Below, in pieces: positions 1 through 64,000 of a DNA stretch of 64,000 nucleotides. Made by a program: the position numbers and the translations under genes. Origin of the DNA: Pseudoxanthomonas sp. NC8 (GTDB lineage: Bacteria; Pseudomonadota; Gammaproteobacteria; Xanthomonadales; Xanthomonadaceae). The notes below the pieces were generated by a model. That model saw nothing but the letters and a program-made list of their open reading frames with translations. It ran no database searches and was not told the DNA's origin. Location: the NCBI GenBank assembly GCA_025232375.1, contig CP060419.1, positions 2,541,001 through 2,605,000 of the forward strand, written 5' to 3'. Position 1 is the first letter of the stretch. Every line of letters begins with the position of its first letter.

Positions 1-931
1 CGGAACCCGGCGGGCGATGCCCAGCATCACCAGCAGCACCGGCGCCACCGTGCACAGGGTGCCGTTGAGCAGCGACAGCACGTACACCTCGTGCGGCAGC
101 GCCAGCGCCGACAGCGGTCGCAGCAGCAGGAACTGGCCGATGCACAGCGCGCTGGCCACGCCGCTGGCATAGGCGGTCAGGCGGACCGCGCCGATCTTCG
201 CGACCATCTCGCCGCTGCCGGTCAGGTACAGGGCGTAGGCCAGCGCGCTGCCGAACACCAGCGCACCGCCGAGGACGATGCTGCGGTCGCCGGACTGCAG
301 GTCGTGGCCGAAGGCCAGGGCCACGCCGAGGTAGCTGACCAGTAGCGCGATCCACTGCGTGCGGCTGGGCCGGCGCCCGAACGCGGCCCAGCCGATCAGC
401 AGGACCAGGGTCGGGGTGAGGTAGAGGATCAGCCGCTCCAGCGTGGCGCTGATGTAGGCCAGCCCGGCGAAGTCCAGGAAGCTGGTAAGGTAGTAGCCGA
501 AGAAGCCCTGGGCCGAGGATCCGCCAGCGCTCGCCAGGCGTCAGCGGCCGCGGCGCGCGGCGCGCCGCCCACCCGCCCATCAGCAGGAACAGCGGCGAGG
601 CGACCAGCATCCGCAGCGCCAGCAGGGTCATCGCATCGGCGCCATGGCGGAAGCCGAGCTTGACGATGATCGCCTTGCCCGAGAACAGGATCGCGCCGCC
701 CGCGGCGAACAGCACGCCGGCGGCGCGGCGACGGCGTGCGTGTGCGGCTTCGCGTGCGGCCCCGTCGGCGCTGGCAGCGCACGCCCTGGCGGCGCTGGGC
801 GACGCCGGCGCGGCTTCGGCGCCGTCGACCGCGGCGGTTTCCGGATCCAGCGTCGCGGCGGCCATTTCGTTGGCCGCGTCGCCCTGGGCTTCCTTCCCCT
901 CTTCCAGAACTTCCCGAACGTCTCCAGTCAC
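1..931 (-). CDS. EamA/DMT-family transporter (C-terminus cut by window edge)
   Basis: Inner-membrane carrier of the drug/metabolite transporter superfamily; substrate unknown. An Ala/Glu-rich soluble N-terminus of about 60 residues precedes the first membrane segment (GVLFAAGGAILFSGKAII). The motif LERLILYLTPTLVLLIGWA, at the end of the first EamA repeat, and the start of the second repeat (GGALVFGSALAYALYLTGSG) follow. The reading leaves the window at base 1, so the last helices are missing. The start is taken as GTG at 931, whose GTGA overlaps the stop of hutG, implying translational coupling. One frame break near 509 (CCCAGGG where CCAGGG is expected). A Thr in YYLTSFLDF near 487 is probably Ala, a CCTTA/CCTGG artefact. 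Family assignment is firm; the N-terminal extension is unusual. Confidence 0.8.
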   Translation of the reverse strand, partial: MTGDVREVLEEGKEAQGDAANEMAAATLDPETAAVDGAEAAPASPSAARACAASADGAAREAAHARRRRAAGVLFAAGGAILFSGKAIIVKLGFRHGADAMTLLALRMLVASPLFLLMGGWAARRAPRPLTPGERWRILGPGLLRLLPYQLPGLRRAGLHQRHAGAADPLPHPDPGPADRLGRVRAPAQPHAVDRATGQLPRRGPGLRPRPAVRRPQHRPRRCAGVRQRAGLRPVPDRQRRDGREDRRGPPDRLCQRRGQRAVHRPVPAAATAVGAGAAARGVRAVAAQRHPVHGGAGAAGDAGHRPPGS

Positions 932-1704
932 GCCAGCGTAGCCTCCAGCAATGCGCGGATTACCCGCTGCAGCTTCTCCGCCTTGTCCGGCAGGTACTCG
1001 AAGCTGTCCTCGTCCATGTAGGCATGCTGGGCGATCTCCAGCTGCACCGCCTCCACCCCGATCTCCGGGTCGCCGTAGTGGCGGGTGATGTAGCCGCCCT
1101 TGAAGCGACCGTTGACCACGTGGCTGTACTCGGCCTGCGCGTCGAGCACGGCGGCCAGCCGCTGCTGCAGCGCCGGCGTGCAGCTGGTCCCGGCGGCGGT
1201 GCCCGGGTTCAGCACCGGCAGCGCACCCTCGAACAGGAACGGCAGCGTGCCGCGGATCGAATGGCCTTCCCACAGCACCACCCGGCCGTGCTCGCCGCGG
1301 ATGCGCTGCAGCTCGGCGTCGAGGGTGTCGTGGTACGGGCGCCAGTACGTGTCCACGCGCGCGGCGATCTCGGCCGCGTCCGGCTCCACGCCCGCGCGGT
1401 ACACCGGCTCGCCGCTGAACTGCACCACCGGGCACAGGCCGGTGGTGTTCTGCCCCGGATACAGCGAGGTGTCGTCCGGCGGCCGGTTGAGGTCGACCAC
1501 ATAGCGCGAATGGCGCGGCACCAGGATCGAAGCGCCCAGCTCGCGGGCGAAGGCGTACAGGCGGCTGACGTGCCAGTCGGTGTCGGGCACGCGGCGCGCG
1601 CGGTCGGTCAGGCGCGCGGCGATCGCATCGGGCACCGCGGTGCCGTCGTGCGGCAGGCTGACCAGCAGCGGCGCGGTACCGCGATGGAGCTCGTAGATGT
1701 CCAT
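928..1704 (-). CDS. hutG: N-formylglutamate deformylase (N-formylglutamate amidohydrolase family)
   Basis: Cytoplasmic metal-dependent hydrolase that releases formate from N-formyl-L-glutamate, the last step of the five-step histidine degradation route. It is 258 residues long, normal for HutG, and reads in one frame from ATG 1704. Family motifs are SLPHDGTAVP near the N-terminus, DTDWHVSRLY, ILVPRHSRYVVDLNRPPDD, and VLWEGHSIRGTLPFLFEG with the conserved Glu and His. Its stop overlaps the start of the EamA gene. The partners hutF and hutI lie about 44 kb away in this window rather than beside it. Relatives in the same fold act on other N-formyl amino acids, but the presence of hutF (the deiminase branch) supports the HutG call. 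Confidence 0.9.
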   Translation of the reverse strand: MDIYELHRGTAPLLVSLPHDGTAVPDAIAARLTDRARRVPDTDWHVSRLYAFARELGASILVPRHSRYVVDLNRPPDDTSLYPGQNTTGLCPVVQFSGEPVYRAGVEPDAAEIAARVDTYWRPYHDTLDAELQRIRGEHGRVVLWEGHSIRGTLPFLFEGALPVLNPGTAAGTSCTPALQQRLAAVLDAQAEYSHVVNGRFKGGYITRHYGDPEIGVEAVQLEIAQHAYMDEDSFEYLPDKAEKLQRVIRALLEATLA

Positions 1705-1736
1705 GCCGCGATTGTACGCCTGGCCCCTGTGCGCCT

Positions 1737-3118
1737 TCAGCGCATCAGCACCACTTCCTCGGCCGAGGTCGGATGGATGGCGACGGTGTCGTCGAGCTGG
1801 CGCTTGGTCACGCCCAGCTTCAGCGCCACCGCAAAGCCCTGCAGGATCTCGTCGGCCGCCTCGCCGAGCAGGTGGATGCCGACCACGCGCTCTTCCTCGC
1901 CCACGCAGACCAGCTTGAACAGGCTGCGCTGCGGCGAATCGACCGGGGCGGTGAGCATCGGCCGGAAGCGCGAGGTGTAGACCCTGACCGCATCGCCGTG
2001 CAGGTCGCGCGCGCGCTCCTCGCTCAGGCCGACCGTGCCCAGCGGCGGATGCGAGAACACCACGGTGGGCACGTTGCGGTAGTCGAGCTTTGCGCCGCTG
2101 CGGCCGCCGAACAGGCGGTCCATCAGCCGCCGCGCCGCGGCGATCGCCACCGGGGTCAGCTGCAGTTTCGCGGTGACGTCGCCCACGGCGTGGATGCCGG
2201 GTACCGAGGTGTCCTCGTAGTCGTCGACCACGATCGCGCCGCCGTCGCCGAGCTTCACCCCCAGCGCTTCCAGGCCGGGCCATCGGTGTTCGGCCGGCGG
2301 CCGGTGGCGAACAGCACGCTGTCGAAGGCGTCGGGGGCGGCCGCGTCGCCCTCGGCGCCCTTGTACAGCACGCGCACGCGCCCGCCTTCGGCCTCCAGCG
2401 CATGCACCGGCGCCTGCAGGTGCAGGTGCACCCCGTGCTGGCGCATGTCCTCCTGCAGCTGCTGCACGATCTCGCCATCCATGTCGCCGAGCAGGCGCGG
2501 GCCGCGGGCGAACAGCTCGACCCGGCTGCCCAGCGCCTGCAGCACGCCGGCCAGTTCCACCGCGACGTAGCCGCCGCCGACGATCGCCACCCGCGGCGGC
2601 GCGGCGCAGAGCCGGAAGAAATCGTCGGAGACCCCGCCCAGTTCCGCGCCTGGGATGTCCGGGCGCAGCGGTTGCCCGCCGGTGGCGACGAGCACGTGGC
2701 CGGCCTTGAGCCGCACGCCGGTATCGGTCTCGACCATGTCCGCGGCGACCAGCCGCCCGCGGCACGGCATCCAGGCCACGCCGGCCTTCTCCAGCAGGCC
2801 GCGGTAGATGCCGTGGATGTTGCCGATGTAGCGCTGGCGCTGGGCGACCAGTTCCTTCCAGTCCAACGCGGGCGGGCGGGTATCGAAGCCCAGGTCGGCG
2901 GCCAGCGTGATCCGCGAGGCCAGGTCGGCGGCCAGCCACATCGCCTTCTTCGGCACGCAGCCGCGGTTGACGCAGGTGCCGCCGAACTCGTGCGGCTCCA
3001 GCAGCGCCACCCGCGCGCCGTGCGCGGCCGCGCGCAGCGCGCCGGCCAGTCCGCCCGAACCGCCGCCGAGCACGACCAGGTCGTAGTCCACCTGCGGAGG
3101 CGCGTCGTTGCGGGCCAT
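1737..3118 (-). CDS. gor: Glutathione-disulfide reductase
   Basis: Cytoplasmic FAD/NADPH enzyme reducing glutathione disulfide to glutathione. Starting at ATG 3118 the protein shows the FAD-binding GGGSGG, the redox-active disulfide motif GGTCVNRGCVPKK, the NAD(P) Rossmann motif GGGYVAVELAG, and the dimer-interface/active-site tail with GIHLLGEAADEILQG and HPTSAEE (the His-Pro and Glu that relay protons). The total of about 460 residues equals the family length. There is one frame break near 2280, where GATGGCCTGGGCCTGG is expected and a base is missing at a CCTGG. It lies 32 bases downstream of hutG in the opposite reading sense of transcription order (gor is upstream of hutG), so the two may be co-transcribed. 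Trypanothione or dihydrolipoyl reductases share the fold, but the motif set fits Gor best. Confidence 0.9.
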
Positions 3119-3140
3119 GCGGGATCTCCTGCGGTGCGGG

Positions 3141-4410
3141 CTACTGGAAGCGTTCGACGCGGTACGGCGCCGGGTCGATGGCCGGCTTGCGCCCGGTCAT
3201 CAGGTCGGCCACCAGCTGGCCGCTGGCGGTGCTCATGCTGATCCCGAGCATGCCGTGGCCGGCCGCCAACCAGACGTGAGGATGCTTCGGCGAACGGCCC
3301 AGCGCGGGCAGGTCGTCCCAGGTCATCGGCCGCCAGCCGTACCACTTCTCCTGGATCATGGACGCGTCCGGCGGCTGCTGCAGGTATTCGCGTGCGGCGC
3401 GTTCGAGCGCGGTAAGGCGCACTTCGTTGAGGGTGCTGTCGTGGCCGGAGAATTCCATGGTGCTGCCCAGGCGGAAACCGCTGCCCCAGGCGGTGATGCA
3501 GACCGAGCGGTCCTTCAGGACCAGTGGCCGCCGCGGCAGCCGGTCCAGCCGCGAATAGGTGATCGAGTAGCCCTTGCCCGGCTGGATCGGCAGGCGCAGG
3601 CCGAGCGGGCGGATGATCTGTGGCGTCCACGCCGCCATCGCCACGACCGCGTCGCGGCCACGGCGCTCGCCGCGCCCGCCCGCCTGTCCGGCGATGCGCA
3701 CGCGCACGCCGTCGGCGCCGGGCTCGATCGCTTCGACCCGGCAGCCCTCTTCGATCACGCCGCCGCGCTCGCGCACCGCGCGGGCCAGTTCGGCGACGTA
3801 GCGGTCCGGGCGCAGGTGGGCGTCATCGGGGAAGCGGATCGCGCCGACGATGCCGGGCTTGAGCGCCGGTTCCTGGCGCAGGTAGTCGGCGCCGTCGATG
3901 GTCTCGGTGGCGATCCCCATCGCGTTGAGCGGCGCGCACTCGGCGACGTAGTGCTCGAAGTTGCGGCGGTCGCGGAACACGTAGTCCAGGCCGGTCTCGC
4001 CGAATTCGCAGTCCAGGCCGTAGCGCCCGATCCACTGCACCAGCCGCGCGCGCGAATCGTCCAGCAGCGCGGCGCGGGCACGGGCGCTGGCCATCCAGTC
4101 GCGGCTGTTGCAGCGGGCGGTGAAGCGCGCCAGCCAGTGCCACAGCGCCGGGTCCACCCGTGGCTTGAGGTACAGCGGCGCGTCGGGGGTGAACATCCAC
4201 TTCAGCGCGCGCATCGGCACGCCGGGCGCGGCCAGCGGCGGTGCATGGCTGGGCGTGATCGTGCCGCAGTTGCCGTGCGAGGTGGCGCCGCCGACGGTGG
4301 CCGCCTCCAGGATGCGCACGCCGCGGCCGGCTTCGAGCAGGGACAGGGCGGTGGGTAAGGCCGATGGCGCCACCGCCGAGGATGAGGACGTCGTCACGGG
4401 AGGAATTCAC
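3141..4410 (-). CDS. FAD-dependent oxidoreductase, D-amino-acid dehydrogenase (DadA)-like
   Basis: DAO-superfamily flavoenzyme, likely oxidising a D-amino acid or an N-substituted amino acid and passing electrons to the quinone pool. About 420 residues from ATG 4410. Visible are the N-terminal dinucleotide-binding motif LILGGGAIGL, the DadA-type segment SHGNCGTITPSHA, the substrate-domain motif PIQPGKGYSITY, and the C-terminal FAD motif HVWLAAGHGMLGISMS. One frame break near 4350 (GGCCTTACCC where GGCCTGGCC is expected, again a CCTGG site). It lies 22 bases upstream of gor on the same strand. No racemase, hydroxyproline epimerase or aldehyde dehydrogenase is adjacent, so the substrate cannot be inferred. 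Confidence 0.78.
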
Positions 4411-4496
4411 CCGCCGAGTTTAACCGTCGCCGTGCATCGACCGGATGCCGCGCCGGTGCTACGCGAACCGTTGCAGCCGCATCCATCGCCGCCAAG

Positions 4497-4520
4497 GCCG
4501 GGCCCGGCGTCGGGCCCGGC
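4497..4520. terminator. Perfect 9-bp inverted repeat between the DadA-like gene and an exported-protein gene
   Basis: GCCGGGCCC (4497-4505) and GGGCCCGGC (4512-4520) enclose a 6-base loop. It sits directly after the 4536-4943 gene on the minus strand. There is no T-tract, so it may be a weak terminator or mRNA-stabilising hairpin. Confidence 0.4.
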
Positions 4521-4535
4521 CCGGCGCGCGGGAAC

Positions 4536-4943
4536 TCACTCGCGGTCGAGGCTCACGCGCAGGCCCTCGGCGGTGTTGCGCACGACCACGATCTCGAAGT
4601 CCGGTGTGCTGCCGCGCTTCTTGACCAGCACGTCCTCGCCGTCGTCGGTCGCGACCTTGTACACGTTCTTGCCGTAGGCCTTCTTGATCGCGTCGCGCAC
4701 CAACTGCGCGGCGCGGTTCTCGTGGGTGCCCTTGGGAATGGCCACGACCACGCTGCTGGCGGTACCGCCCTTGGGCGTGAACGACAGCTCGACCTCGCCA
4801 TCGACGTTGGCGCTGCCACCCAGCTGCACGCGCCACTTGTTCGACGGGGTGGCCAGCGCGGCGAACGCCACTGCCAGCGACAGCACCAGCAGCGCCAGCA
4901 CCTGCATCACTCGCACCTGCCTGGAATGGATCTGCATCTTCAT
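4536..4943 (-). CDS. Small exported protein of unknown function
   Basis: A 135-residue protein in one uninterrupted frame. The start at ATG 4943 is chosen because AGAGG lies just upstream and the residues that follow form a signal sequence: charged MKMQIHSRQVRV, a hydrophobic MQVLALLVLSLAVAFAALA, then a likely cleavage near ALA-TPS. The mature part is about 100 residues, beta-strand-like, with VELSFTPKGG, VVVAIPKGTHENRAAQLVRD and DGEDVLVKKRG. I recognise no family. It is followed on the same strand by the 5013-5756 gene upstream, 70 bases away, so the two envelope proteins may be co-expressed. Confidence 0.65.
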   Translation of the reverse strand: MKMQIHSRQVRVMQVLALLVLSLAVAFAALATPSNKWRVQLGGSANVDGEVELSFTPKGGTASSVVVAIPKGTHENRAAQLVRDAIKKAYGKNVYKVATDDGEDVLVKKRGSTPDFEIVVVRNTAEGLRVSLDRE

Positions 4944-5012
4944 CGCCTCTCGAGGTCGGGATCGCCGGGAAGGAATCGTGCGCGGTGCCCGGCATGCACC
5001 CGCGCGCAAGGG

Positions 5013-5756
5013 TCAGAAGCGGAAGCCGTAGCCCACCACGGGGCCGCTGAGGTCCAGGGTCACGTCGGCGTTGTCGTTGCCCAGCTTGCCTTCGAGATAG
5101 CGGTAGCCGAACAGCCAGGCGCCGTTGCCGGTGCGGTAGTTGCCCATCGCCGACGCGCTCCAGGTGCCGTCGGTCTCGCCCACAGAACCGTCGCCGCGCA
5201 GGACCAAGGCCCCAGCGCTCGTTGAGCGCCCAGGTGTAGCGGGCGCCCAGCAGCAGGTCGAGGTAGCGGGCGCCGGCGTCGAGGCTGCTGGGCGGCCGGG
5301 CCGGGTTGTTCGGCTCGAAACGCACGTTGAGGTCCAGGTCGATGTAGCGCACGCCGCCGAACAGGTCCAGGCCGCGGTCGCGCTCCCCGCTTGCCCATGG
5401 GAGAGCGCCGCGTCGAGCAGGCGTGCATCGATGTCGTTCTCGGTGCGCGCGAAGCGCCGTTCCGTGCTGTCCGACAGGCCCGGGTAGATGAAATCGGCGA
5501 AGGCGCCCCACTGCTCGTTGCGGCCTTCGACCCGCACCATGAACACACCGTCCAGCTCGGAGAAGGACGACTCGCTTTCGGCTTCGGTCGGCGGATCGAT
5601 GGTCCGCAGGTCGGTGCCGATGCTCGCCGCCCACAGGTAGGGCTCGGCCATCCAGTCCCAGTCGCCGGCCTCGCCGGCCGACGCCGCCGTGCCGGCGCCG
5701 AGTCCGGCCAGCAGGAATCCGGCGCGCATCGCATTGGGAAAGGTCGATCGGTACAT
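5013..5756 (-). CDS. Putative outer-membrane beta-barrel protein
   Basis: About 247 residues from ATG 5756 with an N-terminal signal sequence (hydrophobic AGFLLAGLGAGTAASA). The mature part alternates hydrophobic/aromatic residues as in an outer-membrane barrel: WDWMAEPYLWAASIGTDL, QWGAFADFIYPGL, LDLFGGVRYIDLDLNVRF, LDLLLGARYTWALNERW, WLFGYRYLEGKL, and a C-terminus GPVVGYGFRF ending in Phe, the classical Bam recognition residue. Two frame breaks, near 5385 and near 5207; the second is CCTTGG where CCTGG is expected. It resembles uncharacterised porin-like proteins of proteobacteria; no specific role can be given. Confidence 0.68.
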   Translation of the reverse strand: MYRSTFPNAMRAGFLLAGLGAGTAASAGEAGDWDWMAEPYLWAASIGTDLRTIDPPTEAESESSFSELDGVFMVRVEGRNEQWGAFADFIYPGLSDSTERRFARTENDIDARLLDAALSHGQAGSATAAWTCSAACATSTWTSTCVSSRTTRPGRPAASTPAPATSTCCWAPATPGRSTSAGALVLRGDGSVGETDGTWSASAMGNYRTGNGAWLFGYRYLEGKLGNDNADVTLDLSGPVVGYGFRF

Positions 5757-5942
5757 GGCGGCTCCCGAGGGGCGCGGACTGCGCCAGTGTCGTGCGCCAT
5801 GTTGACCCAGGCCCGCGGCGCGCGACATTGGACCGAAGGGCACCAGTACCGGGCCCATGGGACCCGCCCGCGTCCCGCCGCGGTGCTCGGCGCACCCGCC
5901 CTGCCTCAGCCCCGCAGCATCGCGGGCGATTGCCGCGCCGGT

Positions 5943-6408
5943 TCAGCCGAACGGCCCCCAGGTGCAGGGTCATGTTCGCGATGGCCACCGCGCCTGGGAC
6001 CAGCAGCAGGATCGCGGTGACCAGGGTCATCGACGGCGGGAACGGGCCCTCGCCGTGGATCAGCCGGTCCTCGGCCATGTCGCGACGCTGCTTCCTCAAC
6101 GCCCGCATGAACCAGGCGTGGTAGCCGATGCCGATCAGCAGCATGACCACGCCGAGCAGCACCAGCGACACGCCGAAGTTGCGCGCCGATGCGGCATGGG
6201 CGATCGCGCCGCTCTCCTTCAGCCCCTCGAACACCTTGTGGATGGTGAAGCCGAAACTGATCAGCGACAGCGACGTCCGGATCACCGCCATCAGCGTGCG
6301 GTCGGCGGCCAGGCGCGTGCGCTGGAACGCCATGCCGGTGCGCCGCGACGCGAGTTCGGACGACACGTCCTGGAACAGCTGTTTCCCGTTGGATGGCCGT
6401 GAGTTCAT
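5943..6408 (-). CDS. DUF202 (YidH-like) inner-membrane protein
   Basis: About 154 residues from ATG 6408, with GGAGG eight bases upstream. The N-terminal half has the DUF202 signature MAFQRTRLAADRTLMAVIRT followed by SLSLISFGFTIHKVF; further hydrophobic segments are VSLVLLGVVMLLIGIGYHAW and MTLVTAILLLVPGAVAIA, giving three membrane helices. A frame break near 5957 in a run of Gs after CCTGG puts the true stop at 5943-5945 (ending LGPFG); without the correction the reading runs on for hundreds of codons. Function of the family is unknown. Confidence 0.85.
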
Positions 6409-6465
6409 CGGTGCCTCCTCGGTGGGTGGGGATGCCGTGTCGGCGTGCCCGGTCGCGCCGCCGTG

Positions 6466-7712
6466 CTACTGCAGTGCGGGCCGGAGCGGCAGCCGCATCG
6501 GCTGCAGCCTGGCGTAGGTGAGCGAGCGCCACAGCCACTCGGCCGGACCGAAGCGGAAGCGCTGCAGCCACCAGCGGCTGCACAGCACCTGCAGCGCGAA
6601 CAGGCCCAGCGCGAACGGGATCTGCCACGACCGCGGCAGCTGCTCGAAATAGCCTAATCCGTAGCCGTAGAACAGCAGTGTGCAGATGATCGACTGCAGC
6701 AGGTAGTTGGTCAGCGCCATGCGCCCGGCCGGCGCCAGCCAGCCCAGCCAGCGGGCACCGGCCTGCGTCTGCAGCGCATGCATCACCTGGCGCCTGGCAG
6801 TAACCTATAGGCACATCAGCGCCGCGGCGCAGGGCCCAGCGCTGGGGCAGCGCCTGGCGCGGACCGAAGGCATCGAACGGCGCGGTCGGCTCGAGCAGGA
6901 ACGAGGCCAGCATCGCCAGCAGGCCCGCCGGCAGCGCGATAAGGCGCAGCCAGCGGTACAGGGATCGATGCAGGTCCGGCCGCTGGATCGCGCCGCTGCG
7001 CAGGAACGCCGCACCGATAAGGAACATGCCCAGCACCATCGCTCCGGTGACCGGCAGGTTGGACAGGGTCATGCCAAGGTCGCGGACGCGCTGCGCGACC
7101 GCCTGCGCGTAGCTGCCGGAACCGCTGGCCTGTCGCTGCGCCTCGAGCATGGCCTCCAGCGCCTTGCCTGGGTGGCCATGGCCTCGTCCCAGCCGGGCGT
7201 CACGCCCGAGAGCAGTCCCAGGCCGAGCAGCAATGCCGGCGCGATAAGGTAGCAGGCGACGCCGACCCAGGCCAGCATGCGCGCCGGCGCTTCGCGGAAG
7301 GCCGGCAGCAGCATCGCCAGCACGGCATAGGTCACCAGCACGTCACCGGACCACAGCAGCAGGGCGTGGGTAAGGCCGATGCCCAGCAGGCCCAGGCTGC
7401 GGCGCCAGTACAGGGCGGTGAACGGGCGACCGGCGGCATCGGCACGCTGGGCCATCATCGCGAAGCCCATGCCGAACAGCATCGAGAACAGGGTGATGAA
7501 CTTGCCTGGACGAAGAAGTAGACCAGGCCGTCGGCGATCCGGTCGGCGCCGGCGAGCGCCGGGTCCAGGCCGGTGTACGAGCCCATCACCGGACCGACGA
7601 AGGCCTCCATGTTCATCAGCAGGATGCCGGCGAGGGCGAAACCGCGCAGCACGTCGAGGGTGGCGATGCGTTCGGCGGGGGCGACGGGCGCCAGGTGTGT
7701 CGGGTTCGGCAC
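6466..7712 (-). CDS. DUF418 family multi-pass membrane protein
   Basis: About 410 residues from ATG 7712. The N-terminal signature RIATLDVLRGFALAGILLMN is typical of DUF418/YeiB-like proteins. Many hydrophobic segments follow, for example LYWRRSLGLLGIGLTHALLL, YAVLAMLLPAF, VLGMFLIGAAFLRSG and LIALPAGLLAMLASFLL. The C-terminal DUF418 block contains GRMALTNYLLQSIICTLLFY. Three frame breaks: near 7508 and 7168 (both missing a G after CCAGG) and near 6808. Predicted cytoplasmic-membrane location; biochemical role unknown, though the fold is related to membrane acyltransferases. It is divergent from dnaE, with about 140 bases between. Confidence 0.85.
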
Positions 7713-7855
7713 GGTCGTCGATTCGTTGGGCTGGCGCGATGATGGACCAAAGCCGGCGGCCCGGGCAGCGGCACGCGCCCGCGGCCCGGCCGGGTGCGAT
7801 CGCGCGCGCCGTCAAGCCTTGTTCGCCCTCCCCCCGCCGGTACCCTCCTCGCCGC

Positions 7856-10800
7856 ATGTCCGGCTTCGTCCACCTCCGCGTCCATACCGAGTTTTCGCTT
7901 GCGGACTCGACCATCCGCGTGCCCGAAAAACCCGAGCAGGCCGACCCGGCCAAGGCCAAGCAGGCCAACCTGCTCAGCCGCGCGGTGGAACTGGGCCTGC
8001 CGGCGCTGGCGGTCACCGACCTCAACAACCTGTTCGCGCTGATCAAGTTCTACAAGGCGGCCGAGGGCGTGGGCATCAAGCCCATCGCCGGTGCCGACCT
8101 GGCCGTGGCCGCCGGCCCCGGCGAGGCGCCGTGGCGGCTGACCGCGCTGTGCCGCGACCACCGCGGCTACCTCAACCTGTCGCGCCTGCTGACCCGCGGC
8201 TGGATGGAAGGCCACCGCGCCGAAGGCGGCGTGGCGGTGGCGCCGGAGTGGTGCGCGAATGCGGCGACGGCCTGATCCTGCTGGCCGGCCGCGAAAGCCT
8301 GGCCGGGCGCCTTACCGCCGAGCACCGCCACGACCTGGCCGAGCAGCAGCTGGCCGACTGGCAGCGGACGTTCGGCGACAACCTGTGCCTGGAGCTGGTC
8401 CGCACCGGCCGCGACGGCGAGGAGGCGTTCAACACCTTCGCCCTGCACGCCTCGGCCGCGCGCGGCATCCCGGTGGTGGCGTCCAACGACGTGCGCTTCC
8501 TGGACAGGGACGGCTTCGATGCGCACGAGGCGCGGGTGTGCATTGCGTCGGGCCGCGTGCTCGACGACCCCAAGCGGCCGCGCGAGTACAGCGCCGAGCA
8601 GTACCTGAAGTCGCCGGAGGAGATGGCCCGGCTGTTCGCCGACGTGCCCGACGCGATCTCCAACACGGTCGAGCTGGCGCGGCGCTGCAACCTCGAACTG
8701 ACCCTGGGCAAGTACGCGCTGCCGGATTACCCGGTGCCGTCGGACGAGACCCTGGACAGCTGGATCCGCAAGCAGTCGCACGAGGGGCTGGACGCGCGCC
8801 TGGCGAAGAATCCGCTGGCGCCCGGCAGGACCCGCCGGGACTACGTCGAGCGGCTGGACTTCGAGCTCGACACCATCATCAAGATGGGCTTCCCCGGCTA
8901 CTTCCTGATCGTGGCCGACTTCATCCAGTGGGGAAAGAACCAGGGCATCCCGATCGGGCCGGGCCGCGGTTCGGGCGCCGGCTCGCTGGTGGCCTGGGCG
9001 TTGCAGATCACCGACCTGGACCCGCTGCCGTACAACCTGCTGTTCGAGCGCTTCCTCAACCCGGAACGCGTGTCGATGCCCGACTTCGACATCGACTTCT
9101 GCATGGACCGGCGCGACGAGGTGATCGACTACGTCGCCCGCAAGTACGGGCGCGAACGGGTCAGCCAGATCATCACCTACGGCACCATGGCGGCCAAGGC
9201 GGTGGTGCGCGACACCGGCCGCGTGCTCGGCTTCCCCTACGGCTTCGTCGACGGCGTGGCCAAGCTGATCCCGAACATCCTCGGCATCTCGCTGAAGGAC
9301 GCGATGGGCGAAGGCAAGGACAGCGAGATGCACTCGGCCGAGCTGATCCAGCGCTACGGCAGCGAGGACGACGTCCGCGACCTGATCGACCTGGCCCGCC
9401 AGCTCGAGGACCTGACCCGCAACGCCGGCAAGCACGCCGGCGGCGTGGTGATCGCGCCGACGCCGCTGCACACCTTCTGCCCGCTGTTCGCCGAACACGA
9501 CCACGACGGCCTGGGCCGCAACCCGGTCACCCAGTTCGACAAGGACGACGTCGAGGCGGTGGGCCTGGTCAAGTTCGACTTCCTCGGCCTGCGCACGCTG
9601 ACGATCATCGACTGGGCGGTGAAGGCGATCAACGAACGCCACGCCCGCGCCGGCATCCCGCCGCTGGACATCGCCACGCTGGAGCTGGACGACGCGCCGA
9701 CCTACAAGGACATCTTCGCCAACGGCAACACCGGCGCGGTGTTCCAGTTCGAATCCTCGGGCATGCGCCGGCTGCTGAAGGACGCGCGCCCGGACCGCTT
9801 CGAGGACCTGATCGCGCTGGTCTCGCTGTACCGGCCGGGCCCGATGGACCTGATCCCATCGTTCAACGCGCGCAAGCACGGGCAGGAGGAGATCGTCTAT
9901 CCCGACCTGCGCACCGAGGCCATCCTCGGCGAGACCTACGGGATCATGGTCTACCAGGAACAGGTCATGCAGATGGCGCAGATCGTCGGCGGCTACTCGC
10001 TGGGCGGCGCCGACCTGCTGCGCCGGGCGATGGGCAAGAAGGTGCCGGCCGAGATGGCCAAGCACCGCGAGATCTTCCGCGAGGGCGCGGCCAAGGGTGG
10101 CGTCGGCGAGGCCAAGGCCGACGAGATCTTCGACCTGATGGAGAAGTTCGCCGGCTACGGCTTCAACAAGTCGCACGCCGCCGCCTACGCGCTGGTCAGC
10201 TACCAGACCGCATGGCTCAAGCGCCATTACCCGGCCGAGTTCATGGCCGCCACGCTGTCCTCTGACATGGACAACACCGACAAGGTGGTCGGCTTCCTCA
10301 ACGAGGCGCGCGGACTGGGCCTGACCGTGCTGCCGCCGCAGATCAACGATTCGCCGTTCATGTTCGAGGCGGTCGCCGCCGACACCGTCCGCTACGGCCT
10401 GGGCGCGATCAAGGGCGTCGGCCGCGGCCTGTGCGAGGCGATCGTGGCCGAGCGCGACAAGGGCGGCGACTACCGCGACCTGCTCGATTTCTGCCGGCGC
10501 GTGGACTCGACCAAGCTCAACCGCCGTGCGCTGGAAGCGATGGTCAACGCCGGGGCGCTCGACGCGCTGGGCCGCAACCGCGCCACGCTGATGCTGCAGC
10601 TGCCGGAAGTGATCAAGGCCACCGACCAGATGGCCAGGGAAGCGGCCGCCGGGCAGGTGTCGCTGTTCGGCGCGCCATCGGCCGAGGCCGGCCCGGCGCT
10701 GACCTGGACCTGCCCGAAGCCGACGAGTGGCCGCTGCGGCAGCTGCTCGACGGCGAGCGCGAAACGCTCGGCCATTACCTCAGCGGCCACCCCTTCGATC

Positions 10801-11422
10801 CGTACCGCGAGGAAGTGCGCGGCCTGGTCGGCAATGACTGGGCGAACTGGACAAGCTCTGGGCGGCCGGAACTGGCGGCGAGAAGCGCGGCTGGCGACCG
10901 GAAGTGCAGGTGGTGGTCGCCGGGCTCGGTGGTCGGCCTGCGCCGCAAGGGCGACAGCCAGGTGTTCGTGCAGCTGGAGGACGGACGTGGCCGGCTGGAG
11001 TGCGGCGTGTTCGCCGAGGCCGCCGCCGACCTGTCCAGCCTGCTGGTGCGCGACCGCGTGCTGGTCGTGCAGGGCGGCCTGCGCGAGGACGAGTTCAACG
11101 GCGGCTACAGCCTGCGCCTGAAGGCCGCATGGGACTACGAACAGCTGTGCGCGCAGCACGCGCAGCGGCTGTCGCTGCGGGTGGACATGCGCGATCCGCA
11201 GATGTGGCAGCGGATCGACGCGGTGCTGGCCCGCCACCGCCCCGGCCCGACGCCGCTGCGCCTGCACCTGCAGGTCGGGCGCACCGGCGATGGCGCCACC
11301 GGCGTGCTCGACCTCAACGGCGCCAACGCGGTGCGCGTGGCCCCGCCGCTGCTCGACGCCCTGCGCGCCCAGCCCGGCGTGCGCGCGGTGAAGGTCGCCA
11401 TCGGCCGACCTGGGTGCACTGA
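7856..11422 (+). CDS. dnaE: DNA polymerase III alpha subunit
   Basis: Catalytic subunit of the replicative polymerase, about 1190 residues from ATG 7856, close to the usual length. The N-terminal PHP domain begins FVHLRVHTEFSLADSTIR. The palm carries the catalytic aspartates in PDFDIDFCMDRRDEVIDYV near residue 408, preceded by GPGRGSGAGSLVAWALQI. The finger domain has GIMVYQEQVMQMAQI and KFAGYGFNKSHAAAYALVSY. A C-terminal OB-fold region (VGLRRKGDSQVFVQLEDGRG) is present. Frame breaks near 8252 (a C missing), 10695, 10851, 10926 and 11400; true stop TGA 11420-11422 after RPTWVH. All other parts are conserved, so I treat it as functional. It is followed by the inverted-repeat region and accA. 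Confidence 0.97.
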
Positions 11423-11526
11423 GGCACGCCCCGCGCCCCTTCCCTCCCTGTTCGCCGAAAGGCGGAGGAGAGGTTCAAGAGGGTGCTGTTGCTCTGCTTC
11501 GCCTTGCTCCCCACGCTCCACTCCAC

Positions 11527-11698
11527 CGAAGCCACGCCCCCAAAGCCGCCGGGGCCGTCGTGTCCTGGGGAGAGGGCGCAAGCGGCACATGGATGTGCCG
11601 CGGTCGCGAGTAAAGGCAGGAAGCCGTCCCGAGGGATGCGCCCTCTCCCCGGGACGCGGCGGCCCACCCCGAAGCCAGCGCCCTCAGGCGTGGCTTCG
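11527..11698. repeat. 172-bp nested inverted-repeat element between dnaE and accA
   Basis: The dnaE-accA gap (11423-11791) has no supportable gene but contains a large imperfect palindrome. Outer arms: CGAAGCCACGCC (11527-11538) against GGCGTGGCTTCG (11687-11698). Middle arms: 19 bases at 11562-11580 against 11637-11655, 18 of 19 pairing, core GGGGAGAGGGCGCA. Inner palindrome: GCGGCACAT-GG-ATGTGCCGC at 11582-11601. The RNA would fold into a long branched hairpin. It could be a REP/MITE-like intergenic repeat, or the dnaE transcript end; there is no T-tract for a simple terminator. Confidence 0.7.
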
Positions 11699-11791
11699 CC
11701 CATAGCCTTCCGTACCGTACGGTCCGGTCGTTTCGCGGGCCTTCGGCTACACTGCCCGCCTCATGCACCCTCCGGCTCCGCCGGCTTACGG

Positions 11792-12750
11792 ATGAATCCG
11801 AACTACCTCGATTTCGAGCAGCCCATCGCCGACCTGGAAGCCAAGATCCAGGAATTGCGCAGCGCCAGCACCGGCCCGGCGGTCAACGTGGACGCCGAGG
11901 TGCGCGCGCTGCGGGACAAGCTGCGCAAGCGCACCGCCCAGATCTTCCGCGACCTCAGCCCCTGGCAGGTGTCGCAGATGGCCCGCCACCCCGCCCGGCC
12001 GTACACCTGGACTACGTGCGCGAGGTCTGCGACGAGTTCCAGGAACTGGCCGGCGATCGCGCCTTCGCCGACGACAAGGCCATTGTCGGCGGCCTTAGCC
12101 CGCATCGACGGCCGCCCGGTCGTGGTGATCGGCCACCAGAAGGGCCGCGACACCAAGGAAAAGATCCGCCGCAACTTCGGCATGCCCAAGCCAGAGGGCT
12201 ACCGCAAGGCGCTGCGCCTGATGAAGCTGGCCGAGCGCTTCGGCCTGCGATCCTGACCTTTATCGACACCCCGGGCGCCTGGCCGGGCATCGACGCCGAA
12301 GAGCGCGGCCAGTCCGAGGCCATCGCCCGCAACCTGCTGGAGATGGCCGAGCTGAAGGTGCCGATCGTCTGCACCGTGATCGGCGAAGGCGGCTCCGGCG
12401 GCGCGCTGGCCATCGGCGTCGGCGACAGCACGGTGATGCTCGAATACAGCACTTACTCGGTGATCTCGCCCGAAGGCTGCGCCTCGATCCTGTGGAAGGA
12501 CGCGGGCAAGGCCAAGGACGCCGCCGAGCAGCTGGGCCTGACCGCCCGCCGCCTGCGCGGCGGCTGGCTGGTCGACAAGGTCGTGCGCGAGCCGACCGGC
12601 GGCGCCCACCGCAACCCGCGGCAGATGGCCCGACGCCTGAAGGCCGTGCTGCTCAACGAACTCGACGCGCTGGTGGACCTGCCGGTCGAGGAACTGGTCC
12701 AGCGCCGCTACGCGCGCCTGCACGGCTATGGGGCGTACGAGGCCGCGTAA
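11792..12750 (+). CDS. accA: Acetyl-CoA carboxylase carboxyltransferase subunit alpha
   Basis: With AccD it transfers carboxyl from carboxybiotin-BCCP to acetyl-CoA, the committed step of fatty-acid synthesis. Start ATG 11792 gives [20 protein letters not shown], and the total of about 319 residues matches E. coli AccA. Visible blocks are the N-terminal coiled segment, [38 protein letters not shown] and [19 protein letters not shown] forming the acyl-CoA/oxyanion site, then [19 protein letters not shown]. Three frame breaks: near 12008 (a C missing from ACCCTGG), near 12101 (GGCCTTAGCCC for GGCCTGGCCC), and near 12250 (a C missing). dnaE followed by accA is a common order in Xanthomonadaceae. 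Confidence 0.97.
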
Positions 12751-13048
12751 CCCGCGCGTCGCCTGGACGCCGGCCGCGCCGCGTGCCGGTCGGCGCCCCG
12801 CCGCAGCATCCGCCCGCCCCCTGGAACGGCGCCGATGAGCGCGCTGCCCGCGTGGGTCCTGCCGCTGGCGCGGTCCCTGGTGCCGTGCCGCTGGCGCCGG
12901 TGGCGAACCGGCTGTTCCGCCACCGCCGCGGGATCGCCTCGATCCGGGTGCTGGCCTGGTTCGTCACCGTCTGCCGGGTCTTCGCCCCGGGTGGTGATCC
13001 TGCGCCAGGTCCGCTGAGCCGCCACGGCGGCCGGCTACGATAGACCGC
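12751..13048. other. Intergenic region accA-tilS without a supportable gene
   Basis: About 300 bases. A 60-codon frame from ATG 12835 can be read, but it has no ribosome-binding site, is Arg/Ser-rich in the manner of off-frame GC-rich DNA, and a second frame across the same bases looks equally plausible. A small hairpin GCCGCC-AC-GGCGGC lies at 13018-13031, just before tilS. Confidence 0.4.
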
Positions 13049-14401
13049 ATGGCCGCAGACCCGGTTCCCGAGCACTTTTTCGCCCTGCCGGAGCTTCCCG
13101 CCGCTGCGACGGGCGCGCTCGTCGTCGGCTACAGCGGCGGCCTCGACTCGACCGTGCTGCTGCATCGCCTTGCCGCCGAGCCCGCGCTGCGCGCGCGCGG
13201 CCTGCGCGCCGTCCATGTCCACCATGGCCTGCAGGCCGGCGCCGCGGACTGGGCCGCGCACTGCGTGCGCCAGGCGCAGGTACTCGGCGTACCGGCGCAG
13301 GTGCTGGACGTGCAGGTACGGCGCGATGCCGGCGCCGGCCTCGAGGCGGCCGCGCGCGAAGCGCGCTACGCGGCGCTGTCGGCCACGCTCCTGCCCGGCG
13401 AGGTGCTGGCCACCGCGCACCATCTCGACGATAAGGCCGAAACCTTCCTGCTGCGCGCGCTGCGCGCGTCCGGTCCGGACGGACTGGCGGCGATGCGGCC
13501 GCTGCGGCGCCTCGGTGAGGCCTTGGCAATGGCGGCCACTGCTGGAGGTCCCCGCGCAAAGGCCCTGCTCGCCTATGCGCAGGCGCACGGGCTGGCGTGG
13601 ATCGAGGACCCGAGCAACGCTGTGGCGGACGCGGACCGCAACTTCCTGCGCCTGCAGGTGCTGCCGCTGCTGCGCCAGCGCTGGCCGCATGCGGCCGCGT
13701 CGCTGGCGCGCAGCGCCGGGCTGTGCGCGCGGACCGATGCGCTGCTGGCCGCGGAAGATGCCGCGCTGCTGCGCACGCATGCGGGCGAGGATCCGCGCAC
13801 CCTGCGCGTGCCGGAGCTGCTCGCGCTGCCGGCGGCGCGGCGCGCGCGCGTATTGCGCCACTGGATCCGCACGCTTGGACTGCCGCCGTTGCCGGCCGCG
13901 GGCGTGGAGCAGATCGAGCGGACGCTGCTGCAGGCGCGTGCCGACGCGGAGGCCCGTTTCGCCTGGGCCGGCGCGCGCGTGCTGCGCTGGCGCGACCTCC
14001 TCCATGCCGACCACCTGCGCAGTCCGTTGCCGGCCGACTGGAGCGCGGAATGGGACGGCCGCGCGCCGCTGCACCTGCCCGACGGCGGCACGCTGTCGCT
14101 GCGCGGCGGAGGCGGCCTGGCGACCGGGGGTTCGACGCACCCGCGCGCGTGCACGCGCGGCAGGGCGGCGAGCGCATCACCCTGCCCGGCCGCGCGCACT
14201 CCCACCCGCTCAAACACGTGCTGCAGCAACGCGGCGTCCCGCCCCTGGCGGCGCGCGCACCTGCCGCTGCTCTCCGGCGCCGACGGCCAGCTGCTTGCCG
14301 CCGCCGACGTCGCCTGCTCCCGGGACCTTGCGCGCTGGCTGCTCGCCCGTGGCTGGCAGCTGGCCCGGCAGCCGCCCGGCATCGACGCGCCCACGCGTTG
14401 A
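13049..14401 (+). CDS. tilS: tRNA(Ile)-lysidine synthetase
   Basis: ATP-dependent enzyme converting C34 of the CAU-anticodon tRNA-Ile to lysidine so that it reads AUA. From ATG 13049 the PP-loop motif [17 protein letters not shown] lies near residue 27 and VHVHHGLQA near residue 58. The family's HHxDDQAET motif appears as HHLDDKAET at about 13420, the Lys coming from TAAGG where CCAGG would give Gln. The C-terminal TilS domain ends with [20 protein letters not shown] and [11 protein letters not shown]. Frame breaks near 13522, 13555, 14128 and 14245 (CCCCTGG for CCCTGG). About 450 residues, usual size. Downstream xseB begins 33 bases after the stop. Confidence 0.95.
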
Positions 14402-14433
14402 CCCTCCCCCGCCGCACCGCGCACACTTTGCGC

Positions 14434-14691
14434 ATGCCGAAGAAAGCCACCCCCGACGCCTCGCCGGTTGCGCAGTTCGAGCAGTCGCTGGACGAACTCG
14501 AGCAGCTGGTCGAGAAGATGGAACAGGGCGAAATGAGCCTGGAGGATTCGCTGGCCGCGTACGAGCGCGGCGTCGGCCTCTACCGCCGCTGCCAGTCCGC
14601 GCTGGAACAGGCCGAACTGCGCGTGCGCCTGCTCACCGATCCCGACCAGCCCGACAACGCGCAGCCTTTCGCCGGTCCCGATGGCGAGTGA
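14434..14691 (+). CDS. xseB: Exodeoxyribonuclease VII small subunit
   Basis: Small helical subunit that binds the XseA nuclease subunit; 85 residues in one clean frame from ATG 14434. The signature is [20 protein letters not shown] followed by [20 protein letters not shown] and [12 protein letters not shown], all characteristic of XseB. Its 3' end overlaps the ispA start by 11 bases, so the two are translationally coupled. The xseB-ispA pair is widespread in Gammaproteobacteria. xseA is not in the window. Confidence 0.95.
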
Positions 14692-15555
14692 GGCCTTCGC
14701 GCGCTGGACCGCGCGCACCGAGGCGACGCTGCAGGCCCTGCTGCCCGACCCGGCCATCGAACCGTCGCGCCTGCACGCAGCGATGCGCCACGCCACCCTC
14801 GGCGGCGGCAAGCGCATGCGGCCGCTGCTGGTCTATGCCGCCGGCAGCGCGCTGGGTGCGGACGAAGCCCTGCTCGATGCGCCGGCAGCGGCGGTCGAGC
14901 TGGTCCACGCCTACTCGCTCGTGCACGACGACCTGCCGGCGATGGACGACGACGACCTGCGCCGCGGCCAGCCGACCGTGCACGTGGCCTTCGACGAGGC
15001 CACCGCGATCCTGGCCGGCGACGCCCTGCAGACCCTGGCCTTCTCCGCACTGGCGGACGCCGACGCACCGGCGCCGCTGCGCATCGACTGGGTGCAGGCA
15101 CTGGCCGCCGCGTCCGGCGTGGCCGGCATGTGCGGTGGTAAGGCGCTGGACATCGACGCCACCGGCCGCAGCCAGGCCCTCGAGCAGCTGCAGCGCATGC
15201 ATGCGCTCAAGACCGGCGCGCTGATCCGCGCCGCGGTCCGCATGGGTGCGCTCGGCGGCGGCGCCGACACGGGCACGCTGGCCGGGCTGGATGCGTTCGC
15301 CGCCGCGCTCGGCCTGGCCTTCCAGGTGCGCGACGACCTGCTCGACATCGAAGCCAGCTCCGAGCAGCTGGGCAAGACCGCCGGCAAGGACGTGGCCCAG
15401 GCCAAGTCGACCTATCCGGCGCTGCTCGGCATCGACGGCGCGCGGGTAAGGCTCGACGAGCTGGCCGTGGCCATGCGCGATGCGCTGGCGCCGTTCGGCG
15501 AACGCGCCGCGGCCTGGCCGCGCTGGGCGAACTGGCGGTCACCCGCTCGCACTGA
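14681..15555 (+). CDS. ispA: Farnesyl diphosphate synthase (short-chain polyprenyl synthase)
   Basis: Condenses IPP with DMAPP/GPP to farnesyl diphosphate, the precursor of undecaprenyl and quinone side chains. From ATG 14681 about 291 residues. Motifs are [12 protein letters not shown], the first Asp-rich motif in [32 protein letters not shown], and the second Asp-rich motif [13 protein letters not shown]. One frame break near 15516 (GCCTGGCC for GCCCTGGCC) gives the true C-terminus ELAVTRSH with stop 15553-15555. CGGKALDID at about 15137 shows Lys where CCAGG would give Gln. It follows xseB with an 11-base overlap; dxs, often next in other species, is not here. Confidence 0.94.
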
Positions 15556-15578
15556 GCGCCGCCCTGGCCGACAAAAAG

Positions 15579-15605
15579 AAAGGGCCCGGTCATGCCGGGC
15601 CCTTT
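15579..15605 (-). terminator. Rho-independent terminator of the DUF4870 gene
   Basis: Perfect 11-bp stem AAAGGGCCCGG / CCGGGCCCTTT with loop TCATG. On the minus strand the stem is followed by TTTCTTTTTGT, so it terminates the DUF4870 gene. It may also help end ispA transcripts arriving from the other side. Confidence 0.88.
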
Positions 15606-15626
15606 CCGTGTCCGTTGCGTGCGCGC

Positions 15627-16003
15627 TTACTTGATCAGGCGCAGCGCGAACGGGTAGCGGTAGGCCTCGCCCTTGTTGGCAGCCAGGCCGGCGATGATGC
15701 TGAAGATGATCGAGGCGACCGGGCCGCCAGGTTGACCAACGCACCAATCAGGATCACGGTCAGGATGGTGCCGACGATGTACACGAGAAACACCGTGATC
15801 TGGAAGTTCAGCGCTTCCTTGGCCTGGTCGTTGAGGAAGCCCTTCTCCGGCTTGTCCTTGTTGAGCAGCCAGACGACAAGCGGAACGATGAAGCCGAGGA
15901 GGATCCCCGACAGGTGGGTCAACAGTGCAAGGGTGCGGTCATCCTGCGGCGCGTCGACTGCGGGCGCCGGCGGCGGCGCGGTAACATTATCGAATTCACT
16001 CAT
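15627..16003 (-). CDS. DUF4870 domain membrane protein
   Basis: About 125 residues from ATG 16003. A short Pro/Ala-rich soluble N-terminus (MSEFDNVTAPPPAPAVDAPQ) is followed by LALLTHLSGILLGFIVPLVV, the conserved WLLNKDKPEKGFLNDQAKEA loop and FQITVFLVYIVGTILTVILI: the DUF4870 (Tic20-like) pattern. A frame break near 15722 (a G missing) restores PVASIIFSIIAGLAANKGEA and the terminal YPFALRLIK with stop TAA 15627-15629, just before a strong terminator. Small inner-membrane protein of unknown role. Confidence 0.88.
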
Positions 16004-16073
16004 TGTGATTCCCCGTTGTTGTGGTTGGTGGGTGGCTCGCCAGAGACGTTCCTTGGCCCACCGCGGAGGATAC

Positions 16074-17465
16074 TCAATCCGACCCGGCAACGGTCATCCG
16101 TCCCACAAGAATCGGACCGGAACGGATGTGCGAACGCGGGTCGAACTCCGCGCCGACCGCCTCGATCCCGGCGAACATGTCGCGCAGGTTGCCGGCGATG
16201 GTCAGTTCGTCGACCGGTAAGGCGATCTCGCCACCCTCGATCCAGAAGCCGGCGGCACCGCGCGAGTAGTCTCCGGTGACACCATTGACGCCCTGCCCCA
16301 TCAGCTCGGTCACCAGCAGGCCGCGGCCCATGCCGCGCAGCATCTCCTCCAGCGAACCGGCATTGGCCGCGACCTGCAGGTTGTGCACGCCGCCCGCATT
16401 GGCGGTGGTCGGCAGGCCGAGCTTGCGTGCCGAATAGCTGCCCAGCACGTAGCGCTGCAGGACGCCGCCGGCCACCAGCGCGCTGTCGCGGGTGGCCACG
16501 CCGTCGGCGTCGAACGCGGTCGAACGCAGCCCGCGGCGCAGCAGCGGACGCTCGTCGATGGCGAACCACTCCGGGAACAGGCGCGTCCCCGCGCTGTCGA
16601 GCAGGAAGCTGGCGCGCCGGTACAGGGCGCCGCCGGACACCGCACTGAGCAGGTGGCCGACCAGCGAACGCGCGACCTCGGCCGAGAACAGCACCGGTAA
16701 GGCGCCGGTCGGCGCGCTGCGCGGATCGAGCCGCGCAGCGGTCCGCCCGGCCGCGCGACGGCCGATCGCCGCCGGCGCCTCCAGGTCACCGCGGGTAAGG
16801 CCGATGCTGTACCAGCCGTCGCGCTGCATGCCGTCGCCCTGCCCGGCGATCAGCGCCAGGCCGAGCGAATGCTGGGTTTCGCGCTCGTGGCCGATGAAAC
16901 CGTGGCTGTTGGCGTACACCGACAGGCTGCCGCCGCTGCCGAACGACGCACCATCGGAATTGCTCACCCGCGGATCGGCCTCGCGCCCGGCCGCTTCGCA
17001 GGCCAGCGCCAGGTCGACCGCCTCGTCGGCGTCCAGCCGCCACGGATGCCAGGTGTCGAGGTCGGGAAACTCGCGCGCCATCAGCGCCGCGTCGGTAAGA
17101 CCGGCGGCCGGGTCGTCCTCGGTGTAGCGGGCGATCGCGCAGGCCTGTTCGACCGTGGCCTCCAGGCTCGCCTCGTGCAGGTCGGCGGTGCTCGCGCTGC
17201 CCTTGCGCTGGCCGAAATAGACCGTGACCGCGATGCCGCGGTCGCGGCTGGACTCGACCGTTTCCACTTCACCCATGCGCACGGACACGTTCAGGCCGTA
17301 CTCCTCGCTGCAGCTGACCTCGGCCTGGCTGGCGCCAAGCGCCTTCGCCCGGGCGAGCAGGCGTTGCGAGATCCCGGCCAGCTGGTCCAGCCGCGCGTGG
17401 CTGTCGTCGTTGCGCGCGATATCGTTCACGTGTTGCACCTCTGGAAAATCCTCTGTTCGGTCCAA
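16074..17465 (-). CDS. pmbA: Metalloprotease PmbA / TldE
   Basis: Subunit of the TldD-TldE zinc protease that matures microcin-like peptides and degrades unfolded peptides such as CcdA. Read in a single frame (463 residues) from 17465; the ATG-less upstream part makes a start at the internal MDRTEDF plausible. Motifs: [20 protein letters not shown] near the N-terminus, [31 protein letters not shown] and the C-terminal [20 protein letters not shown] typical of TldE, which lacks the HExxH of TldD. Thr in GLTRGDL and similar residues come from CCTTA artefacts. Encoded divergently from darP, with tldD just beyond it. Confidence 0.95.
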
Positions 17466-17596
17466 GACCGGGATCGGCCACCTGCGTGCCGATGGCGGTG
17501 GCGGCGGGGCTGCCGCGATGGGCGCCCCGTCGCTGCGGAAAGGCGATTCAGGCCGCGCCGGGTAGAATCCGCGCTACCCGAAAGAGCCCCAGCCCC

Positions 17597-18195
17597 ATGC
17601 GCGGACGCGACGAAGACACCGGCGAATTCCTTTCCCCCAGCCGCAGCCAGCAGCGCCGCGAAGCGCTGGAAGTGCTGGAGCTGGCCGAGAAGCTGGCCGC
17701 GCTGACCCCGACCCAGCTGGCGAAACTGCCGATCCCCGACGACCTGCTGCCGCACCTGGAGCAGACCCGGAAGATCACCGCGCACATCGCCCGCAAGCGC
17801 CAGCTGGCCTTATAGCCAAGCAGATGCGGCGCGAGGACGACGAGACCCTGGAGGCGATCCGCGACGCGCTGGACGAGGACGGCAAGGCCGCCCGCCGCGA
17901 GGTGGCCGCGATGCACCGGGTCGAGGACTGGCGCGAACGGCTGCTCGCCGAGGGCGACGCCGCGCTGGCCGAACTGCTGGAAGAGCATCCCGGCGCCGAC
18001 CGCCAGCACCTGCGCCAGCTGGTGCGCAACGCCAACGAGGAGAGGCTGCGCAACAAGCCGCCGCGTGCGTTCCGCGAACTGTTCCGCGAACTGCGCATGC
18101 TGCTGCTGGCCGGCAGGAACGACGGCACCGGGGCAGCGGACTTCGACGACGTGGAGTCCGGCGTGGACGACGGGGCCGAAGCGCGCGGGGACTGA
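17597..18195 (+). CDS. darP: Ribosome-associated protein DarP (YjgA, DUF615)
   Basis: Helical protein that assists late 50S subunit maturation. Start ATG 17597 gives [20 protein letters not shown], and the conserved segments are [35 protein letters not shown] and [17 protein letters not shown]. One frame break at 17811-17818: TTATAGCC where TTCCTGGCC is expected, which writes a false TAG stop inside the conserved LAKQMRRED helix. Corrected length is about 199 residues, a little longer than E. coli YjgA. An acidic tail ([12 protein letters not shown]) ends the protein. It sits between pmbA and tldD, a common neighbourhood. Confidence 0.93.
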
Positions 18196-18220
18196 GCCTG
18201 CACGGCTCACGCGCCGCGCC

Positions 18221-19669
18221 TCACGTCCTCGTCCCGCCCACGGTCAGGCCGTCGATCAGCAGCGACGGCTGGCCCACGCCCACCGGTACGCTCTGCCCGT
18301 CCTTGCCGCACACGCCCACGCCTTCGTCGAGCGTAAGGTCGTGGCCGACCATGCGCACCTTCTGCATCGTCTCCGGGCCGTTGCCGATCAGGGTGGCGCC
18401 CTTCACCGGCGCGGTGACCTTGCCGTCCTCGATCAGGTAGGCCTCGGTCGCCGAGAACACGTACTTTCCGCTGGTGATGTCGACCTGGCCGCCGCCGAAA
18501 TTGACCGCGTACAGGCCCTTCTTCACCGAACGGATCATCTCCTCCGGGTCGTGCGTGCCGGCGCGCATGTAGGTGTTGGTCATCCGCGGCATCACCAGGT
18601 GCGCGAACGACTCGCGGCGGCCGTTGCCGGTCGGGGCCGTGCCCATCAGCCGCGCGTTGAGCGTGTCCTGCATGTAGCCGACCAGCACGCCGTCCTCGAT
18701 CAGCGTGGTGCAGCGCGTGGGCGTGCCCTCGTCGTCGATGTTGAGCGAGCCGCGGCGGCCCTCGAGCGTGCCGTCGTCGACGATGGTCACCCCGGCGCGG
18801 CCACGCGCTGGCCGATGCGGCCGGCGTAGGTCGAGGTGCCCTTGCGGTTGAAGTCGCCTTAAGGCCGTGGCCGACCGCCTCGTGCAGCAGCACGCCCGGC
18901 CAGCCGGCGCCCAGCACCACTGGCATCGTGCCGGCCGGCGCATCCACCGCGTCGAGGTTCACCAGCGCCTGGCGCAGCGCCTCGCGCGCCAGCTTCTCGG
19001 GCCGCCCGCCGGAGAACAGTTCCTCGTACGAATAGCGGCCGCCGCCGCCGGCGTAGCCGGATTCGCGGCGCCCGCCGTGCTCGACGATCACCTGCACGTT
19101 GAGCCGCACCAGCGGCCGCACGTCGGCGGCCATCACTCCGTCGCTGCGCGCCACCAGCACCGTATCCACGCCGCCGGACAGGCTTACCGACACCTGGTTC
19201 ACGCGCGGGTCGGCCGCGCGCAGCAGCCGGTCCAGCGAACGCAGCAGCTCGACCTTGTCCTCGTTGCCCATGCCGTCGACCGGATCCAGCGCCGGGTACA
19301 GCGCGTGGCCGCCGCTGCGCACCAGCTGCCGCGGCGCGTGCGCGCTGCCGTCGCGGGCGATCGCGCGCGCCGAACCGGCGGCCAGCCGCAACGCCTCGGC
19401 GTTGATGTCGTCGGAATAGGCGAAGCCGGTCTTCTCGCCGGAGATCGCACGCACGCCCACGCCCTGCTCGATCGAATGCGCGCCGTCCTTGACGATGCTG
19501 TCCTCCACCGTCCAGCTCTCGCGGCGCGAATGCTGGAAATACAGGTCGCCGAAGTCGATGCCCGGGCCGAGCAGCGCGCCGAAGGCGCGGTCCGACCGGA
19601 CGGATCGAGGCCGCCGGGCACGAGCAGGCGGGTTTCGGCGAGGGTCAGTGCGGAATCGGTCATCGTCAT
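18221..19669 (-). CDS. tldD: Metalloprotease TldD
   Basis: Zinc-bearing subunit of the TldD-TldE protease. The metal motif HEAVGHGL is intact near 18885; right after it the sequence reads CCTTAAGG where CCTGGAAGG (Leu-Glu-Gly) is expected, breaking the frame. Other conserved parts are [70 protein letters not shown] and the C-terminal [19 protein letters not shown] second break is near 19610 and a third near 18800. Start ATG 19669 or 19663; about 480 residues. It converges on darP, and its partner pmbA is 750 bases further on. Confidence 0.94.
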
Positions 19670-19813
19670 CCAATGGGGGCGGGAATTGACCAGGGCAAGC
19701 GTGGCCGGGGCAAGCGCGGTAAGGGCGAGCGCGGCCGCCTATGATGACAGCCCCGTCGCAACGGTCCGTTATCCGGGCGACGCTCACCCACCACCGGCTC
19801 CGGAACGCAGCGC

Positions 19814-20573
19814 ATGAAGGTCACCGCCCACGTCCTCGATGGCCACACCCTGGACATCCGCCCCGCCCCGCGCGAGCGCGACTGGATGGACCGCACCGAC
19901 CAGCGCTACGCCTATCGCTGCCTGCCGCTGGACATGGCCAATGCACATGGCTGGGAGCTGCTGTGTAAGGCCGGCTTCCACGCCGAATGGGACGGCGGCG
20001 ACGCATTGGAATCGATCCGCGTGCTGGCCGATCCCGGCACCCATGCGCCGGCGACGAGCCACTTCGGCTATGGCGTGCTGACCTTCCACGTGCCCTGCCT
20101 GTTCCGCACCGACGCCGGCATCGAACTGATGGCGATGGCCCCGATCAACCGGCCCAAGGACGGCATCGCCGCGTTGACCGGGCTGGTCGAGACCGACTGG
20201 AGTCCGTACACCTTCACCATGAACTGGAAGTTCACCCGTCCCGGGCGGGTGCGCTTCGACGCCGGCGAGCCGTTCTGCCACCTGCTGCCGTTGCAGCGCG
20301 CGGTACTGGCGCAGGTGCAGGCCGAATGGCGGCCGATTTCCGAGACGCCGGACCTTGGCCGAGCAGCACCGCCGCTGGACCGACAGCCGCGGCCATTTCC
20401 TCGCCGAGCTTCCCGATCCGGATTCGGCCGCCGCGCGCGAGCAGTGGCAGCGCGGCTATTTCCGCGGCGTGGACATGCACGGCTGCCCGGCCGCGGAACA
20501 CCGGGTCAAGCTGCGCCTGCCGGGTTTTGTCCGCGCCGGCGGCGACACGGCGGGGGAAAGCGGACTGTCCTAG
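19814..20573 (+). CDS. DUF6065 family protein
   Basis: Predicted soluble cytoplasmic protein of about 253 residues from ATG 19814; function unknown. The family pattern is clear: RDWMDRTDQRYAYRCLPLDM, ANAHGWELLC, FGYGVLTFHVPCLFRTDAGI, INRPKDGIAALTGLVETDWS, FTMNWKFTRPGRVRFDAGEP and FCHLLPLQRAVL. A frame break near 20356 (CCTTGG for CCTGG) is followed by HRRWTDSRGHFLAELPDPDS and a short tail. Lys in LCKAGFHAEW comes from TGTAAGG where TGCCAGG gives Gln. It starts divergently from tldD, and its TAG stop overlaps the stop of yhdP from the other strand. Confidence 0.85.
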
Positions 20574-23500
20574 TCCATGCCGGCGTCGTGGCCGGTGGCG
20601 TCGCCGGCGTCGCGACGCGACTGCTCCCGGCTGATCACTTCCACCTTCGGCTCCTTCCACGGACCGGTGACCTTGTAGGTCTTCGCGCCCATTTCGCCGA
20701 TCGGCTTCGACAGCACGGCATTTGCGGCAGCACCCACCGCCGCGCCCACCGGGCCACCGGCCACCGCACCGACCACGGTCAGCAGGTTGCCCGACTTGGG
20801 CAGCACGTCGATGGTCTGGTCGAAGCGCTGCGCGCGCAGGTCGGTGTTGCCGCGGATGTGGATGTCGGCGGCCGGCCCGTCGATCAGCATGTCCCCGGTA
20901 TGGGCCTCGCCGTCGGCGAAGTCCACCCGGCCTTCGAGCCGGTCAAAGGCGAAACCCTTGGAAAAGAAGTCACGGAAGTCGAGCATCAGTCGGCGCGGCA
21001 GCTGGGCCAGGCTGAACAGTCCGAGCACGCGGCCGGCCCCGGATCCACTTCCAGCAGCTGGCCGTCACGGGCGGCGATGTGCAGGCTGCCCTGCAGCTCC
21101 GCCAGCCGGAAACCTGCGGGCGTGCCCGGCCAGCTGGCGTCGAAGCGCACTTCGCCTTCGCCACGCGCCAGCCAGTTGCGGTAACCGAGGCCGTCCATCA
21201 GCCGTCCCATGTTCTTGCTGTCGACCTGCAGCGCGATGTGCGTGCGCGCCGCGTCGCCGCGGCCGAGCCACTCGCCGGTCGCCTCGATCGCCTGCTCACC
21301 GGCCTGCACCTGCAGCCGCTCCACGCGCAGTCCGCCGGCGACCGGGCGGGTGCGCAGCGAGGCGCTGCCCAGCACGGCGTCGCGATAGCGCAGGTCGTCC
21401 ACGTCGACCACCAGCGGCGGGATCGCGGCAGGATCGAAACCGGCATCGGCCTTAGCGACCGGTGCGCCGGCCCCGTTCCTTAGCGCCCGCGAGCGATCGC
21501 TCCGCATCCGCCACGGCCGTTGCGTCGTTTTCCGGCTGCGCGGCGGCGGCGGCCGGCGGCGGTTGCCAGTGCAGCCGCGTGAAACGGCCCTGCACCGCCG
21601 CACCCTTCGCCTCCGGCACGGTGAGGCTGCCGGCCAGCCCCGGGCCATCCACCGCCACTTCCAGCGCCTGCGTACCGGGCCGCAGCTTCAGCCGCGTCGC
21701 CGGGAACGCGCCGCCGAGCAGGCGCAGCTCGTCGGCCAGCACGTCGACCTCGCGCAAGGGCACGCCATCGCCGCCCCCTTGGCCATGCCGATCCATTCCA
21801 GCGCATCGAACGAACGGGTGTGGCCACCGACCACCATGCCGCTCGCCGGCGGCTCGGCCGCCACGGTCGCGCTGCCCAGGTCACCCGCACGCCGGTGTTG
21901 CCGCCGCGCTGGCGCGCGCGGATCGCCACGCGCTCGCCGAACACCACGTCCACCGGTCCGCTGCCCAGCGGCATTCCAAGCTGCACGGTGGCGGGCAAGG
22001 TCTCGTCCGCCGGCTTGGCCAGCGGCGCGGGCAGGCTCAGCGTGGTCCCGGCCAGCGACGAACGCAGGCGCAGCGTGCCCACGCTGTCGCCCGCAGGCTG
22101 CCTGGACAGCGACATCGCCAGCGACCACGGCGAACGGCCGTGTATGTACGGCCGCAGCCAGTCCAGTTCCGGTGCGCGCGCCAGCAGCTCGGAGGCGTCC
22201 ATCGGCGCATCCAGGCCGGCTTCGAACGCGTTGCCGGCGTCGTCCACGTGGCGCCCCGAGCGCAGCGCGAGCACGCCATCCTGGCCGCCATAGCGCACCG
22301 CCAGTGCCGGCGCCGCGAAGCCGCTGCCGTCGTAGTGCGCCTCGCCGCGCGTGGCCTCGAACACCAGGTTCCAGCGCTTCTCGGTAAGGCGCACGCCATC
22401 GAGCATGACCCGGCCATCGATCACCGCCGGGGCCGCGCTGCCCAGCGGCAGGTGGGGCGAAGGTGGTGGCCGCCGGTCCGCCGGCGTCCAGGTTGGTAAG
22501 GGTCTCGCGGTTCTCCCTGGCCAGCGGGCTGCGCCGCAACAGGTCGAGCATGCGCGCCGCATCACCCTTCGCCTCGGCGCGCACCAGCAACGGCGCATGG
22601 CTGAAATCGGCGATGCCGGCCTGCACGCGCTGGACGCCAAGGCCGGCGACGCGGCCTTGGCCCAGCACGCTGAAGCCATTGCCGACGAAGGCCACGCCGG
22701 CCTGCATCGCCTCCAGTTCCGGCCAGTCCTTCCGGAAGCGGATGCGTCCGTCGCGGATGCTGGCGGTGGCCTCGAAACGCCCGTTGTCGTCCACGAACGG
22801 CCAGTCGTCCAGGTCGCCGGCGACCAGTCCGCGCGCGCCGGCCACCGTGCCGCCCTGCAGCGCCATGTCGAGCCAGTCGATGGCCGCCTTCGGCATCTTG
22901 TGGTGGATCCAGAACTTCCTGGCGACCGGCACCCGGGCATCGTCGATGTCCGCGGCGATCCCGATCCATGGCCGCGTGCCGTCGCCCGGAACCAGAGTCC
23001 GCCGCGCACGTGCGCGCCATAGTCGCCGCCATCCAGGCGCAGCGCCGGCGTGGACACTTCCCAGCCGTCGCCCTCGCGCTAAGGCCATGACCTTAGCCGT
23101 CGAGTTTCAGCTCGTGGACCACGCCGAAGCCGCTGGGCCAGTCGAAGCGCAAAGCGCTGTGCGGATCCAGCGCCAGCTGCCAGCCCTGGCCATCGCCTTC
23201 GAACGCGCCGGCGGGGCCGTCGATCCCGGGCGCATCGCCGACGGCGGCGAAAGCCACCCGCTCCAGGCGGCCGCGCATGCGCATCGTCCCGCCGCGCACG
23301 CCGGCCACTTCCAGCCCCGACAGTTCCGCCCCCGGCGCGGCCCGGGTGATCCAGCCGCGCAGCGCCGGGGAAAGGCCCTCGCCCAGCGCGGCGATCGCCA
23401 GCAGCGGCCGCGCATCGACGCGATCGACCCGCAGCGCGAAGCGCGCACCGCCGGCGGCCACCAGGCCGTCGAGCGTCTGCGCGCCGCGCTGGTCGGCGAT

Positions 23501-24447
23501 GCGCAGCAACGGCGCATCCAGCCGCCAGCCATCGGCGGTGACCCGCCAGCGCGCACGGCCGCGCAGTTCGTCCAGGCGCACCTGCGGCAGCTGGCCGTCG
23601 GCCAGCGGCGCGCCGGACAGCAGCACGTGGCGCAGCTGGAAGGCGGTGGTGACCAGCGCCACGCGCTTGCCGCGCACCTCGACCCGAGCCTGCACGCGGC
23701 CGCGGCCGTCGACCGGCGCGATCCCGGCGTGGTGCAGCAGCGGGGCCCAGGGCGCCGAGCGCTTCGGTGTCCAGGTCGAAATAGGTGCGGCCATTGCCGC
23801 GGTCGCGGTCGAACTCCAGCGCCAGCGCGGCCGGGGACGCATCCTCGCGGATCCAGGCCAGCGCACCGGCGCGGACGTGGCGGCGATCGACGCGCAGGCG
23901 CAGGTCGATCTTCGGAATGCGCGTGCGCAGGCCCAGCTGCGGCGCGCGCACGTCCAGCTGCCCGCCGATCACCTGCAGTTCGCCGAGTCCTTCCAGGTAC
24001 TCCAGCGGGTCGTCGTCGCCGCCACCGGCGGCGGGCAGGCCGCGCACCGCCCAGCGGCCATCATCGGCCCGCTCCAGGGTCAGCGCCGGTCCGCGCAGGC
24101 GCAGCTCGGTGAACGAGCGCCCGGGCAGCAAGCCGCCATACATCGACACCAGCACCTCGGCCTTGGCCGATGCGCACGCCGCCATCGGCCTCGCCGATGT
24201 GCAGGCCTTCCAGTTGCAGCAGCGGCCCGCGCCGGGTCCACTGCGTGTGCATGCGCTCGAAGCTGACCGGCCGGCCGGCCTTCTCGGCCAGCCACGCGGC
24301 GACGCGATCAGGGTTCCGCTCGACCAGCGGCAGCAGCTGGCTGGCCGCGCCGAGCACCAGCGCCATCAGCACCAGCACCATCGCCAGCAGGTGCATCGAC
24401 CAGCGGCGGATAAGGCGCAACCGACGGTGCAGCGAAGTCGGCATCAC
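20570..24447 (-). CDS. yhdP: YhdP family AsmA-like envelope protein (DUF3971/TIGR02099)
   Basis: Very long (about 1290 residues) inner-membrane-anchored periplasmic protein of the AsmA-like clan, in E. coli implicated in phospholipid transport to the outer membrane. One N-terminal anchor (MHLLAMVLVLMALVLGAASQ) precedes a large beta-rich region. Recognisable blocks are WTRRGPLLQLEGLHIG, GRTYFDLDTEALGAL, LRRSPLARENRETLTNLDAG, AGEQAIEATGEWLGRGDAAR, and the conserved C-terminal FDQTIDVLPKSGNLLTVVGA plus VLSKPIGEMGAKTYKVTGPW. About ten frame breaks, among them two neighbouring ones at 23080-23096 where CTAAGG and CCTTAG replace CCAGG and CCTGG. Stop overlaps that of the DUF6065 gene. rng lies 22 bases upstream on the same strand. 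Confidence 0.9.
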
Positions 24448-24468
24448 GCCACCACGAAGTGCTTGTGC

Positions 24469-25958
24469 TCAGAGCAGGACCACATCGAACTGCTCCTGCA
24501 GGTACTGCTCGTCCGCCTGGAAGCGGATGCTCTTGCCGAGGAACTCCTCCAGCTCGGCCACTGCCACCGACTCCTCCTCGGTGATCCGCGCCACCACCTT
24601 GGCCGAGGCGATCACCAGCAGGCGCGCGGCATCGAACTGGCGCACCGCGCGGGTGATCTCGCGGAAGATCTCGTAGGTCACCGTCTCGGCGGTCTTCACC
24701 GAACCGCGCCCGCTGCATTGCGGGCAGGTTTCCGACAGCTGCCGCTCCAGGCTCTCGACCGTGCGCTTGCGGGTCATCTCGATAAGGCCCAGCGGCGAGA
24801 AGTCGTAGACCGTGGTCTTGGCGTGGTCGCGCGCCAGCGACTTCTCCAGCGTGCGCAGCACCTGGCGGCGGTGCTCCGGATCGATCATGTCGATGAAGTC
24901 GATGATGATGATCCCGCCCAGGTTGCGCAGGCGCAGCTGGCGGGCCACCGCCTGCGCGGCCTCCAGGGTTGGTACGGTACACCGTCTCCTCGAGGTTGCG
25001 CTGGCCGAGGAACGAACCGGTGTTGACGTCGATGGTGGTCATCGCCTCGGTCTGGTCGATGACCAGGTAGCCACCCGACTTCAGCGGCACCTGCTTGTCC
25101 AGCGCGCGACCGATCTCGTCCTCCACCCCGTACAGGTCGAAGATCGGGCGGTCGCCGGAGTACAGCTCGATCTTCTCGGCCAGTACCGGCATGTACTTGG
25201 CGACGAAGGCCTGCAGCCGGTCGTACGTGTCGCGCGAATCCACCCGCACCTTCTCCACGTCGCGGCGGATCAGGTCGCGCACCGCGCGCAGCGGCAGGCT
25301 CAGGTCCTCGTAGATGATCGTGCCGGCGCCGGCATCGCGGCCGCGGCGCTCGACCACGTTCCAGACCCGCGACAGGTAGGCGACGTCCTCGGCCAGCGCC
25401 TCGGCCGGCTGGCCTTCGGCGTTGGTGCGGACGATGTAGCCGTGGCCGCCGTGGCTGGTCGACAGTTCCGATACCAGCGTCTTCAGGCGCAGGCGCTCGG
25501 CCTCGTCCTCGATCCGCGCCGACACGCCGATGCTGCGCGACTGCGGCAGCAGCACCAGGTAGCGCGAGGGAATGCTGATCTGCGTGGTCAGGCGCGCGCC
25601 CTTGGTGCCGATCGGGTCCTTGACCACCTGGACCACGATCTCCCTGGCCGTCGCGCAGCAGCTCGACGATCGACGGGGTCGGCGTCGGCTGCGACGGCGC
25701 GTCCTCGGCCTTGGCCGGCGTCCACCGGTGCCGTGCGGACCACGTCGTTGGCGTGCAGGAAAGCGGCCCGTTCCAGCCCCAGCTCCACGAACGCGGCCTG
25801 CATGCCCGGCATCACCGCTGCACGCGCCCCTTGTAGATGTTGCCGACCACCCCGCGCCGCCAGCCGCGCTCGATGTGCAGCTCCTGCAGCATGCCGTTCT
25901 CGACGACGGCCACGCGGGTTTCGCGCGGGGTTACGTTGACCAGGATCTCTTCGGACAT
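24469..25958 (-). CDS. rng: Ribonuclease G
   Basis: Endoribonuclease of the RNase E/G family maturing the 16S rRNA 5' end and decaying mRNAs. About 496 residues from ATG 25958, the normal size. The N-terminus shows MSEEILVNVTPRETRVAVVE and the S1-like GWRRGVVGNIYKGRVQRV. The catalytic region has YLVIDQTEAMTTIDVNTGSF and GGIIIIDFIDMID with the Asp residues binding magnesium, and the zinc-link motif CPQCSGRGSVKTAETV. Frame breaks near 25820, 25710, 25640 (CCAGGGAG for CCAGGAG) and 24966 (CCCTGG for CCTGG). It begins 8 bases after the maf stop; maf-rng-yhdP is one operon. Confidence 0.94.
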
Positions 25959-25966
25959 TGAGGCCC

Positions 25967-26568
25967 TCACCCGGCCGTTGCGGCGCAGGCGCCGGTGTCT
26001 GCGGGCGCGCCCGCGCGGTTGCGGAGCAGGCGCGCGGTGTCGTGTACGGGCAGGCCCATCACCCCGGAATAACTGCCAGTAAGGTGTTCGACGAAGGCTT
26101 CGGCACGGCCCTGGATCGCATAGGCCCCGGCCTTGCCCATCGCCTCGCCGGTAGCCACGTAGGCGGCGATGTCGGCATCGCTGAGCGGCGCGAAGCGCAC
26201 TTCGGTCACCGACAGCACCTCGCGCTCGCCCGCGGCGTCGATCACCACCACCGCCGACAGCACGGCGTGGCTGCGCCCGGACAGGCGCCGCAGCATCGCC
26301 GCCGCGTCGGCGGCGTCGGCCGGCTTGCCGAAGACCTCGTCGTCCAGCACCACCTCGGTGTCGGCGCCGAGCACGCAGGCGTCGGCCTCGCCGGCCACGT
26401 CCGCCCAGCCGGCGCGGGCCTTGTCGCGGGCCACGCGGCGCACATAGGCATCCGCACCCTCGCCCGGCGCCCGGACTTCCGGGACGTCGACATCGAGGAG
26501 GCGGTAGGTCAGCCCAAGCCGTTGCAGCAGCTCGGCCCGGCGGGGGATTTCGAAGCCAGATACAGCAT
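25967..26568 (-). CDS. maf: Maf-family nucleotide pyrophosphatase (septum-formation inhibitor homologue)
   Basis: House-cleaning nucleotide pyrophosphatase, probably the dTTP/UTP-active YhdE type. The true start is ATG 26568, giving [15 protein letters not shown]; the conserved SxSPRR motif is split by a single missing C in a C-run near 26548. Downstream conserved segments are [36 protein letters not shown] and [20 protein letters not shown] followed by [13 protein letters not shown]. About 200 residues, standard. It is 8 bases upstream of rng. Subfamily (YhdE versus YceF) rests on the rng linkage. Confidence 0.93.
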
Positions 26569-26717
26569 GGGCACAGGATAACCTGCGGCAGCTGGCTGAA
26601 CCGTGGCCCATGGCGCTCCACCGGACCCCGACCCCGCGCAAGCTCACGGCGCGTTCATCCCTGCGAACCGACCCTGCCGCGCAGCCTGCGCACCGTCACA
26701 CTCCAAGGAGGAACACC

Positions 26718-27438
26718 ATGCGCCACCCCCTCGCCGTCCTGCTCGCCGCCGTCGCCCTGTCCGCACCGGCGGCCGCGGCCCGCGCCCAGGTAGCCCCGAC
26801 CATCCCCGCCGACGCGACCCTGCTGTCGGTCTCGGCCCAGAGCCGAAGCCCGGCGCGCCCCGGACATCGCCACGATCTCGGCCGGGGTGGTCACCCAGGC
26901 CGCCGATGGCAACACCGCCATGCGCCAGAACGCCGAGCAGATGAACCGGGTGCTGGCCGCGGTGAAGGCCGCCGGCGTCGCCGACCGGGATGTGCAGAGC
27001 AGCGGCATCAACCTCAATCCGCAATACCGCTACGAGGAGAACCAGCCGCCGCGGATCACCGGCTACCAGGCCAGCAACACGGTCACGGTCAAGCTGCGCG
27101 ACGTGGCGAAGATGGGCAAGGTGCTCGACGCGCTGGTCGCCAGCGGCGCCAACCAGATCAACGGCCCCAGCTTCGGCATCGACAATCCCGAGCCGCTGTA
27201 CGAGCAGGCGCGGCTCGATGCGCTCAAGCGTGCGCAGGCGCGGGCGGCGAGCTACGCCGATGCGCTCGGCCTGCGCGTGCGCCGCATCGTCAGCATCGGC
27301 GAGGGCGGCGGCGGCATGCCGGTACCGATGCCGCGCATGGCGATGGCCAAGGCCGAGGCCTTCGACAGCACGCCGGTGGCGCCGGGCGAAAGCAGCGTAT
27401 CGGTGCAGCTGGACGTGGTGTTCGAACTGGGCCGCTGA
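26718..27438 (+). CDS. SIMPL-domain (DUF541) exported protein, copy 1
   Basis: Secreted protein of about 240 residues with the SIMPL (Oxidative_stress/BP26-like) domain; molecular role unknown. A strong AAGGAGG lies eight bases before ATG 26718. The signal peptide is MRHPLAVLLAAVALSAPAAA. Domain pattern: ISAGVVTQAADGNTAMRQNA, DVQSSGINLNPQYRYEENQP, RITGYQASNTVTVKLRDVAK, ARAASYADALGLRVRRIVSI and the C-terminal SVSVQLDVVFELGR. One frame break near 26850, CCAGAG where CCAGG is expected. A second, shorter copy lies downstream. The pair starts divergently from maf. Confidence 0.88.
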
Positions 27439-27466
27439 GCGCGCCTGCCGCCGTTCGTGGAGCCGC

Positions 27467-27486
27467 AGCCCGGCGCCTGCCGGGCT
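27467..27486 (+). terminator. Hairpin terminator after SIMPL copy 1
   Basis: AGCCCGGC-GCCT-GCCGGGCT followed by TTCG, 28 bases after the stop. An almost identical hairpin follows copy 2, as expected if the whole unit was duplicated. Confidence 0.65.
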
Positions 27487-27530
27487 TTCGCGCCACTTCA
27501 CACTCCCGGCCGACCCGGGAAAGAGCCGTC

Positions 27531-28172
27531 ATGCGCAACCCGTTGCCCGCCCTGCTCCTTGCCCTGTCCGTCCCGGCCGTCGCACAGCAGGCCGCGCCGT
27601 CACCGCCACCACCGGGCCATCCCCATCACCCCATGCCCGCGCGGGCGGAGGCCTTGGCGCATATCGGAATCCGAGCCCGCCACGATCTCCGCCGTGGTGG
27701 TCACCCGGCAAGCGACCGCGATGCCGCGCTGCGCCAGAACGCCGCGCAGGTGACCCGGGTCCGCGCCGCGCTCAAGGCCGCCGGCGCCGCGGACCGGGAC
27801 GTGCAGACCCTTGGCGTCAGCCTCAGTCCGCATGTCCAGTACGACGAAGGCCAGCCGCCACGGATCATCAGCTACCAGGCCAGCAACAGGATCAACGTGA
27901 AGCTGCGCGAGGCATCGAGGATGGAACCGTTGCTCGATGCACTGGCGGCCAGTGGCGCCAGCCAGATCAGCAGCCCGGGTGGCGTCCCGCTGTACTGAGC
28001 AACGCCTGCAACGCCCGGCGCGCTCGATCCGCGCGTGCGCCGCGTCATCAGCGACGGCCGGGACGGCATGCCCATGCCGCGCGAGGCCGAGGCCTTCGAC
28101 AACACGCCGGTGGCGCCGGGCGAAAGCAGCGTATCGGTGCAGCTGGACGTGGTGTTCGAACTGGGCCGCTGA
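27531..28172 (+). pseudogene. SIMPL-domain protein, copy 2 (shortened, probably degenerate tandem duplicate)
   Basis: From ATG 27531 a signal sequence (MRNPLPALLLALSVPAVAQQ), a His/Pro-rich insert, then the same SIMPL pattern as copy 1: ALRQNAAQVTRVRAALKAAG, DVQTLGVSLSPHVQYDEGQP, PRIISYQASNRINVKLREAS. The reading then hits TGA after GGVPLY near 27996. Beyond it the sequence rejoins copy 1 but lacks roughly two dozen codons of the helix ARLDALKRAQARAASYADAL. The last ~90 bases (28085-28173) match copy 1 (27351-27441) with one difference, up to and past the stop. Frame breaks near 27660 and 27715 may be sequencing errors; the internal deletion is probably real. Confidence 0.6.
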
Positions 28173-28198
28173 GCGCGGGCACCGGCCTGCGCCTCCGC

Positions 28199-28222
28199 GA
28201 AGCCCGGCCTCGGCCGGGCTTC
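28199..28222 (+). terminator. Hairpin terminator after SIMPL copy 2
   Basis: Perfect 10-bp stem GAAGCCCGGC / GCCGGGCTTC with a 4-base loop, followed by TTCG. The remaining bases up to the tonB start at 28402 show no gene. Confidence 0.72.
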
Positions 28223-28401
28223 TTCGTTGCCGGCGGGCTGAATGCCACCCGACCGGCATCCACCGACGCTGGTCGAGTGGTGCATCGCCCCCTTGTTTCC
28301 GCGATCCGGCCCGGCGCAGTCTGGAGCCGGCCATCGCGGCCAACCCCGGCCGCCCTGTCCGTGCGTTGTTCCTCCCGTCATTCCTGCAATGGAGGTGGAT
28401 C

Positions 28402-29058
28402 ATGGTTCGCACGTTGCCGTCCGATGTGTCCCCGCGCCTGGATGCCTCGCGCATCCTCGCCATCAGCTTCGCCATGGCGGTGCACGCGATGGCGCTGCTG
28501 GTCCTGCTGCTGCCGTTGACCCAAACGCCCCTCGCCGACGTCCCCGCGAACCCGAACCTCCACGCTGGACCGTGCAGCCACCGGTGCCGGTCACCCCGCT
28601 GCCGCCGCAACCGGTGCTGCAGCCGAGAACGACGCCACCGCGCTCGCCGTCGACGGCCATCCGGCAACAGCCGCAGGTGCAGCAACCGGCGATCGTCGAC
28701 CAGGGCGCGCTGCCGGCCGATCCGGCGACCGACGTGGCCGGCCCGCCCGACATCACCCCGCCGTATGACGGACAGCCCCTGCAGGGCGCGCAGCTGCGCT
28801 ACGCGGTCGCGCCACCGCCGTCCTATCCGCGCGACGCGCTGCGCATCGGTGCCGAGGGCACGGTGCTGCTGCGCGTGCTGGTCGACGTCGACGGCAAGCC
28901 GCTGCAGGTGGTCGTGGACCGCAGCAGCGGCCACCGTTCGCTGGACCGCGAGGCGGTGCGCCAGGTGCAGCAGCGCTGGCGCTTCGAGCCGGCCATGCGC
29001 GACGGCCAGCCGGTGCAGGCCTGTGGCCCGGGTGCCGATCGGCTTCAGCCTGCAGTAG
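28402..29058 (+). CDS. TonB-family energy transducer
   Basis: Inner-membrane-anchored protein coupling proton-motive force to outer-membrane receptors. ATG 28402 follows GGAGGTGGATC. One N-terminal helix (ILAISFAMAVHAMALLVLLL), a Pro-rich periplasmic spacer (PPVPVTPLPPQPVLQP, and QQPQVQQPAIVDQG), then the TonB C-terminal fold: PPSYPRDALRIGAEGTVLLR, VLVDVDGKPLQVVVDRSSGH, REAVRQVQQRWRFEPAMRDG and the end VARVPIGFSLQ. Frame breaks near 28548 and 29023. About 217 residues. exbB/exbD are not adjacent. The ZnuD-like receptor at 49-51 kb is one possible client, but the genome will hold many receptors. Confidence 0.88.
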   Translation: MVRTLPSDVSPRLDASRILAISFAMAVHAMALLVLLLPLTQTPLADVPANPNLHAGPCSHRCRSPRCRRNRCCSRERRHRARRRRPSGNSRRCSNRRSSTRARCRPIRRPTWPARPTSPRRMTDSPCRARSCATRSRHRRPIRATRCASVPRARCCCACWSTSTASRCRWSWTAAAATVRWTARRCARCSSAGASSRPCATASRCRPVARVPIGFSLQ

Positions 29059-29106
29059 CTCCATGCGCGTGCCGGCGGACACCGCCGGCACGCCGCGGTC
29101 ACGCGC

Positions 29107-29577
29107 TCAGGCGCGGTGGTACGGATGGTTGGCCAGCAGCGCGGCGGCGCGGTACAGCTGCTCGGCCACCACCAGCCGCACCAGCATGTGCGGCAGGGTC
29201 AGCGGACCCAGCGACCAGGATTCGGACGCGGCGGCCAGCACCTCCGGCGCATGGCCCTCGGGTCCGCCGATCAGGAAGGCCAGGTCGCGGCCCTGCTGGC
29301 GCCAGTGCTCCATGCGTTGCGCCAGCTGCTCGGACGACCACTGGCGCCCGGGCACGTCCAGCGCGACGACGTGCGCGTTCTTCGGCAAGGCGGCGAGTAC
29401 GCGCTTGCCCTCGTCCTCGATCGCGCGCTGCGGATCGCGGCCCTTGCCGCGCAGGCCAGGCTCGACCTCGACCAGTTCCAGTGGCAGCCAGTGCGAGAGC
29501 CGCTTGCGGTACTCGCCGAAACCTTCCGCCACCCGGGACGGAGCGCGTTCGCCGGTGGCGATCAATCGTGCCTTCAT
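29107..29577 (-). CDS. rlmH: 23S rRNA (pseudouridine1915-N3)-methyltransferase
   Basis: SPOUT-class methyltransferase acting on assembled 70S ribosomes. 156 residues in one clean frame from ATG 29577. Landmarks: MKARLIATGERAPSRVAEGF, EVEPGLRGKGRDPQRAIEDE, VVALDVPGRQWSSEQLAQRM, the SAM-binding knot DLAFLIGGPEGHAPEVLAAA, and SLGPLTLPHMLVRLVVAEQL followed by the C-terminal NHPYHRA. In relatives it directly follows rsfS; here the GH43 gene on the opposite strand separates them. Confidence 0.96.
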   Translation of the reverse strand: MKARLIATGERAPSRVAEGFGEYRKRLSHWLPLELVEVEPGLRGKGRDPQRAIEDEGKRVLAALPKNAHVVALDVPGRQWSSEQLAQRMEHWRQQGRDLAFLIGGPEGHAPEVLAAASESWSLGPLTLPHMLVRLVVAEQLYRAAALLANHPYHRA

Positions 29578-29715
29578 GCGCCCATGATATCGCCGCGCCC
29601 GCGTCCGCCCGCCATGCCGTTCGCTGCTCCAGCTATTACGGGGCGTCAGCGCTGATATGCCTGCGAACCCGCGTGCTACGGTCCGGCCATCCACACGCCG
29701 TCCCGGGAACACGAC

Positions 29716-31464
29716 ATGCGCCGCACTCCGTCCGCCTGTGCACTGTTGCTTGCCGCCGCCGTGCTCGCCGGCGCGATGCCGCTGCGTGCCGCGACACCGG
29801 GCAACAGCGCGCCCGAAGCGGTGTTCGACTGGTTCCAATACGACGGCAGCGACCCCGCCGATGCGACGCATGAAGCCGGCCCCGGCCAGTTCCGCAATCC
29901 GGTGATCAAGGGTTTCTACCCGGATCCGAGCGTGGTCCGTGTCGGCGCCGACTACTACCTGGTGAACTCGACCTTCGGCTGGTTCCCCGGCATCCCGGTG
30001 TTCCACAGCCGCGACCTGGTCCACTGGACCCAGATCGGCAACGCCATCGACCGCGTCGACCAGCTCGACTTCGGCAAGCACGACCTGGTCAACGGCGTGT
30101 TCGCCGCCTCGATCGCCCACCACGACGGCCGCTTCTGGATCGCCAATACCTGCTTCCCGAACTGTGGCGGCAATTTCGTCATCACCGCCACCGATCCGGC
30201 CGGGCCGTGGTCCGATCCGGTGTGGCTGCCCGACCTGGCTGGCGGCATCGATCCGTCTCTGTTCTTCGATGACGACGGCCGTGCCTGGATCGTCAACAAC
30301 GACCTGCCCGCGGGCGGCACGGAGCGCTACAGCGGGCATCGCGCGATCTGGCTGCAGGAATTCGATGCGAAGGCGATGCGCACCACCGGCCCGCGCACGG
30401 TGATCCTCGACGGCGGCATCGTTCCGGCCGAAAAACCCGAGTACGTCGAAGGTCCGCACCTGTACAAGCGCGACGGCTGGTACTACCTGAGCGCGGCCGA
30501 AGGCGGCACCGGCGAGATGCACCGCCAGGTGATCCTGCGCAGCCGCGCGGTGACCGGCCCGTACGTGGCGTGGGACCGCAATCCGATCCTGACCCAGCGT
30601 GACCTGCCAAGCGGGCGCCGGTTCCCGATCACCTCCACCGGCCACGCCGACCCTGGTACAGACCCAGGACGGCGACTGGTGGGCGGTATTCCTCGGCAAC
30701 CGCCCGTACCCGCCTGCGGGGGGCATCACGTCAGCACCGGGCGCGAGACCTTCCTGCTGCCGGTGAGCTGGCTCGACGGCTGGCCGCGGATCACCGCGCC
30801 GGGTAAGGCGGTGCCCTACGCGCATGACATACCGAAGCTGCCGGCCGGCACCGCCGCATTGCCGACCAGCGGCAGCTTCGCCATCAACGACGAGTTCGAC
30901 GGCGATCGACTTCCCTTCCACTGGATGACAGTGCGCAACCCGCGGAAGCACTGGTACCGGCTCGATGGCGGCGCGCTGCGCCTGCAGGCGCGCGAAGTGT
31001 CGCTGGGCGCGCGCGACAATCCGTCCTTCCTCGCCCGCCGCCAGCAACACCAGGACGCGACCGCGACCACGTCGCTGGCGTTCGCACCGCAGCGCGATGG
31101 CGACATCGCCGGGCTGGCCGCGTTCCAGAACGAGGCGTACTGGTACCTGCTCGCGATCACGCGCGAGAACGGCAAGGATGTGCTGGTGCTCGACCGCCGC
31201 GATGGACGCGAAAAGCGCGAAACAGCCGCCGGCACTCGCCTGACCACGGCACTGCTGCCACCGGACCGCGCCGGACAGCCGTTGCAGCTGCGCATCCGCA
31301 CGCGTGGTGCGAAGGTCAACTTCGACTACGCGCTAAGCGATGGCATCTGGCACACGTTCGCCAGCGATCTCGATGCGACCCTGCTCAGCACCTCGGTCGC
31401 CGGCGGCTTCACCGGCGCGGTGTTCGGCGTCTATGCCGCGCGACAGGAAGCGCCCACGCGATAA
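29716..31464 (+). CDS. Secreted glycoside hydrolase family 43 protein (beta-xylosidase/arabinofuranosidase-like)
   Basis: Exported enzyme of about 580 residues predicted to trim xylan or arabinan side chains. Signal peptide ACALLLAAAVLAGAMPLRAA. The five-bladed propeller starts with NPVIKGFYPDPSVVRVGADY (catalytic base Asp), continues with IDPSLFFDDDGRAWIVNNDL (pKa-modulating Asp) and YVEGPHLYKRDGWYYLSAAE (acid Glu), so all three catalytic residues are present. A C-terminal beta-sandwich of the xylosidase type (DEFDGDRLPFHWMTVRNPRK, LAITRENGKDVLVLDRRDG) follows. Two frame breaks at 30655 (CCCTGG for CCTGG) and 30718 cancel each other. It stands alone, between rlmH and rsfS, without transporters or other hydrolases. 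Confidence 0.92.
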   Translation: MRRTPSACALLLAAAVLAGAMPLRAATPGNSAPEAVFDWFQYDGSDPADATHEAGPGQFRNPVIKGFYPDPSVVRVGADYYLVNSTFGWFPGIPVFHSRDLVHWTQIGNAIDRVDQLDFGKHDLVNGVFAASIAHHDGRFWIANTCFPNCGGNFVITATDPAGPWSDPVWLPDLAGGIDPSLFFDDDGRAWIVNNDLPAGGTERYSGHRAIWLQEFDAKAMRTTGPRTVILDGGIVPAEKPEYVEGPHLYKRDGWYYLSAAEGGTGEMHRQVILRSRAVTGPYVAWDRNPILTQRDLPSGRRFPITSTGHADPGTDPGRRLVGGIPRQPPVPACGGHHVSTGRETFLLPVSWLDGWPRITAPGKAVPYAHDIPKLPAGTAALPTSGSFAINDEFDGDRLPFHWMTVRNPRKHWYRLDGGALRLQAREVSLGARDNPSFLARRQQHQDATATTSLAFAPQRDGDIAGLAAFQNEAYWYLLAITRENGKDVLVLDRRDGREKRETAAGTRLTTALLPPDRAGQPLQLRIRTRGAKVNFDYALSDGIWHTFASDLDATLLSTSVAGGFTGAVFGVYAARQEAPTR

Positions 31465-31512
31465 CCGATCCGGCGTTCGATGGCGGGATGGGCGGACAAG
31501 AGGCGAAACGAC

Positions 31513-31534
31513 ACCGCCGGGCAACGCCGGCGGT
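31513..31534. terminator. Hairpin between the convergent GH43 and rsfS genes
   Basis: ACCGCCGG / CCGGCGGT with a 6-base loop in the short gap between two convergent stops. No clear T-tract on either side. Confidence 0.45.
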
Positions 31535-31540
31535 CGCGAC

Positions 31541-31939
31541 TCAGGCGCGGTCGGCGTCTTCCGGCTGATCGCCGACGGTCCACAGCCGCTCCAGCGCGTA
31601 GAACTCGCGCACCCGCGGCAGCATCACGTGGACGATCACGTCGCCAAGATCGACCAGCACCCACTCGGCCTCGCGCTCGCCTTCCACGCCCAGCGGCATC
31701 GCACCGAGCTTCTTGGCGAACCTGACCACTTCGTCGGCGATCGACTTCACGTGGCGGGTCGAGGTACCCGAGACGATCACCAGGTGGTCGGCCACGCTGG
31801 TCTTGCCGCGCACGTCGATCTCGACGACATCCTTGGCCTTGATCTCCTCCAGCGCGGCGTGGACGTTCGCCAGCAGGACTTCCACGGGCGGCGGCGGTTC
31901 GGGGAGGCGGGTCTTGATGACGTGGGCTTGGCTGCTCAA
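31541..31939 (-). CDS. rsfS: Ribosomal silencing factor
   Basis: Binds uL14 and blocks 50S-30S joining during starvation. 132 residues in one frame from ATG 31939. Conserved core: EEIKAKDVVEIDVRGKTSVA, DHLVIVSGTSTRHVKSIADE, GVEGEREAEWVLVDLGDVIV and HVMLPRVREFYALERLW. nadD lies 68 bases upstream on the same strand, the usual nadD-rsfS order. Confidence 0.96.
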   Translation of the reverse strand: MSSQAHVIKTRLPEPPPPVEVLLANVHAALEEIKAKDVVEIDVRGKTSVADHLVIVSGTSTRHVKSIADEVVRFAKKLGAMPLGVEGEREAEWVLVDLGDVIVHVMLPRVREFYALERLWTVGDQPEDADRA

Positions 31940-32007
31940 GGAGGACTCTGGCGAACGGGGGAGCGGGACAAGTCGCGATTATACCGGCGCGGGCCGGCCG
32001 CCCGTGT

Positions 32008-32658
32008 TCACGGTGCCGGCGACCGGTACAGGCCGCGGGCGCCGATCCAGGCAGCGACCGCGGCTGGCACCTCGTCGCGCCAGCCCGGCGCGCCGGCGGC
32101 AATGGCCTGGCGCAACGCGGTGGCCGACTCGCCGCGCAGCGGCTGGTGCAAGGCATGGATGCGCCCGGCCGGCACGGTCGAAAGTTCGCCCGGGGCGTCG
32201 CTCCAGCGGCCGGCGACGGCTTCGGCCAGCTCCACGGGCAGGTCGTCGAGGTCGCCGCCGGCATGGCGGGCGGCGACGATGAGATGGGCCAGCTCCGGTA
32301 TCTGGCGCCACGCCTTCCAGGTCGGGAGCGAGCGGAAGCTGTCGGCGCCCATCAGCAGTGCCAGCGACGCCGACGTCCCCAGCGCCGCGCGCAGCTCGCG
32401 CAGCGTGTCGATCGTCCACGACGGTCCCGCGCGTTGCAGCTCGCGCCGGTCCACGCGCAGCCTGTCGTCGCCGGCCACGGCCAGGTCGAGCATGTGCGCG
32501 CGTTGCATCGCGTCGGCACCGGTCGCGCCGCGGTGCGGCGGATCGGCTGCCGGCGCCAGCGTCACCGGCACGCCGAAGGTGTCGGCGGCGGCACGGGCGA
32601 CGGCCAGGTGGCCGTGGTGCACCGGATCGAAGGTCCCGCCGTACCAGATCGTGAGCAC
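32008..32658 (-). CDS. nadD: Nicotinate-nucleotide adenylyltransferase
   Basis: Makes deamido-NAD from nicotinate mononucleotide and ATP. 216 residues in one frame from ATG 32658. The nucleotidyltransferase motif is IWYGGTFDPVHHGHLAVARA with the (H/T)xGH pair; downstream are LAPAADPPHRG, SWTIDTLRELRAALG, LLMGADSFRSLPTWKAWRQI and HQPLRGESATALRQAIAAG (the ISST-like loop in variant form). Follows holA by 14 bases. Confidence 0.96.
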   Translation of the reverse strand: MLTIWYGGTFDPVHHGHLAVARAAADTFGVPVTLAPAADPPHRGATGADAMQRAHMLDLAVAGDDRLRVDRRELQRAGPSWTIDTLRELRAALGTSASLALLMGADSFRSLPTWKAWRQIPELAHLIVAARHAGGDLDDLPVELAEAVAGRWSDAPGELSTVPAGRIHALHQPLRGESATALRQAIAAGAPGWRDEVPAAVAAWIGARGLYRSPAP

Positions 32659-32672
32659 GCCGGCGTGCGCGG

Positions 32673-33731
32673 TCAGCGACCGCTGCCGGCGAACAGGCCC
32701 GCGCCCTTGAGCAGGTGCGTCGCCGGTGCCTCGGCGATCGCCAGCAGCAGCCGTTCAAGGAGCTGCCGGGGATCGCCCGGCCCGCGCCCCTTGGCCGCGC
32801 GGTCGACGCGCGAGGCGTAGGCGGCGAACCGGTTCCAGCGCTGCGGCGTGGCATGGCGCTGCAGCGCGCGCTTGAACGGCGCCCTGGCGCGACTCCCACA
32901 GCCCCTGCGATTTCATCTCGGCCGCCAGATTGGCGCCGCGCGCCTGCGCGCGTGCCAGCGCGGCCGCGCGCAGCACCTCGCGGATCACCATCGGCATCAG
33001 CCCGGCCACCTGCTCGCCTTCGGCGCGCAGCCCGGCGAGCATGCGCCGCGCCTGCGCCGCCTGCCCCGACAGCGTCGCCTCGATCAGGCGGAACACGTCA
33101 TAGCGCGCGGCATCGGCGACCAGCGATTGCATCGTCGCCAGGTCCAGCGTGCCTTCCGGCGCCAGCAGCGCAAGCTTGTCGATCTCCTGCGCGGCGGCCA
33201 GCAGGTTGCCTTCGACCCGCTCGGCCAGCCCCTGCACCGCGTCCGGCGTCGCGCGCAGGCCGCGCTCGCGCAGGCGGCGGTCGATCCAGCCCGGCAGCTC
33301 GTGCGGCTTGAGCGCCCAGGCGATCGAGACCACGCCGCGGCGCGAGATCGCGTCCACCCACTTGCCGTGGTGCGCCTTGCTCCAGTCGCCGGCGACGATC
33401 ATCAGGGTGACGTCGCCGGGCGGGTTCTCGCAGAATTCGCTGATCACCTCGGCACCAGTCTTGCCCGGCTTGCCACCGGGCAGGCGCAGTTCGATCAGGC
33501 GCCGGCTGCTGAACAGGCTCGGCGCATTGAAACTGGCCGCCAGGCCGTCCCAGTCCGGATCGCGGCCTTCGCCATCGAACACTTCGCGCTCGGCGCCCTC
33601 GGCGGCGCGCGCGCGCGCACCGCATCGGCGGCCTCGAGCACGTGCAGCGTCTCCGTTCCGGCCACCAGGTAGGCGGCCTGCAGCGGCTGGTTGCCGACCT
33701 GCGCGGCCAGCTGGTCGGGCCGCAGCTCCAT
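32673..33731 (-). CDS. holA: DNA polymerase III delta subunit
   Basis: Clamp-loader subunit that opens the sliding clamp. About 352 residues from ATG 33731. N-terminus [20 protein letters not shown] and YLVAGTETLHVLEAADAVRA; then LFSSRRLIELRLPGGKPGKT, VTLMIVAGDWSKAHHGKWVD, RVEGNLLAAAQEIDKLALLA and the C-terminal collar helices ending LLKGAGLFAGSGR. Frame breaks near 33612 and 32890 (CCAGGGCG for CCAGGCG). The start codon overlaps the lptE stop by one base, so they are translationally coupled. Confidence 0.95.
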
Positions 33732-34347
33732 CAGGGCGTCGTCAGCGTGGCCGGAGCCGGCTCTGCTGCCGGCTCCGCGGCAGGCGCCGCTTCGCCCGGC
33801 GGCGTCGCCCCGGCCGCCTCGCGCGCCAGGTTCGCCCGCACCACGCTGTCGACCCGGCGCAGGATCGAGGCGGCCATCTCGCGGCGCAGTTCGTCGGTAA
33901 GGATCTCGCGCTCGGTGCTGGTGCCGGTGGCGTCTTCCGGCGGCGACACGTAGTCGCGCGACAGTTCCACCACCTGCTGCGGCACCAGTTCGCGGCCGTC
34001 GGCGAGGCGGAAGGTGAAGATCGTCGCGTAGCGCAGGCTGAACTCCTGCGCCCGGCCCTGCTCGTCGATCGCGATCGGCAGGTCGCCCCAGCGCTCCGAG
34101 AGGATGTCCAGCCGCGACACCTTCGCCTCGGGATCGATCAGCTTGTTGTCCCGGTCGCGCTCGGCGACAGTCGCCCCGGCATTGCGCAGGCTGCGCTCGA
34201 GGATGGTCACCAGCTGGCTGTAGGGCGTGGTCGAGACGACCTGCACCGGCGGCGAATCCGCCGGCAGGGCCAGCTTGTCGCGCAGGTGGAACCCGCAGCC
34301 GGCCAGAGCCAGGGGGCGAGGAGGACAGGCAGCGTCTTTCGGATCAT
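33731..34347 (-). CDS. lptE: LPS-assembly lipoprotein LptE
   Basis: Outer-membrane lipoprotein plugging the LptD barrel for LPS insertion. Start ATG 34347: [12 protein letters not shown], then the lipobox LALAGC with [11 protein letters not shown] after it. A frame break at the CCCCTGG just before the lipobox hides it in the raw reading. Mature part: [57 protein letters not shown]. The C-terminus carries a low-complexity Ala/Pro/Glu tail ([16 protein letters not shown]). About 205 residues. holA follows with overlap; leuS lies upstream across a 343-base gap. Confidence 0.92.
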
Positions 34348-34572
34348 GGGCGCAAGTCTGGACGAGCCGACCGGGAGCGGCAACAGGCGCCAGCCTGCAC
34401 GATGCGACGTGAACATCCATTGAGGTCCCCGATCCGCCCAGCGATGCGGGTTGGGGCCTGCGATGACCATCGCCCATTCCAGCGGCGGCGCGGCGCCGGC
34501 AAGATCGGCTCCCACCACCAGAGCGCAACCCTGATCGGCCTCAAGACAGAGCCGGAATCATCGAAGCGACTC

Positions 34573-34673
34573 AGCCCCCTAGAGTTGGGGGCGATCCGCG
34601 CGACAGCGCGGATGGGGGATGGAAGCTCAAGGCACGGGGCCCGAAGTTCCGCAACCGCGGAACTTTGGGGGCT
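34573..34673. repeat. Cluster of hairpins downstream of leuS, possibly one branched structure
   Basis: The 343-base lptE-leuS gap has no gene but three perfect hairpins: GCCCCC/GGGGGC (34574-34592), ATCCGCGC/GCGCGGAT (34594-34613) and AAGTTCCGC/GCGGAACTT (34644-34665). In addition AGCCCCC (34573-34579) can pair with GGGGGCT (34667-34673), closing the element into a branched fold. It begins 18 bases past the leuS stop on the minus strand. Candidates: REP-like repeat, leuS 3' structure, or small RNA. Confidence 0.55.
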
Positions 34674-34690
34674 AGGCCGCCGCAGGTGGC

Positions 34691-37407
<2,717 letters not shown>

Positions 37408-37511
37408 TCACGGCTTGGCCCGGGGCCGCGTCCGTGACTCCCTGCGGACATCCGTATGGACGGGGCCGGCAGCGGCTAACATCGGATGAAACCATCCCGG
37501 AACCCCGCCGC

Positions 37512-38843
<1,332 letters not shown>

Positions 38844-38847
<4 letters not shown>

Positions 38848-39095
38848 AAGGCGAATGGATCGGCTACATCGCCGCGACCCTGACCACGGTTGCGTTCGTG
38901 CCGCAGGCGTTGAACCCTGCGCACGCGCGACACCCGGGCGATTTCGCTGGGCATGTACGTGGTCTTCGCGGTGGGGCTGTGCTTCTGGCTGGCCTACGGG
39001 ATCGTGCGCGATTCCTGGCCGATCATCCTGTCCAACATCGTCACCCCTGGCGCTGGCGCTGGTGATCCCTGGCACTCAAGCTGCGCCACGGTTGA
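38844..39095 (+). CDS. SemiSWEET-type small transporter (MtN3/PQ-loop)
   Basis: About 83 residues with three membrane helices, the size and topology of a bacterial SemiSWEET, which works as a dimer to move sugars. ATG 38844. Helix 1 [19 protein letters not shown] contains the PQ motif; helix 2 [20 protein letters not shown]; helix 3 [20 protein letters not shown] with the conserved Asn, then KLRHG. Frame breaks near 38913, 39052 (CCCCTGG for CCCTGG) and 39068 (CCCTGG for CCTGG). Coupling to the amidohydrolase suggests joint expression, although the substrate of neither is known. Confidence 0.87.
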
Positions 39096-39138
39096 AGCGG
39101 CAGCCCCGCCGCCCGCAAGGCCGCGCGCGGCACGGTGG

Positions 39139-39748
39139 TCACCGCCCGCGCGCCGGCACCGCGGCGCACACTCCCCAGGCATGAGCCACACGCCGAATGC
39201 GACGCGTTGTGCCAGCGCCGCGCCGGCCCAGCCGCTGCCCATAAAACCCGCCCGCCACCACCAGCAGGCCCGCCGCGCCGGCGACCGGGGCGAAGCGGCG
39301 CCAGCCCGGCGCGCGCCACAGCTCCATCGCCAGCAGCAGCGACCCGGCGGGAAAGGCGAGTGCCCACAGCAGCCAGGCGGCGGCGGCGTGGTAGCGGCTG
39401 CTGCCGCCGTCCAGGTTTTCCAGGTCCAGCGGCAGCAGGCCCTGCGCGGCGAAAGCCAGCGCCGCCAGCACCAGCAGCTGGGCGCCGATCCCAGCGGTCC
39501 AGCCGGCGTCCGGCGGCAACCGGTCGCGCAGGCCCAGTGCGATCCAGGCGCCAGCCAGTCCCGGCAGCACGAAGGCGAACAGGCCGAACACCTTCGCCCC
39601 GTGCACCCTGGCGCGCACCGAGCAGCGCGAGCGGATGGTGCAGGTGCGAATAGCCTTCGACCGCGGCCCCGGCGATCACCGCCGCCAGCACGCAGCTGGC
39701 GATCGCGCCCACGGCCGCCGGCACGCGCCAGCGTTCGATCGGGTTCAT
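39139..39748 (-). CDS. DUF998 family membrane protein
   Basis: About 203 residues from ATG 39748 (GGAGG upstream). Multi-pass: [20 protein letters not shown], the conserved [14 protein letters not shown], then [40 protein letters not shown] and [19 protein letters not shown], typical of DUF998. Frame breaks near 39607 (CCAGGGTG for CCAGGTG) and two cancelling ones near 39240 and 39180. Third gene of a three-gene operon: its ATG overlaps the stop of the HTH regulator. Function unknown. Confidence 0.82.
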
Positions 39749-39960
39749 GGATCCCTCCAGTGGAAAACATCCTCGACGCCGGCGCCGAATGCGCGGGCGA
39801 TACGGAACGCCAGCTCCAGCGACGGAGCATAGCGCCCCGCCTCCAGCGCGATGATGGTCTGGCGGGTCACCCCGCAGGCATCGGCGAGCGCCTGCTGGGT
39901 CATCTCGCCGCGCTCGAAGCGCCAGCGGCGGATCTCGTTGCCCACGGGCGTGCCGGTCAC
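39745..39960 (-). CDS. Small XRE-family transcriptional regulator
   Basis: 71-residue one-domain helix-turn-helix protein. Start GTG 39960 ([20 protein letters not shown]), chosen because GTGA overlaps the stop of the upstream membrane gene. [23 protein letters not shown] then [20 protein letters not shown], ending VEDVFHWRD: the YozG-like subfamily usually encoded with small membrane proteins. It is likely to control its own operon through the palindromes at 40617-40668. Confidence 0.92.
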
Positions 39961-40592
39961 CCGCGTGCCTCGCGACGCTGCGCCCAGTACATCAGCGCCG
40001 TCGCTGCGTATTCCATAAGGCAGTGCCACATCAGCGCGAACACCAGCAGGTTGGCGACCATGAAGTGCGTGGCCCACTGCAGCCGTTCCGGCGGCGAGAA
40101 GCCCAGCATCACGGCGATGCCGATAAGGCAGAACACCAGCGCGCCGCGCCCCCAGCCGGCCGCGCGCGTGGCGATCCCGCGGTCGCGCTCGTCTTCGTCC
40201 ACGCGTCCCTTCCAGCGCGCGGCCAATGTCGAGGACAGCACCGTCCACGCCACCAGCAGCAGGACCAGGTTGCGCGCCACCGCACCGGCATGCGGATCGC
40301 CCCAGTGGCCGGTGCTGAACAGCGAGGCGCGGCCCAGGAAATAGAGCACGCCGACCAGCATGAAGCCGGTGCCGATCCACGCCTTCCACTCCGCCGGCGA
40401 CGCGCCATCCAGGCGTTCGCGCGGGGTACGTGACAGCAGCAGCAACGCCCCCACCGTGCTGGCCACCGGGGCGAACATGCCCGGCGGGCCGGGGTCGATG
40501 CCGAACAGCGCGCGTGGCGAGGCCAGCAGCGACCACAGGCCGAAGGCCGCCAGCGGCAACAGCAGGAACCAGAGCCGGTTCGCCCACTTCAT
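39957..40592 (-). CDS. Multi-pass membrane protein (DUF2178-like), first gene of an HTH operon
   Basis: 211 residues in one frame from ATG 40592. About five or six helices, e.g. [87 protein letters not shown]. The loop [20 protein letters not shown] resembles the DERD motif of DUF2178 proteins. Operon: this gene, the HTH regulator and DUF998, each overlapping by ATGA/GTGA. The promoter region upstream holds two palindromes. Function unknown. Confidence 0.8.
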
Positions 40593-40616
40593 GGGAGTCA
40601 CTCCCGCCAGACAAAA

Positions 40617-40634
40617 TGTAATGTACACGTTACA
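40617..40634. promoter_or_regulatory. Palindromic operator candidate upstream of the HTH operon
   Basis: TGTAATGTACACGTTACA is an 18-bp near-perfect palindrome 25 bases upstream of the first operon gene, in an AT-rich patch that stands out from the surrounding GC-rich DNA. Likely binding site of the operon's own XRE regulator (inference). Confidence 0.6.
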
Positions 40635-40646
40635 TCTACAGGACCC

Positions 40647-40668
40647 GATGTCAACTGGATTTGACATC
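40647..40668. promoter_or_regulatory. Second palindrome with -35-like TTGACA on both strands
   Basis: GATGTCAA (40647-40654) and TTGACATC (40661-40668) form a perfect 8-bp inverted repeat with 6-base centre, so TTGACA occurs facing each way. On the minus strand it could serve as the -35 box of the HTH operon, with the first palindrome covering the -10/start area. Confidence 0.5.
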
Positions 40669-40736
40669 GACTTGTAAGCTCGCCCGCCCGGCACCATCTC
40701 GGCGCCATCCACCGCCCCTACACACCCGGAACCGCC

Positions 40737-41591
40737 ATGGCCGACCTGCCCCACGTCGTCGACATCACCACCGACACCTTCGAAACCGAAGTCCTGCAGA
40801 GGTCCATGCAGACGCCGGTGCTGGTCGACTTCTGGGCGACCTGGTGCGGGCCGTGCAAGTCGCTGACCCCGATCCTGGAGAAGCTGGCCGGCGAATACGG
40901 CGGCGCCTTCATCCTGGCCAAGGTCGACGTGGACAAGGAGCAGCAGATCGCCGCCGCGTTCCAGATCCGCTCGGTGCCGACCGTGTTCCTGCTGGTCGGC
41001 GGACAGCCGGTCGATGCGTTGGGGCGCGCTGCCGGAAGGCCAGCTGCGCCAGTTCCTGCAGCAGCATGGCGTCGAGCCGCTGGCCGATGCCGGCGCCGAA
41101 CCGGCCGAACTCGCGCCGCCCGATCCGCACGAGGAGGTCGTCCGCCTGCGCCATGCCGTCGAAGCCGAGCCGGACAAGGCCGAACTGCGCCTGACCCAGC
41201 GCTGGCGCTGCTGAAGACCGGCGCCGCCGGCGAAGCCGAGCAGCTGCTCGACGCGCTGCCGGCCAACCTTTCCACCGATGACCGCGCGGTGCGCGCCCGC
41301 GCACGGCTGGGTTTTGCGGCCCTGCTCAAGGACGCCCCGCCGGTAGCGGTACTGGAGCAGGCGATCGCCGCCAACGAGGGCGACCTCAAGGCCCGCCACC
41401 TGCTCGCCGTGCACCACCTGGTCGGTGGCGACGCCGCCGCCGGGCTCGAGCAGCTGATCGAGATGCTGCGCCGCGACCGCGCCTACGAGGACGGCCTGCC
41501 GAAGAAAGCGCTGATCGACGCCTTCCGCATCGTCGAGGACGAGGACCTGGTCGGCCAGTACCGGCGGAAGATGGCGTCGCTGCTGTTCTGA
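40737..41591 (+). CDS. cnoX: Thioredoxin-TPR co-chaperone CnoX (YbbN)
   Basis: Stress co-chaperone: an N-terminal thioredoxin domain joined to TPR-like helices. About 285 residues from ATG 40737. Thioredoxin part: VVDITTDTFETEVLQRSMQT and LVDFWATWCGPCKSLTPILE, so the CGPC motif is complete, unlike the SXXC of E. coli; then SVPTVFLLVGGQPVDA. TPR part: ALPEGQLRQFLQQHGVEPLA, ALLKTGAAGEAEQLLDALPA, ARHLLAVHHLVGGDAAAGLE and the YbbN-type end LVGQYRRKMASLLF. Frame breaks near 41027 and 41203 (CCAG for CCAGG). Transcribed away from the HTH operon. Confidence 0.93.
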   Translation: MADLPHVVDITTDTFETEVLQRSMQTPVLVDFWATWCGPCKSLTPILEKLAGEYGGAFILAKVDVDKEQQIAAAFQIRSVPTVFLLVGGQPVDALGRAAGRPAAPVPAAAWRRAAGRCRRRTGRTRAARSARGGRPPAPCRRSRAGQGRTAPDPALALLKTGAAGEAEQLLDALPANLSTDDRAVRARARLGFAALLKDAPPVAVLEQAIAANEGDLKARHLLAVHHLVGGDAAAGLEQLIEMLRRDRAYEDGLPKKALIDAFRIVEDEDLVGQYRRKMASLLF

Positions 41592-41621
41592 ACCCGATGC
41601 CGGCGCCAGTGCGCCGGCGCG

Positions 41622-42408
41622 CTACATCCCGCGAAAGCGGTGCAGGAACGCACCGCTGACCGGCAGGCACTCGGCATGGCCCTTCAGGCTCAGCGTGTGC
41701 CTGCCCAGTTCGTTCTTCGAGACGCGGTCGATCGCCTGCACGCGCACCACCGTGCCGCGGTGCACCTGCCAGAACTCGTCCGGGTCCAGCCCGGCGAGCA
41801 GGTCCTTCAGCGGCGTGCGGATCACACCCTCGCCGCCCGCCGTCACCACGCGCACGTACTTCTCCTGCGCCTGGAAGAACAGCACCTCGTCGATGCCGAT
41901 CATGCGCACGCTTTCGCCGGCGCTGGCGGTGATCCAGCGGACCAGCCGGTCGCCGCGCGGGCGCAGCAGCGACTCCAGTCCCTCGATCAGCGCCTGCAGG
42001 TCCCGGGCGCCCGTACCGGCCTTGGCGCTCCTCCAGCCGCTCGCGCAGCCGCGCCACCGCCTGTTCCAGCCGCGCCGGCTGCACCGGCTTGAGCAGGTAG
42101 TCGGCGGCGCCGGCCTCGAACGCGCGCACCGCGTAGTCGTCGTAGGCGGTCGTGAACACGACCAGCCCGCCCTGCTCGACGACTGCACGGGCCACGTCCA
42201 GCCCGCTCACGCCCGGCATGCGGATGTCGAGGAACGCCACCGCCGGCCGCTGCACGCACACCGCCTCCAGCGCCGAGATGCCATCCTCGCAGACCGCCAC
42301 GACCGTCAGCTCCGGCCACGCCTGCAGCAGCTGCTCGTGCAGCGCGCGGCGCTGCGGGGCTTCGTCCTCGGCGATCAGCGCGGTGACCGCGTCCCTTGCC
42401 GCGCTCAT
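41622..42408 (-). CDS. LytTR-family response regulator
   Basis: About 262 residues from ATG 42408. Receiver domain: ALIAEDEAPQRRALHEQLLQ (acidic pocket), AFLDIRMPGVSGLDVARAV (phospho-Asp), FTTAYDDYAVRAFEAGAADY, LLKPVQPARL (Lys). The C-terminal LytTR DNA-binding domain has IGIDEVLFFQAQEKYVRVVT, LKDLLAGLDPDEFWQVHRGT and VVRVQAIDRVSKNELGRHTL. One frame break near 42010, CCAAGG where CCAGG is expected, in the linker. Its ATG overlaps the kinase stop, so the pair is co-translated. Targets unknown. Confidence 0.93.
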
Positions 42409-43641
42409 GCCCGCGGCTCCGCCAGCAGGCCGCGCGGCAGTTCGATCTCGGCCACCACGCCGCGGGCGGCGGGCCGCAGCCGCAGGCTGGCCTGCGCACC
42501 GAAACGGTGCGCGAGCTGTTCCCGGACATTGGCCAGTCCCATCCCTCCCCGATCCCCGGCTGCAGCCCGGCGCCATCGTCGGCCACGCACACCCGCAGCC
42601 GCTCGCCCTCGATCGCGGCCGACACCTCGATGCGCCCCGGCCCGGGACGCGGCTCGATGCCGTGCTTGATCGCGTTCTCCACCAGCGTGATCAGCAGCGA
42701 CGGCGGGAACGGCAGCGCGCGCAGCGAGTCGTCGGCGACGACCGTCCGGGACAGCCGCGGCCCCATCCGCACCTGCATCAGCGCCAGGTAGCTTGCGCAG
42801 ATGTCCAGCTGCTGGCCCAGGGTCGAATGCAGGCCGCGGTCGTCACGCAGCTTGGGGATGGTGGCGCGCAGGAAGGCGACCAGCGCGTCGAGCGTGGCCT
42901 CGGCCTGGGCCGGATCCTGCCGCACCAGCGCACGCACCGACGCCAGCGTGTTGAACAGGAAGTGCGGCTCGACCTGCGCCTGCAGCACGCCCAGGCGCAG
43001 GTCCGCCTCGTGCACGCGGCCCTCGAGCTCGTTCACCACCTCCGCGTGGCGGTGCGCATCCCAGCGCCGGCGTTCGCTGAAGTAGGCGCGCAGCGCCGTA
43101 CCGCCGCCGAACAGGCCATAGACCACAACCAGCGCCGCGACGTTCAGCGCCAGGCCGAACGCCTTGACCAGCGGCCCCAGCTCCGGCGCCTTCGACGGCG
43201 CCATGCCGAGCGCGGCCAGCTGCGGCTGCACCAGGTCCATGATGTAACCGGATGCGATGCGGTCGATCGCGTAGCTCAGCACCATGCCGGTAGGACCGCC
43301 AGCACCACCGCCTTGCGTTCGCGCGTCTCCGGCCAGCGGCCGTGGCGCACGATCGTGGCCAGCGCGGGGCCGAGCAGCGCCATGAGACTGAACGCGGCGA
43401 ACTGGGTGACACCGACCTGGATGCCGATGCCCGCATCGCGCACCGCCACGCCCGTGCCGGCGCCGGTGAACCCCGTGACCAGCGCGATCACGCTGCAGAA
43501 CAGCAGGCTGCGCCCGGCCAGCCAGCGTGCGCTGAAGACCGGGTATTGCCGGTAGCGGCTCCACACCGCGTTGCCGCCGACCAGCACCTCGGCCGGCAGC
43601 ACCTGTTGCAGCGGATAGCCGGAGCGGCCCTTCATCTCCAT
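42405..43641 (-). CDS. LytS/YehU-type sensor histidine kinase
   Basis: About 412 residues from ATG 43641, preceded by AGGAGG. N-terminal membrane segments: LAGRSLLFCSVIALVTGFTG, VTQFAAFSLMALLGPALATI, AFGLALNVAALVVVYGLFGG. Kinase core of the His_kinase family: VLQAQVEPHFLFNTLASVRA with the phospho-acceptor His, then PPSLLITLVENAIKHGIEPR (N box), CVADDGAGL (G1) and GMGLANVREQLAHRFGA (G2). Frame breaks near 43294 (CCTGGCC shortened to CCTACC) and 42545. A 28-codon ORF lies directly upstream. The N-terminus lacks a recognisable ligand domain. Confidence 0.92.
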
Positions 43642-43653
43642 TCCTTCGACCTC

Positions 43654-43740
43654 CTAGTTCCTTCGCCCACGCGGGCCGCCGGGCGGCAGCAGGGCCAGCA
43701 ACGCTGCCAGCGGCGACAACAGGATCATGATCGTTTCCAT
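43654..43740 (-). CDS. 28-residue hydrophobic leader peptide / small membrane protein
   Basis: ATG 43740 is preceded by GAAGGA at good spacing. It encodes METIMILLSPLAALLALLPP followed by GGPRGRRN and TAG: one hydrophobic helix with a basic C-terminal tail. The stop is 12 bases before the kinase start, and the kinase ribosome-binding site AGGAGG begins in the stop codon region. Position and composition suggest a genuine small protein or a coupling leader. Too short to rule out chance. Confidence 0.5.
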   Translation of the reverse strand: METIMILLSPLAALLALLPPGGPRGRRN

Positions 43741-43773
43741 GGGTGCGTCCTTCAATGCCCGAGGGATTGCCGC

Positions 43774-45417
43774 CTATTGCCGGGCGCCGCGCAGCACGTG
43801 GCCGCCCTGCTGCAGCTCCAGCGACTGCACCCTGCCGGCGCCGTCGCGCTGGAAGCGGATCTCGATGCCGTAGGCCGGCGCCTCGAAGGTGTCGACCGCG
43901 GTCGCGGCCAGCGGGAACGCGCCCTGCCCGGTCGCCTGCGCCTGCAGCTCGCCGCCATGCTCGCGCACGGCCAACGAAAACCCGGGCATCAACGCATAGT
44001 CGCCCGCGTACGCACCCAGATGCGCCGGCGTCAGCGCCGGTGCCGCGGCCGTGGCGCGGTCGATGCGCTGCGCCGGGATCACAGCTCCCATCTGCGCCCA
44101 GGTGAAGCCATAGCTGCCGTCGGCCTTGCGCTGCGGGTGCAGCACCGCATCCAGTGCCAGCGGGTAGAAGTCGCCGGCATCGTCATGGCCCATCTCGTAT
44201 TCGTCCTGGCCCTCGGCCGGACGAAGAGCCGGCCGTCGCGCGCGCGCAAGGTCATTTTCATCGCACCCTGCAGCTGGTACTCGCCGGCCAGCGCGTGCAG
44301 CAGCGCCGGATCGGCCGCCACGGCCTTGCGCGGCCTGCCCAGTGGCAGCGATTCGTCGACCAGGTGGAGGCCGAGGCTGCCCAGGCTGCCGATCGAGGTC
44401 CAGGTCGTGTCGGACAGGACCACCACCCCGCGCTGCCGCTGCGGATCGAGCGAGACGAAGGCGGAGAAGCCGCCGGTGCCACCCTCGTGCATCAGCACGG
44501 TGCGGCCGTTCACTGGCACGCGCATCCAGTTCATGCCCATGGCCGGCTGGGCGGAAACCTGCGCATGCGTCGTCGCCAGCGCGGCGCGGATCGGCGCGTC
44601 GATCCCGCCCAGCCCGCCCTGCACGTAGCGGACCATGTCATCGAGGGTGGCGCGCACGCCACCGACCCCGGCCAGGTCGGTGGCGAAATGCCGTACCGGC
44701 ACGGGCCGCGTGTTGGGCGCATGGCCGATGGCGGCGCACGCCGGCCGGCGGATCGTTGATGTACGCATGGTCCATGCCCAGTGGCGCGAACAGCTCGCGC
44801 CGCGCCGGGCCCTCGAAGTCGGTGCCCGCGCGCCGGGCAACCGCGTACGACAGCAGCATCGAGGCGAAGTTGGAGTACTCGAAGCGGCTGCCCGGCGCGG
44901 CAGCCAGTTGCGCGTCGCCGAGCGAGGCCAGCAGGGCTGCGGCGTCGAGGTTGGCGTAGGGATTGTCCATGCTCGTCGCACCCAGCCGCGAGGGCAGCGC
45001 GGGCAGGCCGGACGTATGGGTGACCACGTGCCGAAGCAGGACCGGCTGCCCCTGCCAGTCGGGCACCTTCGTGCCTTCCGGCAGCCATGCGGCCAGCGGA
45101 TCGTCGAGCGAGCCCTTGCCCTGCTCGATCAGCCGCGCGAGCAAGGCTGCGGTCATGGTCTTGCTGACCGAGCCGATCTCGAACGCCACGTCCGGCCCGA
45201 TCCGCCTGGACTGAGCCGCGTCGGCGCACTGGAAGCTGCGGGAGACGCGGTCCTTCTCGACCACGGCCACGGCCATGCAGGCGCCGGTGCGGTCGCCGAG
45301 CAGGCGCTGTTGCACCAGCCCGGTAAGGCGCGCGTCGGTCATCGCCGCGGCACCGGCCGGCGGCACAAGGGCGATGGCGGCCGCAGCCACCGGGAGGAAG
45401 CTAAGGCGAAATTCCAT
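43774..45417 (-). CDS. Class C beta-lactamase-like serine hydrolase, exported
   Basis: About 545 residues from ATG 45417 with signal sequence. Penicillin-binding-fold motifs: SxxK in EIGSVSKTMTAALLARLIEQ, YxN in SRFEYSNFASMLLSYAVA, and a HxG-type third motif in VLMHEGGTGGFSAFVSL. HVVTHTSGLPALPSRLG is typical of the AmpC/EstB-like family. A C-terminal lipocalin-like extension (LGAYAGDYALMPGFSLAVRE, LQQGGHVLRGARQ) follows, as in many uncharacterised serine hydrolases, so a peptidase or esterase role is as likely as beta-lactam resistance. Frame breaks near 44738 and 44206. Upstream of the two-component pair but 34 bases apart. Confidence 0.87.
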
Positions 45418-45534
45418 TGCGCACCTCCTGAGTCGGGATGCGGCCATGGTCGGCCGGCGCGTGAGGCCGGGTGCGGGTATGCGACGAACAGCGGCGCGCC
45501 GGCGACGGACGCCCGCCGTGCGCGACGGACGCGT

Positions 45535-46884
45535 TCAGTCCGCGAGCAGCGCGGCCACTACCCGGTGATAGCGCCCGGTGATGGCGTCACGGTCGCGATG
45601 CCGCCCGTCGGCCACCACCGTCGTGCCGGCCACCCGTACCTCGCGTACGAGGGGACGGTTGCCGGCGAACAGCCAGCGGTCCACCACGTCCTCCGGACGT
45701 GCGCCGGCGAACGCCGGCGCCTGCTGGTCCAGCGTGATCCAGTCGGCCGCATTGCCGCTTGACAGCGCCCCGACCGGCTGCCCGGTCGCGCGCTGGCCGC
45801 TGGCCAAGGTGCCGTGCAGCAGGGTCTCGCCGACGCTGCTGCTGTCCGTACCCACGGCGATATTGCGATGCCGCGTGTGCAGGCGCTGTCCGTATTCGAG
45901 CCAGCGCAGCTCCTCCACCGGCGATACCGACACGTGCGAATCCGAGCCGATGCCCCAGGCACCACCGGCATCGAGGTAGTCGCGCAGCGGGAACAGGCCG
46001 TCGCCGAGGTTGGCCTCGGTGGTCGGGCAGATCGCCACCGTGGCGCCACTGCCGGCGATCCCGGCGATCTCGCCGGCTGTCAGGTGCGTGGCATGCACCA
46101 GCGTCCAGTCGGCATCCACCGGGGCATGGTCGAGCAGCCACTCGACCGGTCGCGCATTGCGCACGGTAAGGCAGTCCTGCACCTCGCCGATCTGTTCGGC
46201 GATGTGGACATGCAACGGGATGCCCGGCGGCAACGCATCCAGTGCGGCCGCCATCGCTTCGGGCGGCACCGCGCGCAGACTGTGGAAGGCGACCCCGACG
46301 CGCAGCGTGTCGTCCTCGATCGCACGCAGCGACTCGAACAGGCGCAGGAAACCGTCGAGGTCGTGGCCGAAGCGGCGCTGCCGCGCCGACAACGGGCGCC
46401 GGTCGAAACCGCCGGTCATGTACAGCACCGGCAACAGGGTCAGGCGGATGCCGGTGCCGCGGGCGGCGGCGACCAGCGCCTTCGACATCGCCGCCGGGTC
46501 GGCATACGGCGTGCCATCGGGCGCGTGGTGCAGGTAGTGGAACTCGCAGACCGAGGTGTATCCGGCTTCGAGCATCTCGGCATACAGCTGCGCGGCGACC
46601 GCGTGCAGGCTGTCGGGATCGAAGCGCGCGGCGATGCGGTACATCGTCTCGCGCCAGGTCCAGAACGAATCCTGCGCGTGGGTCTGGCGCTCGGTAAGGC
46701 CCGCCATCACCCGCTGGAAGGCGTGCGAATGCAAATTGGCGATACCCGGCAGCAGCCAGCCACCGTTCCCGCTCGGCTCGGCCGGCACCACGCGTGCGAC
46801 GCGCCCGGCGGCCAGCTCCAGTCCGGCGTCGCCCCGCCAACCGGCGGGGGTCCACAGCAGCGAAGCGTCGCGCAGTTCGTCCAT
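45535..46884 (-). CDS. hutF: Formimidoylglutamate deiminase
   Basis: Converts N-formimidoyl-L-glutamate to N-formyl-L-glutamate and ammonia, the step that makes HutG necessary. 449 residues in one frame; ATG 46884 ([20 protein letters not shown]) is chosen over upstream codons by family alignment. Metal motif [20 protein letters not shown]; then [69 protein letters not shown] and [20 protein letters not shown]. Divergent from hutI with 65 bases between, so a shared promoter region (45 % or so AT less GC-rich than coding DNA) probably controls both. Confidence 0.95.
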
Positions 46885-46949
46885 GGCCGCATTCTCGCGC
46901 GAACGGCATCGCGTGGCATGGGCCCATGACCTCCCCGTACAATCGCGCC

Positions 46950-48186
46950 ATGGACACCCTGCCCGCATGCCGCTGGGACGGCCTGATCGTCAACGCCCGC
47001 CCGCCAGCCACCTGGCCGGGGACTCCGGCTATGGCGTGGTCGTGGACGGCGCGCTGGGCTGGCAGGACGGCCTGATCAGCTACGCCGGCCCGGCGTCCGG
47101 GTTGCCGGGCGCGCCGCAAGCATTGGCCACCGAGGTGATCGACGCCGCTGGACGCTGGATCACGCCCGGCCTGGTCGACTGCCACACCCACCTGGTGTTC
47201 GGCGGCGACCGTGCCGGCGAGTTCGAGCAGCGCCTGCAGGGCGCCAGCTACGAGGCCATCGCCCGCGCCGGCGGCGGCATCGTCTCGACGGTACGCGCCA
47301 CGCGCGCCGCCGACGAAGACACCCTGCTCGCGCAGTCGTCGCCCCCGCGCGCGCATTGCTCGCCGACGGCGCGACCACGGTGGAGATCAAGTCCGGCTAT
47401 GGCCGGATTTCGAGGGCGAGCGACGCATGCTGCGCGTGGCGCGGCGCATCGGCCATGAACTCGGCATCGAGGTCCGCACCACCTTCCTCGGCGCGCACGC
47501 GCTGCCACCTGAATTCGCCGGCCGCGCCGACGCCTACATCGATGCCGTCTGCGAATGGCTGCCACGGCTGCACGGCGAGGGCCTTGGTCGATGCGGTCGA
47601 CGCGTTCTGCGAGCGGATCGGATTCGATGCCGCGCAGACCGGCCGCGTGTTCGAGGCCGCGCGCGCGCTCGGCCTGCCGGTGAAGCTGCATGCCGACCAG
47701 CTCAGCGACGGCGGCGGCGCGGCGCTGGTGGCGGAGTTCGATGGCCTGTCGGCCGACCACGTCGAGCACACCTCGCCCGACGGCGTCAGGGCGATGGCGC
47801 GCGCCGGCACCGTGGCGGTACTGCTGCCCGGCGCGTTCCACGTGCTGCGCGAAACCAAGCTGCCGCCGCTTGAGGAATTCCGCGCCCTCGGCGTGCCGAT
47901 GGCGGTGGCCACCGACTGCAATCCCGGCACCTCGCCGCTGCAATCGCTGCGCCTGGCGATGTCACTGGCCTGCACCCACTTCCGGCTGACGCCCGAGGAA
48001 GCGCTGCGCGGCGCCACCGTCAACGGCGCACGCGCACTGGGCCTGGCCGACCGCGGCCGGCTGCAGGCGGGCCTGCGCGCGGACTTCGTGCTGTGGGAGA
48101 TCGACCAGCCAGCGGAGCTGGCCTATTGGCTGGGCGGCGCGCTGCGCGCCGGCAGCTGGATCGGCGGCCGCCAGATCACGGCCTGA
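46950..48186 (+). CDS. hutI: Imidazolonepropionase
   Basis: Hydrolyses 4-imidazolone-5-propionate to N-formimidoylglutamate, giving HutF its substrate. About 412 residues from ATG 46950. Motifs: [20 protein letters not shown] (HxH), [85 protein letters not shown] and [17 protein letters not shown]. Frame breaks near 47003, 47345, 47406 and 47586 (GGCCTTGGTCG for GGCCTGGTCG). hutH and hutU are not in the window. Confidence 0.95.
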
Positions 48187-48214
48187 ACGGCCGTCGGCGC
48201 AAACCGCGCAAAAA

Positions 48215-48237
48215 AACGCGGCGTAAGGCGCCGCGTT
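48215..48237. terminator. Bidirectional terminator between hutI and the bTHX gene
   Basis: AACGCGGCG-TAAGG-CGCCGCGTT, perfect 9-bp stem; seven As precede it and TTCTT follows, so it can end both the bTHX transcript (minus) and hutI. If TAAGG is read as CCAGG, the stem extends to 10 bp with a 3-base loop. Confidence 0.88.
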
Positions 48238-48259
48238 CTTCTCAACCGGTAGCAGGCAC

Positions 48260-48439
48260 TCAGGCCTTGGCGACGGTCTTCTTGGCCACGGCCTTCTTCA
48301 CCACCGGCTTGGCGACGGTCTTCTTCGCCGCGGGAGCAGCAGCGCCAGCAGCGGCGCGGGTACCGCCCGCACGGCGCGAATTGCCATAGCTGGCGTTGTA
48401 GCGCTTGCCCTTGGCGGTCTTGCGGTCACCCTTGCCCAT
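48260..48439 (-). CDS. 30S ribosomal protein bTHX-like with Lys/Ala-rich tail
   Basis: 59 residues from ATG 48439 (AAGGAG-like site upstream). The first 22 residues, MGKGDRKTAKGKRYNASYG then NSR, match the bTHX (Thx) family, a small basic 30S-associated protein. The rest, from about residue 27, is low-complexity: AAAGAAAPAAKKTVAKPVV followed by KKAVAKKTVAKA, like a histone H1 tail. The tail is a direct repeat of (K)KxVAK units. Terminated by the strong hairpin at 48215-48237. Confidence 0.88.
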   Translation of the reverse strand: MGKGDRKTAKGKRYNASYGNSRRAGGTRAAAGAAAPAAKKTVAKPVVKKAVAKKTVAKA

Positions 48440-48523
48440 CTTCGACTCCTTCAGGTTTTGCAGATTTGCATGAATTTGCCAGCGCACGGCCGCGCGGCAG
48501 GCCGGCAAGCCTAGCACGCGCAC

Positions 48524-48938
48524 TCAATGGGCGCAGCTGGCGTCATGAACGTGGCCGTGGTTCAGCCGCAGGTTCAGCAGGTGCGCCAGTCCAACCAGCG
48601 TGCCACCGAAGGTCATCACCACCGCGTGCGGAGCGACCGAGTGATGCAGCGGCGCATAGAGCAGGCCCGCCCAGAGCGCCAACAGCCCGGGCACGAGCAG
48701 GCCGAGCGCGCGCAGCGCGGTGGCGGCGATAGCTCCAGCCCAGGCTGAACAGTCCGAGCAGGGTCACGAACGACACCAGTACGCCTTCCAGGCCGCCGTT
48801 GAACCACAGTGACAGCCCGAGCGACGGCAATGCCGCCAGCAGCAGCGGCGTGAACGCGCAATGCAGCGCGCACAGCAGCGAGCCGGTCGCACCGAAGCGA
48901 TCGAACAGGGGATGGGGACCGTGCGGGACTCGGGTCAT
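48524..48938 (-). CDS. MerC-domain membrane protein
   Basis: About 137 residues from ATG 48938. The MerC pattern is clear: FDRFGATGSLLCALHCAFTP with the paired Cys, LLLAALPSLGLSLWF, GVLVSFVTLLGLFSLGWSYR, then after a frame break near 48715 PGLLALWAGLLYAPLHH, VVMTFGGTLVGLAHLLNLRL and the metal-ligand-rich end NHGHVHDASCAH. MerC proteins move mercury in mer operons, but this stand-alone type without merR/merA is common and in several bacteria zinc-regulated. It is divergent from the ZnuD-like receptor across a Zur-box-like site. Confidence 0.85.
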
Positions 48939-48975
48939 CGGCCAGCCATGACGTTTGGGGGTGTCGGCAACTTGG

Positions 48976-48992
48976 GATACATTATAACATTC
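48976..48992. promoter_or_regulatory. Zur-box-like site between MerC-like and ZnuD-like genes
   Basis: GATACATTATAACATTC: an AT-rich island in a GC-rich region. Read on the minus strand it is GAATGTTATAATGTATC, matching one half of the proteobacterial Zur consensus (TGTTATAATATAACA) well and the other half partly. It is 37 bases from the MerC-like ATG and 33 from the receptor ATG, so one site could control both. Confidence 0.6.
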
Positions 48993-49025
48993 TTGCCCGC
49001 TTGTCACCGTCCCCTCCGGTCACCC

Positions 49026-51176
49026 ATGTCCCACGCCTGCATCCGGTTCGCCACGCCAGCGGGTCACCGCCTGGCCGCCGCACTTGTCCTGGCCTGCTCC
49101 ACTCTCCCGGCCGCCGCCGCGGACGAAGCCACCGATCTGCCCACCGTGCAGGTGACAGCCTCGCCACTGGCGGGCGATGCCGAATCCCTCGCCCGGCCGG
49201 TCGAAGTCCTTCAGGGCGACACCTGGACCGGGCCAAATCCGCCACCCTCGGCGAGACCGTGTCGAAGTTGCCCGGAGTGCAGGCTACCTATTTCGGGCCC
49301 GGCGTCGGCCGGCCGATCCTGCGTGGCCTCGACGGCCCGCGCGTGCAGGTGCTGTCGAGCGGCATCGGCAGCATGGACGCCTCCACCGTCAGCGCCGACC
49401 ACGCCACCAGCGTCGAGCCATTCCTGGCCGACCAGATCGAAGTGCTGAAGGGCCCGGCGACGCTGCTGTTCGGCAGCGGCGCGATCGGCGGCGCGGTCAA
49501 TGTCGCCGACGGCCGCATCGCCCGCGACCTGCCGGAGGAACCGCTCAGCGGCCGCGTCGAGGTCCGCGGCAACACAGTCAGCGACGAGCGCGCCGGCATG
49601 TTCCGCCTCGACGGCGTCAACGGAAACTGGGTCCTGCACGTGGACGGCCTGGTCCGCAACACCGACGACTATGCGATCCCCGGCGTGGCCCACGCACCGC
49701 ACGAAGGCGACCACGACGACGAGGCGCAGGTTCCGGGCCGCCTGGACAACAGCGCTCTCAGGACGCGCGCGGCCGCGCTGGGCGCGACCTGGCTGGGCGA
49801 GGCGGGCTACTTCGGCCTGTCGGCCAGCACCTACCGCGGCAACTACGGCATCCCGGCCGGCGCGCACCTGCATGCGGACGACGACCACGACTATGACGCC
49901 GGCGACCACGCGGAGGAAGAACATGGCGAGGTCCGCATCGACCTGGCCCAGAACCAGCTCGCGCTGAAGGCCGGCATGTATGACCCGCTGCCGTTCCTGC
50001 AGAGCGTGGAACTGCACGGCGCCTACAACGACTACGAACACGTCGAACTGGAAGATGGGTAAGGTCGGCACCCGCTTCACCAGCGAAGGCTACGACGCAC
50101 GGATCGAGGCGGTACAGCAGGAAACCGGCGGCTGGCGCGGCGCATTCGGCCTGCAGCTGGGCCGGGTCGACTTCGGTGCGGTGGGAGACGAGGCCTTCGT
50201 GCCGGCCACCGTGACTGCCAGCAGCGGGATGTTCGTCGTCGTGCAGGAGAAGAACTTCGGGCCGGTGAAGGTCGAACTCGGCGGCCCATGGGACCGGATC
50301 CGCCTGGACCCGGCCGGCGGCCAACCGCACCGCGAGTTCGATGCCACCAACCTGTCCGCCGCGGCGATCTGGCGGATCGACGAGGCCTTCGACCTGCGCT
50401 TCGGCATCGACAGTTCCGAGCGCGCGCCGACGCAGGAAGAGCTGTACGCCGGCGGCCTGCACGTGGCGACCGGTGCGATCGAGATCGGCGACAACGCCCT
50501 GGATCCCGAGCGCGCGCTGCGCGGGGAGATCGGCCTGCACGCGCACAACGAACGCGTCGATTTCAAGGTGTCGGTCTACCGCAGCGACTTCGAGGACTTC
50601 ATCTACCTGGCCGACACCGGCATCAAGGAACAGGGCACGCCGGTGCGGCTGTGGACCCAGGCCGACGCGGCATTCACCGGTGCCGAGGCCGAGGCGATCG
50701 CGCACCTGGCCGAGAACGCCAGCGGCGCATGGGACCTGCGCCTGTTCGGCGACACGGTGCGCGGCAGGCTGGACGGCAGCGGCAGCCGTGCGGTCGGGTT
50801 CGACGTGCCGCACGGCGAACACGCACACCACTACGAAGCCCAACTGGCCAACAGCGGCTACCTGCCGCGGATCGCACCCGGACGGTTCGGTGCGGATCTG
50901 TCCCAGGAGCTGGATGGCTGGCGCGCTTCGCTCGGTGCGGTGCGCTACCAGCGCCAGGACCGGGTCGCGCAGAACGAGGAACCCAGCCCCGGCTACACGC
51001 TGGTGGATGCGCACCTGGCCTATCGCCGGGAGCGCAGCTCCGGCAACAGCTGGGAAGTGTTTATGGATGGCAGCAACCTGGGCGACAAGGAAGTCCGGCC
51101 GCATACCTCGCTGCTGCGCGATTACGCGCCGCTGCCGGGCCGCGCGGTGGCATTCGGCCTGCGCGCCTGGTTCTGA
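49026..51176 (+). CDS. ZnuD-like TonB-dependent outer-membrane zinc receptor
   Basis: About 715 residues from ATG 49026 with signal peptide (LAAALVLACSTLPAAAADEA). The TonB box region is DLPTVQVTASPLAG; the plug contains LGETVSKLPGVQATYFGPGV, GRPILRGLDGPRVQVLSSGI and EVLKGPATLLFGSGAIGGAV. The barrel ends LPGRAVAFGLRAWF. Two extracellular loops are rich in His and Asp: HAPHEGDHDDEAQ and HLHADDDHDYDAGDHAEEEH, plus PHGEHAHHYEA further on. Such loops bind zinc in neisserial ZnuD. Frame breaks near 49235 (ACCTGG for ACCCTGG) and 50058 (GGGTAAGG for GGCCAGG). Zur-box-like site upstream and zur 2.2 kb downstream support the call. Confidence 0.9.
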
Positions 51177-51196
51177 GCCGGCGGGCCACCGGACCC

Positions 51197-51224
51197 GGGA
51201 AGGGCGGCGCATACCGCCCTTCCC
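51197..51224 (+). terminator. Terminator after the ZnuD-like gene
   Basis: Perfect 11-bp stem GGGAAGGGCGG / CCGCCCTTCCC with loop CGCATA, 20 bases after the receptor stop. No T-tract; immediately followed by the MarR operator. Confidence 0.7.
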
Positions 51225-51234
51225 CACGCGCCCA

Positions 51235-51256
51235 CATACGTGCATATGCACGTATG
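51235..51256. promoter_or_regulatory. 22-bp perfect palindrome, probable MarR operator
   Basis: Half-site CATACGTGCAT followed at once by its reverse complement ATGCACGTATG. It ends 30 bases before the marR start, over the expected promoter, the classical position for MarR autorepression of a marR-transporter operon. Confidence 0.75.
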
Positions 51257-51286
51257 ATGGTCCCGCCCCCTCCGCGCCCAGCACCG

Positions 51287-51720
51287 ATGGCCACCCGCGA
51301 CGCATCTCCCTGCACGTGCTTCCGCCTGCGCCGCGCGGCTCGGCAGGTCTCCCAGCTGTACGATAAGGCGCTGGCCGGCGCCGGCCTGAGCGTCAACCAG
51401 TATTCGATACTCCGCCACGCCCGCGCGCCGCGCACGCTGGGTGAACTCGCGTCGCGGCTGGGCATGGACCGGACCACGTTGACCCGCAACGTCGAGCCGC
51501 TGCTGCGCGCTGGCTGGCTGGCCGAAGCACGCGGCGCCGATCCGCGCCAGCGCGTGCTGTCGGTCACCGGCGAGGGACGGGAGCGCTGGAACGGGCACGC
51601 CCGCTGTGGCGCCGTGCCCAGCAGCGCATCGACCAGCTGCTCGGGGACCCCGCGCGCGAGCGCCTGCACGCAGACCTCGACGCACTCGATGCCGCCCTGT
51701 CGGCGGAGCGGCAGGCATGA
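51287..51720 (+). CDS. MarR-family transcriptional regulator
   Basis: About 144 residues from ATG 51287. Winged-helix core: SPCTCFRLRRAARQVSQLYD, KALAGAGLSVNQYSILRHAR, RTLGELASRLGMDRTTLTRN (recognition helix), VEPLLRAGWLAEARGADPRQ, RVLSVTGEGRERW. Cys-rich N-terminus (DASPCTCFRLRR) may be redox- or metal-sensing. A frame break near 51593 restores the C-terminal helix with QRIDQLLGDPARERLHADLD. Its TGA overlaps the MFS ATG, so the two form an operon behind the 22-bp palindrome. Lys in LYDKALAGAG comes from a TAAGG. Confidence 0.92.
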
Positions 51721-52936
51721 ACGCGTCCCGCACCGCCGGCGGCACCGGTATGGTCGTGGCCGCGGCGGCCATGCTGATGCTGACCATGGGCGCGCGCCAG
51801 ACCACCGGCCTGTTCGTCGCTCCCATCCACCTGGACACCGGCGTGGGCATCGCCACCATCAGCCCTGGCGCTGGCAATCGGCCAGTTCGTCTGGGGCGCG
51901 GTCCAGCCGGTGTTCGGCGCCATTGCCGACCGGCACGGACCCGAACCGGTGCTGGTGGCCGGCGGCCTGCTGCTGACCGCTGGCCTTGGCGCTGGTGCCG
52001 TTCCTGCCGACGGGTCCGGGACTGATGCTGACCTGGGCATGCTGACCGCCGCCGGCGCCGGTGCCGGCAGCTTCTCGATCCTGATCGGCGCCACCGCCGG
52101 CCGCTTGCCCGCGGAGCGGCGCTCGTTCGCCGCCGGCTTCATCAACGCCGGCGGTTCGCTCGGCCAGTTCGTGTTCGCACCGCTGCTGCAGCTGGTGATC
52201 GGCGCCGCCGGCTGGACCGCGGCGATGCTCGGGATGGCGGCGACCTCGCTGCTGACCCTGCCGCTGGCCCGCGTGTTCCGCCGTCGACCCGGCTAAGGCC
52301 GCCGTGGTGCACGAAGGCACCGAGGACCGCGGCCTGCGCCACCAGCTCGGCATCGCCCTGCGCGACCGCAGCTACTGGCTGCTGCACCTGGGCTTCTTCA
52401 CCTGCGGCGTGCACGTGGCCTTATGGTCACCCACCTGCCGGGCGAAGTGGCGCTGTGCGGGCTGCCGGCCAGCGTCTCGGCGGTGTCGATCGCGCTGATC
52501 GGGCTGTTCAACATCGCCGGCAGCCTGCTGGCGGGCAAGCTCGGCGAGCGCTTCCGCATGAAGTGGATCCTCGCGCTGATGTACGCCAGCCGCGCGCTGC
52601 TGATCGCGCTGTTCCTGCTCGCACCGAAGACCGCGCTGACGTTCTACCTGTTCGCCGCCGGCCTCGGCTTCACCTGGCTGGCGACCGTGCCGCCCACCGC
52701 CGGCCTTGGTCGGCAAGCTGTTCGGCCCGCGCTACCTCGGCACGCTGTTCGGACTGACCCTGTTCTCGCACCAGGTCGGCGGCTTCTTCGGCGCCTGGCT
52801 GGGCGGCATCGCGCTGGAACGCTCGGGCAGCTACGACTGGATGTGGTACGCGGACATGGCGCTGGCCACGGTCGCCGCGCTGGCCCACGTGCCGGTGCGC
52901 GAGAAAGCGGTCGCCACGGCTCCTGCCGCGGCCTGA
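51717..52936 (+). CDS. Major facilitator superfamily transporter
   Basis: About 406 residues from ATG 51717, 12 predicted helices. Segments: GMVVAAAAMLMLTMGARQTT, FGAIADRHGPEPVLVAGGLL (motif-A-like loop), GAGSFSILIGATAGRLPAER, LGQFVFAPLLQLVIGAAGWT, SVSAVSIALIGLFNIAGSLL, AGKLGERFRMKWILALMYAS, TFYLFAAGLGFTWLATVPPT and LFGPRYLGTLFGLTLFSHQV. Resembles oxalate/monocarboxylate-type MFS antiporters, so both efflux and uptake are possible. Five or six frame breaks (near 51868, 51985, 52020, 52285, 52423, 52706), the last CCTTGG for CCTGG. Controlled by the adjacent MarR protein. Confidence 0.92.
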
Positions 52937-53005
52937 CCTGCGCCAGCCCGGCCATGCCCCGCACGACCGCGGTTATTCTCGGGGGCCAATCGCACAGGAG
53001 GCTCC

Positions 53006-53422
53006 ATGGAACGGAACCGTCGCCGCAACCGCACCGCACTGGTGTTCGCACTCTGGACGGCGCCCTGCGCCCTGCTGGCCGCGACCACGGCGCCACCGGC
53101 TGACCCTGGCGTCGTCATCCCGGTCGACTTCGCGCGACCGCTGACGGTGCAGGTCTCGCTGGCCGTCGGCGACAACAGCGGCAACCTCGGCCCGATCGCC
53201 GGAATCCTTGCTGAGGCCGGATTCGAATACGAGGTGCATGTCGCTGAAGGCCACGGACCCGGCGGCGTCTCCGTATCCAGCGGCCTGCTCGCGACCCGCT
53301 CCGGGATGTTCTCGAGCGCAGGGTTCAACGCGCTGAGCAGGCGGCTTGGGCCGGCGGCCGCGCGCATCGGCGGTACGCTCGAGTGGAGCTTCCGCCAGCG
53401 GGCCGCGGCGGTCGGCGACTAG
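53006..53422 (+). CDS. Exported protein of unknown function
   Basis: 138 residues in one frame from ATG 53006, with AGGAGG six bases upstream. A basic N-terminus (MERNRRRNRT) and hydrophobic ALVFALWTAPCALLAATTAP suggest a signal or lipoprotein-like sequence (Cys in PCALLA). The rest (VIPVDFARPLTVQVSLAVGD, EYEVHVAEGHGPGGVSVSSG) matches no family I know. Its TAG overlaps the zur stop from the other strand. Confidence 0.65.
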   Translation: MERNRRRNRTALVFALWTAPCALLAATTAPPADPGVVIPVDFARPLTVQVSLAVGDNSGNLGPIAGILAEAGFEYEVHVAEGHGPGGVSVSSGLLATRSGMFSSAGFNALSRRLGPAAARIGGTLEWSFRQRAAAVGD

Positions 53423-53911
53423 ACCTCGCCCGCACAGCGCGCGCAGAGCCCGTGCACTTCCAGGGTCTGCGCCTGCGGCCGGAAACCCAGCGCCTTGGCC
53501 CGCGCCTCCAGCTGGGTGACGACCTTGGCTGTCCTCCAGCTCCACCGCGCTGTGGCAGCGGTCGCAGATCAGGAACGGCACCGAGTGCTGGACGCTGTTG
53601 GGATGGTGGCAGGCGACGAAGGCATTGACCGACTCGAGCTTGTGCACGAAGCCGTTGGCCATCAGGAAATCGAGCGCGCGGTACACCGTGGGCGGCGCGT
53701 CGGCGCCGCCGCCCTTGCCTTCGCGCACCTTCTCCAGCAGCTCATAGGCCTTGACCGGCTTGCCGGCATCGGCGATCAGGCGCAGCACGTTGGCGCGGAT
53801 CGGGGTCAGCCGCAGTCCGCGCTCGTTGCACGCACGCTCCACCGCATGGACGAACGCGTCGGCGCCGTCGACGTGGTGGTGCGGATCGGTGCAGGCATGC
53901 GTGGCGGACAT
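53419..53911 (-). CDS. zur: Zinc uptake regulator (Fur family)
   Basis: Represses zinc-uptake genes when zinc is bound. About 163 residues from ATG 53911. An N-terminal metal-ligand-rich leader ([16 protein letters not shown]) precedes the winged helix: [55 protein letters not shown]. The Zur signature [20 protein letters not shown] and [15 protein letters not shown] carry the regulatory site and the first CxxC; after a frame break near 53527 come [20 protein letters not shown] and the second CxxC in [10 protein letters not shown]. Fur lacks this AFxxC block, so Zur is preferred. gltX is 16 bases upstream. Confidence 0.92.
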
Positions 53912-53927
53912 CGCGGACTCCGTGGAC

Positions 53928-55332
53928 TCAGGCCGTCGCCACCTTGGTGAGCGCCGCATCGATGCGTTTCAAGGCCTGCTCGCGCCCGGCCAGATGGACC
54001 GTGTGGGAGATGTCCGGGCTGACCTGGGTACCGGTGATCGCCACGCGCAGCGGCTGGGCGACCTTGCCGATGCCGAGGTCCAGCGCCGCGGCCGCGTCGT
54101 GCAGCGCGGCCGACACGCCCTCGACGGTCCATGCCGGCAGCGCTGCCAGCAGCTCGCGCGACTTGGCCAGCGGCGCCCGGGCGTCGGCCTTCAGGTGCTT
54201 GGCCACCGCGGCCTCGTCGTAGTTCTCCAGCGGCAGGTAGAACACCGCCGCCTTCTCGGCCATTTCCTTCAGCGTGTGAACGCGCTCGCGCAGCGCCACC
54301 ACCACGTCCGCCGGCGCCGGGCCCGCGGCGACATCCGCGCCCAGCTTTTCCAGCTGGAAGACCAGGTGCGGCGCGACCTTCGCCGGGTCGTCGGTCTTCA
54401 TGTAGTGCTGGTTGATCCAGCCCAGCTTGGCCATGTCCAGCCGCGCGGGCTTGGAGTTGCAGTCGCTCAGGTCGAACAGGTCGATCAGCTCCTGCCGGCT
54501 GAAGATCTCCTGGTCGCCATGCGACCAGCCCAGCCGCGCTAAGGTAGTTGAGCAGCGCATGCGGCAGGTAGCCCATGTGCTTGTACTGCATCACGTCGGC
54601 GGCGCCATGGCGCTTGGACAGCTTGGCGCCTTCCTCGTTGAGGATCATCGGCATGTGGCCGAACCTCGGCAGCGGCGCGCCGAGCGCCTTGTAGATGTTG
54701 ATCTGGCGGGGTGTGTTGTTGACGTGGTCGTCGCCGCGGATCACCTCGGTGATCTTCATGTCCCAGTCGTCGATCACCACGGCGAAGTTGTAGGTGGCCC
54801 AGCCGTCCGGACGGAAGATCACGAAGTCGTCCAGCTCGGCGTTGGCGATCTCGATCCGGCCCTTGATCAGGTCGTCGAGCACCACCACGCCGTCGAGCGG
54901 ATTCTTGAAGCGGATGACGCGGTTGGGATCGTCGCGGTACGGCAGGTTGAGGTCGCGCGCGGCGCCGTTGTAGCGCGGCTTCTCCTTGTTCGCCAGCGCC
55001 GTCTCGCGCATGGCTTCCAGTTCCTCGCGCGTCTCGTAGGCGTAGTAGGCCGTGCCATCGGCGACCATCTGTTCGGCGACTTCGCGGTAGCGGTCCAGGC
55101 GCTGGGTCTGGTAGATCGGGCCCTCGTCGTAGTCCAGCTCCATCCAGTCCATCGCCTCGAGGATGGCGTCGATCGCGCCTGGGTGCTGCGCTCGCGGTCG
55201 GTGTCCTCGATGCGCAGGACGAACGTGCCGCCCCTGGTGGCGCGCCTGCAGCCAGCTGTACAGCGCGGTGCGCGCGCCACCGATGTGGAGGTAACCGGTG
55301 GGGCTGGGAGCAAATCGGCTTCGGCACGTCAT
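53928..55332 (-). CDS. gltX: Glutamyl-tRNA synthetase
   Basis: Class I synthetase, about 467 residues from ATG 55332. HIGH-type motif in [35 protein letters not shown] (after correction); [45 protein letters not shown]-type loop [21 protein letters not shown]-terminal anticodon-binding part ends [15 protein letters not shown]. Frame breaks near 55240 (CCAGGGGC for CCAGGGC), 55180 and 54543 (CCTTAG for CCTGG). Upstream of zur on the same strand. Confidence 0.96.
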
Positions 55333-55430
55333 GGCACGGCTCCTGCGGCGGGGGTTGGGCGCCGATTCTACCGCTCCCCATCCCCCGCTGCTGGGCGCGG
55401 CGGAGCGCTCCCCGGGCCTACAATTCCCGG

Positions 55431-56172
55431 ATGACCACCCTGCTCGTTTCCGACCTGCACCTGGACCCGGCCCGCCCCGCGGTCACCGCGCTGTTCCTGC
55501 GTTTCCTGCGCGAGGAGGCCGCCGTTGCCGATGCCCTGTACATCCTCGGCGACCTGTTCGAATCCCTGGGTCGGTGACGACGATCCGTCGCAGGCCGGTG
55601 CCGAGGTCGCGACCGGCCTGCGCGCACTGGCCGACGCCGGGGTGCCGGCGTACTTCATGCACGGCAACCGCGACTTCCTTGGTCGGTGCGGATTTCGCTG
55701 CGCGCTGTGGCATGCGCGTGCTGCCGGACCCGGCCGTGGTGTCGTTCTACGGCGAGCCGGTACTGTTGATGCACGGCGACCTGCTGTGCAGCGATGACAC
55801 CGCCTACCAGGGCGTTCCGCGCGCAGACCCGCGCCCCGGAATGGCAGCGGCGGTTCCTCGCCCAGCCGCTGTCCGCCCGGCTCGCCTTCGCCGAACAGGC
55901 GCGCTAAGGCCAGCATGGCCCGGCAGCGCGAGATGATCGACGGCGACCGCGCCACCTTCGAGTCGGTCACCGACGTGACCCCCGCCGCCGTGGAGGCCAC
56001 CTTGGCCCGCCACGGCATCGCCACGCTGATCCATGGCCACACCCACCGGCCGGCGATCCACGCGCTGCAGGTGGGCGACCGCGCCTGCCGGCGGGTCGTG
56101 CTGGGCGACTGGTTCGAGCAGGGTTCGGTCCTGCGGGTGGACCGCGACGGCATGGCGCTGAGCGCGCTCTGA
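55431..56172 (+). CDS. lpxH: UDP-2,3-diacylglucosamine diphosphatase
   Basis: Lipid A pathway enzyme cleaving UDP-2,3-diacylglucosamine to lipid X and UMP. About 247 residues from ATG 55431. Calcineurin-fold manganese ligands are all present: [43 protein letters not shown], and [14 protein letters not shown]. Frame breaks at 55569 (CCCTGGG for CCTGGG), 55680 (CCTTGG for CCTGG), about 55815, and 55903 (CGCTAAGG for CGCCAGG, which writes a false stop). Divergent from gltX with 98 bases between. Confidence 0.95.
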
Positions 56173-56188
56173 CCCGGCCGCGGCCGGG

Positions 56189-56996
56189 TCACCGCGCGGC
56201 GCCGGCCTCCAGCGCGGCCAGTTCGTCCTCGTCGAATCCGGCCAGCAGCCGCGCCTCGACGTTGAACGGGCCGTGCAGGTAGCCACCGGCGTACTCGTGC
56301 AGGAGTTCACGGAAGCGCGCTCGCGGCTCGATCCCGTCGCGCTCGCAGTACCAGCGATACCAGCGCGAACCGGCGGCCACGTGCGCGACTTCCTCGCGCA
56401 GGATCGTCTCTGGGATTTCGACGGTGCGCAGGTCGCCCATGCCGCGCAGCCGCGCGATCATTCCCGGGGTCACGTCCAGGCCACGCGCCTCCAGCACGCG
56501 CGGCACCGGGGCCATCCGCGCCAAGGCCGTCGTGCGCGGTCTTCTCGGTCATCTCCCACAGGCCGTTATGCGCGTCGAAGTCGCCGTAGTCGCGGCCGAA
56601 TTCGCGCAACCGCTCGCGCAGCATCACGAAGTGGCGGGCCTCGTCGTCGGCCACCTGCACCCAGTCGCGATGGAAGTCCGCCGGCAGGCCGCGGAAGCGG
56701 TAGACGGCATCCCATGCCAGGTCGATGGCATTGAGCTCGATGTGGGCGACGGCATGCAGGAACGCGGCGCGGCCCTCGTCGCTGCCGAGGCCGCGGCGCG
56801 GCAGGTCGCGCGGATGCACCAGCCGCGGCCGCGGAGGCCGGCCCGGCATGCGGATCGGGTCCGGCGGCGGTGCGTTGGCGGGAACGCGCAGCTCGCCACG
56901 CGCGAACGCGGCGGCATGCTGTCGCGTCAGTGCGGCTTTCTCCGCAGGATCTGCGGCGTCCAGGCACTGGCGGGCTGCAGCGAAGATCGAGTCCAT
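56189..56996 (-). CDS. DUF455 ferritin-like protein
   Basis: About 268 residues from ATG 56996. Di-iron helical-bundle pattern: EGRAAFLHAVAHIELNAIDL (Glu and ExxH), DFHRDWVQVADDEARHFVML (second ligand set), LREEVAHVAAGSRWYRWYCE (third ExxxH). RMPGRPPRPRLVHPRDLPRR is the conserved N-terminal block of DUF455. One frame break near 56523 (CCTTGG for CCTGG). Function unknown; the fold suggests an oxygenase or iron protein. It converges with lpxH, leaving 16 bases between the stops, and follows purF on the same strand. Confidence 0.9.
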
Positions 56997-57034
56997 GGAG
57001 TGCCGCCGCTCCGGCGCGGGAGCGGACTGCCGGG

Positions 57035-58507
57035 TCAGGAGGCGCGACGCCTGCGCTTGGCTTCGTCCGAACGCATCTGCTGGATGCGTTCGAAGTAGCC
57101 CGGTTCGATGCCGGTGACGTAGTCGCCGTCGAAGCACGAGGAATCGAAGCGCTCCAGGTCCGGATTGCCCTCGCGCACCGCCGCCTCCAGGTCTTCCAGG
57201 TCATGGTAGATCAGCCAGTCGCAACCCAGCTCCTTCTCGATCTCCTCGATGCTGCGCCCGTGCGCGATCAGCTCGTCGGCCGAGGGCATGTCGATGCCGT
57301 AGATGTTCGGATGGCGCACCGGCGGCGCGGCGCTGGTAAGGTAGACCTTGCGCGCGCCGGCATCGCGCGCCATCTGCACGATCTGCTGGCTGGTGGTGCC
57401 GCGCACGATCGAGTCGTCGACCAGCAGCACCACCCGGTTGCGGAATTCCAGGTGGATCGGGTTGAGCTTGCGCCGCACCGATTTCACCCGCTCGCCTGGC
57501 CCGGCATGATGAACGTGCGGCCGACGTAGCGGTTCTTGATGAAGCCTTCGCGGTACTTCACCCCGAGCACGTTGGAGATCTCCAGCGCGGCGTCGCGCGA
57601 GGTGTCCGGGATCGGGATGATCGTGTCGATGTCATGGTCGGGGCGCAGGCGCAGGATCTTCTCGCCCAGCTTCACGCCCATGCGCATGCGCGCCTTGTGC
57701 ACCGAGACATTGTCGATCATCGAATCGGGGCGGGCGAAATACACGTACTCGAAGATGCACGGCGCCTGCTGGGCCGGCTCGGCCACCACCTCGCTGAACA
57801 GTTCGCCGCGCGCGGTGATGACCAGCGCTTCGCCGGGTTGCACGTCGCGCACGCGCGCGAAGCCGAGGATGTCCAGCACCGCCGACTCGGACGCCACCAC
57901 GTACTCGGTGCCTTCGTTGTGCTCGCGCTTGCCCAGCACCAGCGGGCGGATGCCGTGCGGATCGCGGAACGCGACTAAGGCCTGCGAGCCCAGCACCACG
58001 CTGACCACCGCATAGCCGCCCCTCACCCGCCGGTGAACGCCGGCCACGGCGCGGATCGCCGCCTCCGGCGACAGCGTGCGCTGGGTGTCCAGCTCGTGCG
58101 CGAACACGTTCAGCAGCACTTCGCTGTCCGAACCGGTGTTGATGTTGCGCCGGTCCTGGGCGAAGACCTGCTCGCGCAGGGCCTCGGTGTTGATCAGGTT
58201 GCCGTTGTGCGACAGGGCGATGCCGTACGGCGAATTGACGTAGAACGGCTGCGCTTCGTCCATGCCTTCCGAGCCGGCGGTCGGATAGCGGCAATGGGCG
58301 ATGCCGACCCGTCCTTCCAGCACGCTCATCGCCTTGGGACCGAACACGTCGCGGACGAGGCCGTTGTCCTTGTGCACGCGCAGGCGCGTGCCGTCGGCGG
58401 TGGCGATGCCTGCCGCGTCCTTGGCCGCGATGCTGGAGGACGGTCAGCCCGTCATAGAGCTGACCGGCAACGTTCTGGTTGCCGACGATTCCGACGATGC
58501 CGCACAT
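57035..58507 (-). CDS. purF: Amidophosphoribosyltransferase
   Basis: First step of purine synthesis: PRPP plus glutamine to phosphoribosylamine. About 490 residues from ATG 58507. Catalytic Cys2 in [43 protein letters not shown] domain end [24 protein letters not shown] loop [40 protein letters not shown]. Frame breaks near 58436 (CCAAGG for CCAGG) and 57496 (CCAGGC for CCAGGGC). cvpA lies 24 bases upstream, the classical cvpA-purF pair. Confidence 0.97.
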
Positions 58508-58531
58508 GATCCGTAAATCTCCGCTGCGGTC

Positions 58532-59182
58532 TCAGTGACCGGGGGTGGACGGGGGTGGCGGCTCCGCGCCGGACGAGGTTTCCTTTTCGTCCACCGGGAC
58601 GGGCAACGCCCCGGTGATCGTTTCGACGACGGCGCCTGTGCCGTCGAGGAGTGCCTGCTCCACGGGGGAATTATCCCCGCTCGGCCGGCCATTGCCAAAA
58701 TCCAGCTCCTGGACGGCCCATCCGGGCAGCCAGTGCGCGATCCACTGCGCTCCCGGGAGCAGCACCGGCACCATCCGCGAGCGCGACCAGCCCGGATCCT
58801 GCGGCAGGTCGCTGAACGCCATCAGCAGGACCAGCATGCAGGCCACCGGGGCGCCGCGCGCCAGGCCGAGCAGCAGTCCCAGCGCTCGGTCCACGGTGGA
58901 CAATCCGATCGACTGGACCAGCTTGCGCATTGCCCAGCCGACCAGGCTCACCAGTACCAGCACCGCGATGAACGACACCACGTAGGCACCAAGCAGCTCG
59001 GTCGCACCCGGCCGGCCGTCGTCGCTGAACCAGAACGCCAGGTCCGCGCCATGGCGGAACGCGAACCAGCCGGCGCCGAACCAGGCCACCAGCGAGGCGA
59101 CCACGCCGACGAATCCGCGCACCGCGCCCAGCAGCACCGATGCGGCGATAACCGCCAGCAATACCAGGTCGATCACTTCCAT
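58532..59182 (-). CDS. cvpA: CvpA family membrane protein
   Basis: Inner-membrane protein of about 216 residues in one frame; ATG 59182 (MEVIDLVLLAVIAASVLLGA) preferred over an in-frame GTG three codons upstream. Helices: GVVASLVAWFGAGWFAFRHG, YVVSFIAVLVLVSLVGWAMR, DRALGLLLGLARGAPVACML then VLLMAFSD. Acidic/Pro-rich C-terminal tail. In E. coli CvpA is needed for colicin V secretion and envelope homeostasis; mechanism unknown. First gene of the cvpA-purF transcript, following the SPOR gene by 34 bases. Confidence 0.93.
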   Translation of the reverse strand: MEVIDLVLLAVIAASVLLGAVRGFVGVVASLVAWFGAGWFAFRHGADLAFWFSDDGRPGATELLGAYVVSFIAVLVLVSLVGWAMRKLVQSIGLSTVDRALGLLLGLARGAPVACMLVLLMAFSDLPQDPGWSRSRMVPVLLPGAQWIAHWLPGWAVQELDFGNGRPSGDNSPVEQALLDGTGAVVETITGALPVPVDEKETSSGAEPPPPSTPGH

Positions 59183-59216
59183 CCGGCGCACCGCCTCCGT
59201 GCGTCGTCGCCATGCT

Positions 59217-60259
59217 TCACGGGTGCGTCACTACCATGCCGGCGCCGAATCCGCCGGTAAGGCGCGTCTTCAGCTGCTCGGCCTCGGCGCGGCTGGACAC
59301 CGGTCCGACCCGGACCCGGTTGAGGGTGCCCTTGTCGGTCCTCACGGGTTGCACGATCGCACTGAAACCGCCGGCGCGCAGGCGATCGCGCAGCGCGTTG
59401 GCTTCAGTGGCACTGGCGAAAGCGCCCATCTGCACGGCGAAACCGACACTGGCAGCGGCGGGCGTCGAAGCGGGTGCCGGAGCCGCCGGCGCGCTCGCCG
59501 CCGGCTTGGGTGCAGGCGTCTGCTGCGGCGCGGCTGCGGTCGCAGCCGGCGGTGGCGTGGTCGGGCGCGCGGGTGCGGGCTCGGGCGACAGGGGTTCGGT
59601 GCGCGGCGCCGGCGTCGACGGTGCCGCGGCCGCCTGGCTGGCGGACGTCGCGGCCGCAGGGGCGGGTCCGGCTGCCGGGGCAGGTGCGGGACCGGCCGCG
59701 GCGTTGTCGCCGCCGGCGTCGAGGGCGATCACCTGCGCGTTGACGTCGTTGCGGATCCGCACGGCCTGCAACCGGCCCGCCTCGGCCAGCGCCCGATCTG
59801 CATAGGGGCCGACGCGGACGCGCCATGGTACCTGGCGACCATTGATGGTGTCCTGCTCGCTGAAGCCGGGCAGCCCCCCCAGCGCAGGCGCGAAAGCACG
59901 GCCTGCGCGTCGCGCTCGCCGGCGTAGGCGCCGAACGTCACCGCCCACTGGCCCGCCGCCACGGCCGGATCCGGTCGCGCTGCAGCCGCGGTGGCTTCAG
60001 GCGCCGGGGCGGCGGGCTGGGCCGGCTCGGCGGCCGCCGGTGCGGGCAATACGGACGGTCCGGACACGCCCGCCGCATCGGGGCCGAGCGGCAATTCGCG
60101 GGTTTCGTACTCGCCACCCGGCGCATCGGGCACGCGCGTGGACACGTCGGCCACGCCGCTGTCGGGCGCCGGTCCCTGGACCAGCATGGGCAGGAAGATG
60201 ACCGCCAGTGCGACCAGCACGGCGCCGCCGATCAGGCGTTGTTTCAGCTGGGTATCCAT
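59217..60259 (-). CDS. SPOR-domain protein (DedD-like)
   Basis: About 347 residues from ATG 60259. One N-terminal membrane anchor (MDTQLKQRLIGGAVLVALAV then IFLPMLVQG), a long Pro/Ala-rich periplasmic linker, and two SPOR-type repeats: AVTFGAYAGERDAQAVLSRL with VPWRVRVGPYADRALAEAGR, and FAVQMGAFASATEANALRDR with TLNRVRVGPVSSRAEAEQLK. SPOR domains bind denuded glycan strands at the division septum. One frame break near 59880 in a run of eight Cs (plus strand). E. coli DedD has one SPOR domain; two are seen in several relatives. Sits between folC and cvpA as dedD does in E. coli. Confidence 0.9.
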
Positions 60260-60323
60260 TCGGCTCGCAAAGGACGCGGCGGGAATGGCCGCGATTATAG
60301 GCCGCGATCACGCGGTAAGGCCG

Positions 60324-61587
60324 TCATCGGCCTGAACGCAACGTCTCGATCGCCGCCGCCGCGGTATGGAACGAACCGAACACCAGCACGCGATCGCCGC
60401 GGCCCGCTTGCGTGACGGCGCGATCGAGGGCGCCGGCGACGTCGGAATCGCGGCTGCCCCCGGCAGCGGGTGTACCAGCCAGGCGCGCCGCCAGTGCCGC
60501 CGCGTCCTGCGCGCGGGCGATGCCATGCAGGCTGGCCAGATGCCAGCGCGCCACCACACCGGCCAGTGCCGTGACCATTGCCGCCGCATCCTTGTCCGCC
60601 AGCGCAGCAAATACCGCGGATGTGGCGCCGCCCGTCGGCTGCGCGGCCAGCCACGCGGCCAGCTCGCGTGCGGCCTGCGGGTTGTGGGCCACGTCGACCA
60701 CGATCTCGACACCGTCGCGTTCGAAGCGCTGCAGCCGCCCGGGCAGCGCTGCCGCGGCCACGCCGGTGGCGAATGCCTCGTCGGGCGGCACGCGTGGCAA
60801 TGCACGCAGCGCGGCGACCGCCGTGGCGGCGTTGGCCCGCTGCACCGGCGCCGCCAGGCGTGGATGCGGCAGCAGCAACTCGGTACCGACCTCGCGCCAG
60901 CGCCACCGTTCGGCATCGACCGGCTCATGGAAGAAATCGTTGCCCAGCTGGACCACGCCGGCGCCGATCGCATAGGCGTGCGCCAGGACACTGGACGGCG
61001 CCGTCACCTCGCCCAGCACCAGCGGCTTCCAGGCCTGGCGATCCCCGCCTTCTCGCGGCCGATGGCCTCGCGGTCACTGCCCAGCCAGTCGGTGTGGTCG
61101 ATGTCGACGGTGGTGATCACCGCGACGTCGGGATCGACCAGGTTGACCGCGTCCAGGCGGCCGCCCATAGGCCGACCTCCAGCACCGCCAGGTCCAGCCC
61201 GGCGCGCTGGAACAGCCACAGCGCGGCCAGCGTGCCGTACTCGAAATAGGTCAGCGGGGTGTCGCCGCGGGCGGCTTCCACCGCCTCGAACGCCTCGACC
61301 AGCGCCTGGTCCGAGGCCTCCTCACCGTTGACGCGCACGCGCTCGTTGTAGCGCAGCAGGTGCGGCGAGGTATACGCGCCGACGTTCCAGCCCGCGGCGC
61401 GCGCGATCGCCTCGATGAAGGCCACCGTCGAGCCCTTGCCGTTGGTGCCGGCGACGGTGATCACCTGCGCGGCGGGTCGTTCGAGGCACAGGCGGCCGGC
61501 CACCTCGCGCACGCGCTCCAGGCCCATCGCAATGGCACTGGGATGCTGGCGCTCGATGTACTCAAGCCAGTGGATCAGGGAGCGCAT
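60324..61587 (-). CDS. folC: Bifunctional dihydrofolate synthase / folylpolyglutamate synthase
   Basis: Adds glutamates to (dihydro)folate. About 420 residues from ATG 61587. Mur-ligase P-loop [118 protein letters not shown]. Frame breaks near 61170 (CCTATGGG for CCTGGG) and 61036. The usual accD upstream is absent; a histidine phosphatase gene is there instead, 33 bases away. Confidence 0.95.
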
Positions 61588-61620
61588 GCAGACCTCGATG
61601 GCCGCACGAGCGGCCCTCCA

Positions 61621-62264
61621 TCACAACGCGCGGTGCTTGGCCTCGCCGAAGAACGGGGTGTGGTGGGCACAGTCGTTCAGGCGCACCACCTCCCAGGCTC
61701 TCGACATCCGGGCCTTCGAGCAGGTTCAGCGTGGTCGGTGCCTGACGGAAGGTCCACAGCTTGCCGATCGGCAGGCCGAGGATCCGGCACAGCAGCACGC
61801 GGTTGACCGCGTCGTGCGCGACCACCAGCAGGGTGTCGTCGTCGCCCAGGCCTTCGCTGGCCCGGACCAGCCCGCGCCACGAACGATCCAGCACCTGGCG
61901 CAGCGATTCGCCGCCGGGCATCAGCACCGTGTCCGGTTCCTCGCGTAAGGCGCGCAGGCGGGCCGGATCCTTCTCGCCGATCTCGCTGGCCAGCAGGCCC
62001 TCCCATTCGCCGTGGGCGATCTCCGGATCTCCGGATCCAGCTGCAGCATCGGCGTGCGCGCCTCGCCCAGCGCCAGCTCGGCGGTGCGGCGCGCGCGCGA
62101 CAGCGGCGAGGCCACCGCGCGGGTGATCGCCACCTCGCGCAGGCGCTCGCCCAGTGCGCGCGCCTGCGACTCGCCCACCGGCGAAAGCGGAATGTCGATC
62201 TGGCCTGGTAGCGGCCTTCGGCGTTCCACGGCGTTTCACCGTGACGGGCAAGCAGGATGCGCAT
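61621..62264 (-). CDS. Histidine phosphatase family protein (phosphoglycerate-mutase-like)
   Basis: About 214 residues from ATG 62264. RHG motif MRILLARHGETPWNAEGRYQ; then IDIPLSPVGESQARALGERL, VASPLSRARRTAELALGEA, PEIAHGEWEGLLASEIGEKD, GESLRQVLDRSWRGLVRASE and the second His in DTLLVVAHDAVNRVLLCRIL. Frame breaks near 62210 (CCAGGCC for CCAGGGCC), 62033 and 61702. True stop 61621-61623 after GEAKHRAL. Substrate unknown (GpmB, CobC-like and others share the fold); no cobalamin genes nearby. A hairpin with a T-run precedes its start. Confidence 0.9.
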
Positions 62265-62274
62265 GGTGTCCCCA

Positions 62275-62306
62275 ATAAGAAAAAGCCCGCGCCGGCACGA
62301 CGCGGG
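62275..62306 (-). terminator. Terminator-like hairpin directly upstream of the histidine phosphatase start
   Basis: On the minus strand CCCGCG-N9-CGCGGG (62306-62286) is followed by GGCTTTTTCTTATT and then GGGGACACC-ATG. An intrinsic terminator this close to a start codon could be an attenuator, or the end of a leader transcript. Confidence 0.55.
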
Positions 62307-62382
62307 GGTGCGAATCATACCCCGCCCGGCGACCCGACCGGGCCTCACTGGGCGGTCCGTTTGTGGTAGCACCGGAAACGAA

Positions 62383-62411
62383 AAAGGCGCCGGCACGGGG
62401 CCGGCGCCTTT
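62383..62411 (-). terminator. Rho-independent terminator of the S46 peptidase gene
   Basis: Perfect 12-bp stem AAAGGCGCCGGC / GCCGGCGCCTTT with a 5-base loop. On the minus strand it is followed by TTCGTTTCC after a run of five Ts, 18 bases past the peptidase stop. Confidence 0.9.
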
Positions 62412-62428
62412 CCGGGCTGCCCGCGCGG

Positions 62429-64000
62429 TCAGCGCGCCGGGGCGACGTTCAGTTCCCGCAGCAGCTGCGGCGCCGGGGCGACCTCCTGCATGATCCAGCG
62501 CAGGTAGCGCTGGTCGACCGAGATCATCCGCGTCATCGACGGATCGAACACCCAGTTCGACGCCACCGACTCCCAGTTGCCGTCGAAGGTAAGGCCAACC
62601 AGGCGGCCGTGCGCATCGAGCACCGGCGAACCGGAGTTGCCGCCGGTGATGTCCAGGTCGGAAAGGAAGTTCACCGGCACCGAGCCCAGGCGCCCGTCGG
62701 TAAGGCCGCCATGGCGCCTTGGCCGCCACCGCATCCAGCAGCGCCTTGGGCGAATCGAACGGTTCGGCGCCGGTCTGCTTGGCGACCACGCCCTCCAGCG
62801 TGGTGAACGGGGTGTACTTCACGCCGTCGCGCGGCACGTAGCCGGTGACGTTGCCGAAGGTGATGCGCAGCGACAGGTTGGCGTCGGGATACACGAACTC
62901 GCCCCTGGCTCTTCTTGTAGTCGGCCAGCGCCTGCAGGAACAGCGGCCGTGCCGCCGGGTTCTCGCCGGCGCGGGTCTTGCGCTCCTCCTCGAGGCTGAG
63001 CAGCGTGGGCATCACCGCCACCGCATACTGGATCGCCGGATCGGTACTGGCCTCGAACGCGGTGCGATCGGCGGCGAACCACTTCAGGCGCTCCGCGGTA
63101 CTGCCCAGCCGGGTCCCGGCCAGCCGATCGAGCGCACGCCCGACCGCCGCCGCGTCGTTGCCACCCAGCCACTGGTCGACTGCCGCCACGCGCTGGCCAG
63201 TCGGCAGCTTGAGGTATTCGTTGAGCCAGTACTCCTGCAGCTGCCGGTCCATCGCCGCCACGTAGCGGCGTTCGAGCTGCTTCAGGCCGCCTTCGATCGC
63301 CGGCAGGTCGCGCTCCTGGTAGCCGGATTCGCGCTCGGCGTTGGGCTTGCCGCGCTCGATCGACAGGCGATAGAGCTGGGTGGCCGCACCGACGGTAGCG
63401 GTGTTGTTGAACATCGCCAGGGTCAGGTCGCGCTCGCGCGTGGCCCGGGCCTGCTCGAGCAGCGCGATGAGCCTGCCATGCGCAGCCAGCGCGTCGGCAC
63501 CCTTGGCGCCCTGCCCCTTCAGTAAGGCCAGCACCTCGGCTTCCTCGGCGTGCTTCTGCCCGGCCGCGTCGATGCGCTTGAAGCCTTCCAGCTGGCCTTC
63601 GTAGTTCTTGCCGGTGTTGTTCCAGCTGGCCATCGTCGCGGCATACCGCACCTGGATGTCCGGATCCTTCTTGCCCGCTGCTTCAACCAGCGCGATCTGG
63701 TTCCTGTAGTGGCGCGCGACGGTCGGGTAGGTCCACTGCGCGGTGTTGTCGAACTCGGCCGCCAGCGCATAGCGGTTGGTCGAGCCGGGATAGCCGGCGA
63801 CCATCACGAAATCGCCCTCGCCCAACGGCTTGTCGGCGATCTTCAGCCAGCGCTTGGGCCTGAACGGCACGTTGTCCGGGGAATACGCCGCCGGCTTGCC
63901 GTCCTTGCCGACATAGGCGCGGTAGAACGAGAAGTCGCCGGTGTGGCGCGGCCACATCCAGTTGTCGACATCGCCGCCGAACTTGCCCACGCTGTAAGGC
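62429..64000 (-). CDS. S46 family dipeptidyl-peptidase (DPP7-like); N-terminus beyond the window
   Basis: Periplasmic or surface serine peptidase removing N-terminal dipeptides; about 520 of roughly 700 residues are in view, the His of the triad being outside. Near the right edge is VGKFGGDVDNWMWPRHTGDF with the triad Asp region, then SFYRAYVGKDGKP. Helical domain: YAATMASWNNTGKNYEGQLE, GGLKQLERRYVAAMDRQLQE. The catalytic Ser is in FLSDLDITGGNSGSPVLDAH, followed by GLTFDGNWESVASNW. The Gly in FDGN corresponds to the S1 position that is Gly in DPP7 (aliphatic/aromatic P1) and Arg in DPP11 (acidic P1). Frame breaks near 62908 (CCAGGGGC for CCAGGGC) and 62716 (CCAAGG for CCAGG). Typical of Xanthomonadaceae. 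Confidence 0.92.

Follow-up and report, generated by a model that had tools for sequence, protein, structure and literature searches.

Most of the frame breaks in the window, the whole 64,000-nucleotide stretch analysed here, are very probably nanopore-type errors at methylated CCWGG sites in an unpolished assembly. Such nanopore errors at C(5mC)WGG are an already known kind of artefact. In this genome we infer the nanopore origin, the 5-methylcytosine at CCWGG, and which base is methylated. The earlier note had proposed Dcm-like methylation of CCWGG together with incomplete polishing, and this reading is supported by indels that fall at CCWGG and not at CCSGG and by a C5-methyltransferase encoded on the same contig. 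Interrupted genes in this assembly should not be taken as pseudogenes. Genome completeness is 57%, compared with 99-100% in 14 of 16 same-genus genomes, and the low value is probably in large part an effect of the errors.

Consensus indels were scored against related genomes, using alignments longer than 250 bases and above 70% identity, sites covered by at least three relatives, and motifs or indels on which at least 75% of the covering relatives agreed. Coverage of the window is only partial for two of the relatives: 14.1 kb aligned for G012 and 25.3 kb for G005. The window contains 78 one- or two-base indels absent from relatives (1.36 per kb), while the same measure gave 4 and 1 in the two control genomes G002 and G008 (0.07 and 0.02 per kb). 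At 37 of the 78 positions, at least half of the relatives carry CCWGG (background 4.7%; p = 2e-28), a tenfold enrichment; counting CCWGG in any relative raises this to 57 (background 324 of 2222, 15%). The original statement that most frame breaks fall on CCWGG is thus correct under the looser criterion, but not under the stricter one.

The motif sites themselves gave a corresponding picture. The window has 224 conserved CCWGG sites, of which 131 were intact, 28 carried an indel, and 65 were substituted. The error is therefore partial, as had been noted from the survival of some sites. Indels affected only 1 of 259 and 2 of 258 CCWGG sites in the two control genomes, and none of the 72 conserved CCSGG sites in the window. 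Conserved GGSCC sites had indels in 5 of 57 cases, a count from which overlapping CCWGG was not separated out.

Generic long-read errors arising from homopolymers or low coverage, with methylation uninvolved, would account for the 21 of 78 indels that have no CCWGG in any relative. As an explanation of the whole pattern they are very improbable. CCWGG contains no run of three equal bases, and neither the tenfold enrichment nor the absence of indels from the similarly composed CCSGG would be expected. Even for the 21 remaining indels, homopolymers were dropped as the main source once their background had been computed: runs of at least three equal bases occurred at 14 of 21, compared with 1077 of 2243 (p = 0.12, no significant excess). 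Runs of at least four showed a weak excess (6 of 21 versus 231 of 2243; p = 0.02). A homopolymer component of the nanopore profile is thus seen only weakly, and a few of these indels may be homopolymer errors.

We tested 15 positions at which frame breaks had been reported (12101, 17811, 23080, 23093 in place of 23096, 24966, 25640, 32890, 36420, 52706, 54543, 55569, 55680, 55903, 57496, and 58436). The gene names used are those given by the earlier reader of the sequence. Fourteen positions showed a net length change relative to every covering relative, and at 13 of these at least one relative has CCWGG no more than 8 bases away; for 23093 the distance is within 14. The exception was 58436, where the length is unchanged against four of five relatives and the nearest consensus indel lies at 58421, at a CCWGG site.

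Table 1. Positions in the window with altered sequence and the corresponding state in relatives.
Feature	Position	Observation
Whole window	1..64000	CCWGG depleted, TAAGG/CCTTA enriched, 78 consensus indels of 1-2 bases unlike relatives
accA frame break	12090..12105	CCTTA here; CCWGG in 6/6 relatives
darP frame break	17803..17820	CCTTA here; CCWGG in 6/7 relatives
Single stretch with overlapping CCTTA and TAAGG	18857..18864	
yhdP net length change	23076..23100	Versus 6/6 relatives; TAAGG at 23080, CCTTA at 23091
rng frame break	24958..24974	CCWGG in 2/6 relatives
rng frame break	25632..25648	CCWGG in 5/6 relatives
holA frame break	32880..32898	CCWGG in 3/5 relatives
leuS frame break	36412..36428	CCWGG in 4/5 relatives
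MFS length change	52698..52714	Single covering relative, with CCWGG
gltX frame break	54535..54551	TAAGG at 54540; CCWGG in 4/5 relatives
lpxH frame break	55560..55577	CCWGG in 5/5 relatives
lpxH frame break	55672..55688	CCWGG in 4/5 relatives
lpxH frame break	55897..55911	TAAGG at 55905; CCWGG in 2/5 relatives
purF frame break	57488..57504	CCWGG in 2/5 relatives
Consensus indel nearest 58436 (purF by earlier reader)	58415..58428	5/5 relatives agree, all with CCWGG

Word frequencies carried the same signature beyond the window. When the contig was compared with four same-genus relatives, CCAGG/CCTGG was the most depleted 5-mer by z-score (0.57-fold) and TAAGG/CCTTA the most enriched (8.4-fold). 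The 64-kb window contains 316 CCWGG sites, where 402 are expected from a Markov model and 501 from the four relatives; TAAGG and CCTTA together number 56, with 25.9 and 6 expected, respectively. A 400-kb sample of the contig (20 stretches) gave 1790 CCWGG sites versus 3131 expected from relatives, and 337 occurrences of TAAGG/CCTTA versus 38. The earlier note had singled out TAAGG as unusually frequent, which these counts bear out, and had named equal frequencies in close relatives as evidence to the contrary; the frequencies are clearly unequal. Two further words that it listed behaved differently from each other: CCTTGG/CCAAGG is slightly raised (0.41 per kb versus 0.30-0.38 in relatives), and CCCTGG shares the depletion of CCWGG. 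CCCGG is as frequent as in relatives.

CTTAAG and TTAGG are also in excess in the 400-kb sample. The TTAGG/CCTAA excess comes mainly from a single stretch of lower GC content (L124; 36 of 54 occurrences), in which Tandem Repeats Finder gave one short array with a different unit.

The gain of TAAGG followed a strand rule. Of the 47 covered TAAGG sites, 28 correspond to CCAGG in half or more of the relatives, and by the same criterion none corresponds to CCTGG; 12 sites lack CCWGG in any relative. The deposited strand contains 325 TAAGG and 84 CCTTA, a ratio of roughly 4:1, and the bias holds in both contig halves (116:36 and 209:48). Relatives are without it (8:11, summed over five). That CCAGG becomes TAAGG preferentially on the deposited strand suggests an artefact of the consensus rather than mutation.

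This bias bears directly on the possibility that the bases are real, reflecting either massive pseudogene formation or hypermutation at methylated CCWGG through 5mC deamination with ineffective Vsr repair. The vsr reading frame beside the methyltransferase is indeed broken in the assembly, as that account would have it. Deamination, however, should produce CTWGG or CCWAG by single C-to-T changes, whereas we observed CCAGG converted to TAAGG and one-base indels. Its products are little changed in frequency: CCAAG/CTTGG is not raised (0.79 per kb versus 0.73-0.86 in relatives) and CTAGG/CCTAG hardly so (0.07 versus 0.02-0.06). A living cell would hardly tolerate broken core genes, accA, leuS, and gltX among them. 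Taken with the bias toward the deposited strand in both halves, we regard real changes as exceedingly improbable.

Methylation-linked basecalling errors would most probably have arisen as follows. The window would derive from a single-contig long-read assembly prepared without short-read or methylation-aware correction. The bacterium, a member of the Lysobacteraceae and probably of Pseudoxanthomonas, most likely methylates the inner C of CCWGG with the C5-methyltransferase of the cassette described below. This would alter the pore signal, which the basecaller would misread unequally on the two strands. At a fraction of sites the consensus would then fix the wrong call, either as a one-base indel or by reading CCAGG as TAAGG. 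The latter miscall would be favoured at sites with CCAGG on the deposited strand; the reason for this preference we infer. A minority of indels would be independent of CCWGG.

The search for a Dcm-type enzyme that the earlier note had proposed identified one candidate. The sole C5-methyltransferase locus detected in the genome (PF00145) lies on the same contig, 21 kb upstream of the window, as three open pieces between Vsr and a nuclease of the MvaI/BcnI type. The nuclease matches PF15515 (E = 1.9e-62; 211.7 bits versus a curated cut-off of 25) and resembles R.MvaI (2e-5) more closely than R.BcnI (0.04). From this family resemblance to R.MvaI, the predicted specificity of the cassette is CCWGG. 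MvaI/BcnI restriction-modification systems share this nuclease family but differ in their partners: here the nuclease goes with Vsr and a C5-methyltransferase, whereas MvaI and BcnI have N4-cytosine methyltransferases.

A syntenic, uninterrupted cassette is present in the same-genus genome G006, which allowed the breaks to be located by tblastn; pairwise DNA alignment (71% and 64% identity) had too many uncertain gaps. Two frame changes in the methyltransferase each adjoin CCTGG (positions 4218-4222 and 4866-4870 of stretch L112, which holds the cassette), and one in Vsr coincides with CCTTGG (3516-3521). The nuclease has one frame change without an adjoining CCWGG (about 5269-5323) and an in-frame stop contained in a TAAGG (5542-5546).

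With its similar cassette and normal sequence, G006 serves as a natural control. Over 212 kb it shows no TAAGG excess over Markov expectation (1.06-fold) and CCWGG at 0.97 of expectation, compared with 2.08 and 0.75 here. These values weigh against CCWGG depletion as restriction avoidance accompanied by unrelated sequencing errors. The genome does seem to have a restriction cassette from a family that cuts CCWGG, but the orthologous cassette has left CCWGG undepleted in G006, and avoidance would explain neither why 37 of 78 indels fall at CCWGG nor why CCAGG became TAAGG. We consider this account barely credible.

If methylation-linked error is the source, the deposited sequence can be read as a methylome. 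On balance we lean slightly toward the view that its strand-biased k-mer fingerprint reveals an active CCWGG C5-methyltransferase, namely the Vsr-linked enzyme of this restriction-modification cassette, in a pairing with an MvaI/BcnI-kind nuclease unlike that of the N4-methylating MvaI and BcnI systems. Systematic assembly errors can thereby expose a methylation motif and a candidate methyltransferase without raw signal.

Wick et al. (2019; PMC6591954) likewise described errors at CCAGG/CCTGG, which stem from a basecaller model lacking the modification; in default nanopore consensus sequences, Dcm motifs held about 70% of the errors. Our case lies outside the Enterobacteriaceae and was deduced from the assembly alone. 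Homopolymer errors rank second in their data and are weakly seen here, and the CCAGG-to-TAAGG change with its 4:1 strand bias is not among what the cited parts of that paper describe. Methylation errors have been found to be unequal between forward and reverse nanopore reads (PMC11389150), such that strands disagree at methylated motifs and a slight change in read frequencies tips the consensus. That work differs in using R10.4.1 data from other species.

Wider searches placed the genome in context. With the K-12 dnaE-accA region as query, 5374 of 5426 E. coli genomes matched; no broken nanopore-only assembly suitable as a positive control was recognised among the 60 matches listed, which were drawn from across the ranking. 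The query was covered unbroken in 59 of these and to only 10% in the other. Across the family, no replicate was found among the 35 of 297 genomes listed, where our genome was the sole low-completeness single contig. By analogy, chromosomes from sludge sequenced by R9.4 MinION, one of them assigned to g__Pseudoxanthomonas_A, had uncorrected completeness values of 41.9-93.0% (PMC7966762).

Alignment of the window to seven relatives revealed 78 one- or two-base indels in 57.3 kb, each agreed on by three or more relatives, these making up at least 75% of those covering the position. The identical procedure yielded 4 indels in 54.9 kb of G002 and 1 in 56.3 kb of G008, two control genomes. For 37 of the 78, half or more of the relatives had CCWGG (CCAGG or CCTGG) at the indel spot, against a background of 4.7% of positions (binomial p = 2e-28); for 57 of the 78, one relative or more had it (background, 324/2222), the two criteria being of slightly unequal width. 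An earlier note, from which the names of the broken genes are taken, had placed most frame breaks on CCWGG; this holds under the any-relative criterion but not under the half-of-relatives criterion. Of the 15 break positions it cited, 14 differed in length from all the relatives covering them, while 58436 was misplaced (nearest indel, 58421). The 21 indels without CCWGG in any relative were not significantly enriched in runs of at least three equal bases (14/21 vs 1077/2243) and weakly so in runs of at least four (6/21 vs 231/2243; p = 0.02).

The fate of conserved sites delineated the affected motif. Among 224 conserved CCWGG sites in the window, 131 were intact, 28 carried an indel and 65 a substitution; indels affected 1/259 such sites in G002 and 2/258 in G008. 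Conserved CCSGG sites (C or G in the middle) had none (0/72), a contrast that generic long-read error, as a source of the indels, leaves unaccounted for. CCAGG had become TAAGG 16 times and CCTGG had become CCTTA once (15 and 1 when length-changed stretches were set apart). Conversely, 47 TAAGG sites were covered by relatives, at least half of which carried CCAGG at 28 sites and CCTGG at 0; at the rest, CCWGG was present in a minority of relatives (7) or in none (12). At random places, at least half of the relatives carried CCWGG at 156/2447.

The TAAGG excess proposed in the earlier note was borne out against both a Markov model (TAAGG/CCTTA, 56 vs 25.9 expected; CCWGG, 316 vs 402) and about 260 kb from four same-genus genomes, G002, G005, G006 and G012 (56 vs 6; CCAGG/CCTGG, 316 vs 501). 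The same four-relative reference was applied to 20 stretches from across the contig, a sample of 400 kb. By z-score, CCAGG/CCTGG fell furthest below this reference of all 5-mers (1790 vs 3131; ratio 0.57), and TAAGG/CCTTA rose furthest above it (337 vs 38; ratio 8.4). As each stretch held 10 to 24 TAAGG/CCTTA sites, the fingerprint reaches beyond the window. Were 5mC deamination at CCWGG responsible, CTWGG/CCWAG should have accumulated, and these products showed no clear rise. Restriction avoidance could deplete CCWGG but leaves the indels and TAAGG unaccounted for. Separately, one sample stretch, L124, perhaps a mobile element, had lower GC (0.65) and contained 36 of the 54 TTAGG/CCTAA sites in the sample.

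A mutational process is expected to be symmetric, or to track replication or transcription. On the deposited strand of the window, sample and cassette stretch, TAAGG outnumbered CCTTA 325 to 84, a majority that recurred in every one of the 20 stretches of the sample. The ratio was 116:36 in the first ten stretches, all with positive GC skew, and 209:48 in the other twelve, ten with negative skew. Relatives did not share this bias (8:11 summed over five; 16:28 in a larger G006 sample). A bias tied in this way to contig orientation points to the consensus step as its probable source. Forward and reverse nanopore reads are described as disagreeing at methylated sites (PMC11389150).

The assembly is a single contig of 3,541,173 bases, of which the window spans positions 2,541,001-2,605,000, with an estimated completeness of 57%, compared with 99-100% in 14/16 same-genus genomes. 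For leuS, Stenotrophomonas and Xanthomonas were best among the matches listed under named records, a listing in which no entry bore the name of the organism's own genus.

Searching the whole genome for the Dcm-type C5-methyltransferase implied by the earlier note identified a single PF00145 locus, split in three pieces, with a Vsr-like endonuclease on one side and an MvaI/BcnI-family nuclease on the other (PF15515, E = 1.9e-62; R.MvaI, E = 2e-5; R.BcnI, 0.04). MvaI cleaves CCWGG and BcnI cleaves CCSGG. This methyltransferase is the likely candidate for the enzyme behind the presumed CCWGG mark. Each of its two frame changes adjoins a CCTGG. Vsr has one, located at a CCTTGG. In the nuclease, the TAA of a TAAGG interrupts the frame, and one further frame change there lacks an adjoining CCWGG. 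The cassette's damage in the assembly thus seems due largely to its own putative methylation mark. Downstream of the nuclease, an open frame with a stretch resembling the start of Vsr by eye is possibly a second, truncated vsr.

Features located in this analysis (G000, own genome; C1, its contig; L112 and L124, stretches of G000)
Feature	Location	Remark
Vsr-like endonuclease, C5-methyltransferase and MvaI/BcnI-family nuclease cassette	L112:3299-6360 = G000:C1:2517298-2520359	about 21 kb upstream of the window; all three interrupted in the assembly
PF00145 locus	C1:2,517,855-2,519,093	
Vsr-resembling open frame	L112:6299-6712	minus strand
Syntenic cassette	L149, G006	uninterrupted
Lower-GC stretch	L124 (G000:C1:2025001-2045000)	
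Repeat-like stretch	window 11515-11692	

PF15515 was present in 3/17 genomes of the genus search, own genome counted. In G006, the syntenic methyltransferase (67-87% identity in pieces) and nuclease (55-58%) are intact. Over 212 kb of this genome, the 44 occurrences of TAAGG/CCTTA amount to 1.06 of Markov expectation, while CCWGG reaches 0.97; the corresponding ratios in the 400-kb sample of the own contig were 2.08 and 0.75. As G006 has the cassette yet near-expected counts, ownership alone is insufficient for the pattern.

Wick et al. (PMC6591954) attribute about 70% of consensus errors from current default nanopore models to Dcm motifs, with homopolymers next. The window appears to show an artefact of that kind, viewed from the assembly alone, its errors likewise centering on CCWGG. 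The TAAGG change seen here was not met in the portion of that account consulted, and we do not claim that it is unpublished.

Within the window, a stretch of about 150 bases looks like a dispersed repeat: among the matches listed, it has many counterparts in genomes of the genus, at roughly 70-84% identity, and a further one, at 73%, elsewhere in its own genome.
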